From: Vreelandella sedimenti
Lineage (GTDB): Bacteria; Pseudomonadota; Gammaproteobacteria; Pseudomonadales; Halomonadaceae
Assembly: GCF_013416325.1 (NCBI RefSeq)
Contig: NZ_JACCGK010000001.1
Location: 186,001 to 250,000, forward strand
Length of the DNA: 64,000 nt
Direction of reading: 5' to 3'
Shown here: positions 1 through 64,000 of the stretch, one piece after another
Numbering within the stretch: position 1 is the stretch's first letter
How the letters are laid out: the number at the start of each line of letters is the position of its first letter
Notes under the pieces: model-generated
The model's database searches: none
The model's input: only the letters and a program-made list of their open reading frames with translations
What the model was told of the DNA's origin: nothing
Made by a program: the position numbers and the translations under genes

Positions 1-17
1 AAAGAGGTACGTAAAGC

Positions 18-1418
18 ATGCAGGATTCACCCATTTTTCTACCGTTACGTGAGCAGCGCGAGCGTCTGCGGGCGGGCACGCTGACCGCTACCGCGCTGGC
101 CGAAGCGGCAGTCGCTGCTTATCAGCAGCGCGGCAAACACGACCATGCCTACCTCACCTGGAACGGTGAGCAGGCACTGGCAATGGCAAAAGCTGCCGAT
201 GCGGTGCTCGCCCAGGGTGGTGATGCGGGGGCGCTAATGGGCTTGGCGGTATCGATCAAGGATATCTACGCCGTGACCGGGCTGCCCACTTATGCGGGCT
301 CTTCTCAACGCCTGCCGAAGCGTTGGGAGCGGCCCGGCCCAGTGGTGGGCACGCTATTGAAACAGCTACCTTCTGTTATGGGTAAAACCCACTCCGTTGA
401 GTTTGCCTTTGGCGGCTTGGGCACCAATGCCCATTGGGGCGCACCGCGCAACCCCTGGGATGCACATCAGCACCGCACGCCTGGCGGCTCAAGCTCCGGG
501 GCGGGTGTTTCACTGGTGGGCGGTACGGCAAGTTTGGCATTAGGCACCGATACCGCCGGTTCAGTGCGTATTCCCGCCTCAATGACCGGCGTAGCGGGAT
601 TGAAAACCACCGCCGGGCGCTGGTCGACCGAGCAGATCGTACCGCTTTCAAGCACGCTGGATACCCCAGGGTTACTGGCGCGTCGGGTAGATGACCTTGC
701 CTTTGCGTTCGATGCGTTGGATGGCGGCCTTAGCGGTCAGGATGATCGAATGCCAGCAACACCGACGCTTGCCGGGTTGACCTTTGGAGTACCAGAAACG
801 TTTTTCTGGGACGACTGCAGTCCAGGTATCGCGGAAACCGTACGCGGTGCCATTAAGCAGCTGGAAGCCGCCGGGGCGCGAATAGTGACCCTCGAGTTGC
901 CTGGCATCGACGAAGCGTACGAACTCTTCAAGCTGGGCGGTGTGGCTGCGCCGGAATTGGCGGCGTTTCTAAACACCGAGCTACCCGAGATGATTGATTC
1001 CCTGGATCCTAACGTCGCCGCCCGCGTTAAAGCGGCAGATGACATGCCTGCCTGGGAGTATGTGCGTCGTCGCACGGTGCTGGACTCGCTTGCCGCCTCT
1101 GCCGCCGCTCGCATGGCCGATGTAGATGCAGTCCTTACTCCCACGGTGGCGATTACCCCGCCCACTATCGAGAGTCTTCAGCCCGAAGGTGCCTATCCCA
1201 AAGCCAACATGCATGCCCTGCGCAACACGGTGATCGCTAATTTCCTAGGCCTGTGTGCCTTAACGCTGCCGGTTGGGAAAGACGCCGCAGGTATGCCCGT
1301 TGGCCTGCAAGTGCTGGCCGGGCCGTGGCAAGACGCCAGCCTGCTGGCAATCGGTCAGGCAATTGAAAACGAGCTGGGATCAGGCTTGGAGATTCTTGGT
1401 CAACCACCAGCGATATGA
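18..1418 (+). CDS. Amidase signature family hydrolase
   Basis: This 466-residue protein belongs to the amidase signature (GatA/AtzF-like) family, which hydrolyses amide bonds with a Ser-cisSer-Lys triad. The lysine is at about residue 81 (SIKD), the glycine/serine-rich loop GGSSSGAG at about 157-163, and the nucleophile serine at about 182 in TDTAGSVR. The length fits the family. An AGAGG ribosome site precedes the ATG. The gene runs towards the convergent LacI gene 13 bases downstream, so it probably ends an operon entering from the left edge. The substrate cannot be read from sequence; a stand-alone amidase is more likely than GatA because no gatB or gatC is near. Confidence 0.88.
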   Translation: MQDSPIFLPLREQRERLRAGTLTATALAEAAVAAYQQRGKHDHAYLTWNGEQALAMAKAADAVLAQGGDAGALMGLAVSIKDIYAVTGLPTYAGSSQRLPKRWERPGPVVGTLLKQLPSVMGKTHSVEFAFGGLGTNAHWGAPRNPWDAHQHRTPGGSSSGAGVSLVGGTASLALGTDTAGSVRIPASMTGVAGLKTTAGRWSTEQIVPLSSTLDTPGLLARRVDDLAFAFDALDGGLSGQDDRMPATPTLAGLTFGVPETFFWDDCSPGIAETVRGAIKQLEAAGARIVTLELPGIDEAYELFKLGGVAAPELAAFLNTELPEMIDSLDPNVAARVKAADDMPAWEYVRRRTVLDSLAASAAARMADVDAVLTPTVAITPPTIESLQPEGAYPKANMHALRNTVIANFLGLCALTLPVGKDAAGMPVGLQVLAGPWQDASLLAIGQAIENELGSGLEILGQPPAI

Positions 1419-1431
1419 GCGTTGAGGCGGC

Positions 1432-2481
1432 CTAAGTACTCCCGCCGGTTTGGAGCGTAAAGCCCACATCGTGCTGGCGGCGGTAGACGTTTTTACCGCT
1501 TAGCCGCCGAATGAGTTCTTTGGCGGCTAAGCGGCCCATCTCTTCTCTGGGTGAAAGAATGGTCGTGAGCTGAGGAGTTACGTGCTGACCAAGGGGCAGG
1601 CCGTTAAACCCGGCAATGGCGATATCCCCTGGAACGTTTAGCCCTTGACGTTGAGCAGCCAGCAGGGCGCCTGCCGCCAAGTCGTCGTTGGCAAAGTGAA
1701 TGGCTTGGGTATGAGGGTATTGCGCGAGAACTTGGGCCAGCCCTTCAGCGCCCGCCTGTAGGCTGCCTAAGGTGTCTAGTTCCAGTAGTGGGGCGTCGAT
1801 CCCTTTCTCCTTTAGCACCGCTTTATGGCCTTCGTAGCGCATGCTGGCGCGATAATCCTGCGAGAGCCGTGCGCCCACATAAACAATATGGCGGTAGCCT
1901 TTGTCGAGAAGATGGTCGGCCATGCAGCGGCCTGCCGCCACGTGATCCAGCCCAACGTTAAGATCCATGCCTTTGCCCAGCTCCATCACCTCCATAATGG
2001 GGTGATCCCAGTTCGCCAGCAGCGTATGGCACGCCTTGTTATGGCGCAGCCCAGCGGTGACCAGTGCAGAGCATGACCAGCCCAGAAAAGTGCGCACCAA
2101 TTGATACTCGCGGTCTAGATCGTAGTCGGTGTTACCCAGCAGTATCTGGTAGCCCTCGGCTTCCAGCGTTTCCTGCAGCCCCTTGATGACCTCCACAAAC
2201 ACGCTATTGATCAGCGACGGCACAATCACCGCAATCAGCCGCGAGCGGGAGGAGGCCAGGCTACCGGCTACCAAGTTGGGTACGTAGCCCAGTTTCTCTA
2301 CGGCTTGTAGAACACTCAGGCGTGCACTATCGCTGACCTTATCAGGGTTGTTCAGTGCTCGAGATGCGGTAATCGGTGATACCCCTGCCGCTTGCGCCAC
2401 TTGGCTGAGCGTGACTTGGTCGGAGCTTCGGCGCTGCCTGGCAGGGCTGGGAGAGGCAGCGTTGGGCGAGTCTTTAGACAT
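1432..2481 (-). CDS. LacI-family transcriptional regulator of the tetronate operon
   Basis: This is a 349-residue LacI/GalR regulator. An N-terminal helix-turn-helix (TLSQVAQAAGVSPITASRALN) and hinge (LVAGSLASSRS) are followed by a periplasmic-binding-protein-like sugar domain. I chose the ATG at 2481 because AGGGA lies ten bases upstream and the helix-turn-helix then starts near residue 20. An in-frame ATG at 2553 would add 24 residues but falls inside the candidate operator. The gene is divergent from the acid-sugar operon that starts at 2676, so it is probably the local repressor responding to a pathway intermediate. The effector is unknown. Confidence 0.9.
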   Translation of the reverse strand: MSKDSPNAASPSPARQRRSSDQVTLSQVAQAAGVSPITASRALNNPDKVSDSARLSVLQAVEKLGYVPNLVAGSLASSRSRLIAVIVPSLINSVFVEVIKGLQETLEAEGYQILLGNTDYDLDREYQLVRTFLGWSCSALVTAGLRHNKACHTLLANWDHPIMEVMELGKGMDLNVGLDHVAAGRCMADHLLDKGYRHIVYVGARLSQDYRASMRYEGHKAVLKEKGIDAPLLELDTLGSLQAGAEGLAQVLAQYPHTQAIHFANDDLAAGALLAAQRQGLNVPGDIAIAGFNGLPLGQHVTPQLTTILSPREEMGRLAAKELIRRLSGKNVYRRQHDVGFTLQTGGST

Positions 2482-2538
2482 TGGTCGCACGTCCCTGATT
2501 TTCAGCTTGTCGTAACGCCAACAATAATCTAAAACGAA

Positions 2539-2566
2539 TGGTAGCGCTATCATGACAGCGCTACCA
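2539..2566. promoter_or_regulatory. Two abutting 14-bp LacI-type operators
   Basis: TGGTAGCGCTATCA (2539-2552) and TGACAGCGCTACCA (2553-2566) are each near-palindromes around a central CG, the classic LacI-family form. Together they make a larger inverted repeat with 12-base arms (AATGGTAGCGCT at 2537-2548 and its complement at 2557-2568). They lie between the lacI gene and ltnD, so they could control both. Assignment to this LacI protein is inferred from position and shape. Confidence 0.72.
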
Positions 2567-2611
2567 TTTAGCTTCTAATTGCACCGCGACGATAGCAACA
2601 AACACAACAAC

Positions 2612-2660
2612 GTTCTCAGTAACAGTCTCAACAGCCGTCTCAACAACAGTCTCAACAACC
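2612..2660. repeat. Degenerate 12-bp tandem repeat in the ltnD leader (4 copies)
   Basis: Four units of about 12 bases follow the pattern GTCTCAACARCM: 2612-2624 (diverged, 13 bases), 2625-2636, 2637-2648 and 2649-2660. The array ends one base before the AAGAGG ribosome binding site of ltnD. It is one of at least ten such arrays in this window. Confidence 0.8.
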
Positions 2661-2675
2661 AAGAGGTGCCGTTAG

Positions 2676-3611
2676 GTGAGCCAACACGATAAGCAATCAC
2701 TTCAAGTAGGTCTTATTGGCCTGGGCGCCATGGGCATGGGTACGGCCACCGCTTTGCTCAAGCAGGGATTTAATGTGACCGGGTGTGATATTTCCGCTGG
2801 GGCACGCGATGCCTTCGTGGCAGCAGGGGGGCAAAGCGTAGCCACTCCTGCCGAGCTTGCTCACTGCCATATCGTGTTGGTGGTTGTCGTTAACGGGGCG
2901 CAGGTTGAGCAAGTGCTGTTCGGTGAGCAGGGGGTGGTAAGCCACTTGGCCCGGGGCAGTCTGATCATCCAGTGCGCCACTGTGGCGCCCAGTCAGGCCA
3001 AACAGCTTGGTGAGCGTGTGGCGGCAGAGGGGTTGCTGCTGCTGGATGCGCCGATTAGCGGCGGTGCTGCTAAAGCCAAAAGTGGTGAACTATCGGTAAT
3101 GGCATCCGGGGCAACGGAGGCATTTACCTACGCCGAAGCAGTGCTAAACGCCATGGCTGCCAAGGTTTATCGCCTTGGCGATGCGCCTGGCGTTGGCTCA
3201 AGTATGAAACTGGTCAATCAACTGCTGGCAGGTGTGCATATCGCCACCGCCGCTGAGGCCATGGCGCTGGGCATTCGTATGGGACTCGACCCAGAGGTGA
3301 TATATGACGTTATTACCCACTCGGCGGGCAACTCCTGGATGTTCGAAAACCGCGTGCCGCATATCCTGAGTGGTGACTACACGCCGCTTTCTGCGGTGGA
3401 TATCTTCGTCAAAGATCTCAACATCGTGCATCAAACCGGCCGCGAGCTGGCGCTGGCAACGCCGGTCGCTTCAAGCGCTCTGCAGCAGTTTACCGCTGCC
3501 AGCGGTGCAGGTTTTGGGCGCGAAGATGACTCGGCGGTGATAAAAGTCTACCAGCGATTATCGGGCATCGCGTTGCCAGAAGCTGCCAACGACGCCCAGG
3601 GAGCCGAATAA
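2676..3611 (+). CDS. ltnD: L-threonate dehydrogenase (LtnD-like)
   Basis: This is a 311-residue member of the 3-hydroxyisobutyrate/6-phosphogluconate dehydrogenase family. It has a Rossmann motif GLGAMG at the N-terminus, the substrate motif DAPISGG near residue 125 and a conserved lysine in GSSMKLVNQLL. In the tetronate pathway LtnD oxidises L-threonate with NAD+ to 2-oxo-tetronate. The start is GTG at 2676, supported by AAGAGG nine bases upstream. It is the first gene of the operon; the kinase follows two bases after its stop. The specific name rests on the otnK-otnC-otnI context. Without it, tartronate semialdehyde reductase would be an alternative. Confidence 0.85.
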   Translation: MSQHDKQSLQVGLIGLGAMGMGTATALLKQGFNVTGCDISAGARDAFVAAGGQSVATPAELAHCHIVLVVVVNGAQVEQVLFGEQGVVSHLARGSLIIQCATVAPSQAKQLGERVAAEGLLLLDAPISGGAAKAKSGELSVMASGATEAFTYAEAVLNAMAAKVYRLGDAPGVGSSMKLVNQLLAGVHIATAAEAMALGIRMGLDPEVIYDVITHSAGNSWMFENRVPHILSGDYTPLSAVDIFVKDLNIVHQTGRELALATPVASSALQQFTAASGAGFGREDDSAVIKVYQRLSGIALPEAANDAQGAE

Positions 3612-3612
3612 A

Positions 3613-4911
3613 ATGGGGATGGGAGCGAACATCGTACTGGGCGCCATTGCCGATGACTTCACTGGAGCGACCGACCTTGCCAATAACCTGGTGCGCGGCG
3701 GTATGCGCTGCCTGCAGGTGATTGGCGTGCCTCAGCAAGAGGTCGACCTCACTGATATCGATGCGGTAATCGTGGCGCTGAAATCGCGTTCCTGCCCGGT
3801 GGACGAAGCCGTGGCGGACTCACTCGCTGCCCTTGAGTGGCTTCGTCAGCAGGGCGCCCGGCAGCTGTTCTTCAAGTACTGCTCCACCTTTGACTCCACC
3901 GACCAAGGCAATATCGGCCCGGTGGCGGATGCGTTGCTGGAAGCTCTGGGTGCGCACCAAACAGTGATGGTGCCCGCCTTCCCGATTAACGGCCGTACGG
4001 TCTACCAGGGCCATCTGTTTGTGGGCGACCGCTTGCTCAACGACAGCGGTATGCAGCACCACCCACTGAACCCCATGCAGGACGCGGATCTCGTGCGAGT
4101 ACTCTCCCGTCAAACGCCGCACCCGGTGGGCTTAGCCAACCGCGCGGTTCTGGTTCAAGGCGCAGAGGCGACCTGTGCTCACTTAACGATGCTGGCAGAT
4201 CAGGGAGTTCGCCATGTGATCTGTGATTCCTTGGACGAACAGGATCTGGAAATTCTGGCTGAAGCTACCGTTTCACTGCCTTTAGTGACCGGCGGTTCTG
4301 GTTTGGGGCAGGCGTTGCCCGCCCAATATCGTGCACAGGGCTGGCTGGGCACGATCAGTGAGCCGGGGCGTTTATCGCCTGCCTCGGGTGGTGCGCTGGT
4401 GCTCTCCGGCAGTTGCTCCCGTGCCACACTTGCACAAGTAGCGGATTTTCTGGCCCAGCACCCTGATGGTGGCTTTGCCCTTGATCCCTTGGCGTTGACC
4501 GAAGGGGGGCAACAGCAGGAACAGGCGCTGGCCTTTGCCCGCAAGCGTTTATCTCAAGAGACGCCGGTACTGCTCTATGCCTCGGCTGATACTGAAAAGG
4601 TTAACGCAGCCCAGCAAGCCCTTGGCGTTGCGCATGCGGGTGCGTTAGTTGAAGAGGCGCTGAGCCAGTTGGCTGTCAAACTTGTAGAGGAAGGCGTGGG
4701 CCGGTTGCTGGTCGCCGGGGGCGAAACGTCAGGCGCGGTGGTCTCAGCGTTGGGTATTACCACCCTGCGCATCGGTGAGCAGATCGACCCTGGCGTGCCC
4801 TGGACGCAAACTTTAATAACGGGTCGCGATGTGCCGCTGTCGCTGGCGCTGAAATCTGGCAACTTCGGTGGCGTCGATTTCTTTACCCGGGCGTTTGAGG
4901 TGCTGGAATGA
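3613..4911 (+). CDS. otnK: 3-oxo-tetronate 4-kinase (DUF1537 family)
   Basis: This 432-residue four-carbon acid sugar kinase has the hallmark ADDFTGATD at residues 13-21 of the N-terminal sugar-binding domain and a C-terminal nucleotide-binding domain with LLVAGGETSGAV. OtnK phosphorylates 3-oxo-tetronate at O4. It starts two bases after ltnD ends and overlaps otnC by four bases (ATGA), so translation is probably coupled. A second ATG six bases further in is possible; I chose 3613 because of its spacing from the AGGGAG site. Confidence 0.92.
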   Translation: MGMGANIVLGAIADDFTGATDLANNLVRGGMRCLQVIGVPQQEVDLTDIDAVIVALKSRSCPVDEAVADSLAALEWLRQQGARQLFFKYCSTFDSTDQGNIGPVADALLEALGAHQTVMVPAFPINGRTVYQGHLFVGDRLLNDSGMQHHPLNPMQDADLVRVLSRQTPHPVGLANRAVLVQGAEATCAHLTMLADQGVRHVICDSLDEQDLEILAEATVSLPLVTGGSGLGQALPAQYRAQGWLGTISEPGRLSPASGGALVLSGSCSRATLAQVADFLAQHPDGGFALDPLALTEGGQQQEQALAFARKRLSQETPVLLYASADTEKVNAAQQALGVAHAGALVEEALSQLAVKLVEEGVGRLLVAGGETSGAVVSALGITTLRIGEQIDPGVPWTQTLITGRDVPLSLALKSGNFGGVDFFTRAFEVLE

Positions 4912-5567
4912 GCATCCACTTGCATCGCCATCCCCAAAACAGTTTGCGGGAGCAGATCAGCACTCTGGGGAAATCGCTGTTTGACCGCGGCCTGACCATG
5001 GGCTCCAGCGGCAATATCAGCGTGCGTCTGGATGACGGCGGCTGGCTGATGACACCCACCAACGCCTGCTTGGGGCGGCTGGATCCTGCACGGATCTCCC
5101 ATCTGGATAACAACGGCCAACTGCTGAGTGGCGATAAGCCTACCAAAGAGCAGTTTTTGCATATGGCGATGTACGAGGAGCGCCCGCAGTCCGGTGCGAT
5201 TGTGCACCTGCACTCCACTCACTCGGTGGCGGTCTCTTGCTTGCCTGATGTGAATCCCTGCGACTGCATACCACCACTCACAGCCTACTACGTGATGCGG
5301 GTGGGGAAACTGCCGCTGGTGCCGTATCACATTCCTGGCGACCCCAAGCTGGGCGATGCAGTGCGGGGATTAGCGGGCAAGCATAGCGCGGTGCTGCTGG
5401 CTAACCACGGCCCAGTGGTGGCGGGGAAAAACCTTGAGGCAGCGGTCTACGCCACCGAAGAACTGGAAGAGACTGCCAAGCTCTATCTGCTGTTAAGGGG
5501 CGAGAACCCAAGAGGGTTAACACCCGAGCAGGTGGCCGAGCTTGAGGCACGTTTTCCACGGGATTAA
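4908..5567 (+). CDS. otnC: 3-oxo-tetronate 4-phosphate decarboxylase (class II aldolase)
   Basis: This 219-residue zinc-dependent class II aldolase/adducin protein shows GSSGNISVR near residue 33, HLHSTHS near 98 (zinc histidines) and ANHGPV near 165. In this pathway OtnC decarboxylates 3-oxo-tetronate 4-phosphate to dihydroxyacetone phosphate and CO2. Its ATG overlaps the otnK stop. Fuculose- or ribulose-phosphate aldolases share the fold; the neighbouring OtnK and OtnI decide the assignment. Confidence 0.9.
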
Positions 5568-5568
5568 C

Positions 5569-5598
5569 GACGCACTTAATAATGACGTACTTAACAAC
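5569..5598. repeat. 15-bp tandem duplication after otnC stop
   Basis: Two adjacent 15-mers of pattern GACGYACTTAAYAAY (5569-5583 and 5584-5598) begin one base after the otnC stop codon and end 12 bases before the otnI start. They differ at three positions. The duplication sets the spacing between the two genes. Confidence 0.75.
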
Positions 5599-5610
5599 AA
5601 GAGCACCACG

Positions 5611-6408
5611 ATGATTCGATTAGCCGCCAACCTCAGCATGCTGTTTAACGAACACGTCTTTATGAGTCGCTTTGCTGCCGCTGCGGACGCGGGCTTTAAA
5701 GGCGTTGAGTACCTGTTCCCGTACGCCTATACCGCCGATGAGTTAAGAGATGCGCTGAATAAAAACCAACTGGAGCAAGTGCTGTTTAATCTGCCGCCAG
5801 GCGATTGGGATGCAGGTGAGCGGGGCTTAGCGAGCTTGCCGGGCCGAGAAGGAGAGTTTCGTGACTCGGTGATTGAAGGGCTACGTTACGCCGAAGCGCT
5901 CAACTGCCCTCGGGTGCATGCCATGGCGGGGCTGCTCCCGGAAGACGTCGATGCCGCGATCCAGGCTGAACACCACGCTACCTATATCCGCAATCTACGC
6001 TTTGCTGCGAGTGAAGCGGCCAAGGTTGGTCGGGACATACTGATCGAGCCGATTAATACGCGCGATATGCCCGGCTTTTTTCTCTCTCGCCAGGCGCAGG
6101 CGATGGCGGTATTGGAAGAGGTTGGGGCAGAAAATCTAAAGCTACAGTTTGATCTCTACCACTGCCAAATTATGGACGGCGACTTGATTCGCCACCTTGA
6201 GCGCCAGTTCAGCGCCATAGGGCATATTCAAGTCGCAGGCGTACCCGGGCGCCACGAGCCGGATGTGGGAAAGGTGCATTACCCGGCCATCTTCGAGCGC
6301 TTAAGCGCGCTGGGCTATAACGGCTGGATCGGCTGCGAGTATCGCCCCCAGGCCGACACTCGCGCGGGGCTGGGGTGGGGCGAGGCGTGGGGCCTAATCA
6401 CACGCTGA
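5611..6408 (+). CDS. otnI: 2-oxo-tetronate isomerase (hydroxypyruvate isomerase family)
   Basis: The 265-residue protein is a TIM-barrel of the hydroxypyruvate isomerase family. It has the N-terminal [12 protein letters not shown] signature, the metal-site stretch [14 protein letters not shown] near residue 150 and the C-terminal [12 protein letters not shown]. OtnI interconverts 2-oxo- and 3-oxo-tetronate, linking the dehydrogenases to OtnK. I chose the ATG at 5611 because family homology begins there; an upstream in-frame ATG at 5542 would lie inside otnC and read through the 15-bp repeat. The ribosome site is weak (AAGAGC). Confidence 0.9.
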
Positions 6409-6471
6409 TCGGCACTCACTAATCTGCCCCAACTGAATGAACAATAACAAAACTACAACAGGATCCTCACG

Positions 6472-7434
6472 ATGCATATTGCCATTACCGGCGCAGCCGG
6501 GTTTCTCGGCCAGCGTTTAGTCAACCAATTGCTTGAACGCGGTGAGCTTTGCCAGCAGCCCATTACGCGCTTGACACTGATTGACCAGATCGAAGCGCCG
6601 CAGCCTGCAGCGGAAAGCGTTGCTGTGACATCAGTGGCGCTGGATATTACCCAACCCGGCGCGCTGGATAGCGTGTTAGAGCAGCGACCCGATGTGATCT
6701 ACCACCTGGCGGCGGTCGTAAGCTCCGCCGCAGAAGCCGATTTGGAACTCGGTATGCGGGTTAACTTCGATGCCACGCGGGCGCTGCTGGAAGGCTGCCG
6801 GGAACAGGAGCTATCCGATACTCGCTTGATTATGGCCAGCTCCGTGGCGGCCTACGGCGGTGAGTTGCCGGAGGTACTGGATGATATGACGGCACTCCAT
6901 CCGCAAAACTCCTACGGTGCACAAAAAGCCATGTGCGAGCTGCTCATCAACGATTACAGCCGCCGAGGGCTCATTGATGGTTTAGTGCTGCGCCTACCGA
7001 CGATTGTGATTCGACCCGGTCGGCCTAATGCCGCGGCCTCCAGCTTTGCCTCCAGCATTCTGCGTGAGCCGCTCAATGGCGAAGAGGCGGTTTGCCCGGT
7101 GCCTACCGAGCTGCCGATGTTTGTGATGTCACCGGGCAGAGTGGTGGCGGCGCTGATCCATGGTGCGGAAGTGCCGAGCGAAGCCCTGGCCACTTTTCGC
7201 GCCTTTATGCTACCCGGCATTACCGTCACGGTGGCCGATATGCTGGCAGCACTGCGTGATGTGGCCGGCGAGAAAGCGCTTTCGCTGGTACGCCATGAGC
7301 CTGACCCGCGCATTGAAGCCATTGTGGCGAGCTGGCCTGCGCGTTTTGAAACCGCGAAAGCCAAGCAGCTTGGTTTTGTGGGCGATGATAACTTTAAACA
7401 GATTATTGATGCGTTCGTTACTGAACCGTCGTGA
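6472..7434 (+). CDS. denD: D-erythronate dehydrogenase (DenD-like, extended SDR)
   Basis: This 320-residue NAD-dependent epimerase/dehydratase-type protein has GAAGFLG near residue 7, a conserved serine in MASSVAAYGG and the catalytic YGAQK near residue 149. In otn clusters this family member is DenD, which oxidises D-erythronate to 2-oxo-tetronate. Its presence together with LtnD gives the operon two entry points, L-threonate and D-erythronate. AGGA lies eight bases before the ATG. The function is inferred from context plus family. Confidence 0.85.
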   Translation: MHIAITGAAGFLGQRLVNQLLERGELCQQPITRLTLIDQIEAPQPAAESVAVTSVALDITQPGALDSVLEQRPDVIYHLAAVVSSAAEADLELGMRVNFDATRALLEGCREQELSDTRLIMASSVAAYGGELPEVLDDMTALHPQNSYGAQKAMCELLINDYSRRGLIDGLVLRLPTIVIRPGRPNAAASSFASSILREPLNGEEAVCPVPTELPMFVMSPGRVVAALIHGAEVPSEALATFRAFMLPGITVTVADMLAALRDVAGEKALSLVRHEPDPRIEAIVASWPARFETAKAKQLGFVGDDNFKQIIDAFVTEPS

Positions 7435-7538
7435 GTTCCGGTCTGCCACACTCGGCAGGCAACAGCCTGGGGCGACGTTACCAATAGCGTGTGTCGCTCC
7501 ACACTCCACCCTCACAACAACATAAAGAGGGCACTTCA

Positions 7539-8558
7539 ATGACTAAGCAACACTCTACAACGACACCAACACTTACACGCCATGCCCTGGTGGCGGCGAT
7601 TAGCGGTATTGCTACCGTTGGCATTGCACTACAAGCCCATGCGGCGACGGAAGTGAACCTGGGGCACACCCTTTCTGACAGCTCTCACTATTCAGTGGGT
7701 GCAGATGCCTTTAAAGAGACGCTGGAGCGTTTGTCTGATGGCGAGTTCACGGTGACCGAGCATACGTCGGGGTCGCTGGGCGGCGAGCGGGAGATGATCG
7801 AAGGGTTGCAAATCGGCACCGTCGATGTGGTGATTACCTCTACCGGCCCGCTAGGTAACTTTGTTCCCGAAACCTATGTGCTCGACCTGCCGTTCCTGTT
7901 TGAGAACTACGACCAGGCGCGTTGCGTGCTGGATAGTGAGCTTGGCGACGAACTACTGGAAAAAATGGGCGATCACGATTTGGTCGGCTTAGCTTGGACG
8001 GAAAATGGCTTCCGCCATCTGACCAATAGCCAGCGAGAAATCGCCACACCAGCAGATGCCGAGGGCCTTCGCGTTCGCACCATGGAGAACGAGGTGCATC
8101 AGGAGGCTTTCCGCCAGATGGGTGCTCGGCCAACGCCGATGGCCTTCCCGGAACTGTTCACGGCACTTCAGCAGGGCACCGTCGATGGTCAGGAGAACCC
8201 GATTACGGTCATCGTCGCCACCAACTTCTGGGAAGTGCAGGATTACCTATCGCTAACCGGGCACGTCTATTCGCCGGCCATCGTCCTGGGGTCGCCGATT
8301 CTGCTAGACGGCTTAAGTGACGAAGAGCGTGGCTGGTTTAGGGAGGCTGCTGTCGCATCTGCTGAAGCAACCCGTGAAGAGGTCTCGCGACTAGAGCGTG
8401 AAGGCGTGGCGCTGCTGGAAGAGAACGGTATGACGGTAAAGACCGACATTGATGTTGCTCCTTTCCAGGAAGCGGTTCAGCCCGCCTATGAGATATTTAC
8501 TTCTGAGTACGGCACCGAAATGCTGGAGCGCATTCAGGACAAAGCCAGCGGTTGCTGA
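7539..8558 (+). CDS. dctP: TRAP transporter substrate-binding protein (acid sugar)
   Basis: This is a 339-residue DctP-family periplasmic protein. A signal peptide (MTKQ... to about QAHA) precedes the mature domain, which carries the family signatures LRVRTMEN and QGTVDGQENPI. The ATG at 7539 has AAAGAGG upstream and gives a clean signal peptide, so I prefer it to an in-frame ATG at 7491. The two permease genes follow. Location in the tetronate operon suggests it binds L-threonate and/or D-erythronate. Confidence 0.92.
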   Translation: MTKQHSTTTPTLTRHALVAAISGIATVGIALQAHAATEVNLGHTLSDSSHYSVGADAFKETLERLSDGEFTVTEHTSGSLGGEREMIEGLQIGTVDVVITSTGPLGNFVPETYVLDLPFLFENYDQARCVLDSELGDELLEKMGDHDLVGLAWTENGFRHLTNSQREIATPADAEGLRVRTMENEVHQEAFRQMGARPTPMAFPELFTALQQGTVDGQENPITVIVATNFWEVQDYLSLTGHVYSPAIVLGSPILLDGLSDEERGWFREAAVASAEATREEVSRLEREGVALLEENGMTVKTDIDVAPFQEAVQPAYEIFTSEYGTEMLERIQDKASGC

Positions 8559-8573
8559 GCGCTTCTTCCTCCC

Positions 8574-8598
8574 CGGCCTTCGGCGTAGCCGAAGGCCG
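8574..8598 (+). terminator. Intercistronic stem-loop between dctP and dctQ
   Basis: An 11-base perfect stem (arms CGGCCTTCGGC at 8574-8584 and 8588-8598) closes a three-base GTA loop and is followed only by CTTTGG. It lacks a strong T-run, so it more likely stabilises the dctP end of the message or partly attenuates read-through than acts as a full terminator. Confidence 0.65.
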
Positions 8599-8618
8599 CT
8601 TTGGCATGGTGATCTCTT

Positions 8619-9182
8619 ATGCTAGCGGTATTTCTTCGTTTTGAGCATCAGTTAACCCGGCTCGCAATGCTGATTGCAGTGGTGATGCTGGCGATATCGG
8701 TAACCCTCAGCTTTTATCAGGTGCTCACCCGATTTGTGTTTAACGCTCCTTCTACCTGGACGGAAGTCGCCTCTCGTGCCGCCATGATCTGGTGTGTATT
8801 TATGGCCGCTGCCGCCACCTTTCGGGGTGGTTACATGATGGCGGTGGAAGTCGTTTATAAAGTGGTCCCTGCGCGTTTTCTCACCCTTTTAGAGGTACTC
8901 ATTGTGGTGTGCTGCCTGCTGGTGCTTGGGGTGCTGATCCATTACGGCATCCAAATGACGATGCGGGTGAGCAATCAAACCATGTCGGGAATGAATATTT
9001 CGATGTCGTGGGCCTATGCGGCGATTCCCACGGGCTCCTGCTTTGCCATTGTCGCCGTGGTGGCGAGGCTGCTCGCACAGCTCACTGGCCGGGAAAAGGT
9101 AGGTCCTGAAAATAGCGAGATCGTGCCGGAGGTTGAAACATTCCATGGCGCGCCGCGACCTGACCGGGAGGTGCAGCCATGA
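8619..9182 (+). CDS. dctQ: TRAP transporter small permease (DctQ)
   Basis: This 187-residue inner-membrane protein has four predicted hydrophobic segments typical of DctQ (around residues 12-36, 48-66, 86-108 and 126-148). It forms the membrane complex with the large subunit and is driven by a sodium or proton gradient. Its stop overlaps the dctM start by four bases. The polar tail after residue 155 is longer than usual. Confidence 0.9.
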   Translation: MLAVFLRFEHQLTRLAMLIAVVMLAISVTLSFYQVLTRFVFNAPSTWTEVASRAAMIWCVFMAAAATFRGGYMMAVEVVYKVVPARFLTLLEVLIVVCCLLVLGVLIHYGIQMTMRVSNQTMSGMNISMSWAYAAIPTGSCFAIVAVVARLLAQLTGREKVGPENSEIVPEVETFHGAPRPDREVQP

Positions 9183-10456
9183 ACATGGTTATCGGTCTGT
9201 CGCTGATCATCCTGTTTACCTTCGGGGTGCCGATTGCGATTTCCATTATCCTGGCCTCGATTATCGGTATCGAATTCTTCACACGTCTGCCGTTGCTGCT
9301 GGTGCCACAGCAGATGTTTATCGGCATCGATAAATTTCCGTTAATGGCGATTCCTTTTTTTATCCTAGCCGGCAATCTGATGGCCGCCGGGGGCATCTCA
9401 CAGCGCCTGGTGGATCTGGCGAAGTCCATCGTTGGCCGCGTGCAGGGCGGGCTGGCCATGTCCTGCGTACTGACCTGCATGATGTTTGCGGCGGTGTCCG
9501 GCTCCAGCGTGGCAACGACCTTCGCTATTGGTGCCATCCTGATTCCTGCCATGGTAAAGCATGGCTATCCCAAGCCGTTAGCCGCCTCCATACAAGCCTC
9601 TTCTGCAGAGCTTGGGGTACTGATCCCGCCCTCCATTCCATTGATCCTGTACGGCGTGAGTACCGATACCTCCATCGGTCAGCTATTCCTGGCGGGTATC
9701 GGCCCAGGCATACTGATTGGCAGTGCGCTGATACTCTTTCTCTACCTGTTCTGCAAAGTGCGTGGCTACGGCAAGGACGACTATAAAGACAGCACTGGCT
9801 TTATGATCTCGGCAAAGCGCGCCTGGGTCGCGATGCTGATGCCGGTGGTCGTGATTGGCGGTATCTATGGCGGGATATTTACCCCGACTGAAGCCTCCGC
9901 CGTGGCCGTGTTTTTTGCGCTGATCGTGGGAGGCTTCTACTACCGTGAACTGAAGGTCGATGACCTGTGGCCGATTATGCGCCAGAGCGTTGTCTCAACA
10001 GCTGCCGTCATGCTGATTATTGCCGCCGCCTCGCTCTTCAGCTTTCTGCTAAGCCGAACGGGGCTGCCCGCGCAAATTGCCAATCTGGTTACCAACACCA
10101 TCAATGATCCTCTGATGTTTTTGCTGGTGGTCAATGCATTGCTGTTAGTTGTCGGCATGTTTATCGAAACTTCCGCCGCTATTCTGGTGTTGGCACCGAT
10201 ATTGACGCCCATCGCCATTCAGTTCGGTATCCACCCCGTTCATTTTGGTCTAGTCATGGTGGTTAATCTGGCGCTTGGCATGATTACGCCGCCGCTAGGC
10301 GTAAACCTTTTTGCTGCCTGTGCGGTTGCCAAAATATCGATCGATCAAATGCTGCCATGGCTGTTGCGCTTTGTCTTGGTGGTGCTGGCCTGCCTAATGG
10401 CGATCACTTACATGCCATGGATTTCCATGGGGCTGGTGACTGCTTTTTACGGTTAA
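9179..10456 (+). CDS. dctM: TRAP transporter large permease (DctM)
   Basis: This 425-residue DctM-family permease carries the conserved segments FPLMAIPFFILAGNLM, SGSSVATTFAIG, IPPSIPLILYG, TPTEASA and ITPPLGVNLF spread over about 12 membrane spans. It is translationally coupled to dctQ (ATGA). It completes the acid-sugar TRAP importer. Confidence 0.93.
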   Translation: MNMVIGLSLIILFTFGVPIAISIILASIIGIEFFTRLPLLLVPQQMFIGIDKFPLMAIPFFILAGNLMAAGGISQRLVDLAKSIVGRVQGGLAMSCVLTCMMFAAVSGSSVATTFAIGAILIPAMVKHGYPKPLAASIQASSAELGVLIPPSIPLILYGVSTDTSIGQLFLAGIGPGILIGSALILFLYLFCKVRGYGKDDYKDSTGFMISAKRAWVAMLMPVVVIGGIYGGIFTPTEASAVAVFFALIVGGFYYRELKVDDLWPIMRQSVVSTAAVMLIIAAASLFSFLLSRTGLPAQIANLVTNTINDPLMFLLVVNALLLVVGMFIETSAAILVLAPILTPIAIQFGIHPVHFGLVMVVNLALGMITPPLGVNLFAACAVAKISIDQMLPWLLRFVLVVLACLMAITYMPWISMGLVTAFYG

Positions 10457-10506
10457 CCCCGCCGTTTTTAGCGTCAATAAAACAATCATAATAAGAGGAG
10501 TGCGAT

Positions 10507-11964
10507 ATGCCAGATGCATTAACGTTGCCACCGCAGCAGGCGCTGGTGGCTGGAGAGTGGGTGAACACCACCACAACGTTACAGGTGGAAGCCCCGGCCA
10601 GTGGCGAACCGCTGACCCGTATCGCCCGTTGCCAAATAGGCGATGTAGAAGCGGCGGTACAAGCCGCACGGCGGGCCTTTTCTGGCCAGCTAGGCGAGTG
10701 GGCCCGGTGGTCTGCAAGGCAGCGCAGCGAATGGTTGCTACGCTTTGCAAATATTATCGAGGCGCATCACGAGCAACTGGCACAGCTTGAGTGTGCTGAT
10801 ACCGGGAAGCCCTTGACTCAAGCCAGGGGCGATATTGGTGCTTGCGCACGCTACTTTCGCTTTTATGGCGGGGCGGCGGATAAACTTCACGGTGAAACCA
10901 TCCCCTTTGAGACCGATTTCGCGGTCATGACCTTGCGTGAGCCCTATGGCGTGTGTGCGCAAATTATTCCCTGGAATTATCCATCGCAAATCTTCGGGCG
11001 CTGTGTGGCCGCGGCGCTGGCCGCGGGTAATACCGTTGTGCTTAAGCCCGCAGAGGATGCCTGTTTGAGCGTATTGCGTTTAGCGCAACTGGCAGTGGAT
11101 CATGGCCTTCCGGCGGGTGCACTCAACGTGGTGCCAGGGCTTGGTGCTGAAGCGGGCGCTGCCCTTGCTGCCCACCCAAACATTGATCACCTCTCCTTTA
11201 CCGGCTCGCCAGAGACCGGCACCCATGTCGCTCAGGCGGCCGCGCAGCACCATGTACCCGTCACCCTGGAACTTGGCGGTAAGTCTCCCCAATTAGTGTT
11301 TGCTGATGCGGATCTTGATGCCGCGCTGCCCGCAGTAGTGCGCGGCATTATTCAGAATGCTGGTCAGACCTGCTCCGCAGGCAGCCGTTTGCTGGTGCAG
11401 AGGGAGATCGCTGAGAGCGTGGTTGCTAACCTCAGCGAGCGCTTCGCTGCCCTGCGCTGTGACGCCGGCGAAGCGGACGTTGACTGTGGCCCACTGATCA
11501 ATGCGCGTCAAAAAGCCAAGCTGGAAGCGCGCTTGGCGGCCGCCGAAGCCGACGGTATTCGCGTGGCGGCAAAAGGCCAGTTAGCGGCAAGCGCGCCAAG
11601 TGGCGGCCACTTCGTAGTGCCTCAACTACTCACTGATATTCCTGCTGGGCATGAAGTGCTTCAAGAAGAGTTATTTGGCCCAGTGCTGGTGGTGCAGGTG
11701 TTTGAGGACGAAGCGGAAGCGCTGGCGCTGGCTAATGCCACCGATTTTGGCCTCTGTGCCGGTATTTGGACGCGCGATGGCGGCCGTCAGCTCCGTTTGG
11801 CCAAAGGGATTCGCAGCGGTCAGGTATTCATCAATAACTACGGTGCCGCCGGTGGTGTAGAGCTACCATTTGGTGGCGTTGGCCGCTCCGGACACGGCCG
11901 GGAAAAAGGCTTTGAGGGCCTGCGAAGCTACACACAGATTAAAACTATCGCGATCAAACATTAA
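10507..11964 (+). CDS. NAD(P)-dependent aldehyde dehydrogenase
   Basis: This is a 485-residue aldehyde dehydrogenase. It has the PWNYPS motif near residue 158, the cofactor motif FTGSPETG near 233, the general base glutamate in LELGGKSP near 255 and the catalytic cysteine in NAGQTCSAG near 290. A strong AAGAGGAG site precedes the ATG. It lies 50 bases after dctM in the same direction as the acid-sugar operon and just upstream of a GarR-like dehydrogenase. It is not needed in the known tetronate route, so it may serve an added substrate such as a C4 aldehyde. The substrate is unknown. Confidence 0.88.
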   Translation: MPDALTLPPQQALVAGEWVNTTTTLQVEAPASGEPLTRIARCQIGDVEAAVQAARRAFSGQLGEWARWSARQRSEWLLRFANIIEAHHEQLAQLECADTGKPLTQARGDIGACARYFRFYGGAADKLHGETIPFETDFAVMTLREPYGVCAQIIPWNYPSQIFGRCVAAALAAGNTVVLKPAEDACLSVLRLAQLAVDHGLPAGALNVVPGLGAEAGAALAAHPNIDHLSFTGSPETGTHVAQAAAQHHVPVTLELGGKSPQLVFADADLDAALPAVVRGIIQNAGQTCSAGSRLLVQREIAESVVANLSERFAALRCDAGEADVDCGPLINARQKAKLEARLAAAEADGIRVAAKGQLAASAPSGGHFVVPQLLTDIPAGHEVLQEELFGPVLVVQVFEDEAEALALANATDFGLCAGIWTRDGGRQLRLAKGIRSGQVFINNYGAAGGVELPFGGVGRSGHGREKGFEGLRSYTQIKTIAIKH

Positions 11965-11992
11965 CGGACGAACCAGCTTTAAGGTGATAACA

Positions 11993-12865
11993 ATGACATC
12001 AGTCAGCCAAGTAGGCATCGTCGGCGTGGGCCTCATGGGCCATGGGATCGCCAGCAGCCTGCTACGTGCAGGCCATCAGGTCAGGTTTCTGAACCACTCC
12101 GGTAACCAGCCAGTAGATGACTTATTGGCAGCCGGTGCCATCTCGCTGAATACAGGACGAGAGGTGGCCCAGAGTGCTGAGGTGGTGATTCTGTGCGTCA
12201 CCGGCTCACCTCAAGTAGAAGCCGTGCTGTTTGAACCCAACGGCGTATTAGCGGGGTTAAAGCCCGGATGTGTCGTGGTGGATTGCTCCACTGCGCTGCC
12301 CAGTTCAACAGAAAAAGTCGCTGCCAGAGTCACAGAGGCTGGCGGGCGCTTTATGGATGCGGCCATGACGCGCACGCCGAAAGAAGCAGCGGAAGGGCGA
12401 CTCAATTTGATCGTTGGCGCGCCGAAGGCGCTGTTCGATGAAACACTGCCTCTGCTGCAGGGCTTTGCCGAAAATATTGCCCATGCGGGCGATGTGGGCG
12501 CGGGGCATACTCTTAAACTGCTGCATAACTTTGTCTCTTTGGGATTTTCGGCAGTATTGGCCGAGGCTACAGCGGCATCTCGTAAAGCGGGTATTAGCGA
12601 TAGCGCATTGCTGGAGGTATTAGGGGCTGGGGGCGGAGGTGGCGTCGTGCTCGAGCGGCTGCGCCCCTATATCGCTGATAATGACCCTTCAGGCTTCAAG
12701 TTTACCGTTGCCAATGCCAGCAAAGATCTTGGTTACTACCACACGATGACCGAAGACCTTGCCGTGGAGGGGGGGATCGCTGAAGCCGTCCGCAACCTGT
12801 ATACATCGGTTGAAGATCAAAGCCTGCCAATACCCGCGCTAATCGGTGTGCTAGAGCGGCGTTAA
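11993..12865 (+). CDS. 3-hydroxyisobutyrate/tartronate-semialdehyde reductase family dehydrogenase
   Basis: This is a 290-residue second member of the same family as ltnD. It has a GVGLMG Rossmann motif, FMDAAMTRTPKEA in place of the usual DAPVSGG, and a catalytic lysine in HTLKLLHNF. I chose the ATG at 11993 because AAGGTGA precedes it and the Rossmann strand then starts at residue 7; an earlier in-frame start lies inside the aldehyde dehydrogenase. It probably ends the acid-sugar transcript. It is divergent enough from LtnD that a different hydroxyacid substrate is likely. Confidence 0.85.
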   Translation: MTSVSQVGIVGVGLMGHGIASSLLRAGHQVRFLNHSGNQPVDDLLAAGAISLNTGREVAQSAEVVILCVTGSPQVEAVLFEPNGVLAGLKPGCVVVDCSTALPSSTEKVAARVTEAGGRFMDAAMTRTPKEAAEGRLNLIVGAPKALFDETLPLLQGFAENIAHAGDVGAGHTLKLLHNFVSLGFSAVLAEATAASRKAGISDSALLEVLGAGGGGGVVLERLRPYIADNDPSGFKFTVANASKDLGYYHTMTEDLAVEGGIAEAVRNLYTSVEDQSLPIPALIGVLERR

Positions 12866-12881
12866 AACAGATAGTGATTTC

Positions 12882-13550
12882 TCAATGAGCTGTGCTTGAC
12901 CTAGGTTCCCCATACGCTGCCAAAAACACATTCACGGCGCTGCTGATTTGGCGGTGAAGCTCTTCATCGCTGGGCAGTTGCCGTACGCCCATGCTGACTT
13001 CTGTGACCAGCATACCCTGCCACATGCTGCACAGTTGGTCGGCTGCAATGGAGGGCGAGCCAAGCGTTAAATGCCCGGCGCTGGCCAGTCTTTCTAACTT
13101 CTCTTGTAGCCATTGTTGCATTGCCCAGGGGCCCGCCTCGAAATAAGCCTTTAACAGCTCCGGGTACTGCTCGCCCTGGGCGCTCATTGCTCGCTCAACC
13201 GCCAGCACATGGGGCTCCAGCAAAAAGTGTACTAAGCTCATGCCGACTTCGATCAGTGATTGGCGAACCCCCTCGTGGGTATCGGGCAGTTTATCTAACC
13301 CCCTGCGGATGGTTTCGGTTTCGCGCCGTATCACACTGCCAAACAGTGCCTCTTTGGTCATAAAGTGACCGTACACTGTGACTTTGGAAACCCCCGCTTC
13401 TCGGGCAACGGCTTCCATCGTTACCCCCTCTAAACCGTGGCGAAAAAACAGACACGCCGCCGCATCCATCATGGCATTCCGTTTAGCCATATCCTTGGGT
13501 CGTCCAGCGCGGCGTTTTGGTTCAGGCGGTGTATGTTGAGAATCTGTCAT
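12882..13550 (-). CDS. TetR/AcrR-family repressor of the adjacent RND pump
   Basis: This 222-residue TetR-family protein has an N-terminal helix-turn-helix (MEAVAREAGVSKVTVYGHF near residues 43-61) preceded by a basic stretch PKRRAGRPKDMAKR, and a TetR_C-type ligand domain. I start at the ATG at 13550; a longer reading to 13730 would run through the divergent promoter and into the pump gene. It is divergent from the efflux genes and separated by 101 bases that hold an inverted repeat, the usual AcrR-type arrangement. Confidence 0.9.
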   Translation of the reverse strand: MTDSQHTPPEPKRRAGRPKDMAKRNAMMDAAACLFFRHGLEGVTMEAVAREAGVSKVTVYGHFMTKEALFGSVIRRETETIRRGLDKLPDTHEGVRQSLIEVGMSLVHFLLEPHVLAVERAMSAQGEQYPELLKAYFEAGPWAMQQWLQEKLERLASAGHLTLGSPSIAADQLCSMWQGMLVTEVSMGVRQLPSDEELHRQISSAVNVFLAAYGEPRSSTAH

Positions 13551-13584
13551 TCGGTGCAGTCCGTGCCCATCGAGTAAATAAATA

Positions 13585-13627
13585 TTGAACGTGAGCGTAC
13601 ACATATTATAGTGAACGGTATCGTTCA
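13585..13627 (+). promoter_or_regulatory. Efflux promoter with overlapping TetR-type operator
   Basis: A -35-like TTGAAC (13585-13590) and a -10-like TATAGT (13607-13612) are spaced by 16 bases. The -10 end overlaps TGAACGGTATCGTTCA (13612-13627), an inverted repeat with six-base arms. A further TGAACG half-site lies at 13586-13591. A repressor bound there would block polymerase. The assignment to the TetR protein at 12882-13550 is inferred. Confidence 0.65.
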
Positions 13628-13651
13628 AGAATAAACCATTTCGAGGCCAGC

Positions 13652-14812
13652 ATGGGCACTCCTCTAAAAACTTCCTGGAACCACCTGTTTCGCGGCACGC
13701 TGGCGGCGCTGTTGATGGTAGGTGCCACACTGGCGACGGTGTTTTTTCTCTCCAGTCAGCACAGCAGTGCTCAGCAGGCCCGCCAGCAAGGCGCTGATAA
13801 TGCCCTGCTACAGGTGGCGAGCAAGGCTCTGGAACAAGCCGAACAACTGCAACGCGATGTGCGCTTAACCGGCCGTGTGGTGGCGCGCCAGTCGGTATCG
13901 CTGGCGTTCGAACCCGCGGGGCGGGTCAGTGCTGTGTCAGCAGACAGAGGCGATGCGGTTGAACAGGGGGATGTGCTTGCCACGCTGGATACCCGTCGAT
14001 TGGAAAGCCGCTTAGCAGAGGTAGCTGCACGCAGTGAAGAAGCCCGTGCCAGCCTTGCTCTGGCTCAGCGCCAGGAGGAGCGTGAAGCGCAGCTAAACCA
14101 GAGTAACTTTGCCAGCCGCACGGCGCTGGATCAGGCCCGGACAGATCGACTGACCCTCCAGGCTCGCCTGGCGGCGCTGGCAGCCGAGCGCGATAGCCTT
14201 ACCGCCGATTTGGATGACAGCACGTTAAAAGCGCCCTTCGCCGGACGAGTGATCGAGCGCCATGTCAGTGTCGGCAGCTTGGTGAGTAGCGGCACTACCG
14301 CTTTCGATCTTATCGACGTCGAGCAGTTAGAAGCGCATCTTGGCCTACCCGCAGCGCTGGCCGCGACGTTTACTCCCGATGAGGCCGTTGAATTGATGGT
14401 GAATGGTGAGGAAGTCAGCGGTGAGGTACGTGCCCGACTTCCTCAGGTGGATAGCGACAGCCGCACCCAAACGCTGGTGGTGTCGCTGGAAGCCCCAGAT
14501 CACGCCGTGCCCGGCGATCTGGCAGAGCTGCGCTACAGGATCACAGAGCCCGCAAACGGATACTGGGTGCCGTTGGATTCCCTGCAAGCCGCCGACCGTG
14601 GCCTGTGGAACGTATTGGTGGCCGAGCCGTTAGAGAACGATCACTACCGTGTGGCCCAGGCCAGCGTGGAGCTACTGCATAGCGAAGGCGACCAGGCCTT
14701 TGTACGCGGCACGCTGGCGCCGGGCATGCGGCTGATTACCGGTGGCACCCACCGTGTAACGCCAGGTCAGCAGGTCACGCTAAGCGAGGAAGTGGCCTAT
14801 GAATCGCCTTGA
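13652..14812 (+). CDS. RND efflux periplasmic adaptor (HlyD/MFP family)
   Basis: This 386-residue membrane-fusion protein has an N-terminal membrane anchor (about residues 13-33, with no lipobox cysteine), a biotinyl-lipoyl half (GRVSAVSADRGDAVEQGDVLATLD), a coiled-coil hairpin at about 120-185 and a second lipoyl half (LKAPFAGRVIERHVSVGSLV). It bridges the inner-membrane pump to an outer-membrane channel. The pump gene overlaps its end by 14 bases. No TolC-type gene is adjacent, so the channel must be encoded elsewhere. Confidence 0.92.
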   Translation: MGTPLKTSWNHLFRGTLAALLMVGATLATVFFLSSQHSSAQQARQQGADNALLQVASKALEQAEQLQRDVRLTGRVVARQSVSLAFEPAGRVSAVSADRGDAVEQGDVLATLDTRRLESRLAEVAARSEEARASLALAQRQEEREAQLNQSNFASRTALDQARTDRLTLQARLAALAAERDSLTADLDDSTLKAPFAGRVIERHVSVGSLVSSGTTAFDLIDVEQLEAHLGLPAALAATFTPDEAVELMVNGEEVSGEVRARLPQVDSDSRTQTLVVSLEAPDHAVPGDLAELRYRITEPANGYWVPLDSLQAADRGLWNVLVAEPLENDHYRVAQASVELLHSEGDQAFVRGTLAPGMRLITGGTHRVTPGQQVTLSEEVAYESP

Positions 14813-17800
14813 GTGGTTATTTAACCGTCGACTGTTAGCGCTAGCCCTGGGCCTTCTCGTTGTCGCCGGGCTGTCGGCCATTCAAACGTTGCCTCGCGCG
14901 GAAGACCCCCATTTGGTGGCGCGAATGGCTACCGTGTTTGCGCCTTTTCCTGGTGCGACCCCCGAGCAGGTCGAAGCTTTAGTGGCGCGTCCCATTGAGG
15001 ATGAGCTGCGCACTATCGCTGAGATTAACGTGCTGGAATCCACCTCACGCCAGGGCATTGCGGTGATTAGCCTTGAGCTTGAGGATGCCGTGACCAATGT
15101 AACGCCGGTGTGGAGCCGCGTGCGCGACAAGCTGGCCGATGTCGCCCCTACCCTGCCTGACGGTGTGCAAACGCCGGAACTGCTGGATGATCGGGGCTAC
15201 GCATTTAGCATCGTGGCCGCATTGCGCTGGACACTGGATACCCCGCCCAATCCCCAACTGATGGAGCGCTACGCCGAGCGTTTGGAAGCAGCGTTTAGAA
15301 ACGTCCCTGGCACGGAGTATACCCACCGCTTCGGCGTGGCGGGGGAGCAGGTAGAGGTGAGGGTTAACCCGCTTGAACTGAACGCATTGGGGCTCTCCGT
15401 CGGGCAATTAGCGGCCACTATTGAGGCAAGCGATGGACGACGTACCGCAGGTGAAGTGGTCACCGACGGCCACCGGCTGACAGTGGGGCTAAGCGGTGAG
15501 TTTGATGCGCTCGATAGGCTACGCGAGATAGAAGTGACGACTCGGCAGGGGCATACCGTAAGACTTGGCGAGTTGGCTGAGCTACGCCGGGGCGTGCAAG
15601 ACCCGCCCGCCTCAGTGGCACTGCTTAACGGCGAACGAGCGGTGTATGTCGGCGCACGTATGGCTACCGGCCAGCGAATTGATAACTGGGTGGAAAAAGC
15701 ACAAGAGCAGTTGGCGGTGTTCACCGATGAATTGCCTGTCGGCATCGCGGTTGAAGAGGTTTTCGAACAGGCCAGTTACACCAACCAGCGCTTAAGTGAC
15801 GTGGCTGGAAGCCTGCTGATGGGGCTAGCGCTGGTGGTGGCGATCCTGTTCATCACCATGGGCTGGCGCTCGGCGGTGACGGTGGGGTTGGCGATTCCCG
15901 CCACGGCCCTGCTCACTCTGGCGCTCTTCCAGCCGCTGGGTATCGATATTCACCAGATGAGCATTACCGGTATTATCGTGGCGCTGGGGCTGATGGTCGA
16001 CAATGCCATTGTGATGACCAACGCCCTGCGCGAGCGCTTTTTGAAAGATGATTCAGCGCTTGCCGCTACCCGGGACACATTACGCCACTTAGCGGTGCCG
16101 CTGCTGGCCAGCACCTTAACCACCATATTGGCGTTTATGCCGATTGTGTTGATGCCAGGCCCTGCGGGGGAATTCGTAGGGCCCCTGGCCATGGCGGTGA
16201 TGGTCGCACTGGTAAGTTCTTATCTGGTTTCGTTGCTGCTGGTGCCTGCGCTGTCACCCATGCTGTTAGCCAGGGTCGCTGATAAACCTCCAACGCCTCG
16301 AAATAACGGCGTCAGTGGGATGCTCAAGCGCGGCTTCCGCCGTACGGTACGCAGCGCGCTGCGTCACCCCTGGGCCGCCATGATCATCACCCTGTGTGTG
16401 CCCGTGGGTGGCATGGCGTTGATGCCCACGCTGGACGTGGCGTTTTTTCCTCCCGCAGACCGCGACCAGTTTCACATCGAGGTGCGCCTGCCCCCCGCCA
16501 GCAGTATGACCAACACCGAAGCACTGGCCCATGAAGTCGATGCCATGATTCGTGAGCTGCCGGGCATCACCCGCGTCTCGGCGTTTGTCGGTGAAAGCGC
16601 GCCAATGATGTACTACAACGTGCTTACCAATGAGGATAACAACCCGGCATTTTTGCACCTGATTGTGGACACAGCTTCTTTACAAATCACTAATGAACGG
16701 GTGCCCGCCTTACAGCAGGCGCTTGATCGGCATTTCCCCCAGGCCCAAAGCGTAGTGCGCAAGTATGAGCAGGGGCCGCCGTTTAAAGCCCCGATTGAGC
16801 TACGTGTCTATGGTGATGATCTGGCAGTGCTGTCATCGCTGGGACTTGAGCTAGCGGGCCTAATGCACCAACTGCCTCAGGTGACCCATGTGCGCGCCGG
16901 CATGCAGCGTGATTTGCCCAGGTTAACCCTGGATATCGACCACACCGCACTGAGTGATGCGGGGCTAACGCCGCAGCGGCTAGCGGAACAAGTGGGGGCC
17001 GCGCTCTCGGGGCAATCAGCAGGCATGTTGCTGGAGGACACGCAGCAACTGCCGGTGCGGGTGCGCTACGCCGATGAGTGGCGCACTAACGCCGAACAGC
17101 TGGCGGCGCTGCGCCTGGTCAGCGATCAAGTAGCTGAGGGACTGCCACTGGCGGCGGTGGCAGAGGTGTCACTCACGCCTGCCTGGAGCGTGATTACCCG
17201 CCGTAACGCTGAACGGATGCAGTTGGTACAAGGGTACCTGGTGGCCGACGCTCTTCCGGCGGTCTCCATGGCTCAGTTGGATGCCAAGCTTCAAGCAGCG
17301 TTGGCGTCAGGGGCGTTTCAATTGCCCCCTGGTTACCGAATCGAAACCGGTGGTGAAGCCGCCGAGCGAGATGACGCCGTGGGCAAGTTGCTTGCCTCGG
17401 TGGTGCTGCTGGTCATAGCCATGGTGGCCACCGTGGTGCTGGCATTTAACTCCTTCCGACGGGCCGCCATTGTGTTTATTGCCGGCGCCCAGGCGATGGG
17501 TATGGGCATTGTGGCGCTGCTCCTAAGCGGGCATGCGTTTGGTTTCGTGATTATCGTCGGCATCATGGGGCTGGTGGGGGTAGCGATCAATGCCACCATT
17601 ATCATTATTGCTGCCTTTGATGACGATGAAGCCGCCCGCCGAGGCGATATCGATGCCATGCTGGCGGTGATCAGTGGCCCTACCAGTCGGCATATCGTTT
17701 CGACCACGGTCACTACCTTTGCAGGCTTAATTCCGCTGATGTTGGCCACTGGTGGGCTGTGGCCCCCATTCGCGCAAACGGTTGGTTTTGGACTACTCTT

Positions 17801-17906
17801 GGCGACGCTAGTGTCGTTTTTCTTTACCCCTGCCCTTTATCGGCTGTGGGTATCGAGATCTGTTGACGTTGAGCCTCATGATCGCACGACTATTTTACAA
17901 GGATGA
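14799..17906 (+). CDS. RND-family efflux permease
   Basis: This 1035-residue RND transporter has the expected two-fold repeat: a membrane span, a large periplasmic loop and six membrane spans per half. The TM4 region reads GIIVALGLMVDNAIV with the proton-relay aspartate. The second half has the matching FVIIVGIMGLVGVAINATII. The length matches AcrB/MexF-type pumps. The subfamily (multidrug or other) cannot be decided from sequence alone. It overlaps the adaptor gene and is probably repressed by the divergent TetR protein. Confidence 0.92.
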   Translation: MNRLEWLFNRRLLALALGLLVVAGLSAIQTLPRAEDPHLVARMATVFAPFPGATPEQVEALVARPIEDELRTIAEINVLESTSRQGIAVISLELEDAVTNVTPVWSRVRDKLADVAPTLPDGVQTPELLDDRGYAFSIVAALRWTLDTPPNPQLMERYAERLEAAFRNVPGTEYTHRFGVAGEQVEVRVNPLELNALGLSVGQLAATIEASDGRRTAGEVVTDGHRLTVGLSGEFDALDRLREIEVTTRQGHTVRLGELAELRRGVQDPPASVALLNGERAVYVGARMATGQRIDNWVEKAQEQLAVFTDELPVGIAVEEVFEQASYTNQRLSDVAGSLLMGLALVVAILFITMGWRSAVTVGLAIPATALLTLALFQPLGIDIHQMSITGIIVALGLMVDNAIVMTNALRERFLKDDSALAATRDTLRHLAVPLLASTLTTILAFMPIVLMPGPAGEFVGPLAMAVMVALVSSYLVSLLLVPALSPMLLARVADKPPTPRNNGVSGMLKRGFRRTVRSALRHPWAAMIITLCVPVGGMALMPTLDVAFFPPADRDQFHIEVRLPPASSMTNTEALAHEVDAMIRELPGITRVSAFVGESAPMMYYNVLTNEDNNPAFLHLIVDTASLQITNERVPALQQALDRHFPQAQSVVRKYEQGPPFKAPIELRVYGDDLAVLSSLGLELAGLMHQLPQVTHVRAGMQRDLPRLTLDIDHTALSDAGLTPQRLAEQVGAALSGQSAGMLLEDTQQLPVRVRYADEWRTNAEQLAALRLVSDQVAEGLPLAAVAEVSLTPAWSVITRRNAERMQLVQGYLVADALPAVSMAQLDAKLQAALASGAFQLPPGYRIETGGEAAERDDAVGKLLASVVLLVIAMVATVVLAFNSFRRAAIVFIAGAQAMGMGIVALLLSGHAFGFVIIVGIMGLVGVAINATIIIIAAFDDDEAARRGDIDAMLAVISGPTSRHIVSTTVTTFAGLIPLMLATGGLWPPFAQTVGFGLLLATLVSFFFTPALYRLWVSRSVDVEPHDRTTILQG

Positions 17907-17956
17907 GTAAAATAGAATGTATCAACAATCGGTCAAAAGCGTAATGAAACGAGTGG

Positions 17957-17994
17957 ATAACGCCCTTTATCTAGTCAAAGAGAAAGGGCGTTAT
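17957..17994. terminator. Stem-loop between RND gene and convergent SDR gene
   Basis: A perfect 12-base inverted repeat (ATAACGCCCTTT at 17957-17968 and its complement at 17983-17994) surrounds a 14-base loop in the 129-base gap between convergent genes. T-runs are poor on both sides. It is placed to end transcription from both directions. Confidence 0.6.
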
Positions 17995-18035
17995 CGCATT
18001 TCAACGGGTGGCCTATTAAAATCGGCGCAGCAGGC

Positions 18036-18812
<777 letters not shown>

Positions 18813-18918
18813 TTATTCAAATGATTAAAAGTCGATGGGTCGAGTTCTGACATCACTGTAAGCAACGCTGGTTCAAGCCTTTAGAGCCAGTTCGTGCCTG
18901 TGACTGTGACATCACTCG

Positions 18919-18952
18919 TCTGTCCCTCTGGTATGTAACGACTGGCCCTACA
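18919..18952 (+). promoter_or_regulatory. MocR-type direct-repeat operator upstream of the aminotransferase
   Basis: CTGTCCCTCT starting at 18920 and CTGGCCCTA starting at 18942 form a direct repeat exactly 22 bases apart. The same pair at the same spacing occurs in front of the neighbouring ABC importer at 21972-22004. A further inverted copy, TTAGAGCCAGTT, lies at 18881-18892. Two-turn direct repeats are typical of MocR/GabR regulators. Confidence 0.65.
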
Positions 18953-19020
18953 GCCTAAACGGTTGACTCACTAGGCTGGCAAGCACGCTATTTCTTAACG
19001 GATTACTTAGGGTGCTTGCT

Positions 19021-20367
19021 ATGAATACCAATATTGCCGCTTCACATCCACCTAAAAGCGGCGTGGATAATACTTATGTACACACCTTAGATCGCCAGTA
19101 TGTGTTCCACTCCTGGGCACAGCAAGGCAGTTTAGACCCGATGGTGATTGCAGGGGCTGAAGGGTGTCGCGTATGGGACTATGTGGGGCGCTCGTATCTG
19201 GATTTTAGTAGCCAGTTAGTCAATACCAATATCGGCCATCAGCATCCCAAGGTGGTTAGCGCGATTCAAGCCCAGGCTGCGAGCCTGTGTACCATTGCCC
19301 CCGCCCATGCCAACTTAGCCCGGGGCGAAGCAGCCAAGCGTATTATCGCCAAAGCGCCCGCTGGCTTTAGTAAGGTGTTTTTCACCAATGCGGGGGCTGA
19401 TGCCAACGAGAACGCCATCCGTATGGCGCGCCTTTATACCGGGCGAAGCAAAATACTATCCGCTTACCGCTCCTATCACGGCAATACCGGTTCAGCGATT
19501 GCCGCCACCGGTGATTGGCGGCGTGTGCCCAATGAGTATGCCAGCGGCCACGTGCACTTCTTCAACCCTTATCTTTATCGCAGTGAGTTTTGGGCGCGCA
19601 ATGAAGAGGAGGAGTGTGAGCGGGCGTTGCAACACCTGCGCCGGGTGATTGAGTGCGAAGGTGCTAATGCGGTGGCGGCCATCCTGCTGGAAACCATCCC
19701 CGGTACTGCTGGCGTGCTGTTACCTCCGAAGGCGTATCTTCAGGGCGTTAGAAAACTCGCCGATGAGTTCGGCATTGTGCTGATTCTAGATGAAGTGATG
19801 GCCGGCTTTGGTCGCACGGGGCGCTGGTTCGCTTTTGAACATTACGACATGACGCCGGACTTAATCGTCTTCGCCAAAGGGGTGAACTCGGGCTATGTGC
19901 CTGCCGGGGGCGTGATTATCTCTGAACCCATCTCACGCTATTTCGATGACCACTTTTTTGTCGGCGGTCTGACGTATTCCGGTCACCCGCTGGCAATGGC
20001 GGCGATAGTCGCGACCCTGGATGCGATGGATGCAGAGGGCGTGGTTGAAAACGCTGACGAGGTGGGTAATGGCCCGTTAGCCGCAGGCTTGCAACAGCTT
20101 ACCGAACGATACGCTATCATTGGTGATTGGCGGGGTGTTGGTGTGTTCCATGCTTTGGAGCTCGTCAGCGACCCGGTTTACAAAACGCCACTGCCAGGGG
20201 CGGAAGTGCTGAAACTCAAACAGCAATTAATGGAAAACGGACTGCTGGTCTTTACCGTTGAGAACCGCATCCATGTGGTACCGCCGTGTATCGTAACGGC
20301 TGCTGAAGTAGAGGAGGGTTTAGCCATCTTGGATCGCGTGCTGAAAAACTATACGGCATCACGCTAG
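19021..20367 (+). CDS. Class III PLP aminotransferase (taurine/omega-amino acid type)
   Basis: This 448-residue class III aminotransferase has the PLP aspartate motif LDEVMAGFGRTG at 256-267 and the Schiff-base lysine near 286 in VFAKGVNSGY. I start at the ATG at 19021, eight bases after TTAGGG; a GTG at 19012 is in frame. It is convergent with the MocR regulator and shares its operator with the ABC importer, so it probably deaminates an imported omega-amino compound. Taurine:pyruvate aminotransferase is one candidate because of the operator type, but the importer is of the polar amino acid kind. Confidence 0.85.
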   Translation: MNTNIAASHPPKSGVDNTYVHTLDRQYVFHSWAQQGSLDPMVIAGAEGCRVWDYVGRSYLDFSSQLVNTNIGHQHPKVVSAIQAQAASLCTIAPAHANLARGEAAKRIIAKAPAGFSKVFFTNAGADANENAIRMARLYTGRSKILSAYRSYHGNTGSAIAATGDWRRVPNEYASGHVHFFNPYLYRSEFWARNEEEECERALQHLRRVIECEGANAVAAILLETIPGTAGVLLPPKAYLQGVRKLADEFGIVLILDEVMAGFGRTGRWFAFEHYDMTPDLIVFAKGVNSGYVPAGGVIISEPISRYFDDHFFVGGLTYSGHPLAMAAIVATLDAMDAEGVVENADEVGNGPLAAGLQQLTERYAIIGDWRGVGVFHALELVSDPVYKTPLPGAEVLKLKQQLMENGLLVFTVENRIHVVPPCIVTAAEVEEGLAILDRVLKNYTASR

Positions 20368-20375
20368 ATGATAGG

Positions 20376-21863
20376 TTAAGTACTCAGGGCGTTATCGTAG
20401 GCTAGGCCCAGGCGCTGTATGCCTGGGTCGATACGTTCCCTCTCGATGGCGCCAAACCCTAGCCGGAAAAAGCGCCGCGGCGGGGCGGCATCGAAGAAGT
20501 GCTGGAAGCCGGGTTCAATGAGCACACCCCGCTGGGCGGCATGCCAGGCTAGCCGCTGAGTGTCTATGCCCGCATCCGCTTCCATCCAGAAGGCGCTGGA
20601 GCGACTACTGCTGTGACTGAGGCAGCCGGGCAATGCCTGATCAATAGCGAGCCGCATCGTGTCGCGCCGCCGGTCGATTTCCTCCACATGAAGCTTGAGG
20701 TAGCGCTCGTAATAGCCTTGAGAAATAAACTGCGCCAGCTGGTGCTGTAACGCAGCGGGAGGGTGTCGGTACATCATACGGCGCAGCGCCCGCAGCTCGT
20801 CAATCACTTCAGCATCGGCCACGACATAACCCATGCGCAGCCCAGGCGAGAGCGCTTTGGATAAGCTGCCCATGTAGATAATTCGGGCGCTCTGCGCGCT
20901 GGCTTTGAGGGCTGGCAGCGCGAACTGGTCGCCATGAATCTCGGCGTCGTAGTCATCCTCAATCACGATTTGGTCGCGATGGGCTAGCTGGGCCAGCAGA
21001 GCTTCGCGTCGCTCGTGGCTCATGGTCACCCCGGTGGGCACCTGATGACTGGGCATGACGTACAGATAGTCACACTGCTGAGACCCCTCAAGACGCATGC
21101 CTTCCGTATCCACTGTTTGCAACTGCAGGCTGGCACCGCGCTGGGCAAACACATTCATTGCCTCGCGGTAACCGGGAGTTTCTAGCGCCACACGGGTGCC
21201 CCGATGGCAGAGCAGCTGAGCAATCAAATAGAGTGCATTTTGCGTCCCCATGGTGATCAGAATCTCTTCTGAGCGAGCAAAAATTCCCCGGCGCGGCAAA
21301 ATACGTTTTCGCAATTGCTCAATCAGGAGCGGGTCGTCCTGGTCAATACGATCGCGCAACCAGGGTTTATCGCGCTGTGAGCTTAGTAAACGCCGAGAAA
21401 CATCGCGCCACTGGGCTAACGGAAAAAGTCGCGTATCTAGCTGGCCGTAAATAAACGGATAGGCATATTCCGACCAATTACCGGGTTTGAGAATGCCTTG
21501 GTAGTTAGTAGGGCGCTGAGCAATGCGTTTGTGCCAGTTTGGTGCGCTTATTGCGCCGTTATTGGTTTCGGTTAACGCTGTTAGGGATGAATTAAGCGTT
21601 GATTGAGGCTCGTTATAATCAGGGTGTAAATAGTAGCCGCTACGAGGGCGACTTATTAAATAGCCATCCTCAACCAGCTTTTCGTAAACAATCGCCACCG
21701 TATTACGCGAAATACCCAGCTGTTGCGAAAGCTTGCGGCAGGAGGGTAGCGCGTCCTCGCTGGGTAAGCTTCCCATACGAATCGCTTCCAGCAGCGTTTT
21801 GCGTAGCTGTTCTTGCAGGCAGGCGCCAGCGTTAGGGTCGACCTCAAGACACAGTGATGTCAT
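20376..21863 (-). CDS. MocR/GabR-family regulator (GntR helix-turn-helix fused to aminotransferase fold)
   Basis: The 495-residue protein has an N-terminal winged helix (LPSCRKLSQQLGISRNTVAIVYEKLVEDGYL near residues 40-70) followed by a class I aminotransferase-like domain with IEDDYDAEIHG and the PLP lysine in MGSLSKALSPGLRMGY. The ATG at 21863 has AGGAG six bases upstream, so I prefer it to an ATG 14 codons earlier. The gene stops eight bases from the convergent aminotransferase end and is divergent from the ABC importer; the shared 22-bp repeats suggest it controls both. Confidence 0.92.
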   Translation of the reverse strand: MTSLCLEVDPNAGACLQEQLRKTLLEAIRMGSLPSEDALPSCRKLSQQLGISRNTVAIVYEKLVEDGYLISRPRSGYYLHPDYNEPQSTLNSSLTALTETNNGAISAPNWHKRIAQRPTNYQGILKPGNWSEYAYPFIYGQLDTRLFPLAQWRDVSRRLLSSQRDKPWLRDRIDQDDPLLIEQLRKRILPRRGIFARSEEILITMGTQNALYLIAQLLCHRGTRVALETPGYREAMNVFAQRGASLQLQTVDTEGMRLEGSQQCDYLYVMPSHQVPTGVTMSHERREALLAQLAHRDQIVIEDDYDAEIHGDQFALPALKASAQSARIIYMGSLSKALSPGLRMGYVVADAEVIDELRALRRMMYRHPPAALQHQLAQFISQGYYERYLKLHVEEIDRRRDTMRLAIDQALPGCLSHSSSRSSAFWMEADAGIDTQRLAWHAAQRGVLIEPGFQHFFDAAPPRRFFRLGFGAIERERIDPGIQRLGLAYDNALST

Positions 21864-21970
21864 GCACTTCTCCTCTTCAAAACCCTGGCCGTCTAGCCTA
21901 TTCACTCAAGCATCTCTCCTTAAACAAAGCATCTTTCGTGCCAGTTCTGTTGTCGGCAGCGGCTATCGGT

Positions 21971-22004
21971 AACTGTCCTTTTAATTTGCGCTAACTGGCT
22001 CTAA
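21971..22004 (+). promoter_or_regulatory. MocR-type direct-repeat operator upstream of the ABC importer
   Basis: AACTGTCCTTTTAA (from 21971) and AACTGGCTCTAA (from 21993) are direct repeats 22 bases apart. The second equals the complement of 18881-18892 over 12 bases. They lie about 64 bases before the -35 element at 22068, a suitable site for an activator. Confidence 0.68.
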
Positions 22005-22067
22005 TCGCAGAGAGGATAAAAATCTAGGGTGAAGTCAGCTACTGCAAACAGTGGGGCGAGCGATTTT

Positions 22068-22095
22068 TTGACTGCTTTTTCTAAAAATGTATTTT
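22068..22095 (+). promoter_or_regulatory. Sigma-70 promoter of the ABC importer
   Basis: TTGACT (22068-22073) and TATTTT (22090-22095) are spaced by 16 bases in an AT-rich stretch 39 bases before the binding-protein ATG, which has AGGGGA nine bases upstream. Confidence 0.6.
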
Positions 22096-22134
22096 TTAAA
22101 AGCGTATTTTTGAAAACCTAGGGGATATCAGACG

Positions 22135-22992
22135 ATGAAAAAAATAACTGCCTTAGCCTCCGCAATAAGCATCGGGGCACTTGCTTTAAGTGCGTCACTG
22201 ACCGTTGCCGCTGCGGATTTAGATGAAATAGAGAGCCGTGGCTATATGAGCGTGGCCACCGAAGATAACTACGCGCCGTTCAACTTTATGAGTGGCAGCG
22301 ATCCCGATGGTTTTATCAAAGATATATTGATTGAACTGGAGGAGTACGCTGACTTCGACATCCGCCAGGATATTTTGCCTTGGACGGGGCTTTTGGCCTC
22401 GGTTTCATCGGGCCAATACGACATGGCGCTTACCGGCGCGTCGGTGACCGACGAACGCCTGCGGGTGTTTAACTACGCGCCGCCGTTTGCCTCGGCACAG
22501 CACTTTTACATCAAGCGGGCAGGTGATGACCGTATCAACAGCATTGAAGACTTAAGTGGCATGACCCTGGGTGTTCAGGCGGGCAGTGCACTGCTATCGC
22601 GCCTGCCAGAGTTGGAGGTCATGCTGGAAGAGAGCGGTGGCGAGCTGGGCGACGTGATGGAGTATGAGGCCTATCCAGAAATCTACGCTGACCTGGCCAA
22701 CGGTCGTGTCGATTACGTGATTAACTCTATCGTGCCGGTTAATGACCTGATCCGTGAGCGCTCTGACGTATTTGAAGCGGGCCAAGCCGTCTCCGGCCCA
22801 GGCTTCGTGGCCTGGCCGATGCCTAAAGACAGCCCAGAACTGCTGACCTATATCACCGACTTTATGAGCCACCTGCGTGATTCTGGCCGCCTAGCCGAGC
22901 TGCAGGAAAAGTGGTTTGGCGAGTCCTTTGACGACCTGCCGACAACCCCTATCACCTCAGTGGAAGAGTTCCACGAAATGGCCGGTATGTAA
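22135..22992 (+). CDS. ABC transporter substrate-binding protein, family 3
   Basis: This 285-residue periplasmic binding protein has a signal peptide to about residue 26 (...LTVAAA). The mature domain begins with LDEIESRGYMSVATEDNYAPFNF and contains the family's AGSALLSRLPELE segment. It is the first gene of a four-gene amino-acid importer. The ligand is probably a polar or omega-amino acid, judging from the divergent MocR and nearby aminotransferase. Confidence 0.92.
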   Translation: MKKITALASAISIGALALSASLTVAAADLDEIESRGYMSVATEDNYAPFNFMSGSDPDGFIKDILIELEEYADFDIRQDILPWTGLLASVSSGQYDMALTGASVTDERLRVFNYAPPFASAQHFYIKRAGDDRINSIEDLSGMTLGVQAGSALLSRLPELEVMLEESGGELGDVMEYEAYPEIYADLANGRVDYVINSIVPVNDLIRERSDVFEAGQAVSGPGFVAWPMPKDSPELLTYITDFMSHLRDSGRLAELQEKWFGESFDDLPTTPITSVEEFHEMAGM

Positions 22993-23008
22993 GCCATCAC
23001 ATTCGCCT

Positions 23009-23033
23009 GCCGCCCGGTATGGGCGGCGGTTTT
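23009..23033 (+). terminator. Stem-loop with T-run after the binding-protein gene
   Basis: GCCGCCC (23009-23015) and GGGCGGC (23021-23027) close a five-base loop and are followed by GGTTTT. It sits between the binding protein and the first permease, where partial termination commonly keeps the binding protein in excess. Confidence 0.72.
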
Positions 23034-23057
23034 CTTATAGCGAATTAGGGGGTGAGC

Positions 23058-23699
23058 ATGGACAGTAGCGCATGGGGGCTCCTTATCCAGGGGGCCTGGA
23101 CAACGCTTTGGATCTCCGGCATATCCATCGCCATCGGTGTGGTAATGGGGTTGCTGATTGCCTTGCTAAGAGTGGCCAAAATCCCTGTTCTGCATCAGCT
23201 GCTAGGCGTTTATATTAGCCTGGCGAGGGCCACGCCATTGGTTACACTGGTGCTGTTTATATTCCTAACCGCACCGACCATGGGCATTAATCTCAACCGC
23301 AATGTGGCCGGTATTATCGCGTTAACCCTCAATACCACTGCTTTTAACGCTGAAATCTGGCGCTCTGCATTTAACAACTTCTCTAAAGAACAGCGCGAAG
23401 CGGCCCTGGCCATTGGCATGACTCCCTGGGTTTATTTCCGCCGCATTATGTTACCGCAAATAACCATTACCAGCCTGCCAGGGTTGGTGAACGAGATGTC
23501 ATTTCTGATCAAAGGCAGTCCCGCCATTGCGGTCATCGGCGTGGTAGATCTAACTCGAGTGACCAACCGTATTTCGGCGGTCACCTACGACCCTTTGCCG
23601 CCGATTTTAGCGGCTGCGGTGCTGTACATGCTGATCATCAGCCTGCTTGTCTGGCTTCAACGCCTGGCTGAGCGCAAAGCCAGTCGGTTGGCCGTCTAA
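23058..23699 (+). CDS. Amino-acid ABC transporter permease (HisM/HisQ type)
   Basis: This 213-residue permease has about five membrane spans and the EAA loop EQREAALAIGMTPWVYFRRIMLPQ near residues 115-138. I chose the ATG at 23058, five bases after AGGGGG; a GTG two codons earlier is possible. It pairs with the next gene as the second half of the membrane channel. Confidence 0.9.
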   Translation: MDSSAWGLLIQGAWTTLWISGISIAIGVVMGLLIALLRVAKIPVLHQLLGVYISLARATPLVTLVLFIFLTAPTMGINLNRNVAGIIALTLNTTAFNAEIWRSAFNNFSKEQREAALAIGMTPWVYFRRIMLPQITITSLPGLVNEMSFLIKGSPAIAVIGVVDLTRVTNRISAVTYDPLPPILAAAVLYMLIISLLVWLQRLAERKASRLAV

Positions 23700-23723
23700 C
23701 TTGGCCATTAAGAGGGAGCCTCT

Positions 23724-24389
23724 ATGAGTAATTGGGACATTCTTTGGTCGTCGTACGATGTGTTTTTAAGTGGTTTTTATAACACCTTAAAGCTATTTGG
23801 TTTATCCGCCGTGCTGGCTTTTTTAATGGGCAGCGCCATGGTGTTTTTATTGGAGGGTTCCCGCCCACGGTTAAAGGTTCCGCTGCGGATTTTTATCGAT
23901 GGCATGCGTATGCTGCCATTTTTGATCCTGGCCTACCTGCTGTATTACGGCTTACCCAGTGCAGGCATCCGCATGAGTGCCTGGACGGCCGGGATTATCG
24001 CCCTGGTGATCTACCATGGCGCATACTTCGCGGAGATTCTGCGCGGCTGCCGCGCTACCTTCGCCCAAGGGCAGGTAGAGGCAGCCATCGCTCAAGGGTT
24101 TTCGCAGCCCCAAATGTTTATGCGCATTATCTTGCCGCAGCTAATTTTGAAAACCCGCGGTTTATTGGGCAATCAGTTGATTATCCTACTCAAAGACACC
24201 GCCTTTCTGGTGATCATCACCGTGCGCGAACTCACCGCGGCGGCAAGCAGCCTGTCGAGCACCTACTTCATTCCTATGGAAGCGTTCATCGTGGTGATCG
24301 GCTTCTACTGGCTGATCAGTATTGGTTTAGAACTGTTTATCAAAATGATTGGCCGTTTTGGCGCCAAGCGAGGATTCGAAAATGCCTGA
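23724..24389 (+). CDS. Amino-acid ABC transporter permease (second subunit)
   Basis: This 221-residue permease has the matching EAA loop GQVEAAIAQGFSQPQMFMRIILPQ near residues 115-138 and five hydrophobic segments. Its end overlaps the ATPase start by eight bases. With the previous permease it forms a heterodimer. Confidence 0.9.
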   Translation: MSNWDILWSSYDVFLSGFYNTLKLFGLSAVLAFLMGSAMVFLLEGSRPRLKVPLRIFIDGMRMLPFLILAYLLYYGLPSAGIRMSAWTAGIIALVIYHGAYFAEILRGCRATFAQGQVEAAIAQGFSQPQMFMRIILPQLILKTRGLLGNQLIILLKDTAFLVIITVRELTAAASSLSSTYFIPMEAFIVVIGFYWLISIGLELFIKMIGRFGAKRGFENA

Positions 24390-25149
24390 GACCGCCGCTG
24401 TTAGTATTCGTAATCTTTCCAAAAGCTTCGATGGCACCGAAGTGCTGCGGGATGTATCACTGGAAGTGCAACCCGGCGAAGTGGTGAGTATTTTGGGATC
24501 ATCGGGTTCGGGTAAATCTACCCTGCTACGCTGCATTAACTGGCTTGAGCAACCCGACCGGGGTGACATCCGTATTGCTGGTGATCGCATCGGCGTGAGT
24601 GACTCAGGAAAACCCATGTCGCGCCGTGAGCTGGCAGGCATGCGTGCGCGACTTGGCATGGTGTTTCAGGGCTTTAACCTCTGGCCTCATTTAAGCGTGC
24701 TGCGCAATGTCACCGAGGCGCCTATTCATGTTCAGGGGCTAAGCAAAACCGAGGCTGACGAGCGGGCTATGGCGCTGCTCGAAAAAGTCGGCATGGCTGA
24801 CAAGCGTGAACAATACCCTTACACGCTCTCTGGTGGTCAGAAACAGCGGGTGGCGATTGCGCGGGCACTCGCCATGCAGCCTAAGGTGATGCTGTTCGAT
24901 GAGCCCACTTCAGCCCTCGACCCCGAACTGGTGGGGGAAGTGCTTGGGGTGATCAAAGACCTCTCCAAAGAGGGCTACACCATGGTGCTGGTGACCCACG
25001 AAATGGAGTTTGCCCGGGCAGTCTCCGATCAAGTGGTCTTTCTCGACAAAGGCATCATCATTGAAAAATCCCACCCCAGCGAGTTTTTTGAGAACCCTAA
25101 AACCGATCGAGTACGGCGCTTTCTGGAACTTGAAGCACCAGCGGTGTGA
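24382..25149 (+). CDS. Amino-acid ABC transporter ATP-binding protein
   Basis: The 255-residue ATPase has Walker A GSSGSGKST near residue 40, Q-loop VFQGFNLWPHL near 95, signature LSGGQKQR near 150, Walker B VMLFDEPTSALD near 170 and the switch histidine in LVTHEME. I start at the ATG at 24382, preceded by AGGA and overlapping the permease stop. A longer frame to 24349 lacks support. Confidence 0.94.
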   Translation: MPETAAVSIRNLSKSFDGTEVLRDVSLEVQPGEVVSILGSSGSGKSTLLRCINWLEQPDRGDIRIAGDRIGVSDSGKPMSRRELAGMRARLGMVFQGFNLWPHLSVLRNVTEAPIHVQGLSKTEADERAMALLEKVGMADKREQYPYTLSGGQKQRVAIARALAMQPKVMLFDEPTSALDPELVGEVLGVIKDLSKEGYTMVLVTHEMEFARAVSDQVVFLDKGIIIEKSHPSEFFENPKTDRVRRFLELEAPAV

Positions 25150-25178
25150 ACTCACTGAATCTGGCGCTGGCTAGATCA

Positions 25179-25940
25179 TTACCCCAACTGCCTGCGCCAG
25201 CGGCTCTCTATGGTATCCAGCTCTGCCGGGCCGTACTGTGCATGATCATGCGGCCCGTAGTAGGCCCATAATTGATCGCCGTAATCGAAGTGCCACCACT
25301 CGCTGGGCAGGTTGGTGAAGCCTTGTTGTTGCAGGGTGTGATAGAGCAGGCGGCGGTTATCCCGCGCCTTATGTTGCTGCGTGGTAAGCATTTCCAGCTT
25401 TTCGAAATAGTCGCTATGGGAGGCGGGGAGCGCTTCATCAAACAGGGTGCCCATATCCAGCGGCAGGCCATCGGCATCACAAAGCGTGACATCGACGGCA
25501 CCGCCGGTGAGGTGCGGGCTGGGGGCTAAAGGATCGCGGCTGGGCACCGAGACAAACTCTCTTGTACGCTCCAATAGCTCCGCTTCGCTGAGATCTGGAT
25601 GGTGGTGGTGGATGGCTTCATGCAGGGTATCGAACAAGTACTGCTGCACCCGCCATGGCCGCCAGCCATCCAGTACGATCAACCCGATGCCCTCGGGTAA
25701 GCTACGTGCCGCAGCGAGTAGCGCCCGATAAACCCCCTCACGAACGAAACACTCTGACACCGCACCCGGAATACCCAGCCGAGCATAGGCGGGGAACACG
25801 CTGACCGGTGCCGGGGCGAGGCTCATCGGTACCAGGCGCTCGCCGTTATCTTCAATAGGCGCACGGCGCAACTGCTCCCAGCAGGGGGCTGGGTGGCTGG
25901 GTATAGGCGGCAAGGCCTTCAATAGTGTGCTCAAAGGCAT
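25179..25940 (-). CDS. ddpX: D-alanyl-D-alanine dipeptidase (VanX/DdpX, peptidase M15D)
   Basis: This 253-residue zinc dipeptidase has the M15 motifs SPHLTGGAVD near residues 143-152 (zinc His and Asp) and SEWWHFDYG near 213-221 (catalytic Glu and zinc His), plus the arginine motif LDGWRPW near 90. VanX-type enzymes cleave D-Ala-D-Ala. No signal peptide is visible, so it should act in the cytoplasm on an imported substrate. It is the last gene of the second TRAP operon, with a repeat array between it and dctM. An upstream in-frame TTG at 25952 is less likely as a start. Confidence 0.9.
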   Translation of the reverse strand: MPLSTLLKALPPIPSHPAPCWEQLRRAPIEDNGERLVPMSLAPAPVSVFPAYARLGIPGAVSECFVREGVYRALLAAARSLPEGIGLIVLDGWRPWRVQQYLFDTLHEAIHHHHPDLSEAELLERTREFVSVPSRDPLAPSPHLTGGAVDVTLCDADGLPLDMGTLFDEALPASHSDYFEKLEMLTTQQHKARDNRRLLYHTLQQQGFTNLPSEWWHFDYGDQLWAYYGPHDHAQYGPAELDTIESRWRRQLG

Positions 25941-25943
25941 TAT

Positions 25944-26012
25944 GTTATCCAAGCAGAGTGTTATCCAAGCTGGTTATCAAAATCAGGTTATTAAACTGGT
26001 TGTCAAAATTGA
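25944..26012. repeat. Degenerate 12-16-bp tandem repeat across the dctM stop (5 copies)
   Basis: Five units begin GTTRTC or GTTATT: 25944-25959, 25960-25972, 25973-25986, 25987-25998 and 25999-26012, with the theme GTTATCMAARCWG. The last unit contains the stop codon of the TRAP large permease (26003-26005). The first lies four bases before the ddpX start, so the array fills the gap between the two genes. Confidence 0.78.
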
Positions 26013-27277
26013 GTAGGCAGCCACAGCGTCAGCGGTGGAAAAAGAATGAGGAGAATAAGCACCGCAATTGCCGTCAGTACAAAGGGCCAAATGGTTCTAA
26101 ATAGCGACACTATCTCAAGCCGACTAACCGCGGCGGCCACGAACACACAGGCGCCCAGCGGTGGCGTGATCAACGCAATGGTAATGTTCAGTGTGATGAT
26201 GACGCCCAGATGAATGGGGTCGATACCCGCCATCATAGCCACCGGCGCAAAGATCGGCGTCAGTAGCATCAATGCCGACACCTCTTCCATAAACATGCCC
26301 GTGATGAAGGTGATCGCACTAAGCAGCAATAAAATAACCACGCTATTGTCCACGTAGGGTGATAGTAGGGATACAAATTGCGTAGGCACTTGCGCATAGG
26401 AGAGCAGCCAGCTAATCGTCGCCGAGGCCGCCATGATGAGAAAAATCGCCGAGGTTAAACGTGCCGTATCAAGGATGGCTTGCCAGCACTCTTTCAAGCG
26501 TAAACCACCCAGCACAAAGCCACATAAGGCCACATACAGTGCTGTCAACGCGCCCGACTCTGTAGGCGTCACAAAGCCCAGCACGATGCCAGCAACAATA
26601 ATAAAGGGAGCGATAAGCGCAGGCAGAGCGGCTGCGAAGGCTATGCCAAGTTGGCCGATTGAGGGCAACTGGCCACTTTTGGGTAATCGGTGGCGCCAGG
26701 CATACCAGGCGTTCATGCCCATAAAGGCAACCCCCAACAGCAGACCCGGAACCACGCCCGCCAGAAATAGATCACCTACTGAGGTGTTCGTCAGTGAGGC
26801 GTAGAGGATCATAAAGATACTGGGGGGAATAATCGGGCCGATCAGCGAGCTACCGGCAGTCAATCCTGCGGCAAAGGCTCTTGAGTAGCCCTCCTTCTCC
26901 ATGGCAGGTACTAACAGCGACCCCAGTGCCGAGGTGTCCGCCACCGCTGAGCCATTGACACCAGCGAAGAAAACGCTCGACACCACGTTGACGTGGCCCA
27001 TACCGCCCCGCAAGTGTCCCACTATTAGTCGGGCGAACCCCATCAGGCGCTCGGTTAAGCCGCTGACGTTCATCAGGTTGCCAGCGAAGATGAATAACGG
27101 AATAGCCATCAAGGAGAACACATTGATACCGCCAAAGAATTGCTGGGGCAGCATACGTGGAATCATCGAGGGGTCGACAAACAGAAAGCCCACTATCGCG
27201 GTGGTCAGCAGTGCGATGAACAGAGGAAGTCCAAGCAGAACGTGGCCGAGGAAAACCACCAGCATCGTCACAATCAT
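26003..27277 (-). CDS. TRAP transporter large permease (second system)
   Basis: This is a 424-residue DctM-family permease. Its conserved segments are FSLMAIPLFIFAGNLM, GVNGSAVADTSALGS, IPPSIFMILYA, VTPTESGAL and LITPPLGACVFV. Its ATG overlaps the small-permease stop by four bases. It is followed by ddpX. The neighbouring dipeptidase suggests D-Ala-D-Ala or a related peptide as substrate, which is inference. Confidence 0.92.
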   Translation of the reverse strand: MIVTMLVVFLGHVLLGLPLFIALLTTAIVGFLFVDPSMIPRMLPQQFFGGINVFSLMAIPLFIFAGNLMNVSGLTERLMGFARLIVGHLRGGMGHVNVVSSVFFAGVNGSAVADTSALGSLLVPAMEKEGYSRAFAAGLTAGSSLIGPIIPPSIFMILYASLTNTSVGDLFLAGVVPGLLLGVAFMGMNAWYAWRHRLPKSGQLPSIGQLGIAFAAALPALIAPFIIVAGIVLGFVTPTESGALTALYVALCGFVLGGLRLKECWQAILDTARLTSAIFLIMAASATISWLLSYAQVPTQFVSLLSPYVDNSVVILLLLSAITFITGMFMEEVSALMLLTPIFAPVAMMAGIDPIHLGVIITLNITIALITPPLGACVFVAAAVSRLEIVSLFRTIWPFVLTAIAVLILLILFPPLTLWLPTQF

Positions 27278-27765
27278 AAGGTGTCCTCAACGGTTTTTAG
27301 CGGCGCGGGGCCATAGAGAAGCGCATGCCAAGCCAGTAATAAAAAGCCAACGGGTAGCGAGAGGAGGGGCACCGTGCGGCTAATGCCAAGTCCTGAGGTG
27401 GTAAACATGCTGACGGAGAGTGCATAGCGATAGCTGATCCAGGCTCCCCCCGCTGCAATCAGTAGGGTGAGTAGCCACTGGTACACATTCAGCAAACGCG
27501 CGAAGGGGGTTGGCAGCAGCTTCTCCAACAGGCCAACGCGCATGTGACCCCCTTCCGACCAGACGGTGCCAGCCGCGAGCATCACGGTGGCGATAATCAA
27601 AAATCGCGATATCTCATCTGTCCAAATAGGGGCGCCACCGGCGATGTAGCGGGCAAACACCCCAAACAGAATGGCCGCAACATTGAGGCATAACAGCGCG
27701 CCCGCCAGGGTTAGGGACACCGGGCGGCTGATCGCCAGTAGACGGGATCGAAGTGTATTAAACAT
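27274..27765 (-). CDS. TRAP transporter small permease (second system)
   Basis: This 163-residue DctQ-type protein has four hydrophobic segments and the family motif WTDEISRFLIIATVMLAAG near residues 47-65. It overlaps the large permease. A four-unit 15-bp repeat array lies ten bases before its start. Confidence 0.88.
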   Translation of the reverse strand: MFNTLRSRLLAISRPVSLTLAGALLCLNVAAILFGVFARYIAGGAPIWTDEISRFLIIATVMLAAGTVWSEGGHMRVGLLEKLLPTPFARLLNVYQWLLTLLIAAGGAWISYRYALSVSMFTTSGLGISRTVPLLSLPVGFLLLAWHALLYGPAPLKTVEDTL

Positions 27766-27775
27766 GGCAGCCTTC

Positions 27776-27835
27776 CATGAAGTACAGAAACGTTAAGCAC
27801 TAGAACATTCAGTACTGGGATATTAAGTACTGGAA
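27776..27835. repeat. 15-bp tandem repeat between dctP and dctQ (4 copies)
   Basis: Four consecutive 15-mers on the theme YRTTMAGTACTGGAA occupy 27776-27790, 27791-27805, 27806-27820 and 27821-27835. Units 3 and 4 are the closest pair. The array makes up more than half of the 111-base gap between two TRAP genes. Confidence 0.85.
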
Positions 27836-27876
27836 ATAGAGGGCCGGTAAGATACCAGCCCCTGTTGTTAACACCG

Positions 27877-28956
27877 TTAGTCGAGCAGTTCGCTCATGCC
27901 TGCATCTTCCAGCGCCATATCGATCCAGCGTTGCTCGATATCACGTTCTTCAAGCCATTCAAGATAAGCGGGCTGGCCAATGTCACGGAAAGCGCTGAGC
28001 TCCTCTTCAGAGGGGAGAATCACTTCCATGCCTTGCTCTTCCAGGTAGGTGATACGCGCCTCAACCTGTTCCTCGTTGTGCTCACGGGCATTGTGATTAG
28101 CTTCGGCGACGGCCTCCATAAAGGAGCTACGAAGCTCATCGTCCCAGCCTGCGATCATGTCGCTATTGCCGACAAGGAACTGGTTGGAGTACTGGATATT
28201 GGCCAAGGTCAGATAGTCCTGCACTTCGTAGAGGCTGCCCAGGCTGATATACATCGGCGGGTTCATCTGGCCGTCCGCTACCCCTGTGCGCAGCGCCATG
28301 TAGGTCTCTGTCCAGGGGATGGGAGTGCCGGAGGCACCGAAGGATTCATAGAGGGCTACCTGGCTGGGATCCATGGCCCGGAAACGCAGCCCTTCGAAGT
28401 CGTCAGGGTGACTGATAGGCCTTTCGTTGTTGGTGAATGCCAAAAAGCCCCCCTCTTCGACGACCGCCAGCATAGCGACACCAGCACGCTCCTGCAGAGC
28501 ATTACTGACTTCCTGCCAATACGCTCCTTCATCGAAGAAGCTACGCGCCGCCGCAAAGTCGTCGAACAGAAACGGAATAGCGCTGACGAAGATCTCATCA
28601 ACGAGAGGAGAGACGCCTGCAAATGACGCCACGTTGAGCATGGGCGTATTCATGGTTTGTTCCATGCGCTCCTCTTCATCACCCAGCATGCTATTCGGGT
28701 AGAGCTCAAGCTGTATCTCACCGTCAGTTTTTTCGTCTACCAACGTTTTAAGGTTCTCTGCAAAGACGTGGACAGCATTCTTTTCCGGGTCAGGGGCGCC
28801 GTTATAGCTCAGATTAATCGTGGTAGCCGCGAAAGAATTTCCCGCCATCAAGGCAGAGCCAATCAGGCAAGCTGAGATGAGTTGCTTGAGTGAAAAGCGT
28901 TGAGTCAATGTAGGTTGAGTAAGCACAGGTTGTTTAAACATAAGCTGATTACACAT
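27877..28956 (-). CDS. TRAP transporter substrate-binding protein (second system)
   Basis: This is a 359-residue DctP-family protein. A signal peptide hydrophobic core (LISACLIGSALMAGNSFA) follows an unusual N-region MCNQL-MFKQP-VLTQP-TLTQR, a five-residue repeat encoded by a 15-bp tandem array. The mature part has GLRFRAMDPSQVALYESFGAS and RTGVADGQMNPP. AGGAG seven bases before the ATG at 28956 supports this start; a second start at MFKQP is possible. It is probably regulated by the LysR gene just upstream. Confidence 0.9.
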   Translation of the reverse strand: MCNQLMFKQPVLTQPTLTQRFSLKQLISACLIGSALMAGNSFAATTINLSYNGAPDPEKNAVHVFAENLKTLVDEKTDGEIQLELYPNSMLGDEEERMEQTMNTPMLNVASFAGVSPLVDEIFVSAIPFLFDDFAAARSFFDEGAYWQEVSNALQERAGVAMLAVVEEGGFLAFTNNERPISHPDDFEGLRFRAMDPSQVALYESFGASGTPIPWTETYMALRTGVADGQMNPPMYISLGSLYEVQDYLTLANIQYSNQFLVGNSDMIAGWDDELRSSFMEAVAEANHNAREHNEEQVEARITYLEEQGMEVILPSEEELSAFRDIGQPAYLEWLEERDIEQRWIDMALEDAGMSELLD

Positions 28957-28958
28957 AG
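28899..28958. repeat. 15-bp tandem repeat covering the dctP start codon (4 copies)
   Basis: Four 15-mers on the theme GTTGAKTAARCAYAG lie at 28899-28913, 28914-28928, 28929-28943 and 28944-28958. Unit length divisible by three lets the array be translated as a pentapeptide repeat at the N-terminus of the TRAP binding protein. Confidence 0.85.
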
Positions 28959-29028
28959 ATAGTCTCCTGGTTTATTGTCGTGAGCTATGAGGCGCTAAGG
29001 GCATGTTATTGGATTTATAAGGAGTGCT

Positions 29029-29069
29029 TACATAGAAGACTATGTATTGAGGTGTTGACTATGCAATAC
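29029..29069. promoter_or_regulatory. Candidate LysR binding sites upstream of the TRAP operon
   Basis: TACATAG (29029-29035) and CTATGTA (29040-29046) form a seven-base inverted repeat with a four-base spacer, next to a GTATTG/CAATAC pair (29044-29049 and 29064-29069). Both lie between lysR and the TRAP binding-protein gene. On the minus strand a TATAAA-like -10 follows towards the gene. Confidence 0.5.
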
Positions 29070-29083
29070 CTAAACTGTGGCTT

Positions 29084-30010
29084 TTATTGCAACAGTCGTG
29101 GTGCATCGGCGGAGAAAAAGCGCATGCCTTTGTGCAAATGATCGATGCAAGTGATTGAGGCGACCGGGAGTTCCTGCCCTTTCAGACTAACAATTTGTGC
29201 CCGCGTACCGTTCATCACCGGGTACTGCATCGGTAGTGTGAAGATCTCACCGCGCTCAATCTCATCCGCTACGGTGAGTTCGGGCATAAACGTAACGCCG
29301 ATGCCTGAGCGGACGAAATTCTTTAGCACCGAAACAGAGTTGGTATGCAGGCGTGCTTCAAGATGAATGCGCTCCTGGTGGGCCACCATATTGACCATTT
29401 GCCGCATACCAAAAGGGTTATCCATTAACGCCAGGGGCCACTCCTTTAAGTCATGCAGCGTTACCGGGCGGTTAAGATCACTTAGTGGGTGATTGGGGGG
29501 CACAATAACATCGAGCGGCTGGCGCGTTTCCACGTGGCAGAAAAGTTGCGGGTCTACCGGCGGTGCATAAAGTAGCGCTATATCCACTTCGCGATCTTTG
29601 AGTAACGACATCGCTTCGTTGACACCCGCCATGCGAATTTCGACATTGATACCTGAAAACGCTGACATAAAAGTGCCTAACGGTGCGGCGATCAGGTCAG
29701 CGATAAACCCTTCTCCGACGGCAATACGAACTTCCCCTTTCGTTAGGCTTTGAAGTGCCATTAGCTGGGAGAGCACCGCTTCTTCTGAAGCCCGCTGGGC
29801 ATGAAAATGGTGCACCAGTAGCTGGCCCGCTGCGGTTGCGCGCATCCCTCTTCCGTGCCGCTCGCATAGCTGTGTATCCAACTCTTCTTCTAGTGCTTTT
29901 AGTTGGCGGCTAACGGCAGATGCATCGACGTTCAGGTGGGCCGCGGCGCGCCTGAGCGAGCCGCGGCGAATCACTTCATTGAGGTAGGTTAATGCACGTT
30001 GGTTAAACAT
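29084..30010 (-). CDS. LysR-family transcriptional regulator
   Basis: This 308-residue LTTR has an N-terminal winged helix (GSLRRAAAHLNVDASAVSRQLKALEEEL near residues 17-44) and a substrate-binding domain. It is encoded directly upstream of, and in the same direction as, the TRAP-ddpX genes and downstream of the DadA gene. It probably activates the TRAP operon; the effector is unknown. Confidence 0.92.
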   Translation of the reverse strand: MFNQRALTYLNEVIRRGSLRRAAAHLNVDASAVSRQLKALEEELDTQLCERHGRGMRATAAGQLLVHHFHAQRASEEAVLSQLMALQSLTKGEVRIAVGEGFIADLIAAPLGTFMSAFSGINVEIRMAGVNEAMSLLKDREVDIALLYAPPVDPQLFCHVETRQPLDVIVPPNHPLSDLNRPVTLHDLKEWPLALMDNPFGMRQMVNMVAHQERIHLEARLHTNSVSVLKNFVRSGIGVTFMPELTVADEIERGEIFTLPMQYPVMNGTRAQIVSLKGQELPVASITCIDHLHKGMRFFSADAPRLLQ

Positions 30011-30077
30011 AAAACACGCCTGTCGTGGAGTGTTTTATATCTTACCGGAAGCCTGTCCGGACATGTCACGATTGGGA

Positions 30078-31340
30078 TTAGATTAGCGGTTGGGTGGCTT
30101 GCTGTGAGTGAACGTTTTTATCCTCTACTGCATCTGCAAGCATATCCGCGGTGATGGCGGAGAGGGTCCAGCCCAGGTGGCCGTGGCCGGTGTTGTAAAA
30201 CACCGTGGGTAATTTTCCGCGGCTGACTTTGGGCATCATGTTAGGGAGCATCGGGCGCAGGCCCGCCCAGGGTACGACCCGGCGGGTGCTGACGCCGGGG
30301 AAGCACTCTTCGACCCAGCGGATTAGCGGGCGGATACGGTTGTCGCAGATATCGCGGTTATAGCCGTTAAACTCGGCGGTGCCCGCAATACGGAATCGGT
30401 CATCGCCCAGGCGGCTGGTCACCAGCTTGGTTTCATCATCGAGCAGGCTCACGGTGGGCGCTGCCTGTTGGGAGGCGGCGTCATCGAGCTGCACGGTGAT
30501 TGAATAGCCTTTTACCGGGTAGATATTCACACGGTCACCAAGCTTGGCAGCCAGGGCGCGGCTGCCCACTCCGGCGCATATCACCACGCTATCAAAGGTT
30601 TCGCGCACCGGCTCACCGTCAGCCTCGCCTTCAAGCGTGGCGGTGATCCAGGCGTGCTGTTGATCGGCGCCGATATCCTGGACGCTATGACCATATTTAA
30701 GCGTTACGCCGCGGCGCTCGGCGGCTTGAGCCAGGCCGTGGGTAAACTTATGAATATCGCCGGTGGCGTCGCTTTCGGTATAGAAGCCGCCGTAGTAGTT
30801 GCCCGCCAGTGTCGGTTCGATGGTGCGCATCTCGTCAGGGGTGACTGCTCGGCGCTCCAGGCCGCCTTTGCTGAGCAGCTTGGAGACCTTTGCGGCGTGG
30901 TCATAACCCGCTTTGTCGCGGTAGATATGCAGAATGCCTTTCTGCTTGAGGTCAAAGCCGATCTGCTCGTCTTTCGCCCACTGAAACAGGTGCTCTCTGG
31001 CCGCAATGGCCAGTCGCGTGGTCTCGGTGGTGTTGGCAGCGTAGCGGGGTATCGAGGCGATAAATTCGCCAAACCAACTGAGCTTGTGCCAGCTTGGGCG
31101 GGGGTTAACCAGTAGCGGGGCGTCGTTTCTGAGCATCCAGCGCAGCCCCTTGATCACGGTTGGCCAGTGGTTCCACACTTCGGCGTTGGAGGCCGAGAGC
31201 TGACCGCCGTTGGCGAATGAGGTCTCCATGGCGGCGTAACGATGCTTTTCAAACACGGTGACGTCGTAGCCACGTTTGGCCAGGGCGTAGGCGCTGGTAA
31301 TGCCGGTGATACCACCACCGATAACGGCAATACGTTGCAT
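30078..31340 (-). CDS. dadA: D-amino acid dehydrogenase / glycine oxidase-type flavoprotein (DadA family)
   Basis: The 420-residue FAD protein begins with VIGGGITGITSAYALAKRGYDVTVFEK, the dinucleotide fold. It has the DadA-family features SNAEVWNHWP near residue 50, YPVKGYSITV near 275 and GHGHLGWTLSA near the C-terminus. DadA oxidises D-amino acids, chiefly D-alanine, to 2-oxoacids. The ATG at 31340 has GGAGAG upstream; a longer frame runs through the riboswitch. Control by a glycine riboswitch suggests glycine is a substrate or signal. The neighbouring dipeptidase would supply D-alanine. Confidence 0.9.
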   Translation of the reverse strand: MQRIAVIGGGITGITSAYALAKRGYDVTVFEKHRYAAMETSFANGGQLSASNAEVWNHWPTVIKGLRWMLRNDAPLLVNPRPSWHKLSWFGEFIASIPRYAANTTETTRLAIAAREHLFQWAKDEQIGFDLKQKGILHIYRDKAGYDHAAKVSKLLSKGGLERRAVTPDEMRTIEPTLAGNYYGGFYTESDATGDIHKFTHGLAQAAERRGVTLKYGHSVQDIGADQQHAWITATLEGEADGEPVRETFDSVVICAGVGSRALAAKLGDRVNIYPVKGYSITVQLDDAASQQAAPTVSLLDDETKLVTSRLGDDRFRIAGTAEFNGYNRDICDNRIRPLIRWVEECFPGVSTRRVVPWAGLRPMLPNMMPKVSRGKLPTVFYNTGHGHLGWTLSAITADMLADAVEDKNVHSQQATQPLI

Positions 31341-31399
31341 AACTCTCTCCAGATTGTATGAGCGTCGGGAATACCACCTAACGGCGTAACTGCTGCTGG

Positions 31400-31602
31400 G
31401 CGTACCCCTTCCGTCATGGAACCTGAGAGATTCACGCACTCGCTGGCGCGCTTGCTCCTTCGGTGGGCTGAGTGACGCAGTCATCAGCCGCTCTTCGGAA
31501 AGTGATGGTGATAGCGGTCCGGTTGCCTGAGAGTTTCCGGGGCTGTTGCTCCTTCGGCGCTGGCGTCATCGGTTATTGATGCGCCAAGCTCTCCCGCTAT
31601 CA
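31400..31602 (-). promoter_or_regulatory. Tandem glycine riboswitch controlling dadA
   Basis: Reading the minus strand, two similar aptamers lie in series. Aptamer I (about 31600-31511) is closed by a GCGGGAGAG/ACCGCT-type stem and aptamer II (about 31502-31406) by TTTCCG/CGGAAG. Each carries CCGAAGGAGCAA (complement at 31546-31557 and 31452-31463) and CTCTCAGG (around 31525-31533 and 31422-31430), the conserved core of glycine riboswitches. About 60 bases separate aptamer II from the dadA start. The expression platform is not obvious; CTCTC of aptamer II could pair with the GGAGAG ribosome site. Confidence 0.9.
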
Positions 31603-31615
31603 CGTTGTTGCTGGC

Positions 31616-31672
31616 TTTTAATGTAGATAGTTTTTTAATGTGATTAGTTTTACGCGATCAGTTTTAGCATGG
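31616..31672. repeat. Degenerate 14-17-bp tandem repeat upstream of the riboswitch
   Basis: Units beginning TTTTA and ending in AG occupy 31616-31630, 31631-31647, 31648-31661 and a partial one from 31662. This fills most of 31601-31693, the rest of the 409-base gene-free stretch between dadA and aidB; no convincing promoter is visible there. Confidence 0.6.
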
Positions 31673-31693
31673 AAGACGACCATAGTTGTGAAC

Positions 31694-31761
31694 GCTTATT
31701 CCACGGGGCTTATTCCAAGGACTCACTCCAAGGGCTCACTCCAAGGGTTTTATTCCACGGG
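31694..31761. repeat. 13-14-bp tandem repeat overlapping the aidB stop (5 copies)
   Basis: Five units on the theme (G)CTYAYTCCAAGGG lie at 31694-31707, 31708-31721, 31722-31734, 31735-31747 and 31748-31761. Units 3 and 4 are identical. The last unit includes the aidB stop codon (31750-31752) and its final codons. Confidence 0.85.
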
Positions 31762-33423
31762 CCGGGCACGCTGGATGATTGCCGCGCAATCCAGCCCGGT
31801 GGTTAGCGTGCCTGTATTGAGGCCACTGCGGTCGGCAAGCCGACCAGCGCAGAATGCATCGGCCACATAAGCGGGGGCGTGCTGAACCATCAGGGCGCCT
31901 TGTAACGCTAGGGCCATGCCGTCCGCCAACTGGCGAGCACGGTACTGGAGCGCTTGGGTATCCTGCATCTGTCGCTGTAATTGGTGGATAAAGCGGTCAA
32001 GATGCCCATTGGCGCTTTGCGCTTTGGCAAGCTCGGCGAAGTAAGCGTCAAGCACTTCGGGCTGTTTTTCAATCGCGCGCAGGATATCCAAACACTGCAC
32101 ATTTCCGCTGCCTTCCCAAATGGCGTTGATGGGCGACTCGCGAAACAGTCGCGCCATTATGTGGGTCTCCATTACACCGCTTCCGCCAATCACCTCCATT
32201 GCTTCGTAAGCGTGGTGGGGCGTGCGTTTACAGATCCAGTACTTGCCGACGGGGGTGGCGATTCGCGAAAGCAAGCGCTCATGCTCGTTGTCCTGATGAT
32301 CCATGGCGCGGGCCATACGCAGCATTAAGGTGGTGGCGGCTTCGCTCTCAATGGCCAAGTCAGCGAGTACGTTCTGCATCAGCGGCTGTTCGCTGAGCCG
32401 CGCCCCAAAGGCATGCCGATGAGAGGCGTGGTGAATGGCCTGGGCGGTGGCTTGGCGCATTCCGGCAGCTGAGCCAATCATGCAGTCGTAGCGGGTCATG
32501 GCGACCATCTCGATGATGGTGCGCACGCCGCGTCCTTCATCGCCCACCATCCAGGCAAAGGCGCCCCGCAGCTCGGTCTCGCTGGAGGCATTCGATACGT
32601 TGCCCATTTTACGTTTTAGCTGCTGTATATGAAGCGGGTTTTTACTGCCGTCGGGCCGCCAGCGTGGCAGCAAGAAACAGCTTAAGCCGCCGGGCGCCTG
32701 TGCGAGCACCAGGAAGGCATCGCACATGGGCGCCGAGACAAACCACTTATGGCCGACCAGTTCGTAGGCTTCTCCTGGCCCGCCTTGATCAATCGGGTAG
32801 GCGCGGGTGGTGTTCAAACGCACATCGGAGCCCCCTTGCTTTTCGGTCATTGCCATGCCGAGAGTGAGGCCCTGTTTCTCGAAATAGGGGACGTTGCGCG
32901 GGTCGTAATGTGGGGCGGTGATTTTAGCGCCCCAACTCTCAAACAGGCTGGGTTGATGGCGCAGCGCGGGCAGGGCTGCAAAGGTCATGGTAATCGGGCA
33001 GCCATGGCCCGCTTCTACCTGGGCCTGTAAAAAGTAGTTGGCGGCCCGATAAACATGCGCACCGGGCTGAGGGTTTCGCCAGGGGCTGGCATGCAAGCCG
33101 TGCTCTATCGCCGTTTGCATCAGTTGATAATAGGCGGGATGAAACTCGATCAAATCGACCCGATGGCCTTGCCGGTCGTGGGTCACTAACTGGGGGGAGT
33201 AACGGTTGGCCTCAACCCCCAAAGCAATCGCCTCAGCGGAGCCCGCCCACTGGCCAAACGCCTTGAGTGGGGCATCGTCGTCAGACCCGCTTTCACGGTT
33301 AACGCCTTCCTGAAGAGCACGATCAGCTATGTAACTATTGTAGTTTGCAAGCGTCGGCGGCTGGTTTTCCACCTGATGGGTATTAGCTTGGAGTTGATCG
33401 GCCAGGGGGTAATGGTGGTTCAT
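31750..33423 (-). CDS. aidB: AidB-like acyl-CoA dehydrogenase
   Basis: This 557-residue protein is an AidB-type flavoprotein with the acyl-CoA dehydrogenase fold. It has GMAMTEKQGGSDVR near residue 190, the FAD-binding IGGSGVMET and the AidB-type WEGSGNVQCLDILRA near 435. AidB protects DNA during alkylation stress and is not a normal fatty-acid oxidation enzyme. I chose the ATG at 33423, with TAGG nine bases upstream, over a GTG three codons earlier. It stands alone as a gene. Confidence 0.92.
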   Translation of the reverse strand: MNHHYPLADQLQANTHQVENQPPTLANYNSYIADRALQEGVNRESGSDDDAPLKAFGQWAGSAEAIALGVEANRYSPQLVTHDRQGHRVDLIEFHPAYYQLMQTAIEHGLHASPWRNPQPGAHVYRAANYFLQAQVEAGHGCPITMTFAALPALRHQPSLFESWGAKITAPHYDPRNVPYFEKQGLTLGMAMTEKQGGSDVRLNTTRAYPIDQGGPGEAYELVGHKWFVSAPMCDAFLVLAQAPGGLSCFLLPRWRPDGSKNPLHIQQLKRKMGNVSNASSETELRGAFAWMVGDEGRGVRTIIEMVAMTRYDCMIGSAAGMRQATAQAIHHASHRHAFGARLSEQPLMQNVLADLAIESEAATTLMLRMARAMDHQDNEHERLLSRIATPVGKYWICKRTPHHAYEAMEVIGGSGVMETHIMARLFRESPINAIWEGSGNVQCLDILRAIEKQPEVLDAYFAELAKAQSANGHLDRFIHQLQRQMQDTQALQYRARQLADGMALALQGALMVQHAPAYVADAFCAGRLADRSGLNTGTLTTGLDCAAIIQRARPVE

Positions 33424-33636
33424 GGTAGGCACCTAGCGCGTAACGACGATAAGGGTGATTGTTTAAACGAACATTTTACGGTTCATATATTTTGGAGCGC
33501 TTATGAGAGCGTAGTTGCTGGCCGGAAAAGTCGCTAAAAACGGAGGGCGAAAAGGGGTAGGGATGGATCCTGCTTTGCTCAGTCAGCGTATTTAACCGAC
33601 AATGCCGCTTATCCTTCTCAGTCATGGGTACTATCG

Positions 33637-33945
33637 ATGCAAGCAAACGCGATGCAGACAAACGGCTTTTTTGACGAAATTGGCGAAACTATCGGCGAAG
33701 CTATCCGCGTGGTGGTGGAGTTTCTGTTAGGCATTTTCACCAACTTCTTCGGTGCGTTCGGCGATTTCATCGATGGCCTGACACGTTCGCTGGGGATCAA
33801 CGATTCCTTTTTCAGCATTGCTGTATTGGTGATTGGGCTGCTGATCCTGTGGGGCGGTTTGCGCGCGTTTCTGCGTGGCTCGCTAATCGGCGGTATTGTA
33901 CGTACCGTATTGGGGCTGTTTATTCTTTCGTGGTTGATGATGTAG
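33637..33945 (+). CDS. Small membrane protein of unknown function
   Basis: This 102-residue protein has an amphipathic N-terminal half (DEIGETIGEAIRVVVEFLLGIFTNFFGAFGD region) and two hydrophobic segments at about 60-80 and 84-101, ending in LSWLMM. I do not recognise a family. The ATG at 33652 is an alternative start, and no strong ribosome site precedes either. Codon use looks like that of its neighbours, so I consider it real. Confidence 0.6.
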   Translation: MQANAMQTNGFFDEIGETIGEAIRVVVEFLLGIFTNFFGAFGDFIDGLTRSLGINDSFFSIAVLVIGLLILWGGLRAFLRGSLIGGIVRTVLGLFILSWLMM

Positions 33946-34052
33946 ACCTGGAGAGGATTTTATCCTTCTATCTAGTAAGACGAGCGAGTATGGGGTTTGT
34001 TTATAAATTTTTTTGCAAAAAATGGCTAATAGGTAAAAAGCAGCCGGTGAGA

Positions 34053-34625
34053 TCAAAAACGCCTCAGTTGCCTCTCTAGCGCAAAAATATGCGTATCCTC
34101 CGCACCCAGCTCCCGCAGCGCCTTGGCGAGGTTGACCAAGTAGTCGCGGTTGGGGCCGCTGGGCCCATGGGCGTTGGCAATTTGCTGGGCGATCTCATCA
34201 AGCGGTGCGTCGCCCAAAAAGGCCGGGTTGTCATCGCTGGCCAGATAAATAAGCCCTTCGCTCTGTTCTGTTCCGTTGCCTTTCTCGTCCATAAACGTCA
34301 GCGGTACTTTTTCCCGCAAATAGCCGTTCTTCTCCCGCACATCCAACGGCGCGAGCACTTCCGGGGCAATGCGGTAGGCCATGCCGTGGCAAATCGAATC
34401 TTTGGCGCGGATCAGCGTTGCCACCCGCCCAGGCGCTTCAGGCGTGCCGCGATGATCGTGGGAGCCCTGCCAAAATCGCCGCTCCCAGCCGTGTATATAC
34501 GCCGGGCGGCGCTCCAGGTAGGCAAAGTCAGCTTTCCAAATCAACGAGCCGTAGCCGAATAGCCATATAGCCGCATGGCCTTCGAAGAAGTTTCTTTGCT
34601 GGTTAAGTGCAGTGGTATCAAGCAT
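34053..34625 (-). CDS. ChaC-type gamma-glutamylcyclotransferase
   Basis: The 190-residue protein begins with AIWLFGYGSLIWKADF near residues 15-30, the YGSLIW substrate loop of the ChaC family, and has the basic RRFWQGSHDHRGTPEAPGRV segment. ChaC enzymes split glutathione to 5-oxoproline and Cys-Gly. The usual catalytic glutamate should be in the central VREKNGY region. It stands alone. Confidence 0.88.
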   Translation of the reverse strand: MLDTTALNQQRNFFEGHAAIWLFGYGSLIWKADFAYLERRPAYIHGWERRFWQGSHDHRGTPEAPGRVATLIRAKDSICHGMAYRIAPEVLAPLDVREKNGYLREKVPLTFMDEKGNGTEQSEGLIYLASDDNPAFLGDAPLDEIAQQIANAHGPSGPNRDYLVNLAKALRELGAEDTHIFALERQLRRF

Positions 34626-34755
34626 CGGTATCAGGCAACGTTTTTAAGACACATTTTTCAAGTAACATGAGGGTCAACGACGGTGTAAAACCATCATCTT
34701 AACATGTCACGGTTGATCACCCACCCGATAGACAAGACCACGACTGGAGGCTGCC

Positions 34756-35610
34756 ATGCGCGCGATTTTTCTAGTGGATAACGGCTCGCTACGAGCGCAG
34801 GCAACGCTGAATTTACGCCGCGTGGCGGCTTCGCTTAGCGGGCTTGTAGGCGAAACCGTGCAGGCGGCCTCGTTACTGCACTCCAACAAGATTCCTGCGG
34901 ATGAGGTGGGAGGCATTCCCGCCACTACCCTTGGCCCTGCCGCTGAATGCAGTGCTGAACAGGGGGCAACGGAGATTATCGTGCTGCCATTCTTTTTTGG
35001 CCCCAGCAAAGCGCTGACGGGCTATCTACCCGAGCGTATGGCCACGATGCAGGAGCGCTTTCCCCACGTTAAGGTGCGGGTGGCCCAGCCCTTGGTGGAT
35101 GAGTACGGCGATAACGACCTGCGTTTAGCCCACCTGCTGGCCGATAACGTGCGCGACAAGCTGCGCCCAGGTACTAAGCCCCATGTGGCGCTGGTGGATC
35201 ATGGCAGCCCGATTCCTGAGGTGACCGCCGTACGCAACCGCCTGGGGGGGCAGCTTAGTGTGCTGCTATCCGATGACGTAGCGTGTGTTGCCGCTGCCTC
35301 CATGGAACGGCGCGAGGGTGATGAGTACCGTTTTAACGAGCCGCTACTGGAAAACTTGCTGGCGCTACCCGAGTTCAAGACAGGCCCTGTTATCCTGGCG
35401 ATGCTGTTTCTTTCGCCGGGGCGTCACGCAGGGGAGGGCGGCGATATTGCCGAGATTTGTGCAGCGGCTGAACAGCAGTATCCAGGGCTTTCCGTTACCA
35501 CGACGAAGCTGGTGGGGGAGCATCAAGGGATCGACGATATATTGCACTCGCGACTGCGCCAAGCGCTTGATGATCAACGCTTTCTACTCGATATCCCGGC
35601 AATCGCCTGA
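34756..35610 (+). CDS. CbiX/SirB-like two-domain chelatase-family protein
   Basis: The 284-residue protein has two CbiX-type halves. The N-terminal half starts with AIFLVDNGSLR, where the usual metal-site histidine of HGS is replaced by N; the second half has ALVDHGSPIPEV near residue 155, which keeps it. Sirohydrochlorin chelatases insert Co or Fe. It has no cobalamin or siroheme genes nearby, so a different ligand is possible. Confidence 0.8.
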   Translation: MRAIFLVDNGSLRAQATLNLRRVAASLSGLVGETVQAASLLHSNKIPADEVGGIPATTLGPAAECSAEQGATEIIVLPFFFGPSKALTGYLPERMATMQERFPHVKVRVAQPLVDEYGDNDLRLAHLLADNVRDKLRPGTKPHVALVDHGSPIPEVTAVRNRLGGQLSVLLSDDVACVAAASMERREGDEYRFNEPLLENLLALPEFKTGPVILAMLFLSPGRHAGEGGDIAEICAAAEQQYPGLSVTTTKLVGEHQGIDDILHSRLRQALDDQRFLLDIPAIA

Positions 35611-35724
35611 CGCCACTAGGGTTTGATGGGTGAATACACGCCTAATAGCGCGTAGAATCGCGAGCCTTTCTATTCGTTGTAAGCTGTCGTCGTTACTGAC
35701 AATGCGCTAACCAGGGCTCCTTTT

Positions 35725-37314
35725 GTGATCGCTACCGCCAATATCACCATGCAGTTTGGGGCCAAGCCCCTGTTTGAAAATGTCTCCGTTAAGTTCAATA
35801 ACGGCAACCGCTACGGCCTGATTGGCGCAAACGGCTGTGGCAAATCCACTTTTATGAAAATTCTCGGTGGCGATTTGGAGCCCACTTCTGGCCAGGTGAT
35901 GCTGGATAGCAGTACACGGCTGGGTAAGCTGCGTCAGGATCAGTTTGCGTTTGAAAACGAGCGCGTCATCGACACCGTGATCATGGGCAATGTCGAACTC
36001 TGGTCAGTGGCTGCCGAGCGCGAGCGTATTTACTCGCTGGCAGAAATGAGCGAAGAGGATGGGATGGCCGTTGCTGACCTGGAAGTGCGCTTCGCCGAGC
36101 TGGACGGCTACACCGCCGAGCCCCGTGCAGGTGAACTGCTACTGGGCTTGGGCATTCCCATTGAGCAGCACACCGGCCCGATGAGTGAAGTCTCTCCCGG
36201 CTGGAAGCTGCGCGTGCTGCTCGCCCAGGCGCTATTCGCTGACCCGGATGTACTGTTGCTGGATGAGCCGACCAACCACCTGGATATCAACACCATCCGC
36301 TGGCTGGAAGATATTCTCAAAGCGCGCAGCAGCACCATGATCATCATCTCTCACGACCGTCACTTCCTGAATAGCGTCTGTACCCATATGGCGGATCTGG
36401 ATTACGGCGAAATTACCCTGTTCCCGGGTAACTACGATGATTACATGACTGCCGCCACCGCCGTTCGTGAGCGTCAGCACTCGGATAACGCCAAGAAAAA
36501 GGCCCAGATTGCCGAGCTGCAGCAGTTCGTGAGCCGCTTCTCCGCTAACGCCTCGAAAGCTAAGCAGGCTACATCTAGGGCGCGTCAAATCGATAAAATC
36601 AAGCTGGAAGATATCAAGCCTTCCAGCCGCGTAAGCCCCTTTATCCGCTTTGATCAGGCGAAGAAGATCCACCGTAATGCCGTCAATGTGGATGGCATTA
36701 CCAAGAGCTATGATGGCAACAAGCCGCTGTTCGAGCGTCTTTCCATGACCGTGGAAGCCGGTGAGCGCATTGCGATTATCGGCCCCAACGGCATCGGCAA
36801 AACCACGCTGCTGAAAACCCTGGCGGGCGAGTTACACCCAGATGCTGGCGAAGTGAAGTGGACCGAAGCCGCTGAGGTGGGGGGTTTTGCTCAGGATCAC
36901 AGCGACGACTTTGCCGTTGATGCCACGTTATTTGAGTGGATGTCGGCCTGGACTCAAGGTGGCGAGCAGGTGGTTCGCGGTGCCCTGGGGCGGATGCTGT
37001 TTTCCAGCGACGATATTGGTAAATCGGTGAAGGTCATTTCCGGTGGCGAGCAGGGGCGCATGCTGTTTGGTAAGTTAATCCTTACTCAGCCCAACGTAAT
37101 GCTGATGGATGAGCCGACCAACCACCTGGATATGGAGTCTATCGAGGCGTTGAACCTGGCCCTGGAGAACTACCCCGGTACGCTGCTGTTTGTGAGCCAC
37201 GACCGCGAGTTCGTCTCGTCACTGGCCACGCGTATTATTGATATGCAGCCGGAAGGCATTGTCGATTTCAGCGGCAGCTACGACGACTACCTGCGCAGCC
37301 AGGGAGTGGTGTGA
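35725..37314 (+). CDS. ybiT: ABC-F family ATPase YbiT
   Basis: This 529-residue ABC-F protein has two nucleotide-binding domains. Walker A motifs are GANGCGKST near residue 34 and GPNGIGKTT near 350. Walker B motifs are [12 protein letters not shown] and [12 protein letters not shown]. Signatures are [10 protein letters not shown] and SGGEQGRM. A linker between the domains is rich in lysine and arginine, and there is no membrane domain. ABC-F proteins act on ribosomes. The start is GTG. Length and the degenerate first signature match YbiT better than EttA or Uup. Confidence 0.92.
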
Positions 37315-37344
37315 CGCTGTTTTTGTCAGCATAGCTCTGTAAGT

Positions 37345-37947
37345 CTATTCGCCGATAATTTGCTCAAAGGTGCTGTCGGTGGCGAGTTCGCGCTCGTCAT
37401 TGAGCATTTTGCCGCTAAACACCGTCTGCATCTCTTTGGCGAGTTCTACGTAGACATGCATTTGTTGATTACGTCGCTTACGTAGCGGTGGTTTCACTAA
37501 TAAGCTAATACCTTTGATGGGCTCATGGGTTTCCCCGCGCAGTAGGTCAGGCATTTCCCCTGGTGGAAAGGCGTTGGCGATAGTGACTGGGTTGGAAGGC
37601 TGTTGGCCGTCGATTAAAAATATCTTCTTGAGAGCGTCGTAGTGAGCGTCTTTCTCCCGTAGCCACTGGGTTAGGCGCTCGTCTGAATCTTCACTAGGCT
37701 GATCAAAGATAATAAAAAGCGAATGCTGTTTAACTTTTTTAGTTGGCTTTGATGGTGCGGGGGTGTCAGGTTCTTGGGCTTCTTCAGAGCCGTCTACTTG
37801 TATCGGACGAGGGGCAGCGGCTTTCGCTTTCGCTGCGCGCCGTCGGCGGCGCCAGGGCACAATGACATAAATAAATATCGCTGTTGCCATTGCGCCTAAT
37901 ACCAGCGATGCGAAGGCGAGTACTATTATAGTAGTGGTGCGATCCAT
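37345..37947 (-). CDS. ZipA-like membrane-anchored protein
   Basis: The 200-residue protein has an N-terminal membrane span (about residues 7-30), a basic cluster WRRRRRAAKAKAAAPR, a proline-rich linker to about 70 and a C-terminal domain of about 125 residues. That domain parallels the FtsZ-binding domain of ZipA: KKIFLIDGQQPSNPVTIANAFPPGEM corresponds to ZipA's segment ending in LANMVKPG, and the end has a LNDERELAT stretch like its LDDQRR. It is shorter than typical ZipA (about 300-330) and not next to ligA. I see it as a ZipA paralogue with an inferred division role. Confidence 0.65.
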   Translation of the reverse strand: MDRTTTIIVLAFASLVLGAMATAIFIYVIVPWRRRRRAAKAKAAAPRPIQVDGSEEAQEPDTPAPSKPTKKVKQHSLFIIFDQPSEDSDERLTQWLREKDAHYDALKKIFLIDGQQPSNPVTIANAFPPGEMPDLLRGETHEPIKGISLLVKPPLRKRRNQQMHVYVELAKEMQTVFSGKMLNDERELATDSTFEQIIGE

Positions 37948-37976
37948 ACTCTCAGAATCCTTTTTTAAATCAGCGC

Positions 37977-38444
37977 TCAGGCTTTATTTAGCCGAAAAAT
38001 AGTGGCATTGAGAGCTAGCGCAAGTGCTACCCAGAGCCAGTAGGGCACCATAAGCCACGCGGCTAGTATGTTCACCTGGAAAAACAGTGTGATGGTGACC
38101 GTAATTAGTGCCAGTAACACCATGATATCTACCAGCGCAGCGACAATTTGTTTACGCCCAAAGAACAGCCATGACCACGCGGCATTGACCATAAGTTGCA
38201 GCGCGTAAGCCGCTAAGCTTGCTGAGCGCCATGCTGAGTCATCCGCCATATAAATACGCCATGCGGCAATAGCCATCAACAAATACAGTATGCCCCAAGC
38301 GATAGGAAAAGCGATATTCGGTGGTGTCCAGCTTGGCTTACTTAGTTCGCGGTACCAACCGTCAGGCCGAAAGCGCGCACCAGTCGAGGCGGCAAGGCCG
38401 ACGAGCAGCAGTGATACCAGCAGCGCTAATAGCGAAGCAAGCAT
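37977..38444 (-). CDS. TspO/MBR family tryptophan-rich sensory protein
   Basis: The 155-residue membrane protein shows WYRELSKPSWTPPNIAFPIAWGILYLLMAIAAWRI near residues 31-65, the TspO signature, and five hydrophobic segments. TspO proteins bind porphyrins and sterol-like ligands in the inner membrane. It is in the same orientation as the ZipA-like gene, 29 bases upstream. Confidence 0.92.
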   Translation of the reverse strand: MLASLLALLVSLLLVGLAASTGARFRPDGWYRELSKPSWTPPNIAFPIAWGILYLLMAIAAWRIYMADDSAWRSASLAAYALQLMVNAAWSWLFFGRKQIVAALVDIMVLLALITVTITLFFQVNILAAWLMVPYWLWVALALALNATIFRLNKA

Positions 38445-38611
38445 TCATCACCTGTGTGTTCAAACGAAAGAATCAATAGCCTAGCAGCGTTTATCTAAGA
38501 GGCTCAACACAAAGTAATCAAGAGCCGCAATGAGCCAATTGTATTGCCTGAGTTTACCGTGTTCGCGCAAGGCAGTATTGTTTTGTCAAACAACCTGATG
38601 AAGTGCTGCTC

Positions 38612-39457
38612 ATGAAATACTGCTCAACAACTGGTGATATCGATAGCACTTTTCTGGCAAGTGCGGGAAGTGCAGCTTGGCATCGGCATATGGCGAGCTT
38701 GGTACGCTCATCGGGACAACGCGATTTCCCCATTCGTCTGGAGCAAGTGCTGCGCGCGATAACCGGGTTCGATACGATTCTGATCAATACCTACAAAGGG
38801 CGTCATAGACCACTACTGATTCATGATGATTACCCGTCAGAAAATCGCCCCCAAGCGATAGATCGCTACCTCAGCGGTGCGTATTTATTGGATCCTTTTT
38901 TTACCGCCATGAGTGGTGGCCTGGATAGCGGTGTCCACCGGTTGCGGGAGCTAGCCCCTGATCGTTTTGAGTCCAGTGATTACTATGCCCACTATTATCG
39001 CGCGTTAGGATTGGCGGATGAGGTTGGTCTCTTCGCACGTGTGGGGGATGATGTCTTGATGGTGGTATCGCTGGGCTTTCAGGCAGAAGCTCCCTTGAAA
39101 CGACGTGCGTTGCAGGTGTTAAAGAATGTGGTGCCGATGATCGAAACCTTGTTGATGGAGTTCTGGAAGTGGCAGGGCGTCCTCTTCCAGCCGACATTGG
39201 AAAAGGACGCCCCGGTGGAAGCTGCCTTCGCAAGCTTTGGCCGGGAGGTTTTAACCGCACGTGAACAGGAAATCGTTCGTCTGTTGCTCGCGGGGCACTC
39301 CACCAAATCAGCAGCCCGGGAACTGGATATCAGCGATGGCACTGTGAAGGTACACCGTAAGCATATTTACCAGCGTCTGGATGTCTCCAGTCAATCGCAG
39401 TTGTTCCAGCTATTTCTTGAACACGTGGCCCTCATTTCCCGGCAGTTGAGAGGTTAG
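38612..39457 (+). CDS. LuxR-family transcriptional regulator
   Basis: This 281-residue protein has a C-terminal LuxR/NarL helix-turn-helix (LTAREQEIVRLLLAGHSTKSAARELDISDGTVKVHRKHIYQRL near residues 215-260). The N-terminal sensor region of about 200 residues is not a receiver domain and is not recognisable as an autoinducer domain. The ATG at 38612 is preferred over a GTG three codons earlier; neither has a strong ribosome site. It is convergent with the aldehyde dehydrogenase four bases away. It may act at the NarL-like palindrome at 42270-42292. Confidence 0.88.
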   Translation: MKYCSTTGDIDSTFLASAGSAAWHRHMASLVRSSGQRDFPIRLEQVLRAITGFDTILINTYKGRHRPLLIHDDYPSENRPQAIDRYLSGAYLLDPFFTAMSGGLDSGVHRLRELAPDRFESSDYYAHYYRALGLADEVGLFARVGDDVLMVVSLGFQAEAPLKRRALQVLKNVVPMIETLLMEFWKWQGVLFQPTLEKDAPVEAAFASFGREVLTAREQEIVRLLLAGHSTKSAARELDISDGTVKVHRKHIYQRLDVSSQSQLFQLFLEHVALISRQLRG

Positions 39458-39461
39458 GGTG

Positions 39462-40961
39462 CTAGGTTCTTAGCGCCATCCAGATGGTTTTGATCTCGGT
39501 ATACTCGTCAAGCGAGTGAAGCGATTTATCCCGCCCATTACCGGATTGCTTAACCCCACCGAACGGCACTGTCATGTCCGGGCCTGCCCAGTTGTTAACG
39601 TAGACTTGCCCGGAGTGCAGCTTGCGTGAGACGCGCATAATACGATCAATGTCCTGGCTCCAGACGGCGGCAGCCAAGCCGTAGTCGCTGTCGTTGGCAA
39701 GCGCCAATGCCTCTTCTTCGGTATCGAAGCCAAAGACAGACAGCACCGGCCCGAAGATCTCCTCGCGACCTATCGTCATGGCTGGGGTGACATCGTCAAA
39801 CACGGTAGGGGGAATAAAGAGCCCAGGGCCATCTAAAGGCTGCCCGCCCGAGCGTAGCGTGGCACCTTCTTCTTTCCCCTGGCGGATATAATCAAGCACC
39901 CGCTGGTATTGAGTGTCATCCACCATCGCCCCCATAAAGCTTTGCGGGTCGAGAGGGTCGCCCGGTTGCATGGTTACCGCAGCGTCCACCACTTTCTCGA
40001 CGAAGGCATGGCGGATGCGGTTTTCCACCAATAGCCGCGAGCCAGCGATACAGACTTCTCCCTGGTTATGAAAAATAGCCGCGGCAGCATGCTGAGCTGC
40101 GGCGTCCAGGTCTTGGCAGTCGGCAAAGATGATGTTGGGGCTTTTGCCACCGCACTCCAGATAAACGCGTTTCAAATTAGACTGACCCGCGTACTGCATG
40201 AGCTGCTTGCCCACTTGAGTGGAGCCGGTAAAGGCGAGGCAGTCGACCTGCATCGACAGGGCCAGCGCTTTACCCACGGTATGGCCATAGCCGGGGAGTA
40301 CTTGAAACACCCCGGCGGGCAGGCCCGCTTGTTGGCTTAGTTGGGCAAGGCGTAGCGCTGATAACGGCGACTTTTCTGACGGTTTGAGAATAACGCTGTT
40401 ACCGGCCGCTAATGCCGGTGCAATCTTCCAGGCGGTCATCATCAATGGGAAGTTCCAGGGAACTATGGATACCACCACCCCGAGTGGCTCGCGCACAATC
40501 AAGCCGAGGTGATGATCACCCGTTGGCGCCACCTCACCGTACAGCTTATCGATACTTTCGGCGGTATAACGCAGGCAGCCAATGGCGCCGTCGATATCCC
40601 CCAGCGCACTGGTAATCGGCTTCCCCATGTCCAGAGTGTCCAGCAGGGCAAGCTCGTGTTTGTGGGCCTGCATTAACGCTGCAAGTTCAAGCAGTGTGGC
40701 TTTGCGCTGGCTTGGCGCGAGGTGCGACCACTCTCCTCGGTCGAACGCCTGCCGGGCCGCGTGGGTAGCAAGCTCGGCATCGGCGTCATCGCAGCTGGCG
40801 ATCTCAGCCAACACTTCGCCGGTGGCTGGGTTCACCGTGGAGAGAGTGGCTCCACGCTGCGCATCGACAAAGGTGTCGTTGATATAGGCGCGGGTTTCAA
40901 AGGAGAGTGTGTCTGCCAGTGCTTGCCACTCGGCTAGGTTCGTGGGGGAAGTTGTGCTCAT
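39462..40961 (-). CDS. Aldehyde dehydrogenase (PuuC/PatD-like)
   Basis: This is a 499-residue aldehyde dehydrogenase. It has PWNFPL near residue 165, FTGSTQVG near 245, LECGGKSPN near 268 and the catalytic cysteine in NQGEVCIAGSR near 303. The glutamate in place of a threonine or asparagine before the cysteine (GEVCIAG) is typical of the gamma-aminobutyraldehyde and gamma-glutamyl-aminobutyraldehyde dehydrogenase branch. It overlaps the upstream amidohydrolase by four bases. In context it would oxidise 4-aminobutanal to GABA. Confidence 0.88.
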   Translation of the reverse strand: MSTTSPTNLAEWQALADTLSFETRAYINDTFVDAQRGATLSTVNPATGEVLAEIASCDDADAELATHAARQAFDRGEWSHLAPSQRKATLLELAALMQAHKHELALLDTLDMGKPITSALGDIDGAIGCLRYTAESIDKLYGEVAPTGDHHLGLIVREPLGVVVSIVPWNFPLMMTAWKIAPALAAGNSVILKPSEKSPLSALRLAQLSQQAGLPAGVFQVLPGYGHTVGKALALSMQVDCLAFTGSTQVGKQLMQYAGQSNLKRVYLECGGKSPNIIFADCQDLDAAAQHAAAAIFHNQGEVCIAGSRLLVENRIRHAFVEKVVDAAVTMQPGDPLDPQSFMGAMVDDTQYQRVLDYIRQGKEEGATLRSGGQPLDGPGLFIPPTVFDDVTPAMTIGREEIFGPVLSVFGFDTEEEALALANDSDYGLAAAVWSQDIDRIMRVSRKLHSGQVYVNNWAGPDMTVPFGGVKQSGNGRDKSLHSLDEYTEIKTIWMALRT

Positions 40962-42205
40962 TGGGTAGCCTCAAGATAGTTAGCGTTAAACAGTAGCGCG
41001 TCGCACAGCACCTGGGTGCCAAGTGCACACTGCTCTGGCGTTGAGTACTCCGCTTCGTTATGGCTGATGCCATCGCGGCAGGGAATAAAAATCATCGCGG
41101 TGGGCGTCACCCGTGCCACATACACCGCATCGTGGCCCGCACCACTGAGCATACGGCGGTAAGCAATGCCTCGCGCCCTGGTCGCCTGTTCGATGGATGC
41201 AATGCAGTGGTCGTTAAATGCCACCACCGGGGAGTTCCAGAGGCGTTGCCGCGTCACCACGACACCAAAGGTCTCTACCAAGGCGTCGAGCTCGCCATGG
41301 AAGCGGGCCTCCAGCGCGTCTAGTTGATCATCGTGCACATGCCGAAGATCGACAGTCATGGTGACCTGGGCGGGAATCACGTTGCGAGAAGGCGTATCGA
41401 TCTCCAGGCAGCCAAAGGTCACCTTGCTGTCACCGCTGGTGTCGGTGGCGGCGATGGCGTATAGCCGATCAATGAGCCGGGCAGCCGCAGCCAGGGCGTC
41501 GTGACGATATGCCATTGGGGTGGTGCCCGCATGGGCAGCGTTACCTTCAATCGTCAGGTCAAACCAGCGCATCCCTTGCACCCCGGTGACCACACCGATG
41601 TCTAAGGCCTCTTCTTCAAGCACCGGCCCCTGTTCGATATGCAGTTCCAGAAAACTGGCTAACCGAGGCTCGCCAATAGGCAGGCTTCCCTTCATGCCTG
41701 TCTCCTCAAGGGCCTGTCCAAAACTGATCCCCTGTTCGTCCTGGCGAGCAAGGGTCTCCTCCACAGTAAACACCCCCGCATAAGTACCGGAAGCCACCAT
41801 TGCGGGGGCAAAACGGCTGCCTTCCTCGTTCGTCCAAACGATCAGCTCCAGCGGGCGCTCGGTAACGACTTGCTGGTCGTGCAGGGTGCGAAACACTTCC
41901 AGGCCCGCGAGAACCCCCAACACGCCGTCGAAACGACCCCCTTTCGGCTGTGTATCCAGGTGGCTGCCGACAGCTGCGGGCGCCAGATCGTCACGTGTGC
42001 CGGGCCGACGAAAAAAAAGATTACCCACTGCATCACTGCGCACGTGGCAGCCAATATCGGCGCACCACTCGATCAATTGCTGCCGGCCGGCAGTATCTTC
42101 GAGTGTCAATGCCAAGCGGTTGCTGCCGCCATTGGGGGTAGCGCCGATCTCAGCCATCGCCATTAAACTTGACCACAGTCGCTGGCCATCGATGGACACT
42201 TGCAT
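40958..42205 (-). CDS. Zn-dependent M20 amidohydrolase (HyuC/AllC family)
   Basis: This 415-residue protein carries the metal-site motifs GSHLDTQPKGGRFDG near 80, TNEEGSRF near 125, HIEQGPVLE near 193, GNAAHAGTTPM near 220 and SGAGHDA near 355. The family hydrolyses N-carbamoyl amino acids, allantoate and ureidoglycolate. Its ATGA overlap with the aldehyde dehydrogenase and divergence from an agmatine deiminase operon make N-carbamoylputrescine a possible substrate. That is inference; beta-ureidopropionase activity is the alternative. Confidence 0.85.
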   Translation of the reverse strand: MQVSIDGQRLWSSLMAMAEIGATPNGGSNRLALTLEDTAGRQQLIEWCADIGCHVRSDAVGNLFFRRPGTRDDLAPAAVGSHLDTQPKGGRFDGVLGVLAGLEVFRTLHDQQVVTERPLELIVWTNEEGSRFAPAMVASGTYAGVFTVEETLARQDEQGISFGQALEETGMKGSLPIGEPRLASFLELHIEQGPVLEEEALDIGVVTGVQGMRWFDLTIEGNAAHAGTTPMAYRHDALAAAARLIDRLYAIAATDTSGDSKVTFGCLEIDTPSRNVIPAQVTMTVDLRHVHDDQLDALEARFHGELDALVETFGVVVTRQRLWNSPVVAFNDHCIASIEQATRARGIAYRRMLSGAGHDAVYVARVTPTAMIFIPCRDGISHNEAEYSTPEQCALGTQVLCDALLFNANYLEATQ

Positions 42206-42269
42206 GGCGTGTCTCCTGTTGTGTTTGTTGGGTTAAGGAGATCCACCATAGGAGGCCTTTCGCGCAGCC

Positions 42270-42292
42270 GATATACCCCAATGGGGATATAT
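42270..42292. promoter_or_regulatory. NarL/LuxR-type palindrome in the divergent polyamine promoter
   Basis: ATACCCCAATGGGGATAT-like sequence has CCCCA and TGGGG arms at 42276-42280 and 42282-42286. The TACCCCA heptamer resembles NarL/FixJ-class half-sites. It lies between two divergent operons, 65 bases from one start codon and about 70 from the other. The LuxR gene at the end of the minus operon is the natural candidate binder. Confidence 0.55.
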
Positions 42293-42362
42293 TCCTGACA
42301 CTGTTTTCCCCGCTAGCCTGTGAAGCCACCTCTACAACGGCTTCCTAATAAGCGAGGGCATA

Positions 42363-43766
42363 ATGATGACTCAGCAGCAGGCGCAAGCCTCTTACGATGC
42401 GCAAGACCTTTGGCAAAAAGATAAAAATCACTTTATTCACCCCTTCACCGACTTCAGCTTGTTCCATGAAAAAGGCTGTGACTTGATTACCGACAGTGAT
42501 GGTATCTATGTCGAAGACGTACACGGCAACCGCTATATCGATGGGATTGCGGGCTTGTGGTGCGTCAATGTAGGTCACGGCCGTGCCGAAATTGGCCAGG
42601 CGATGGCCGAGCAAGCCACACGCATGGCCTACTTTTCCACTTTTAACAATCTCTCCAATGCCCCGGCCACCGAGCTGGCTGCCAAGCTCGCAGAGCTGGC
42701 ACCTGCCCACTTGAACCATGTGTTTTATAGCTGCGGCGGGTCAACGGCGAACGATGCCACCATCCGGCTTGTGCATTACTACTTCAATCGCTTGGGCAAG
42801 CCTTCGAAAAAGCGGATATTGTCGCGCACCCACGCTTACCACGGCACCACCTACATGGCGGCGAGCCTGACCGGTATCGCCAGCAATAACTGGCAGTTCG
42901 ATACGCTTGATCTGGTGACCCATCTGAGCGAAGCCAACTGCTATCGCCGTCCAGAGGGGATGAGTGAGGCCGAGTATTGTGATCACTTGGTCGACGAGCT
43001 CGAACAAACCATTGACCGGCTAGGGGCGGATAACATAGCGGCCTTTATTGCTGAGCCCATTATGGGCGCGGGCGGCGTATTGGTGGCACCGCAGGGTTAC
43101 CATTCCTGCGTGCAGGCCATATGCCGTGCCAACGATATTCTGTTCATTGCTGATGAAGTGGTGACAGGCTTTGGTCGTTTAGGGCACTTCTTTGCTTCAG
43201 AAGCCGTGTTTGAGACCCAGCCCGATATTATCAATGTGGCGAAAGGGCTTTCATCTGGGTATGCCCCATTAGGTGCAACGCTGATATCTGACGCTCTTTA
43301 TGAGGTATTAAGTACCCCTCAAGGCCCCGGTGGGGTATTGAGTACCGGCTTCACCTATTCCGGGCATCCCGTTAGTTGTGCTGCAGCGCTTAAGAATATC
43401 GAAATCATTGAGCGTGAAGGCATTTGTGAGAATGTTCGCGAAGTTGGCCCCTATCTTGAATCCAAGCTCAAAACGCTCGCCTCTCATGAAACGGTAGGTG
43501 ATATACGTGGCAGTCATTTCATGATGGCGATTGAAAATGTGGCTAATAAAACAACCAAAGAATTACTCCCCGTTGACGCGCGCGTAGGTGACCGCGTGGC
43601 TGCTGAAGCACAGAAACGTGGTTTGATTATTCGGCCGGTTGGCCATCTCAATATCATTTCTCCGCCCTTGATCTGGACGTGCCAAGTAGTCGACGAAGTC
43701 GTAGCGATTCTTGATGACGCTTTTGCCGCCACCACGCGCTCACTTAAAGCGGATGGTTACCTATAA
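42363..43766 (+). CDS. Class III PLP aminotransferase (putrescine/omega-amino acid:pyruvate type)
   Basis: The 467-residue enzyme has ADEVVTGFGRLG near residue 260 and the PLP lysine in NVAKGLSSGYAPLGA near 290. The FTDFSLFHEKG start and GLWCVNVGHGR segment are typical of the putrescine/beta-alanine:pyruvate group. GAGGG precedes the ATG. It leads an operon with an NhaC carrier and agmatine deiminase, which points to putrescine as amino donor; beta-alanine cannot be excluded. Confidence 0.88.
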   Translation: MMTQQQAQASYDAQDLWQKDKNHFIHPFTDFSLFHEKGCDLITDSDGIYVEDVHGNRYIDGIAGLWCVNVGHGRAEIGQAMAEQATRMAYFSTFNNLSNAPATELAAKLAELAPAHLNHVFYSCGGSTANDATIRLVHYYFNRLGKPSKKRILSRTHAYHGTTYMAASLTGIASNNWQFDTLDLVTHLSEANCYRRPEGMSEAEYCDHLVDELEQTIDRLGADNIAAFIAEPIMGAGGVLVAPQGYHSCVQAICRANDILFIADEVVTGFGRLGHFFASEAVFETQPDIINVAKGLSSGYAPLGATLISDALYEVLSTPQGPGGVLSTGFTYSGHPVSCAAALKNIEIIEREGICENVREVGPYLESKLKTLASHETVGDIRGSHFMMAIENVANKTTKELLPVDARVGDRVAAEAQKRGLIIRPVGHLNIISPPLIWTCQVVDEVVAILDDAFAATTRSLKADGYL

Positions 43767-43780
43767 ACACTGCTATGAGA

Positions 43781-43800
43781 GGCGGGCGTTAGCGCCCGTC
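43781..43800 (+). terminator. Intercistronic hairpin after the aminotransferase
   Basis: GGCGGGCG (43781-43788) and CGCCCGTC (43793-43800) pair with one G-T wobble around a TTAG loop. No T-run beyond CTTC follows. It is probably a processing or partial-attenuation hairpin because the next gene continues in the same direction. Confidence 0.5.
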
Positions 43801-43840
43801 TTCAGTAGTGACCTACGACAACGATAAAGGGGAATAACCA

Positions 43841-45187
43841 ATGGAAGAGTATGGAATTTTAAGCCTTATACCCACGCTAGTGGTTTTAGTCATGGCGATT
43901 ATTACCAAGCGCACGATTGAGTCCCTTCTGGCAGGTGCGCTGGTAGGCTTATTAATGTTTCAACCCCTCAATGTCATTACCCAAGGGTCGGATATACTGC
44001 TATCGGTATTGGGTAATGACACGGTGACGTGGATTATTCTGGTGTGCGGGCTATTTGGTAGCTTGATTGCCTTGCTGGTAAAAACGGGCGGTGTGTTAAG
44101 TTTTGGTGATGCCGTTACCCGGCGCATCCATACCCGTCGACAAAGCTTGTTAGCGACGTGGGGGCTGGGACTAATAATTTTTGTCGATGACTATCTCAAT
44201 GCGCTGACCATTAGCGCTTCCATGAAGAAAGTCACTGATCGTTTTAACATATCCCGTGAGAAGTTAGCGTATATCGTTGATTCCACCGCAGCGCCAATCT
44301 GTATTCTCGTACCTTTTTCTACCTGGGCTGTGTTCTTTGCAGGTTTGCTGGAAGAGAACAATATCGCTGGTAACGGCATGGAGCTGTACATCCAAGCCAT
44401 ACCATTTATGTTTTACGCCTGGATAGCGGCGGCGCTGGTGCCCTTAGTGGCACTGGGCATTATCCCCAACCTTGGCCCAATGCGAGCAGCTGAGGCCCGC
44501 GCTGAAGCTGGCCAGCTGCAACCAGATGGCGCTGACGACAGCGCGTTGGAAATAGAAGATACAGGCAAAAAACGCCCTCATCTGCTCAATTTTCTGCTTC
44601 CCATTGCGACGCTGATTTTCTTCACCTGGTATTTTGAGATTGATGTACTGAGAGGCGTGATTGTGGCGCTTGCAGTGACGCTAGTGCTTATCGCGGTGCA
44701 ACGGCTGTTAAGCTTCAATGATACGTTTGACACCGCGCTGGATGGCTTCAAAGCCATGATTATGCCACTCGGCACGCTGGTGGCTGGGTTTGTGCTTAAG
44801 GAGGTCAATGACCTACTTGGCTTAACCAACTATGTGATCGATAGTGTTCAGCCTTTAATGACCGCGGGTATGCTACCGGCGGTTGTCTTCGTCACCATGG
44901 CCTTTCTCGCTTTTGCGACCGCCTCCTTCTGGGGACTGTTTGCCGTGGCGATGCCTATCGTATTACCGCTTGCCAGTAGTATGGATGCGCATATGCCGCT
45001 CGTGGTGGGGGCTTTAATCTCCGCCAGTGCCTTTGGCAGCCACGCCTGCTTTTACGGTGATTCTACCGTCCTTTCTGCCCAAGGGGCGGGGTGTACGCCA
45101 ATGGCCCATGCGTTAACGCAACTTCCCTATGTCTTAATAGCCGCTGCCGTGGCAACGGGCTTCTTTATAGTGGTGGGGAATATATGA
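43841..45187 (+). CDS. NhaC-family Na+/H+ antiporter-type carrier
   Basis: The 448-residue membrane protein has about 11-12 spans and the family stretches FVDDYLNALTISASMKKVTDRF near residue 112 and GSHACFYGDSTVLSAQGAGC near the end. NhaC-like carriers exchange sodium for protons or for organic cations and acids. Position between a putrescine-type aminotransferase and agmatine deiminase suggests an agmatine or putrescine carrier. It overlaps aguA by four bases. Confidence 0.85.
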   Translation: MEEYGILSLIPTLVVLVMAIITKRTIESLLAGALVGLLMFQPLNVITQGSDILLSVLGNDTVTWIILVCGLFGSLIALLVKTGGVLSFGDAVTRRIHTRRQSLLATWGLGLIIFVDDYLNALTISASMKKVTDRFNISREKLAYIVDSTAAPICILVPFSTWAVFFAGLLEENNIAGNGMELYIQAIPFMFYAWIAAALVPLVALGIIPNLGPMRAAEARAEAGQLQPDGADDSALEIEDTGKKRPHLLNFLLPIATLIFFTWYFEIDVLRGVIVALAVTLVLIAVQRLLSFNDTFDTALDGFKAMIMPLGTLVAGFVLKEVNDLLGLTNYVIDSVQPLMTAGMLPAVVFVTMAFLAFATASFWGLFAVAMPIVLPLASSMDAHMPLVVGALISASAFGSHACFYGDSTVLSAQGAGCTPMAHALTQLPYVLIAAAVATGFFIVVGNI

Positions 45188-46314
45188 AACACGCGCCGAC
45201 CTTTCCTACAACGGCCACCGAACCTCTGGCGGGTGAGCCAACACCCAGCGCATTAGGCTTTTCAATGCCGGCGGAGTTTGCGACTCATGCAGCCTGCTGG
45301 ATGCTGTGGCCACAGCGCCCAGATACATGGCGCTACGGTGCGAAGCCCGCTCAGCAAGCCTTTGTGGATGTGGCTGTGGCGATTGCTGAGAGCGAGACGG
45401 TCTTCGTGGGGGTTAACGATGAGCAGTATGAAAATGCCCGTAACCAACTACCTGCGCATATTCGAGTGGTTGAGCTGTCCAGCAATGATGCTTGGATGCG
45501 CGATGTAGGGCCTACCTTCATTACCCATCCCGATGGGCGACTCGCCATGGTGGACTGGGAGTTCAATGCCTGGGGCGGGTTGAAGGAGGGACTCTACTTC
45601 CCATGGGACAAAGACAAGCGGATTCGTTGTAAAATCAGTGAAATGCTGGGTATTCAACGCTTCGAGGCCCCGCTCGTACTAGAGGGAGGAGCCATTCATG
45701 TGGATGGTGAAGGTACGCTTATCACCACGGAAGAGTGCTTGCTGAATCCTAACCGTAATCCGGAGATGAGCCGCGCCACGATCGAACACTGGCTGCAGGA
45801 GTATTTAGGCGTCAGTCACATCATCTGGTTACCACGTGGCTGTTATCTCGACGAGACCGATGGCCACGTGGATAACCTGTGCTGCTTTATTGCGCCTGGC
45901 CATGTGGCGCTAACGTGGTGTGAGGATGAGCAAGATCCCCAGAGCGCTATTTGTCGGGAAGCATTGCGTGTGCTGGAAAATGCCACGGATGCTCAAGGCA
46001 GGCGGCTCACTATCCATAAACTGCCCCAGCCAGGCCCGCTCCATATTGCCGACGATGAAGCCAGTGGGATTGATCGCCTGAACAGCTCGCATCCCCGCTT
46101 ACCTGGGGATCGCATGGCAGGTTCTTACGTCAACTTTTATATAAGTAACTCGGTCATTGTAATGCCCTTGCTGGATCCTCGTTACGATGAAAAGGCTAAA
46201 GGCATTCTATCCCGGTTATTTCCCACGAAGAGGGTGATCGGCGTTACGGCAAGAGAAATACTGCTTGGCGGCGGAAACATTCACTGCATCACTCAGCAGC
46301 AACCACGAGTGTAG
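45184..46314 (+). CDS. aguA: Agmatine deiminase
   Basis: The 376-residue protein is a peptidylarginine-deiminase-fold agmatine deiminase. It has MLWPQRPDTWR near residue 40, NDAWMRDVGPTF near 100, DETDGHVDNLCCF near 222 (catalytic Asp/His) and the nucleophile cysteine in LGGGNIHCITQQQP near 366. It converts agmatine to N-carbamoylputrescine and ammonia. The ATG at 45184 overlaps the carrier stop; an earlier frame start lies inside the carrier gene. No AguB nitrilase is present in the window. Confidence 0.95.
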   Translation: MKHAPTFPTTATEPLAGEPTPSALGFSMPAEFATHAACWMLWPQRPDTWRYGAKPAQQAFVDVAVAIAESETVFVGVNDEQYENARNQLPAHIRVVELSSNDAWMRDVGPTFITHPDGRLAMVDWEFNAWGGLKEGLYFPWDKDKRIRCKISEMLGIQRFEAPLVLEGGAIHVDGEGTLITTEECLLNPNRNPEMSRATIEHWLQEYLGVSHIIWLPRGCYLDETDGHVDNLCCFIAPGHVALTWCEDEQDPQSAICREALRVLENATDAQGRRLTIHKLPQPGPLHIADDEASGIDRLNSSHPRLPGDRMAGSYVNFYISNSVIVMPLLDPRYDEKAKGILSRLFPTKRVIGVTAREILLGGGNIHCITQQQPRV

Positions 46315-46325
46315 CGTTTCGCAGG

Positions 46326-46360
46326 AAAAACGCCCTGTTCAGTCACAGGCTGAACAGGGC
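46326..46360 (-). terminator. Rho-independent terminator of the Old Yellow Enzyme remnant
   Basis: GCCCTGTTCAG (46332-46342) and its complement (46350-46360) close a seven-base loop. On the minus strand the stem is followed by GTTTTTCC, a true T-run, so it terminates minus-strand transcription just after the remnant at 46387. It may also help end aguA on the plus strand, where the T-run is missing. Confidence 0.82.
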
Positions 46361-46386
46361 ACGGTGATAAAAATCACTTTTGGCCG

Positions 46387-46581
46387 TTACTGGATACGGT
46401 CATAGCCATTATCCATAAATGGATAGTCGGTGTAACCCTTCTCATCACCTCCATAGAGCGTTTCGTGGTTCGGCTCGGTGAGTGGGGCGTTGACGGGGAA
46501 GCGCTCCGGCAAGTCGGGGTTAGCGATGTAGGGGCGTCCAAAGGCCACGGCATCAGTGGTGCTCTCGCTGATGCGTTTCAT
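46387..46581 (-). pseudogene. C-terminal remnant of an NADH:flavin oxidoreductase (Old Yellow Enzyme, NemA-like)
   Basis: The 64 residues read TTDAVAFGRPYIANPDLPERF, then APLTEPNHETLYGGDEKGYTDYP, which is the C-terminus of NemA/Old Yellow Enzyme proteins (about 360 residues). The FMN-binding start and most of the barrel are missing. The fragment is followed by its own terminator. The GntR gene starts about 48 bases before its broken end, so the rest was deleted at that border. Confidence 0.88.
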
Positions 46582-46628
46582 TCTCTCTGGTACTCTTGCT
46601 GCTTATTACCAAGGATGTTGTTGATAGC

Positions 46629-47384
46629 ATGTTAAAAAATGCGCCTCAGCGCCGCCCTTATCAGGTGGCGGAAACCATTAAATGTTGGATCGTAGATAGG
46701 CATCTGAAGCCAGGTGACCGGCTACCTAGCGAGTCGGAGCTGATGGAGACCCTGCAGGTGTCGAAAGGGACAGTGCGCGAGAGCACGCGAGTACTGGAAG
46801 CCCAGGGGTTGGTCGAAACTCGCACAGGGCCTGGAGGCGGCGCTTTTGTGCGTGAGATGAGCGAGGCCAAAGCGGTATCGCTATTAAGTAATTACCTATT
46901 TTTCAAAGAAATATCAATCAAGGATATCTATCAGATACGCTTGGCGCTAGAGCCTGAGCTAGCCGCTTCGTTAGCGGGGAAAGTGGCCGCCAGCGATATG
47001 ACACGCTTACGTGAAAGCCTGCACAGTTACGCAGACCCTGCGGACGATAGTGAGACTGAGCGTCAGCAACACCTTGATTCGCTGCATTTCCACCTAATGC
47101 TCGCTGAACTGGCCGGTGGCAATCAACTGCTGACATTTATTATCCGCTTCACCATTCAGGTGCTCTCTGATCTGACGATTTATCACCGTCTCTATGAGCC
47201 AGTTACCCACGATTTAGGACAGACAGGCTGTCGCTATCATGCGGAAATTTTGGATGCCATTGAGCTGGGTGACGCCGAAAGCGCCTATAACATCATGCGC
47301 GAGCATATGCTCGATGCCCAACAAGTGATGAACCAGCAGGAGGCTCAGGTGCGCCGAGGCTTCTTACCTGAGCCACTAGCGTAA
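46629..47384 (+). CDS. GntR/FadR-subfamily transcriptional regulator
   Basis: The 251-residue regulator has an N-terminal winged helix (LPSESELMETLQVSKGTVRESTRVLEAQGLVETRTGPGGGAFV near residues 32-75) and an FCD effector domain with D/H residues (DSLHFHLMLAELAGGN, CRYHAEILDAIELGD). I chose the ATG at 46629; the frame extends 11 codons upstream without a better start. It is convergent with the amidohydrolase module and probably controls it through the 16-bp palindrome at 50891. Confidence 0.88.
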   Translation: MLKNAPQRRPYQVAETIKCWIVDRHLKPGDRLPSESELMETLQVSKGTVRESTRVLEAQGLVETRTGPGGGAFVREMSEAKAVSLLSNYLFFKEISIKDIYQIRLALEPELAASLAGKVAASDMTRLRESLHSYADPADDSETERQQHLDSLHFHLMLAELAGGNQLLTFIIRFTIQVLSDLTIYHRLYEPVTHDLGQTGCRYHAEILDAIELGDAESAYNIMREHMLDAQQVMNQQEAQVRRGFLPEPLA

Positions 47385-47404
47385 CGAGCTAAGGGCGGAA
47401 AACG

Positions 47405-48664
47405 CTATGGACGTGGCAACTGCTGTAAAAATGTCATTATTACTCGCGTTGCGATTTCGCCGTCTTCGGCGGTAATAGCTTCGTCTGGGTGGTGGCTAAG
47501 CCCATCTTTACAGCGTACAAACAGCATGCCGATATCGGTTAATGCCTGCATCGCTAAGCCATCATGGCCAGCGCCGCTAAACATTCGCTCTGCCGGTTGG
47601 CCAACCTGGGTGCACGCCTGTTCGAGGGCGGTCATCATCCAGTCCGCACAGGCCACCCCATCGGCGCTGTAGGTGTTTTCAATATTAATGGTTAATCCAC
47701 GGCGTTTCGCCACTGTCTCCAAAGCTGCTGTTACGGCTTCCCTTCCAGATTGGCGAGTAGCCGACTCTGGGGAGCGTAACTCTACCGTGAACGTTACCAG
47801 GGCGGGGATCACATTGACCGCGTTGGGATGAACATCGAGTCTGCCCACCACGCCGACCAACTCATCGGTATTCTGCAGTGCGCTATCGATGGCATGCACC
47901 ATTTCCGCCGCGCCGACTAGCGCGTCATGACGCATGTTCATTGGCGTAGTACCTGCATGACCGGCCTTGCCGCTTAGCGTGACCTTGTGGCGTTCAATAC
48001 CCGTTAGCGCCGTGACAATGCCCACCGCATGATCCCGCTGCTCCAGGATTGGCCCTTGTTCAATATGTACTTCTAAAAATCCCAGCGCATTGGCAGGTTC
48101 GCGGGCGGTAGCGGGGATGTCCTCAGGCGTGCAACCGAAGGCTATTAATGCCTCTCGCAGAGAGATTCCCTCGGCATCCTGGGCTTCCAGTTGATCGGGT
48201 GTCACGCTTCCAGCCAGCGCCTTACTGCCGACCAGCGTGGTAGGGAAGCGAACGCCCTCTTCGTCGCCAAACGCGACCACTTCTATCCCGAAGGGCAGCG
48301 TCACGCCATCGCGTTTAAGCGCTTCCAAGGCCAATAGCGGTAGGGCCACACCCAGCATGCCGTCGTATTTGCCGCCTTCTATCACTGAATCTTGATGAGA
48401 CCCCATAATGAAGGTTTTCTCACCCGCTTGAGCTTTGGGGCAGCGACCCACAAGATTGCCGGCGGCATCCAGTTGGGGAGTAAGCCCCGCATGTTCCATC
48501 CAGCGGCTGATTAGCGGCAGTACCTGACGATGCGCCTGGGAGCAGAACAGTCGTGTGACACCGGGGCCTGGCTCAGAGTATTGGGCAGCTTCGTCCAGGC
48601 GATCAATTAATGCCTTTCCCAGCTCGCCTTGATTAAAAGCAGTGTAAGCAACCGTGTTGGTCAT
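47405..48664 (-). CDS. Zn-dependent M20 amidohydrolase (AllC/HyuC family, second copy)
   Basis: The 419-residue protein carries GSHQDSVIEGGKYDG near 92, FGDEEGVRFP near 135, HIEQGPILE near 208, GKAGHAGTTPM near 240 and SGAGHDG near 368, the same motif set as the enzyme at 40958-42205 but clearly diverged. The ATG at 48664 has GGAGAG upstream; an earlier frame start overlaps the DUF1028 gene. It is last in a module of carrier, DUF1028 and hydrolase. The substrate is probably an N-carbamoyl or ureido compound. Confidence 0.88.
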   Translation of the reverse strand: MTNTVAYTAFNQGELGKALIDRLDEAAQYSEPGPGVTRLFCSQAHRQVLPLISRWMEHAGLTPQLDAAGNLVGRCPKAQAGEKTFIMGSHQDSVIEGGKYDGMLGVALPLLALEALKRDGVTLPFGIEVVAFGDEEGVRFPTTLVGSKALAGSVTPDQLEAQDAEGISLREALIAFGCTPEDIPATAREPANALGFLEVHIEQGPILEQRDHAVGIVTALTGIERHKVTLSGKAGHAGTTPMNMRHDALVGAAEMVHAIDSALQNTDELVGVVGRLDVHPNAVNVIPALVTFTVELRSPESATRQSGREAVTAALETVAKRRGLTINIENTYSADGVACADWMMTALEQACTQVGQPAERMFSGAGHDGLAMQALTDIGMLFVRCKDGLSHHPDEAITAEDGEIATRVIMTFLQQLPRP

Positions 48665-48716
48665 AAACTCTCCAATAGGGGCTGGCAGAGGGGCCAGCAA
48701 AAGAGTAGAAATGCTT

Positions 48717-49418
48717 TTAGCGCAGCGGCAGTTGACGCCAAAAGGCTTGAAAGTTCTCGGCCATAAACTCATCGACTAACGCCCGCAATGCGCCTACGAC
48801 GTCCTCCGACCAGTCGATGCGCAAATCGATAGGCGCTTGATGAAAAGATTCGATACGCAGCGCGGCCGAGCGTGCACCGCGTTTATCGCCGCCCGCTGAT
48901 AGAGCAGCATCGAGAGCGTCAATAAGATGCGTAAGCAGATGTTGGTCGTGATGAATAGGGAAGCGGGGCGATTCGTTGCGTTGAATGGCAGCGCTGCTAT
49001 TAGTGGCGCTAAGGCGTAAAAATTGCTCTGCAAAAATTCGCACGACTTCGGTGCTCTGCAGCATATTCCCAGCGGCAGCGACGCTGGGAAAGCAGGTTTC
49101 AGCCACTTCAGGCACATTCTCTGCACCTGAATGTACTGATGTGCGGCCCTGAGAATCCATCACCAAGCATTGGCGGAACCCTGAGTCGTTGTCCTCGCTA
49201 ACGGCGGCGCGAAGCGCCTGCCGGGCACTTGCGCCTGCGGCAAGTGCTTCATATATCCGAGCTGGGTACCACGGGTTGGTAAAGCGCCCTTGGGTGACGC
49301 ATGCCCCAGTGCCTCGCCAACAGTGATGCACATAGCCTCCCACCGCCACTCCGCCTGTAGCGGTGATGGCCGCGACGGTGCCTGTGGCAGGATTGCAATG
49401 AACGAGAGAAAGCGTCAT
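48717..49418 (-). CDS. DUF1028 (Ntn-hydrolase-like) protein
   Basis: The 233-residue protein begins MTLSLVHCNPATG and has the DUF1028 features VAVGGYVHHCWRGTGACVTQGRFTNP near 23-48, AAAGNMLQSTEVV near 113 and SAGGDKRGARSAAL near 175. The family is predicted to have an N-terminal-nucleophile fold and no established reaction. It starts 18 bases after the carrier gene ends and precedes an M20 amidohydrolase, so it may process the same amide. Confidence 0.85.
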   Translation of the reverse strand: MTLSLVHCNPATGTVAAITATGGVAVGGYVHHCWRGTGACVTQGRFTNPWYPARIYEALAAGASARQALRAAVSEDNDSGFRQCLVMDSQGRTSVHSGAENVPEVAETCFPSVAAAGNMLQSTEVVRIFAEQFLRLSATNSSAAIQRNESPRFPIHHDQHLLTHLIDALDAALSAGGDKRGARSAALRIESFHQAPIDLRIDWSEDVVGALRALVDEFMAENFQAFWRQLPLR

Positions 49419-49436
49419 CGCGGTTTCCTCTATTGT

Positions 49437-50831
49437 TCAGTAACCCACCAAGTGGCCAATCACCAACCCTACCCAGGCTAATACATACACCAACGCCATA
49501 AAGGGCATAATCGCCTTCAACCACTGGGCGTATGAGACGCGACCCAGTGCCAGCATGGCGAGTGTGCCGCCAGATGTGGGAACAATCAGGTTCGTTAAAC
49601 CGTCGCCGACTTGAAACGCAGTGATCATCAGTTGACGGCTCATACCCACAAGATCCGCCACTGGAATCAGAATGGGCATTGTCACCAGTGCCTGACCGGA
49701 ACCGGAAGGTATGAAGAGGTTGATAATACCCTGCACTACACTGGCCATAATTGCGGAAAATATTGACGGAATGCCGTCGATCATGGCGCTCAGCGAGTTA
49801 ACGATAGTGTCAATAATCACTGCTTGCTCAAGAATGACCTGAATAGAGGCCGCCACCCCGATCACCAGCGCGCCTGCGGTTACGCTGGCAGCACCCTCCA
49901 TCATCTGTTTAACAATACCGTTGGCCGATAGGCCGTTTAAGGCGCCAATGATGATCGCCAGGAGCAGGAAAGTACCTGCAATTTCATTGATATACCAACC
50001 GCGAGTGAACACGCCAATGAGCATAGCGACCAGACCACCCACGAACACGACCATGGTCAGAATGTTTCGCTTGGTGAGAGAGTATTCGCTAAGCGGTTTG
50101 CTCAGCGCTTCCGCGTTATCCGGCTCTTCAAACTCCATTTTGACGACGCGTTTGCAGATATACAGCGAGAGCAGTGCCAGTGACGAAAGCACCAGCAACG
50201 TACGCAGCCAAGCGCCAGAGAAGGTCGGCAGTTCCGCGATACCTTGAGCAACCCCAACGGTATAGGGATTGATGGGCGAGAGTGCAAAACCGATCCCAAT
50301 ACCACCAACGGCCATAGCGGTACCCACCAAACTGGAGCAGCCAATGGCGCTGGCGATGAGAACCGCAATGGGGACTAATGCAATGTTGTTTTCAAACCCG
50401 ACGGCGACACCAAAAAAGCCGTAGATAAAGGTACCGACGACAATAATCACGTTACGCCGCTCAACGCCAACACGGTTAACCGCTACGCCGATCGCGTTCT
50501 CTAACGCACCGGTCTTTTGCAAAATATGAAACAGACCACCGGCGATAAAGACGATGAATAGATACTGCGAGGCGGAGATAAGCCCTTCAGGAATCGCCAC
50601 AAAAATATTGAAGAGTGGGATGTTGGCAACGTCTTCTAAATAGGCAAAAGAGCCCGGCACCACCACCGTTCGGCCATCTTGGGTAACTCGTTCAAATTCA
50701 CCGGCGGGGATAATAAAGGTCAGAAAATAGGTAGCAACCAGAATAATAAAGATTAGCACCATGGGGTCGGGAACCGCCTGATACCACTTTTTACGCGAGC
50801 CAGAGGCTGTCGCGGTGTGTTGTTCAGCCAT
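49437..50831 (-). CDS. YfcC-family carrier (C4-dicarboxylate/basic amino acid superfamily)
   Basis: The 464-residue protein has about 12 membrane spans and YfcC-type segments: PDPMVLIFIILVATYFLTFIIPAGEF at the start, GVAVGFENNIALVPI near 140, and LFIPSGSGQALVTMPI near 380. The ATG at 50831 has AAGGGT upstream; the longer frame begins in the operator palindrome region and is unlikely. It is first in the DUF1028/M20 operon and probably imports their substrate. Confidence 0.88.
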   Translation of the reverse strand: MAEQHTATASGSRKKWYQAVPDPMVLIFIILVATYFLTFIIPAGEFERVTQDGRTVVVPGSFAYLEDVANIPLFNIFVAIPEGLISASQYLFIVFIAGGLFHILQKTGALENAIGVAVNRVGVERRNVIIVVGTFIYGFFGVAVGFENNIALVPIAVLIASAIGCSSLVGTAMAVGGIGIGFALSPINPYTVGVAQGIAELPTFSGAWLRTLLVLSSLALLSLYICKRVVKMEFEEPDNAEALSKPLSEYSLTKRNILTMVVFVGGLVAMLIGVFTRGWYINEIAGTFLLLAIIIGALNGLSANGIVKQMMEGAASVTAGALVIGVAASIQVILEQAVIIDTIVNSLSAMIDGIPSIFSAIMASVVQGIINLFIPSGSGQALVTMPILIPVADLVGMSRQLMITAFQVGDGLTNLIVPTSGGTLAMLALGRVSYAQWLKAIMPFMALVYVLAWVGLVIGHLVGY

Positions 50832-50890
50832 GAGGATACCCTTGCTTGTGATGTGTCTCAGCGTTGACGCTCGTTGGCGTCTCACCTTGA

Positions 50891-50906
50891 ATTTATCATG
50901 ATAAAT
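50891..50906. promoter_or_regulatory. Perfect 16-bp palindrome upstream of the YfcC operon
   Basis: ATTTATCATGATAAAT is its own complement and lies 60 bases before the YfcC start codon. Its size and AT-rich arms suit FadR-subfamily GntR proteins, and a GntR gene sits at the far end of the module. No second copy is seen in the window. Confidence 0.6.
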
Positions 50907-51079
50907 AGCAGGGTCAAGCAAGAGCTATTTTTTAGAAGCACAGCGAGCTTCGACCAAACAGTCTGCCAACTACCGGACAATTGCATTTACATGCACCGTT
51001 CTACATCATGAGGTTAACTTAAACGTTATATGGCCTTACACGTGCTGTATGACGTCAACCAAACGCTTGAGCAGGCGGC

Positions 51080-52636
51080 ATGACACCTAAACTCCCCATC
51101 AACATTGATGACTTGCTCCATCACCGCACGGTGGAAAGCGAACGCATTGAATACAAGGAAGGATGGAACCCTGAGTCCATCCTGCATACCTTGTGTGCCT
51201 TCGCTAATGACTTTCACAATTTGGGTGGTGGTTATGTACTGGTGGGCGTTGCTGAAAAGAATGGCCAACCGCAGCTACCGCCTGCTGGTCTGTTACCGGA
51301 GCAAATCGATGCTATTCAAAAAGAGCTGTTAAATCTTGGGCACTCAGCGATTGCGCCGCACTATCACCCGTTAACCGCGACCTATGAGATCCAGGGCAAA
51401 ACAATTTTGGTGCTATGGGCTCCGGGCGGCGAAACACGTCCCTATAAAGCTAAAACCAGCTTGAGTAAGAAGAGTGATTGGGCCTATTACCTGCGCAAAC
51501 ATACCAGCACGGTAAAAGCATCGGGGCGGGATGAGCGCGAGCTGCTAAATTTGGCGGCAACCGTGCCCTTTGATGATCGCTATCGCCAAACGGCGAATTT
51601 AAGCGATCTTTCTCCCTATTTGATGCGTGATTTTTTGCACGACATTAGCAGCGAGTTAGTGGGTGAAGCCCGAGACCTGGATATTGAAACCCTGGGCCGC
51701 CGAATGAACGTGGTTGGTGGGCCAAGCGAAATGGCTTTTCCAAAAAATGTAGGGCTTTTGTTCTTTAACGAGCATCCCAAGCAGTTTTTCCCCGCGACTC
51801 AGATAGATGTGGTGTATTTTCCAGACGGTGCCGGTGGCGACCACTTTGAAGAGAAGGTATTTCAGGGGCCACTGGGGCGTATCACTCGCGATGCATTAGA
51901 CTACATTAATCGCAACTATCTAAAAGAGGGCGTAACAAAACACGCTGATCGCCCAGAGGCCGAGCGTTTCTGGAATTTTCCGCTGATCGCTATTGAAGAG
52001 GCGGTGGTGAATGCGGTTTATCACCGCTCTTATGAAATTCGTGAGCCCATTGAAGTTCGTATTGATGGTCAGGAGCTTGTGGTGCTCAGCTTCCCAGGGC
52101 CAGACCGCTCTATTCGATTGCAAGACCTGCAGGCAGGTAAAGCAGTCAGCCGCCGCTACCGCAACCGGCGTATCGGCGAGTTTTTAAAAGAGCTGGATTT
52201 AACCGAAGGCCGTTCAACGGGCGTGCCAAAAATTCTTCGGGTGATGAAGGCGAACGGCTCTCCGGCGCCAGTGTTCGAAACCGACGATGAACGCAGCTAC
52301 TTTTTAATTCGCTTACCCGTTCACGAGGGATTTTTGGTCGATCAGGAAGCAGAGGTCAAAGTCACCCCCGAAGTCACCCCCGAAGTCACCCCCGAAGTCA
52401 CCCCCGAGATTTTACGTCTGCTCAAATCCTTTGAAGGTGAGGTGGGAAGAGCTGAGTTGATGGCAGCGTTGGGGCTACAAGACGAGAAGCATTTCAGAGA
52501 ACGTTATCAGCAAATCGCAATGAAACAGGGCTTAATCGAGATGACGGTTCCAGACAAACCTCGTAGTCGCCTGCAAAAATATCGATTAACAGACCTAGGT
52601 AAGCAAGTGCTTGCCACCAAGAATACGCATCAATAA
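51080..52636 (+). CDS. AlbA/Schlafen-type putative DNA-binding regulator with ATPase-like domain
   Basis: The 518-residue protein begins with an AlbA_2/Schlafen domain (ESERIEYKEGWNPESILHTLCAFANDFHNLGGGYVLVGV). A GHKL-type HATPase_c_4 domain follows near residues 300-385 (IEEAVVNAVYHRSYE, GRSTGVPKILRVM). Next come a VTPE linker repeat and a C-terminal winged helix near 450-518. Such proteins are often called transcriptional regulators or RecG-like; some occur in defence regions. It is a single gene without partners. The start at 51080 is the only good ATG. Confidence 0.85.
   Translation: MTPKLPINIDDLLHHRTVESERIEYKEGWNPESILHTLCAFANDFHNLGGGYVLVGVAEKNGQPQLPPAGLLPEQIDAIQKELLNLGHSAIAPHYHPLTATYEIQGKTILVLWAPGGETRPYKAKTSLSKKSDWAYYLRKHTSTVKASGRDERELLNLAATVPFDDRYRQTANLSDLSPYLMRDFLHDISSELVGEARDLDIETLGRRMNVVGGPSEMAFPKNVGLLFFNEHPKQFFPATQIDVVYFPDGAGGDHFEEKVFQGPLGRITRDALDYINRNYLKEGVTKHADRPEAERFWNFPLIAIEEAVVNAVYHRSYEIREPIEVRIDGQELVVLSFPGPDRSIRLQDLQAGKAVSRRYRNRRIGEFLKELDLTEGRSTGVPKILRVMKANGSPAPVFETDDERSYFLIRLPVHEGFLVDQEAEVKVTPEVTPEVTPEVTPEILRLLKSFEGEVGRAELMAALGLQDEKHFRERYQQIAMKQGLIEMTVPDKPRSRLQKYRLTDLGKQVLATKNTHQ
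52361..52408 (+). repeat. Four 12-bp in-frame repeats encoding VTPE
   Basis: GTCACCCCCGAA occurs four times in tandem (52361-52372, 52373-52384, 52385-52396 and 52397-52408, the last ending GAG). It encodes (VTPE)4 in the linker of the AlbA-type regulator. Near identity indicates recent slippage. Confidence 0.95.
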
Positions 52637-52750
52637 ACACCGCCCTTATCACTTCCAAGGTCTAGAGCTTTTCTATTGCCTGCTATCTTGACACCGGGGG
52701 CATGCTGGCAAGCGCCAATAGATACTTCTTCTGGCCTCTCCAATGCTCGC

Positions 52751-53125
52751 TCAATTCCACTTCGTCCAAGGCCAACGCCGTTTGGCGGGAGTGTCGATCT
52801 GCTGGAGAGCACTAGAGAGCGGCAGCATAATGGCACCCAGTTGGCGATAGCAGACCGCGCTGCTGAGTACCCCTGGGCACTGTTTGAGTAGCAGCTCGCA
52901 CTGTTGCGAGGCGATATAGAGCTGTTCGGTGACGGCTGGGGCAAACAGCGGCTTGGACTGTTGGCAGCAGCGAGTGAGCTCCCGCGACAGCATGGAAAGC
53001 ATGCTGGTATCCATCCAGCAGGGCAGCGGGTCTTCCAGGCGGCCGGCAATAGAGTGCTGCACCGCTTCAAAAGAGGTGCGCAAAAATATGACCGTTTGGC
53101 GAAGTTGCCGCTGCTCGCTAGTCAT
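52751..53125 (-). CDS. Hypothetical protein
   Basis: This 124-residue protein has MTSEQRQLRQTVIFLRTSFEAVQHSIAGRLEDPLP at the start and a helical, cysteine-containing middle (SRELTRCCQQSKPLF, SQQCELLLKQCPG). GAGGGAG precedes the ATG at a good distance. Composition is protein-like, unlike the serine/arginine-rich frame overlapping at 52630-53070. I do not recognise a family. It is transcribed away from the M24 gene's start. Confidence 0.6.
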   Translation of the reverse strand: MTSEQRQLRQTVIFLRTSFEAVQHSIAGRLEDPLPCWMDTSMLSMLSRELTRCCQQSKPLFAPAVTEQLYIASQQCELLLKQCPGVLSSAVCYRQLGAIMLPLSSALQQIDTPAKRRWPWTKWN

Positions 53126-53154
53126 TCCACTGCTCCCTCACGCTGGTTGCTTCC

Positions 53155-53176
53155 TGTGGGCATAATGTGGGCATAG
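53155..53176. repeat. 11-bp tandem duplication
   Basis: TGTGGGCATAA (53155-53165) and TGTGGGCATAG (53166-53176) are adjacent near-identical units upstream of the hypothetical gene. The rest of the 53126-53286 gap shows nothing I can name. Confidence 0.7.
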
Positions 53177-53286
53177 ACCCGACCATCTACTATCTGAAAT
53201 AAAGAGAGTGTTTCTCATTTGCATCTTTGTTGACGATAGCGCTACTCCATCGACCTGTCAATGCTATGGCTATAAGGCGCAGTAGC

Positions 53287-54474
53287 TTATGAGCGCGCCT
53301 CAAACAGCTGCCAGTCGTTATTGGTCAGTGGTTTTGCTCCATTTTCAGTAACCACCACGGTGTCGCTTATTCCAACGCCCCACTGGCCGGGCACACGTAG
53401 GCAGAGCGGCAGGTGGAAAACCATATTTGTTTCAAAAGTACGCGCCTGTCCTTTGGCGATAAAACCGGTGCCCTCCACCCAGCTAGGTGGAAACTGCGCG
53501 CCCACGGCGTAGCCAAATACACCGGAGAAGAAATACTGGTCGCGCTGAGGTGCGAGCAGGGCGTCGGCAGCCTGGGCGGCGGCATCAAAGGTGTTGCCAG
53601 GCCGCATGGCGCTGCACAGCGCTTCAAAAATTGAGCGGCATAGATCCCGGGTAGCGGAGAGAACTGGGCTTGGCACGCCTGTTACCGCGGTGCGCATCAT
53701 GGGGGCGGTGTAGCGTTGATAAGCGGCGCCAAACTCTAAGAAAACCGGCTCATTGGCCTGGATAACACGCCGTTTATGGTTGACGTGAATCACGCCAATG
53801 CGGTGCCCGCTGGTCACAATGGGCTGCAGGCTCATAAACTCGCTGCCGTTTTCGAGCAGCGCTTTGGCGCCTACGGCGGCAATATCGTTGTCGGTCTTAC
53901 CGGGGCGAATGCTCTGTATTGCGGTCTCTAACCCGAGAGCGGTGATTCGGGCACTCTGTTGCAGCATATCGAGTTCGGCAGGGCTTTTTATAAGTCGAAT
54001 CGTATCGACCACTGCGCCTGCTTCGCTAAAACGCTCACGGCCAATAGTCTGCATCAGCGCATCGATCACTCCAAAACGCAGCCCGCTGCTCCAGCCATCA
54101 ATACCAATTTTCGAGCAAGGAGAAAGCAGGTCTGCCAGCGGCGTGACGATTTCATCCAAGTTTTCCCAGCGGTAACCGATGATCTCATCGACCCGGGCGG
54201 TGACTACCGCCGCACCGGTTTCAATCGAAGCGACTTGTAGCACTAGCCGCGCTTGAGTGCAGACCAGGCAAGCGTGCACCGAAACTTCAAAGGTGTGGTA
54301 GCCGGTGAGGTAATTAATATCGGCGGGGTCGGTAAGCAGCAGCGCGTCTAATCCATGCTCTGCCATACCCTTGCGCACCTTATCCAGGCGCACCTGGTAT
54401 TCGGCAGCGGGAAAAGGCAGTTCACTTTGAGCGAGTGTTTCCGCAAGGGCTGTGCGGTATTGGTGGTAATCCAT
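53287..54474 (-). CDS. M24-fold creatinase/ectoine-hydrolase-like protein lacking metal ligands
   Basis: The 395-residue protein has a creatinase N-terminal domain (DALLLTDPADINYLTGYHTFEVSVHACLV) and a pita-bread C-terminal domain. The five metal positions of M24 peptidases are all substituted: LEFGAAY for the first Asp, YTAPMMRT for the second, GYAVGAQFPPSW for the His, and no Glu in VFHLPL or ISDTVVV. Creatinase and ectoine hydrolase DoeA are fold relatives that act on small amides. GGAGG five bases before the ATG at 54474 fixes the start. The substrate is unproven; there is no doeB nearby. Confidence 0.82.
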   Translation of the reverse strand: MDYHQYRTALAETLAQSELPFPAAEYQVRLDKVRKGMAEHGLDALLLTDPADINYLTGYHTFEVSVHACLVCTQARLVLQVASIETGAAVVTARVDEIIGYRWENLDEIVTPLADLLSPCSKIGIDGWSSGLRFGVIDALMQTIGRERFSEAGAVVDTIRLIKSPAELDMLQQSARITALGLETAIQSIRPGKTDNDIAAVGAKALLENGSEFMSLQPIVTSGHRIGVIHVNHKRRVIQANEPVFLEFGAAYQRYTAPMMRTAVTGVPSPVLSATRDLCRSIFEALCSAMRPGNTFDAAAQAADALLAPQRDQYFFSGVFGYAVGAQFPPSWVEGTGFIAKGQARTFETNMVFHLPLCLRVPGQWGVGISDTVVVTENGAKPLTNNDWQLFEARS

Positions 54475-54543
54475 AGCGACCTCCATTAATAGGTAAGGTC
54501 AGTATAGGCACCTGCTTTGAGCTCGCTTTTATCTCCCTCAACG

Positions 54544-55284
54544 CTAGCGGGTGAGCAGAAAGAGCCCTTGCAGAAAATAGAAAACCCCAATACCGGTCAC
54601 GATCCAGCGCGTCCAGGTGCGGAAGTTGGCATCGGTGAGGCGGTGTAAAATGCGGTTGCCGGTGTGGGTGCCAAAGATCGCAAACGGCGCCGCTAGCAGC
54701 ACAATGCCCCATTCGCCGGTACTAAGCGCCATGGCGGCGCTGAGATAGAAGATGATTTTAATGCTGTGAGCCACTACCTGAATCATTGCCTTGGTCGCCA
54801 CGACTTGGCGGCGATCCATGCGTGAGCGCACAAAGAATATATCGATTAGCGGCCCGGAAACCCCTGCCGCTATCGTCAAACCGCCAGAGGCGATGCCGCA
54901 GCACAGCGCGTGGCTGGCGCGGTTGGCATCCAGGTGAAACCAGCGCTTGGGCATCCATACCAAAATCGGCATTAGGCCAATCAAAAGTGAGACGCTGGCG
55001 GCGTTGGGGCTGTAGTTGAAAAGCAGAAGCAGGCCCGCGGCGCTTAGTACGCCCAGCGTCATAAAAGCGACGATAGGCCAGACAATATAACGTCGCGATA
55101 GCCATGCTCGCGACCCATTCGCCGTAAGCTGTATAACGCCGTGCACCGCCATTGCCGTGCCTGCGGGAAAGATCAGCAGCAGAAACCACAGCAGTACCAA
55201 TCCGCCTGCCATACCAAATACCCCGGAGAGCATCGAGGTAAAAAACACCACGCTAACAAAAGCAATGCCTATCCATAGGCTCAT
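54544..55284 (-). CDS. Sulfite exporter TauE/SafE-family membrane protein
   Basis: This 246-residue protein has about eight hydrophobic segments. N-terminal FTSMLSGVFGMAGGLVLLWFLLL and central GIASGGLTIAAGVSGPLIDIFFV are the paired family motifs. Family members export sulfite, sulfonates or organic anions. It lies between the M24 gene downstream and the lipoprotein upstream, in the same direction. Confidence 0.87.
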   Translation of the reverse strand: MSLWIGIAFVSVVFFTSMLSGVFGMAGGLVLLWFLLLIFPAGTAMAVHGVIQLTANGSRAWLSRRYIVWPIVAFMTLGVLSAAGLLLLFNYSPNAASVSLLIGLMPILVWMPKRWFHLDANRASHALCCGIASGGLTIAAGVSGPLIDIFFVRSRMDRRQVVATKAMIQVVAHSIKIIFYLSAAMALSTGEWGIVLLAAPFAIFGTHTGNRILHRLTDANFRTWTRWIVTGIGVFYFLQGLFLLTR

Positions 55285-55295
55285 AGTGTTCTTCC

Positions 55296-56000
55296 TTAAC
55301 TACGACAGAATGGCCAGACCTGGTAAAACTTGCGGCATTGAAACTCCGCTTCGCAAGCATTGAGCTGGGCTTGGTAACGGTTAGCGCGAGCTGCTACTTG
55401 TCTCCCCGCGCTCAATACCTGTGGTTTGCTGCGGTAAGAACCCCGCTGGTAGCCGCCTGCGCCTTCGTGATAGGCGTAGTAGAGGTGCTCAGGATTGGTT
55501 AGCGATATGCCTGCTTGCTGCTGGGAACGACGGTTGTACCAGCCAATAAAATCCGTGGCGTGTTTCATATGAGTACGCCGGGCAAACAGACTGCCCGCTT
55601 GATCCTCATACTCCTCCCAAACGGGGTCTTGGGCCTGGGCGTAGCCTTTGGCAGAAGAGGGGCGGGGGCCGGGAATAAAGCCTAAGTAGTATTTTCGATC
55701 AGGACGAATATGGCTCCGAAATGAAGACTCTTGCTGGATAAATGCCATCTGAGTGGCGATCGGTGTGCCCCACTTCTCCTCTGACTCCTGGGCATAGTCG
55801 TACCAGCTTGGTTGCTCGCGGAATATCTCGCAGATATTACTTTGATCCTGGGGCGGGTTGGGCGCAAAGGTGGCGCAGCCGGAAAGCAGAGTTAAAAGGC
55901 TCAGCGTTACCCATAGGCGCAGCTTAGTGAAAGCCGCTGGGAAGCAAGACGAGAAATCAGCGCTAAAGTACTCAGTGATACCTTCAACCGGGTGACGCAT
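55296..56000 (-). CDS. SLT-type transglycosylase-like lipoprotein
   Basis: The 234-residue protein has a hydrophobic leader ending in a lipobox, LLSGC near residues 38-42, so it should be a lipoprotein. The leader is long, and a shorter start is possible. It has a lysozyme-like core with the putative catalytic glutamate in MAFIQQESSFRSHI and downstream SSAKGYAQAQDPVWEEY and YYAYHEGAGGY. The family cleaves peptidoglycan glycan strands. Its ribosome site AAGGA is part of the repeat array just upstream. Confidence 0.82.
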   Translation of the reverse strand: MRHPVEGITEYFSADFSSCFPAAFTKLRLWVTLSLLTLLSGCATFAPNPPQDQSNICEIFREQPSWYDYAQESEEKWGTPIATQMAFIQQESSFRSHIRPDRKYYLGFIPGPRPSSAKGYAQAQDPVWEEYEDQAGSLFARRTHMKHATDFIGWYNRRSQQQAGISLTNPEHLYYAYHEGAGGYQRGSYRSKPQVLSAGRQVAARANRYQAQLNACEAEFQCRKFYQVWPFCRS

Positions 56001-56006
56001 AGCAAG

Positions 56007-56097
56007 TCCTTGTGAATTATCTTTTGTGGATTAGTTCTTGTGAATAGGCTTTTGTGAACAGTCTCTTGTGGATAAGCCCTTGGGAGCCTGTGGGTAA
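56007..56097. repeat. 14-bp tandem repeat of DnaA-box-like units
   Basis: At least five units of about 14 bases on the theme TYTTGTGRATARKC lie at 56007-56021, 56022-56035, 56036-56049, 56050-56063 and 56064-56077, with partial units to 56097. Unit 5 contains TGTGGATAA (56067-56075), the complement of the DnaA box TTATCCACA. TGTGGATTA (56025-56033) and TGTGGGTAA (56089-56097) differ from it by one base. All boxes share the same orientation. Confidence 0.82.
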
Positions 56098-56137
56098 GTA
56101 TTGGGTAACTGTATTTTATCAATAGTCCTAGCTCGCC

Positions 56138-57556
56138 CTAGCGTAACAGTGCCTCCAAACAGCGGCGCAGCCGTTGAGCTTCGCGCACTAACGTTTCACC
56201 CGAAAGCATGCCCACCCCCATTACGAGACCAGATCGTGAGTCGACCTTAGCGCATACCGGACTCAAAGGACGCACAATTAAGAGCTCTTTTAATAGCGTT
56301 TGAGCAATCTGTACGTCATTGATATGCGGCTCAAATTCGACGCATAGGCTAATAGCACTGCTCGGCGGCGAAACGCTGCGCACCTGCGGCAGCGAGCGCA
56401 GTTGGTCATGCAGCACCTGTTGGCGTCCTAAGTAGTCGCGCTGAATGCGTCGGCACCAGGCATCTAAATCGCCATCAAAAATAAATTGTGCCAGTACGGC
56501 TTGATCCAGCATGCGTCCTTCGCGGAATAGTTCACTGCGCAGGCGGTTAATTGGCCCCGCTAAATGACGCGGAACCACTAAATAACCTAAGCGCAAACCT
56601 GGAAACATCATCTTGGAAAACGAGCCCACCAGCAAGTGGCGCTCCGAGTGTGGGTCGAAGAGCAGGTTGGAATGGTCGTCGCGGTTAAATTCGTAATCAT
56701 CTTCGACAATATAAGCAGGATCTAATTCATCGCATAAGCGCTGTTTATCCACCGCACTGGTAGGCACGCTGAGCGGGTAATGGTGCGAGCCGGTCAGGTA
56801 AGCCAGCTTTACTGGGCCAGGAGCAGGCGGAAGTATGTGCCCCTGACCTGGCAGCCACGCCACCGGTTCGATTTCCAAACCTGCGGCGGTAAACACGTTG
56901 CGCGCTCCCCAATAGCAGGGCGACTCCATGGCAACAGTGTCGCCCACATCAGCCAGTGCCACGGCGCTTAGCTCAATGCCGTTATGGGTACCGTCAGTGA
57001 TGATGATCTGTTCCGTGTCGCAACTAATATTGCGCCAGCGCGCCAGAAAATCGCGTATTGCGCGCTTTAATGGGCCGTAGCCACCGGTGGAGTAGGAGAG
57101 CAGCAGGGCGTTTTGCGGCACCGTCACGCTGGCGTAGAGCTGCCGCCATTTACGCATCGGGAACTGGGCGATATCGGGAATGCCGGGCACGAAGGCGCCG
57201 CTTTGAACAGTACTCGCCCCCGGCCAACGCAATACTCGTTGTGCACGTTTTGATAGCTGCACACTTGTGGGTTTTGAGACAGCAGGGGCCGACACTTTGC
57301 AGCTCCAAGTGCCACTGCCATGAGAAGTCGTAAGCAGACCCTCTTTAAGCAGCGTCGCAACGGCTAGTGACAGTGTATACCGAGCAACACCTAACGCTGA
57401 CGCTAGTTGCCGGTGAGAAGGTAGGCGAGTCTGATTAGGCCACTCCTGGGTAACCGCTTGTCTAAGCGCTTGCTCAATTCGCACTTGCTTACTTAAGCGT
57501 TCAGGTTGTTGCGCATAGTGTTTTACAAGTTGTTGTACAGCTGACTGGCCATCCAT
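56138..57556 (-). CDS. gabR: MocR/GabR-family regulator of gabDT
   Basis: The 472-residue protein has an N-terminal winged helix (LPSHRQLASALGVARYTLSLAVATLLKEGLLTTSHGSGTW near residues 38-78) and an aminotransferase-like domain with YIVEDDYEFNRDDHS and the PLP lysine in LVGSFSKMMFPGLRLGY. The ATG at 57556 has GAGGATAAGG upstream; a longer frame crosses into gabD. Divergence from gabD/gabT suggests it is their GabR-type activator. Confidence 0.88.
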   Translation of the reverse strand: MDGQSAVQQLVKHYAQQPERLSKQVRIEQALRQAVTQEWPNQTRLPSHRQLASALGVARYTLSLAVATLLKEGLLTTSHGSGTWSCKVSAPAVSKPTSVQLSKRAQRVLRWPGASTVQSGAFVPGIPDIAQFPMRKWRQLYASVTVPQNALLLSYSTGGYGPLKRAIRDFLARWRNISCDTEQIIITDGTHNGIELSAVALADVGDTVAMESPCYWGARNVFTAAGLEIEPVAWLPGQGHILPPAPGPVKLAYLTGSHHYPLSVPTSAVDKQRLCDELDPAYIVEDDYEFNRDDHSNLLFDPHSERHLLVGSFSKMMFPGLRLGYLVVPRHLAGPINRLRSELFREGRMLDQAVLAQFIFDGDLDAWCRRIQRDYLGRQQVLHDQLRSLPQVRSVSPPSSAISLCVEFEPHINDVQIAQTLLKELLIVRPLSPVCAKVDSRSGLVMGVGMLSGETLVREAQRLRRCLEALLR

Positions 57557-57602
57557 CCTTATCCTCACCGTCACGATGTTCACCAATTTTCCAGTAAAAC
57601 AG

Positions 57603-57632
57603 AAAAGTGGTCTGGTTGAACGCAAAAGTGGT
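57603..57632. promoter_or_regulatory. Direct-repeat operator between gabR and gabD
   Basis: AAAAGTGGT occurs at 57603-57611 and 57624-57632, 21 bases apart, on the same face of the helix. It lies in the 138-base divergent gap. Spaced direct repeats are the usual target of MocR/GabR proteins. Confidence 0.65.
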
Positions 57633-57694
57633 GCATTCGCCTGCAACCACATTACTGCTAGCGTGCACGCAGTGTTATTAATCAGGAGAAGACC

Positions 57695-59146
57695 ATGAGC
57701 TTTATCGAACAGTGGTTGCACGATGCGGTTCCAGCCTTGGTGGGTGGCGAGCGGCGTACAGGCCAACAAACCTTTGCGGTGGATAACCCCGCAACTGGTG
57801 AAACCATTGCACGAGTTGCGGATATGGGTGCCGACGATGCCCGTGACGCGGTGGCCGCCGCCTACAACGCCGGTGCCGCCTGGCGGGCCACGCCAGTCAA
57901 ACAGCGCTCAGCACTGCTACGTCGCTGGTTTGAGCTGATTCATGAGCACGCCGACGACTTGGCCCGCCTGATGACGTTAGAGCAGGGTAAGCCGTTGGCA
58001 GAAGCCAAAGGCGAAGTGATCTACGGTGCGTCGTTTATTGAGTTTTTCGCCGAAGAGGCCAAGCGCATGGCAGGGGAAACCCTGCCCAGCCATGGCGCGG
58101 ATAAGCGCCTGCTGGTACTACGCGAGCCGATCGGCGTGGTGGCGGCGATTACCCCGTGGAACTTCCCGCTGGCGATGATCACCCGTAAGTGCGCCCCGGC
58201 CCTGGCCGCGGGCTGCACCGTGGTGATCAAACCCGCTGAAGCCACGCCGCTCACAGCACTTGCCGCGGCTTACCTGGCGCTGGAAGCGGGCCTACCTGCG
58301 GGCACCATTAACGTCATTACTGCTTCTAAACCGGCCGCCGTGGGTGAAGTGCTCACCACGGATTCACGGGTGCGCAAAGTCTCGTTTACCGGCTCTACCC
58401 CGGTGGGTAAGCACTTGCTGGCCCAGTGCGCCAGTACGGTGAAGAAAACCGCGATGGAGCTGGGTGGCAACGCGCCGTTTATCGTTTTTGATGACGCCGA
58501 TGTGAATGCCGCCGTTGATGGCGCCATTGCCTCCAAATTCCGTAACGCCGGACAAACCTGCGTCTGCACCAACCGCTTCCTGGTGCAGGACGGGATTTAC
58601 GATGCGTTCATTGCCAAGCTCACCGAGCGGGTGAACGCGCTAAAAGTCGGCGACGGCCTGGCGGAAGGCAGCATTATTGGCCCGCTGATCAACCAAGCAG
58701 CGGTCGACAAGGTGCAGCGTCATGTGGACGACGCCTTAAACCAAGGCGCGCGGCTGCTGTGCGGTGGCAAACCCCACGCCGCAGGCGAGCGCTTCTTTAC
58801 CCCCACGGTGCTGGCGGATGTCACCACCAAGATGGCCGTGGCCGACGAAGAGACCTTCGGCCCGGTAGCGCCGGTGTTTCGCTTCCAGCGCGATGAAGAG
58901 GCCATCCAGATAGCCAACGATACGCCGTTCGGCCTGGCGGCGTACTTCTACGCCACCGACTACCGTCGCATCTGGCGCACCATGGAAGCGCTTGAGTACG
59001 GCATGGTCGGCGTCAACGAAGGGCTGATCTCCACCGAGCTGGCGCCGTTTGGCGGCGTGAAAGAGTCTGGGTTGGGTCGTGAAGGCTCACACCATGGGTT
59101 GGATGAGTTTACTGAACTTAAATATGTCTGCGTTGGCGGCCTCTAA
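57695..59146 (+). CDS. gabD: Succinate-semialdehyde dehydrogenase
   Basis: This 483-residue aldehyde dehydrogenase has PWNFPLAMITRKCAPALAAG near residue 154, FTGSTPVGKHL near 230, MELGGNAPFIVFDDADV near 254 and the cysteine pair in NAGQTCVCTNR near 289, as in E. coli GabD (same length class). It oxidises succinate semialdehyde to succinate. AGGAGAAG precedes the ATG. gabT follows eight bases after its stop. Confidence 0.94.
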   Translation: MSFIEQWLHDAVPALVGGERRTGQQTFAVDNPATGETIARVADMGADDARDAVAAAYNAGAAWRATPVKQRSALLRRWFELIHEHADDLARLMTLEQGKPLAEAKGEVIYGASFIEFFAEEAKRMAGETLPSHGADKRLLVLREPIGVVAAITPWNFPLAMITRKCAPALAAGCTVVIKPAEATPLTALAAAYLALEAGLPAGTINVITASKPAAVGEVLTTDSRVRKVSFTGSTPVGKHLLAQCASTVKKTAMELGGNAPFIVFDDADVNAAVDGAIASKFRNAGQTCVCTNRFLVQDGIYDAFIAKLTERVNALKVGDGLAEGSIIGPLINQAAVDKVQRHVDDALNQGARLLCGGKPHAAGERFFTPTVLADVTTKMAVADEETFGPVAPVFRFQRDEEAIQIANDTPFGLAAYFYATDYRRIWRTMEALEYGMVGVNEGLISTELAPFGGVKESGLGREGSHHGLDEFTELKYVCVGGL

Positions 59147-59154
59147 AGAGAACG

Positions 59155-60429
59155 ATGATGACTAACCAAGAATTGAATGACCTGAAAAACCGCTACGTGG
59201 CCAACGGTGCTGCCACGCCGACGACCCAGTTTGCCGAGCGCGCTGAAAATGCTGAACTGTGGGACGCCGATGGCAACCGCTGGATCGATTTCGCCGGTGG
59301 GATTGGCGTGCTGAACCTGGGCCATCGCCACCCAAAAATCGTTGCCGCCGTCGAAGCGCAGCTCAAGAAAGTTATGCACACCAGCGCGGCGGTGATCTCC
59401 TACGCGCCCTACGTACAGCTGTGCCAAAAGCTGTGTGAACTAAGCCCGGTGCGCGGCCCTGAGCGCAAAGCGATGCTGGTCAATACCGGTGCCGAAGCGC
59501 TGGAAAACGCAGTGAAGATCGCTCGCGCCGCCACTGGCCGCACCGGCATTATTACGTTCGATGGCGCCTTCCACGGCCGCACCATGATGACCCTGGCGAT
59601 GACAGGCAAGGTGCTGCCCTACAAGAACGACTTCGGCCCGATGCCGGGCGACGTGTTCCGCGCACCCTTCCCGAACCCGTTGCACGGCATCAGCGAAGAA
59701 GCGTCTTTGGATGCCATTCGCACGCTGTTCAAGACCGATATCGCCCCGCACCGCACGGCGGCCATTGTAATTGAGCCGGTACAGGGCGAAGGCGGCTTCT
59801 ACATAGCCTCACCGGACTACCTGAAAGCGCTGCGCGCGCTGTGCGACGAGCACGGCATTCTGCTGATTGCTGACGAAGTGCAGTCTGGTTTTGCTCGCAC
59901 CGGCAAGCTGTTTGCCCTCGAACATAGCGGTATTGAGGCGGATATTCTCACCACCGCCAAAAGCCTCGCTAACGGCATGCCGCTGTCGGCTGTTGTGGGC
60001 ACCGCCAAAGTAATGGACGCTTCCGGCCCTAACTCACTAGGCGGCACCTACAGCGGCAACCCGCTCTCCTGCGCCGCGGCGCTGGCGGTGATTGAGGTGA
60101 TCGAAGAGGAGAATATTCTTGAGCGCAGCGAGCAGATGGGCAAAATGCTCGCCGAGCGTTTCGCGGTATGGGAAGAGCGCTTCCCCGCCGTGGCCCAAGG
60201 CCGCCAGCTCGGCGCCATGGCGGCGTTTGAGCTGCTTGATAGCGACGGCAAACCGGATGCGCAAATGACCGGCGCGCTGTGCGCCAAAGCCCGCGAAAAA
60301 GGCCTGATCCTGCTTTCCTGCGGTTTCTACGGCAACAGCATCCGTATTCTGGTACCGCTGACGGTGTCGACTGCGGTGTTGGAAGAAGGTTTGAGCATTA
60401 TTGAGCAGTCTTTGGAGGCGCTTAGTTAA
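59155..60429 (+). CDS. gabT: 4-aminobutyrate aminotransferase
   Basis: This 424-residue class III aminotransferase has IADEVQSGFARTG near residue 240 and the PLP lysine in TTAKSLANGMPLSAVVG near 268, plus GGTYSGNPLSCAAALAV. It transfers the GABA amino group to 2-oxoglutarate, giving the substrate of GabD. An ATG one codon later is equally possible as the start. It is the last gene of the gab operon. Confidence 0.94.
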   Translation: MMTNQELNDLKNRYVANGAATPTTQFAERAENAELWDADGNRWIDFAGGIGVLNLGHRHPKIVAAVEAQLKKVMHTSAAVISYAPYVQLCQKLCELSPVRGPERKAMLVNTGAEALENAVKIARAATGRTGIITFDGAFHGRTMMTLAMTGKVLPYKNDFGPMPGDVFRAPFPNPLHGISEEASLDAIRTLFKTDIAPHRTAAIVIEPVQGEGGFYIASPDYLKALRALCDEHGILLIADEVQSGFARTGKLFALEHSGIEADILTTAKSLANGMPLSAVVGTAKVMDASGPNSLGGTYSGNPLSCAAALAVIEVIEEENILERSEQMGKMLAERFAVWEERFPAVAQGRQLGAMAAFELLDSDGKPDAQMTGALCAKAREKGLILLSCGFYGNSIRILVPLTVSTAVLEEGLSIIEQSLEALS

Positions 60430-60435
60430 TAGCGT

Positions 60436-61085
60436 TTAAGCATCACAAAGCCCGCCCTCGTCAAACAGCGAAAGCTGCTGGCGATGGGTGGGCTTTGCTT
60501 TTTTAGCGCGCTGAGCGGATGGCCGCCGCTGGCTGACGAGCTTATCCACAATGGCTTTGCTGGCTTCTCTGGCTTCCGGCGTACGACGGAGCTCATACAG
60601 CATCTTTTTCCAGTGGCGCGCTTCGGCTTCAAAGTCGTGGGGCCGCGGGTAGTGTTCTCCAGGCTGGAAACCAAACCGCTGTTGCAGGCTTTCGGGCAGC
60701 GCCCAGGGCTTGGCGCGCCGTGCTGTTGGCACCATGCCTTGACGCTAAGATCGCGGACAAAGCTCCAGGCGTTGCCTGTCTCTTCATGAGAGTGAAGAGC
60801 AAACTCGCCGTAATGGGTTTTCAGAGCGTTCAGCAAATCGACAATATCGCCTTGCCAAAGACACAACGGCAGGCCCAGTGTTTCCAATGCGTTTGAAAGG
60901 TCTATCAGTGAGTCAGCGGCAAACTGCCAATGGCGCAGGGCGCTGTCTTGCGCTTGCCACTGTCCGGGTTCAATGGCGAATACGGGCAACACTGGGCCAG
61001 CCATGGCGGCGTTGGCAAGCGGCGCGTGATCATGAATACGTAAATCGCGTTTGAACCAAACGACCTGGATAGGTGCCTTAGCCAT
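60436..61085 (-). pseudogene. Deoxyribodipyrimidine photolyase/cryptochrome gene with internal deletion and frameshift
   Basis: The first about 123 residues (QVVWFKRDLRIHDHAPL onwards to KAWCQQHG) are an intact photolyase antenna-domain start. Near 60717 the frame changes and the other frame gives ALPESLQQRFGFQPGEHYPRPHDFEAE with a basic tail, which is the extreme C-terminus of the same family. The roughly 300 residues of the FAD domain between them are missing. The intact family protein is about 450-520 residues. The gene is therefore non-functional. Confidence 0.88.
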
Positions 61086-61114
61086 TAATAATACGGATAC
61101 CCGACGGTTGAGAG

Positions 61115-61143
61115 CTATTCGCCGCTAAGTCTATTCGCCACTA
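61115..61143. repeat. 13-bp direct repeat, 16-bp period
   Basis: CTATTCGCCGCTA (61115-61127) and CTATTCGCCACTA (61131-61143) lie just upstream of the broken photolyase start, between it and the ABM monooxygenase gene. Confidence 0.7.
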
Positions 61144-61229
61144 TGCCATGACGTTACCATCAAGGTAGCGTTTGCGTAATCAACCCAGCAGGATCAACTC
61201 TGCAGGGACAAACCCGTAGGAGAGTAATG

Positions 61230-61532
61230 ATGTATATCGCTATGAACCGTTTTCGGATTGCCCCAGGCCGTGAAGAGGATTTTTTAGAGGTGTGGCGTAA
61301 CCGCGACTCTCACCTGGATGAAGTGCCGGGCTTCAAACAGTTCAAGATGCTGCAGGGTGAAAGCCAGGAAGATCACACCGTGTTTATCTCCCACAGCGTA
61401 TGGGAATCGGAAGAAGCCTTCCGCGCCTGGACTAAGTCAGACGCATTCCGGAAGGCCCATGCCAATGCCAAGTCACCCGAAGGTATTTATCTTGACCCGC
61501 CTAAGTTTGAAGGTTATGAGGTAGTGCTGTAA
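61230..61532 (+). CDS. Antibiotic biosynthesis monooxygenase (ABM)/HmoA-like heme-degrading family protein
   Basis: The 100-residue protein begins MYIAMNRFRIAPGREEDFLEVWRNRDSHLDEVPGF and continues with FISHSVWESEEAFRAWTKSDAFRKAHA, the dimeric ferredoxin-like ABM fold. Some members cleave heme. The ATG at 61230 is seven bases from AGGAG; an ATG at 61227 is too close to it. It stands alone. Confidence 0.85.
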   Translation: MYIAMNRFRIAPGREEDFLEVWRNRDSHLDEVPGFKQFKMLQGESQEDHTVFISHSVWESEEAFRAWTKSDAFRKAHANAKSPEGIYLDPPKFEGYEVVL

Positions 61533-61562
61533 GGCATGCCCAGCTAAAACGAAGCAGACTGT

Positions 61563-61584
61563 CAGCGGGGTGGCTGCCCCGCTG
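61563..61584 (+). terminator. Stem-loop after the ABM gene
   Basis: CAGCGGGG (61563-61570) and CCCCGCTG (61577-61584) close a six-base loop in the 62-base gap between the ABM gene and the convergent menA. The following TTAGCGTT is only weakly T-rich. Confidence 0.6.
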
Positions 61585-61594
61585 TTAGCGTTCA

Positions 61595-62521
61595 CTAAAA
61601 CAACGCTAAGCCAATAGACAGCAGCACGCTGTAGAGCAGGGTTGAAATGGCTGTTTTCTTCAGCATATTGGTTAGCATCTCGCCATCACGGGTATGGCTT
61701 AACGTTCTGGCCGCATCCGTCAGTGGCTTGGCCACCAGCAGGCAGCTCCACCCCAACAGCGGTACCGGCAGGGCAACCAAGTAGATCAGGGTAAGCAGCA
61801 GCGCGATGCCCAGCAGCGCCCAGTGGTAGTTAATCGCGTTGGCGCGGCCAAGCCGAACTGCCAGGGTGATTTTGCCATTGCGTGCATCGCTTTCGATATC
61901 GCGCACGTTATTCACATTGAGCACGGCGGTTGCTAACAGCCCGCAGGCGGCGGCGGGTAGTAACGGCAGCCAGCTTAGCTGGTGGGTATGCAGGTAATAG
62001 GTGCCTAGAACGCCTAACAGGCCGAAAAATATGAAGACGGCAATATCGCCCAATCCACGATAGCCATAGGGCGTTCCACCCAGACCAACGGTATAGGTCA
62101 CGGCTGCCAATAAAGAGGCGGCACCTAGCAGCAGGAAAGTGACAATCTGTCCCCACTGGTTGCCAAAGGCGGTCACCAGCAATAACAGCCCTAACAGCGC
62201 TGCTACGATTGCCGTAATAACCATCCCGGCGCGCATTGCCTGTGGCGTCAGCAAGCCAGAAGAGACTGCCCGAGACGGCCCAATGCGTGATTGGTCATCG
62301 GCGCCGGAAGCCGCGTCGCCATAGTCATTGGCTAGATTAGAGAGTACCTGTAGCGCAATGGCCGTCAGCAGGGCAAGCAAAAGCACCGCGCCATTAAAGG
62401 CGTCCACGCTAGCCGCTAGCCCAGTACCCAATAGTATAGAAGCGCACGCCAGTGGAAGTGTTCGGGGGCGAGCGGCTAGCAACCAGGCTTGGTAGTGGCG
62501 GCGCTTAGCGAGTCGTTCCAT
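61595..62521 (-). CDS. menA: 1,4-dihydroxy-2-naphthoate polyprenyltransferase
   Basis: The 308-residue UbiA-superfamily membrane enzyme has the first aspartate motif in NLANDYGDAASGADD near residues 60-74 and the second in NNVRDIESDARNGKITLAVRLG near 187, with about eight membrane spans. MenA attaches the prenyl chain to dihydroxynaphthoate in menaquinone synthesis. The ATG at 62521 has GAGGA upstream. It is divergent from menF. Confidence 0.9.
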   Translation of the reverse strand: MERLAKRRHYQAWLLAARPRTLPLACASILLGTGLAASVDAFNGAVLLLALLTAIALQVLSNLANDYGDAASGADDQSRIGPSRAVSSGLLTPQAMRAGMVITAIVAALLGLLLLVTAFGNQWGQIVTFLLLGAASLLAAVTYTVGLGGTPYGYRGLGDIAVFIFFGLLGVLGTYYLHTHQLSWLPLLPAAACGLLATAVLNVNNVRDIESDARNGKITLAVRLGRANAINYHWALLGIALLLTLIYLVALPVPLLGWSCLLVAKPLTDAARTLSHTRDGEMLTNMLKKTAISTLLYSVLLSIGLALF

Positions 62522-62747
62522 TATGACGATATTCCTCGATTTTCGTTTAAACATTGTCTGGCATGGCAATTATCAAGCATTCGGCAATGTATGATTAACT
62601 GTTAAAAAGTAGACTTAAGTCAAAGCAAATCGTGTCGCCTTGCCCCACACTGCAGGAGCACCACACCAAGAGTTTACGCGATGTTTGGTGACTTATTTAG
62701 ACAATGCAAATATGCGTCGCTAGTCACGCTTGCCTAAAAGGCGAAAT

Positions 62748-64000
62748 ATGCACTCCACACACCCTATTGAAGCTCTCAAGTACCAGCTTGATACACTTAG
62801 TGATAGCGCTAAAAAAGGGTTTATGCGCCTAAGCACTCCCTGTCAGGTGGATAACCTGATGGGGTGGCTAAGCGTGCAGAGCGTTTATCCCCGCCTCTAT
62901 TGGAAGGCGCGTGATACGAACGCCGTTGAGTGCGCGATGTTGGGGGCGATTAAGGCGTTTGATTCGTTAGCGGCGCTGCAGGCGGACCTTGCTGCGCTGG
63001 CTGAAGCAGGCGGCCAACAGCCCAACTATTTTGGCGGCATGGCCTTCGACCCTGGTATGCCGGGGTGGGAGCACTTTCCAGCTTGCCACTTTTTGCTGCC
63101 GCGTATCGAGCTTAAACGCCATCAAGGTGGCGCGACGCTATCACTGAATCTACGTTTCGATGACCGTTCCTCCTGTGCCGAAATCGCCCAGGCTTATGCC
63201 TGTTTAGACGCGTTGGTAGCAGAGCAGCCGCTGCCTCGCCTGCAGCCTTTGGTTTACCAGCGTGAAGACCGCCCCAGCCAACAAGAGTGGGCGGCTTGGG
63301 TGGGGCAGGTGACGAACCCCGACCACTTAGGGCATACGCCCAAGGTGGTGCTTTCCCGTGAAACGCGCCTGACAACATCTGAAACGCCTAACCCTTGGGC
63401 ACTACTGTCACGCTGGCAGGCCGGTGCCGCTGACTGTTTTCACTTTGGCATCCAGTTGACACCCCATGAGGCGTTTATCGGCTGCCCGCCGGAGCAGTTA
63501 TATAAGCGTGACGGTCGGCGTTTAATCACCGAGGCGCTGGCAGGCACGACGCGCCGAGGGCGTGACGCCGGGCAAGATCAGGCGTTTGCCGCTGAGCTAC
63601 TGGCAGATAAGAAAAACACGCTGGAAAACCAGTGCGTTTATCAGCAAATTCTGACCCAGCTTGAGCCGCTTTCTTCACAAGTCCAAATGGGCGAGGCGCA
63701 TATTATTAAGTTGCGCTCTTTGCAGCATATTCGCCGTCTGATTCATGCTGAATTACACCACAGCGTCACCGACCAGTCGTTGCTTTCCTCACTGCCACCG
63801 ACCCCGGCGGTGGGCGGCGTTCCCCGCGAGTCGGCGCTGGCGTTTATTCGACAGCATGAGCGCCATCAACGCGGCTGGTACTCGGGGGTGTTTGGTCGAA
63901 TCAGCCACGCCAGTAGCGACCTCGCCGTGACCATTCGTTGCGCCTATATCGATTCAGAAATGATCCGTCTTTATGCCGGTGCCGGCATTGTGGCGGGCTC
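62748..64000 (+). CDS. menF: Isochorismate synthase MenF (cut by the window end)
   Basis: The ATG at 62748 follows AAAGGCG and opens a frame of 417 codons running off the window. The C-terminal chorismate-binding part shows FIGCPPEQLYKRDGRRLITEALAGTTRRGRDAG, then IRCAYIDSEMIRLYAGAGIVAGS, the isochorismate synthase active-site stretch. It converts chorismate to isochorismate at the head of the menaquinone path, matching the divergent menA. The 226-base gap between them should hold both promoters; I see a CACCAA/TTGGTG inverted repeat at 62664-62690. Confidence 0.9.
   Translation, partial: MHSTHPIEALKYQLDTLSDSAKKGFMRLSTPCQVDNLMGWLSVQSVYPRLYWKARDTNAVECAMLGAIKAFDSLAALQADLAALAEAGGQQPNYFGGMAFDPGMPGWEHFPACHFLLPRIELKRHQGGATLSLNLRFDDRSSCAEIAQAYACLDALVAEQPLPRLQPLVYQREDRPSQQEWAAWVGQVTNPDHLGHTPKVVLSRETRLTTSETPNPWALLSRWQAGAADCFHFGIQLTPHEAFIGCPPEQLYKRDGRRLITEALAGTTRRGRDAGQDQAFAAELLADKKNTLENQCVYQQILTQLEPLSSQVQMGEAHIIKLRSLQHIRRLIHAELHHSVTDQSLLSSLPPTPAVGGVPRESALAFIRQHERHQRGWYSGVFGRISHASSDLAVTIRCAYIDSEMIRLYAGAGIVAG

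What the first reader, a model, noticed from the sequence alone, without database searches (positions are those of the whole stretch)
2612..61143. At least ten unrelated short tandem-repeat arrays in gaps between genes
Arrays lie at 2612-2660, 5569-5598, 25944-26012, 27776-27835, 28899-28958, 31616-31672, 31694-31761, 53155-53176, 56007-56088 and 61115-61143. Unit length is 11-17 bp (often 15), copy number 2-5, and each has its own unit sequence. They are diverged, so not recent slippage only, and they abut or overlap stop codons, ribosome sites or start codons. This looks like a genome-wide process of spacer growth by local duplication, perhaps tuning gene spacing or translation. I know of no described element like this, and no named repeat family fits because the sequences are unrelated.
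Basis: partly seen in the sequence, partly recalled or inferred. Interest (0 to 1): 0.75.

Follow-up and report, generated by a model that had tools for sequence, protein, structure and literature searches.

The report
Self-growing spacers between bacterial genes
In this salt-loving bacterium and some of its relatives, the gaps between genes keep gaining and losing side-by-side copies of whatever 13 to 16 letters happen to be there, far more than in the other bacteria sampled, which points to an unexplained mutation process rather than to a functional element.

Summary
Two arrays are partly coding. The pattern is genome-wide: 44 arrays with 12-18 bp lags in 97.9 kb of gaps against 0.6 in shuffles. 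Units share no consensus. Orthologous gaps differ in copy number between Vreelandella species. Of 59 distinct tandem-type indels of 9-24 bp, 48 are 13-16 bp, though the closest pair also shows 10-12 bp ones. Arrays mutate by substitution like their surroundings, but indels are 3-4 times denser. E. coli (26 kb) and five sister genera (34 kb) have none, two genera have more; betaproteobacteria have some. No start-codon or orientation preference was found, so 'tuning translation' is unsupported. Best reading: birth and decay of short minisatellites seeded by de novo 13-16 bp duplications; 5 of the 7 cleanest junctions show 0-2 bp overlap, 2 show 4-7. Ku end joining, dnaQ loss and the two known TopA mutator residues do not explain it. 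The enzyme is unknown.

The parts
2605..2660 (+). array of about 4.6 copies of a 12-bp unit (CAACAACAGTCT), just upstream of gene 2676-3611
   Evidence: TRF; score 24, 0 of 400 shuffles; a 12-bp unit differs from G008
5565..5598 (+). two copies of a 15-bp unit that include the stop codon of gene 4908-5567
   Evidence: 2 of 400 shuffles; one copy in G008, two in G017
22077..22116 (+).
   Evidence: the orthologous gap in locus L013 carries about six 15-bp units
25944..26012 (-). five diverged 12-16 bp units at and between the ends of TRAP permease gene 26003-27277 (-) and gene 25179-25952 (-)
   Evidence: 0 of 400 shuffles; relatives have from one to five units
27776..27835 (-). four 15-bp units upstream of gene 27274-27765 (-)
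   Evidence: copy number varies among the orthologous gaps, longest in L025/L091
28899..28958 (-). four 15-bp units at the start of the reading frame of gene 27877-28956 (-), frame kept
   Evidence: score 18, 0 of 400 shuffles; the orthologous gaps fetched are shorter, 280-316 against 329 bp
31616..31672 (-). three to four 14-17 bp units next to a glycine riboswitch (31505-31606)
   Evidence: riboswitch from Rfam; number and sequence vary among relatives
31694..31761 (-). five 13-14 bp units at the 3' end of acyl-CoA dehydrogenase-like gene 31750-33432 (-), each holding a stop triplet on the gene strand (read)
   Evidence: score 21, 0 of 400 shuffles; one unit in L085, L087 and some others, more in the rest
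33511..33526 (+). single-copy 16-bp site that is tandemly duplicated in V. titanicae (G008), single in the window and in G017: a polarised new duplication
53155..53176 (.). 1.9 copies of an 11-bp unit (TGTGGGCATAA then TGTGGGCATA)
   Evidence: 2 of 400 shuffles; the shortest and weakest case
56007..56088 (-). about five 14-bp units upstream of gene 55296-56000 (-)
   Evidence: score 25, 0 of 400 shuffles; gap 137 bp here, 63 in G008, 113 in G017
61115..61143 (+). two copies of a 16-bp unit; two copies also in G017, one in G008

Best explanation
Each array is a private minisatellite grown from the local sequence. Shown here: in this genome and in part of the Halomonadaceae, intergenic DNA carries tandem copies with a rather narrow unit length (mostly 13-16 bp), unrelated from locus to locus, varying in copy number between species, and diverging at the ordinary intergenic rate. 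In coding DNA only frame-keeping lags of 12, 15 and 18 bp were seen among lags 11-19, more often than expected near the start codon. Inferred: (1) a lineage-biased mutation process makes de novo head-to-tail duplications of about 13-16 bp, often with little or no pre-existing repeat; (2) once two copies exist, slippage or recombination between them adds and removes whole units; (3) copies decay by point mutation, so the genome holds arrays of all ages; (4) selection mainly filters, removing frame-breaking events in genes and tolerating the rest in spacers. For step 1 the likeliest chemistry is two offset single-strand nicks about 13-16 bp apart whose gap is filled by strand displacement and resealed, perhaps at stalled type IA topoisomerase complexes, as in the E. 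coli topA R168C mutator. That last step is a guess (about 0.25 on its own).
For: Excess: 44 arrays of lag 12-18 in 97.9 kb of gaps against 0.6 in shuffles. Lag counts in the 88-kb set: 13:8, 14:10, 15:7, 16:4, 17:4, 18:5, and 0 to 3 at every lag of 7-12 and 19-40. No shared consensus among 41 arrays (6.673 against 6.668, SD 0.020). Orthologous gaps differ by whole units. Distinct tandem-type indels among 29 Vreelandella loci: 48 of 59 between 9 and 24 bp are 13-16 bp, 7 are 9-12 bp; three more are 30 or 45 bp. Among 13-18 bp indels, tandem-type are 16 of 215 in Vreelandella and 1 of 118 in Stutzerimonas/Pseudomonas (p 0.008, pairs not independent). Indels of 6 bp or more per base are 4.1 and 3.3 times denser in arrays (p 0.006 and 0.002), substitution identity alike (0.931 against 0.920; 0.914 against 0.892). 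Coding repeats of lag 11-19: 36 of 36 are 12, 15 or 18 bp; 8 of 36 begin within 60 nt of the called start codon against 2.1 expected, 3 end within 60 nt of the stop. Junctions: four two-copy arrays of identity 0.93 or more have overlaps of 2, 0, 0 and 1 bp, the polarised gain in G008 none (read from the alignment). Adjacent-copy identity spans 0.64-1.0 over 63 arrays. Lineage differences: E. coli 0 in 26 kb, five sister genera 0 in 34 kb, G070 10 in 10.4 kb, G089 8 in 10.8 kb.
Against: The next two-copy arrays in order of identity (0.92 and 0.89) have overlaps of 7 and 4 bp, and several more diverged ones 4-10 bp, which slippage at short repeats would give; my cut at 0.93 was made after seeing the list, and I left out one row of identity 1.0 that is part of the larger array at 25944. 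The lower edge of the length band is soft: between the window genome and G008, tandem-type indels were 3 of 14 at 9-12 bp and 4 of 8 at 13-18 bp; with G017 2 of 15 and 5 of 16; G008 with G017 0 of 10 and 5 of 18. Other bacteria also exceed shuffles at a lower rate (betaproteobacterial loci 12 against 1.3 at score 12, of which 4 of 6 at score 13 have lags of 12-18, in 27.6 kb; Stutzerimonas/Pseudomonas 8 against 0.7 in 45.5 kb; class sample 12 against 4.4 in 42 kb). The TopA residues whose change makes E. coli a mutator (R35, R168) and the active-site residues checked are unchanged. No gene tested separates array-rich from array-poor genomes. The indels come from about ten gaps in one 20-kb region, so events are partly shared by descent. 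New copies are often less alike than species divergence would suggest, so some may be old copies lost elsewhere. Convergent gaps hold fewer arrays (3 in 11.4 kb) than divergent ones (17 in 31.1 kb), which pure neutrality would not predict, but this is not significant (p 0.46).
Confidence: 0.62

Rival explanations
1. Ordinary replication slippage between chance short direct repeats, as in all bacteria, with a higher rate or weaker removal in these lineages.
For: Two of the seven cleanest junctions have 4 and 7 bp of overlap, and several diverged arrays 4-10 bp; unit loss in G008 at 5565 looks like deletion between copies; tandem-type indels of 10-12 bp occur between the closest genomes; other bacteria have some arrays too. 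Slippage is the textbook source of such arrays (recalled).
Against: Tandem-type lengths peak at 13-16 bp instead of declining from short to long, with none at 19 bp or more in the three pairs; five of seven clean junctions have 0-2 bp of overlap; sister genera with the same polA, sbcD and dnaQ hits lack the arrays in the samples taken.
Confidence: 0.28
2. Selected elements: repeats that tune spacing, ribosome standby or mRNA stability, kept because they work.
For: Many arrays lie in leader regions of genes; convergent gaps have the lowest density (not significant).
Against: No start-proximal enrichment (p 0.48), no significant orientation effect (p 0.46), substitutions as frequent as outside, unit turnover, no shared sequence, and stop-codon, coding and leader locations alike.
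Confidence: 0.07
3. Degenerate members of one dispersed family or binding sites of one regulator.
For: A slight excess of unit pairs sharing 9 or more of 10 bases (21 against 13.4, SD 4.4); by eye, AAGTAC-like cores recur.
Against: Mean similarity between units equals that of shuffled units; lags vary from 12 to 18; single-copy orthologs are ordinary local sequence.
Confidence: 0.02
4. Fill-in of staggered breaks by Ku-dependent end joining.
For: Fill-in of a 13-16 nt stagger would give exactly such duplications (inference).
Against: Ku was found in 25 of 151 family genomes, in 6 of 24 genera (g2, g4, g14, g19, g20, g23), but in none of g1, g7 or g11, the array-rich genera.
Confidence: 0.01

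Closest known systems
Bacterial minisatellites / VNTR loci
   Same: Head-to-tail copies with copy number differing between relatives.
   Different: Usually discussed locus by locus (recalled); here 57 of 495 sampled gaps carry an array of lag 7-40, with a peak in unit length and strong differences between genera.
De novo tandem duplications of the E. coli topA R168C mutator (PMC6954433; abstract, passages and part 1 of the Results read)
   Same: Short head-to-tail duplications (2-19 bp in galK) said to be independent of existing repeats.
   Different: A laboratory mutant; its lengths span 2-19 bp; the TopA of the window's genome keeps R168 and R35.
Intergenic repeat growth in Candidatus Portiera, a whitefly endosymbiont placed near the Halomonadaceae (PMC7821994; passages read; placement recalled)
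   Same: Related lineage; intergenic expansion and tandem repeats.
   Different: Linked there to loss of dnaQ and reduced repair in an endosymbiont; here dnaQ is present and gaps make up about a tenth of the sampled genome (88 of 840 kb).
REP/PU and MIRU-type intergenic repeats (PU in PMC2884548, passages read; MIRU recalled)
   Same: Intergenic, clustered, copy number variable.
   Different: Those are sequence families shared between loci; these units are unrelated.

Membership tests
Bacterial minisatellite / VNTR | head-to-tail direct copies of a unit above about 10 bp | tested here: met
Bacterial minisatellite / VNTR | copy number varies between related genomes | tested here: met
   between species; within one species not tested
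TopA-R168C type mutator spectrum | duplications need no pre-existing repeat | tested here: inconclusive
   of the 7 cleanest junctions 5 have 0-2 bp overlap, 2 have 4 and 7 bp; diverged arrays cannot be judged
TopA-R168C type mutator spectrum | altered TopA at R168 | tested here: not met
   R168, R35 and the catalytic residues checked are the same as in E. coli
Portiera-type genome instability | loss of dnaQ proofreading | tested here: not met
   dnaQ over the curated cut-off in 15 of 15 genomes
REP/MIRU-like dispersed family | unit sequence shared between loci | tested here: not met
Ku-dependent end-joining scars | Ku present | tested here: not met
   no match in g1, g7 or g11 among 151 family genomes of 24 genera
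Regulatory site arrays / iterons | common binding consensus | tested here: not met
Regulatory site arrays / iterons | bound by a protein | not testable with these tools
   needs an experiment

The most novel reading that the evidence does not exclude
Some Halomonadaceae carry an intrinsic, ruler-like duplication activity: an enzyme or enzyme pair that cuts or displaces 13-16 bp and reseals it as a tandem copy without needing homology, acting all over the chromosome and continuously reshaping the lengths of gaps and protein N-termini. It would be a natural, permanent counterpart of the E. coli topA duplication mutator.
Probability: 0.28. Interest if true: 0.82.

Novelty: new variant of a known kind. 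Interest (0 to 1): 0.57.

Why it matters
How tandem repeats first arise from non-repeated DNA is described as unknown in PMC6954433 (passage seen). A lineage in which this seems to happen at a visible rate, with a measurable unit length and close sister genera that lack the arrays in the samples taken, would make the question testable by genetics and comparative genomics. It would also be a steady source of variation in spacer length and in protein N-termini.

Tried and rejected
Common consensus among units: none. Start-codon proximity: none. Gene-orientation effect as expected from negative supercoiling: trend only, p 0.46, and in G070 and G089 6 of 18 arrays of lag 12-18 lie in convergent gaps. 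Ku end joining: absent from the array-rich genera (10 of 114 in the class sample). TopA mutator residues: unchanged. polA: 15 of 15 genomes. sbcD: 14 of 15 over the cut-off, weak only in G009. Y-family polymerases: 15 of 15, counts 1-6 without a pattern matching the arrays. A third type IA topoisomerase appeared in three genomes with no or few arrays, G129, G072 and G153, but the family-wide search shows it scattered, also in four g1 genomes, so I dropped it. dnaQ: present in 15 of 15.

One search timed out without output and was rerun smaller as (at most 120 pairs per group; 107 and 81 gave data; gaps with flank identity outside 75-97.5%, aligned identity under 0.68, or very long were dropped). 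One search ran all 406 pairs of 29 loci with similar filters. Marinobacter gave one usable pair only. Genome G195 of the class sample gave no usable gaps. The five 'zero' sister genera were grouped after seeing that they had none, so the P values for them are post hoc. My gene finder is a simple codon model trained on each sample, not a published annotator.

Literature searches (open-licence PMC papers only) listed no description of such arrays in free-living Halomonadaceae; I read passages of only five of the papers listed (PMC7821994, PMC6954433 with part of its Results, PMC2884548, PMC12226641, PMC4122945). PMC12226641 reports 303 tandem repeats and 211 minisatellites in one Halomonas genome; in the passages seen they are not analysed further. 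PMC4122945 reports eight tandem repeats of 100-330 bp in the endosymbiont Evansia.
Full report
What the window is. The window is G000:C1:186001-250000 of a 5.06-Mb genome. By DNA and protein similarity it is a Vreelandella (formerly Halomonas); the nearest named relative found is V. titanicae BH1 (94% protein identity).

Observation. All ten arrays exist. In gap-level tests, 8 of 10 were reached by 0 of 400 dinucleotide shuffles and 2 of 10 (5569, 53155) by 2 of 400 (gap limits chosen by me). Three further arrays lie at 22077, 38595 and 61179. One listed array lies at the start of a reading frame (28899) and one overlaps a gene end (31694).

Genome-wide test. I scored self-match at lags of 7-40 bp (match +1, mismatch -1, threshold 12) in gaps called with a simple gene finder. 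In 840 kb of the genome (495 gaps, 88 kb) there were 63 arrays against 3.3 in shuffles, 38 against 0.4 for lags 13-18, in 57 of 495 gaps. With 100 kb more (98 kb of gaps): 70 against 3.6 in all, and 44 against 0.6 for lags 12-18. Coding DNA (750 kb) had 84 hits, mostly at multiples of three. The threshold of 12 makes two-copy arrays with units under 12 bp invisible, so the lower edge of the lag spectrum must be judged from indels instead.

Indels. Between orthologous gaps of 29 Vreelandella loci (406 pairs) there were 101 distinct tandem-type indels of 5 bp or more: lengths 5-8: 39 (likely largely chance at 70% identity over so few bases), 9-12: 7, 13-16: 48, 18-24: 4, and 30 or 45 bp: 3, which are multiples of 15. 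In a matched comparison, tandem-type events were 16 of 215 indels of 13-18 bp in Vreelandella and 1 of 118 in Stutzerimonas/Pseudomonas, and 0 of 271 against 0 of 150 for 9-12 bp. These events come from about ten gaps and are partly shared by descent. A wider sample of gaps between three close genomes gives a softer lower edge: tandem-type indels were 3 of 14 (9-12 bp) and 4 of 8 (13-18 bp) for the window genome and G008, 2 of 15 and 5 of 16 with G017, 0 of 10 and 5 of 18 for G008 and G017, and none of 17, 23 and 15 indels of 19 bp or more. So there is a peak at 13-16 bp with a firm upper edge and a softer lower one.

Evolution of single gaps. At 25944 L009, L085, L087, L090 and L095 have one unit, more distant loci one or an unclear number, and others two to five; at 27776 L025/L091 has the longest array; at 31694 L085, L087 and some others have one unit and the window five; at 22077 L013 has about six units of 15 bp. 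Against V. titanicae (G008), 4 of 11 gaps with arrays show an indel of 6 bp or more in the array, against G017 9 of 11; the per-base excess is 4.1-fold and 3.3-fold. Substitution identity inside and outside arrays is alike (0.931 and 0.920; 0.914 and 0.892). One gain can be polarised: a 16-bp duplication in G008 at a site that is single in the window (33511-33526) and in G017, with no junction overlap and one base difference at the junction, as I read the alignment. Four two-copy arrays of this genome with identity of 0.93 or more have overlaps of 2, 0, 0 and 1 bp; the next two (identity 0.92 and 0.89) have 7 and 4 bp; a row of identity 1.0 that belongs to the larger array at 25944 was left out. 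Adjacent copies are more alike (0.751, 20 arrays) than copies two or three units apart (0.649, 20; 0.631, 7), though arrays were chosen by adjacent similarity, which biases this.

No shared sequence, no clear preference of place. Units of 41 arrays resemble each other no more than shuffled units do (6.673 against 6.668), apart from a slight excess in the tail (21 pairs against 13.4, SD 4.4). Arrays are no nearer to start codons than chance. Orientation counts were 3 convergent, 24 co-directional and 17 divergent, expected 5.1, 24.9 and 14.0, p 0.46. In genes only lags of 12, 15 and 18 occur among 36 hits of lag 11-19; 8 of 36 begin in the first 60 nt against 2.1 expected, and 3 end in the last 60 nt: what a process acting in genes too, filtered by the reading frame, would leave. 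Some coding hits are probably ordinary protein repeats, and the start codons are those of my gene finder.

Where it occurs. Arrays of lag 12-18 per kb of gap (except own): own 0.45, G008 0.38, G017 0.49, G044 0.57, G009 0.37, G005 0.20, G028 0.08 (all g1); G070 (g11) 0.96; G089 (g7) 0.74; G095 (g16) 0.27, G153 (g4) 0.20, G152 (g2) 0.09; zero in G074, G072, G082, G129 and G106 (34 kb together) and in E. coli K-12 (26 kb). A class-wide sample of 14 genomes had 12 arrays against 4.4 in shuffles in 42 kb, 2 of them of lag 13-18. Among the loci around one gene (score 13 or more, lags 8-30): Vreelandella 37 in 68 kb (0.7 in shuffles), Stutzerimonas/Pseudomonas 6 in 45.5 kb (0), betaproteobacteria 6 in 27.6 kb (0.3), other halomonads 1 in 7.4 kb, Marinobacter 0 in 7.3 kb. 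So arrays are not unknown elsewhere; what differs is the rate and the peak. Samples are 40-200 kb per genome, so low values are uncertain.

Mechanism. Shown: locus-private units, a peaked unit length, turnover between species, near-neutral substitution, strong differences between lineages. Inferred: a mutation process that duplicates 13-16 bp de novo, then birth and decay. The best precedent is the E. coli topA R168C mutator, where half of the galK resistance mutations were de novo tandem duplications of 2-19 bp, described as independent of existing repeats (PMC6954433; abstract, passages and part 1 of the Results read). But the window genome's TopA keeps R168 and R35. Ku is absent from g1, g7 and g11. 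polA, sbcD, dnaQ and Y-family polymerases do not separate array-rich from array-poor genomes, nor do type IA topoisomerase counts. Physical rulers near this length, recalled and not tested, include the transcription bubble and the UvrABC excision patch (about 12-14 nt). Ordinary slippage remains the main rival.

Comparison with the known. In kind these are minisatellites. What is unusual is the density, the peaked length, the lack of any family and the lineage pattern. In the literature searched the closest reports I saw concern the endosymbionts Portiera, tied to dnaQ loss (PMC7821994, passages read), and Evansia (PMC4122945, passages read); dnaQ loss does not apply here.

Verdict. I file it as a new variant of a known kind, with an unknown enzyme.

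Noticed in passing
window 31505-31606 (-): Glycine riboswitch (RF00504, 64 bits) upstream of a D-amino acid dehydrogenase-like gene; variable 14-17 bp arrays sit directly beside it.
   Followed up: partly
window 52359-52407: 4.1 perfect copies of a 12-bp unit inside gene 51080-52636, whose 518-aa product matched no NCBIfam family.
   Followed up: no
G000:C1 about 78.7-79.4 kb (within L115): A reading frame with a long, nearly uniform 18-bp tandem array (lag score 368), that is, a six-codon repeat.
   Followed up: no
G070 sample (L165, L166, L242, L243): Long arrays of 13-bp units (lag scores 73 and 124, up to about 11 copies) in gaps, far more uniform than those of the window.
   Followed up: no
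G129:C1:3568316, G072:C1:1181843, G153:C1:481475: A third type IA topoisomerase with scattered distribution in the family, possibly carried by mobile elements (inference).
   Followed up: partly
G009:C1:962506: In this Vreelandella genome the sbcD match is only partial (51 bits, below the cut-off), unlike the 14 others tested.
   Followed up: no
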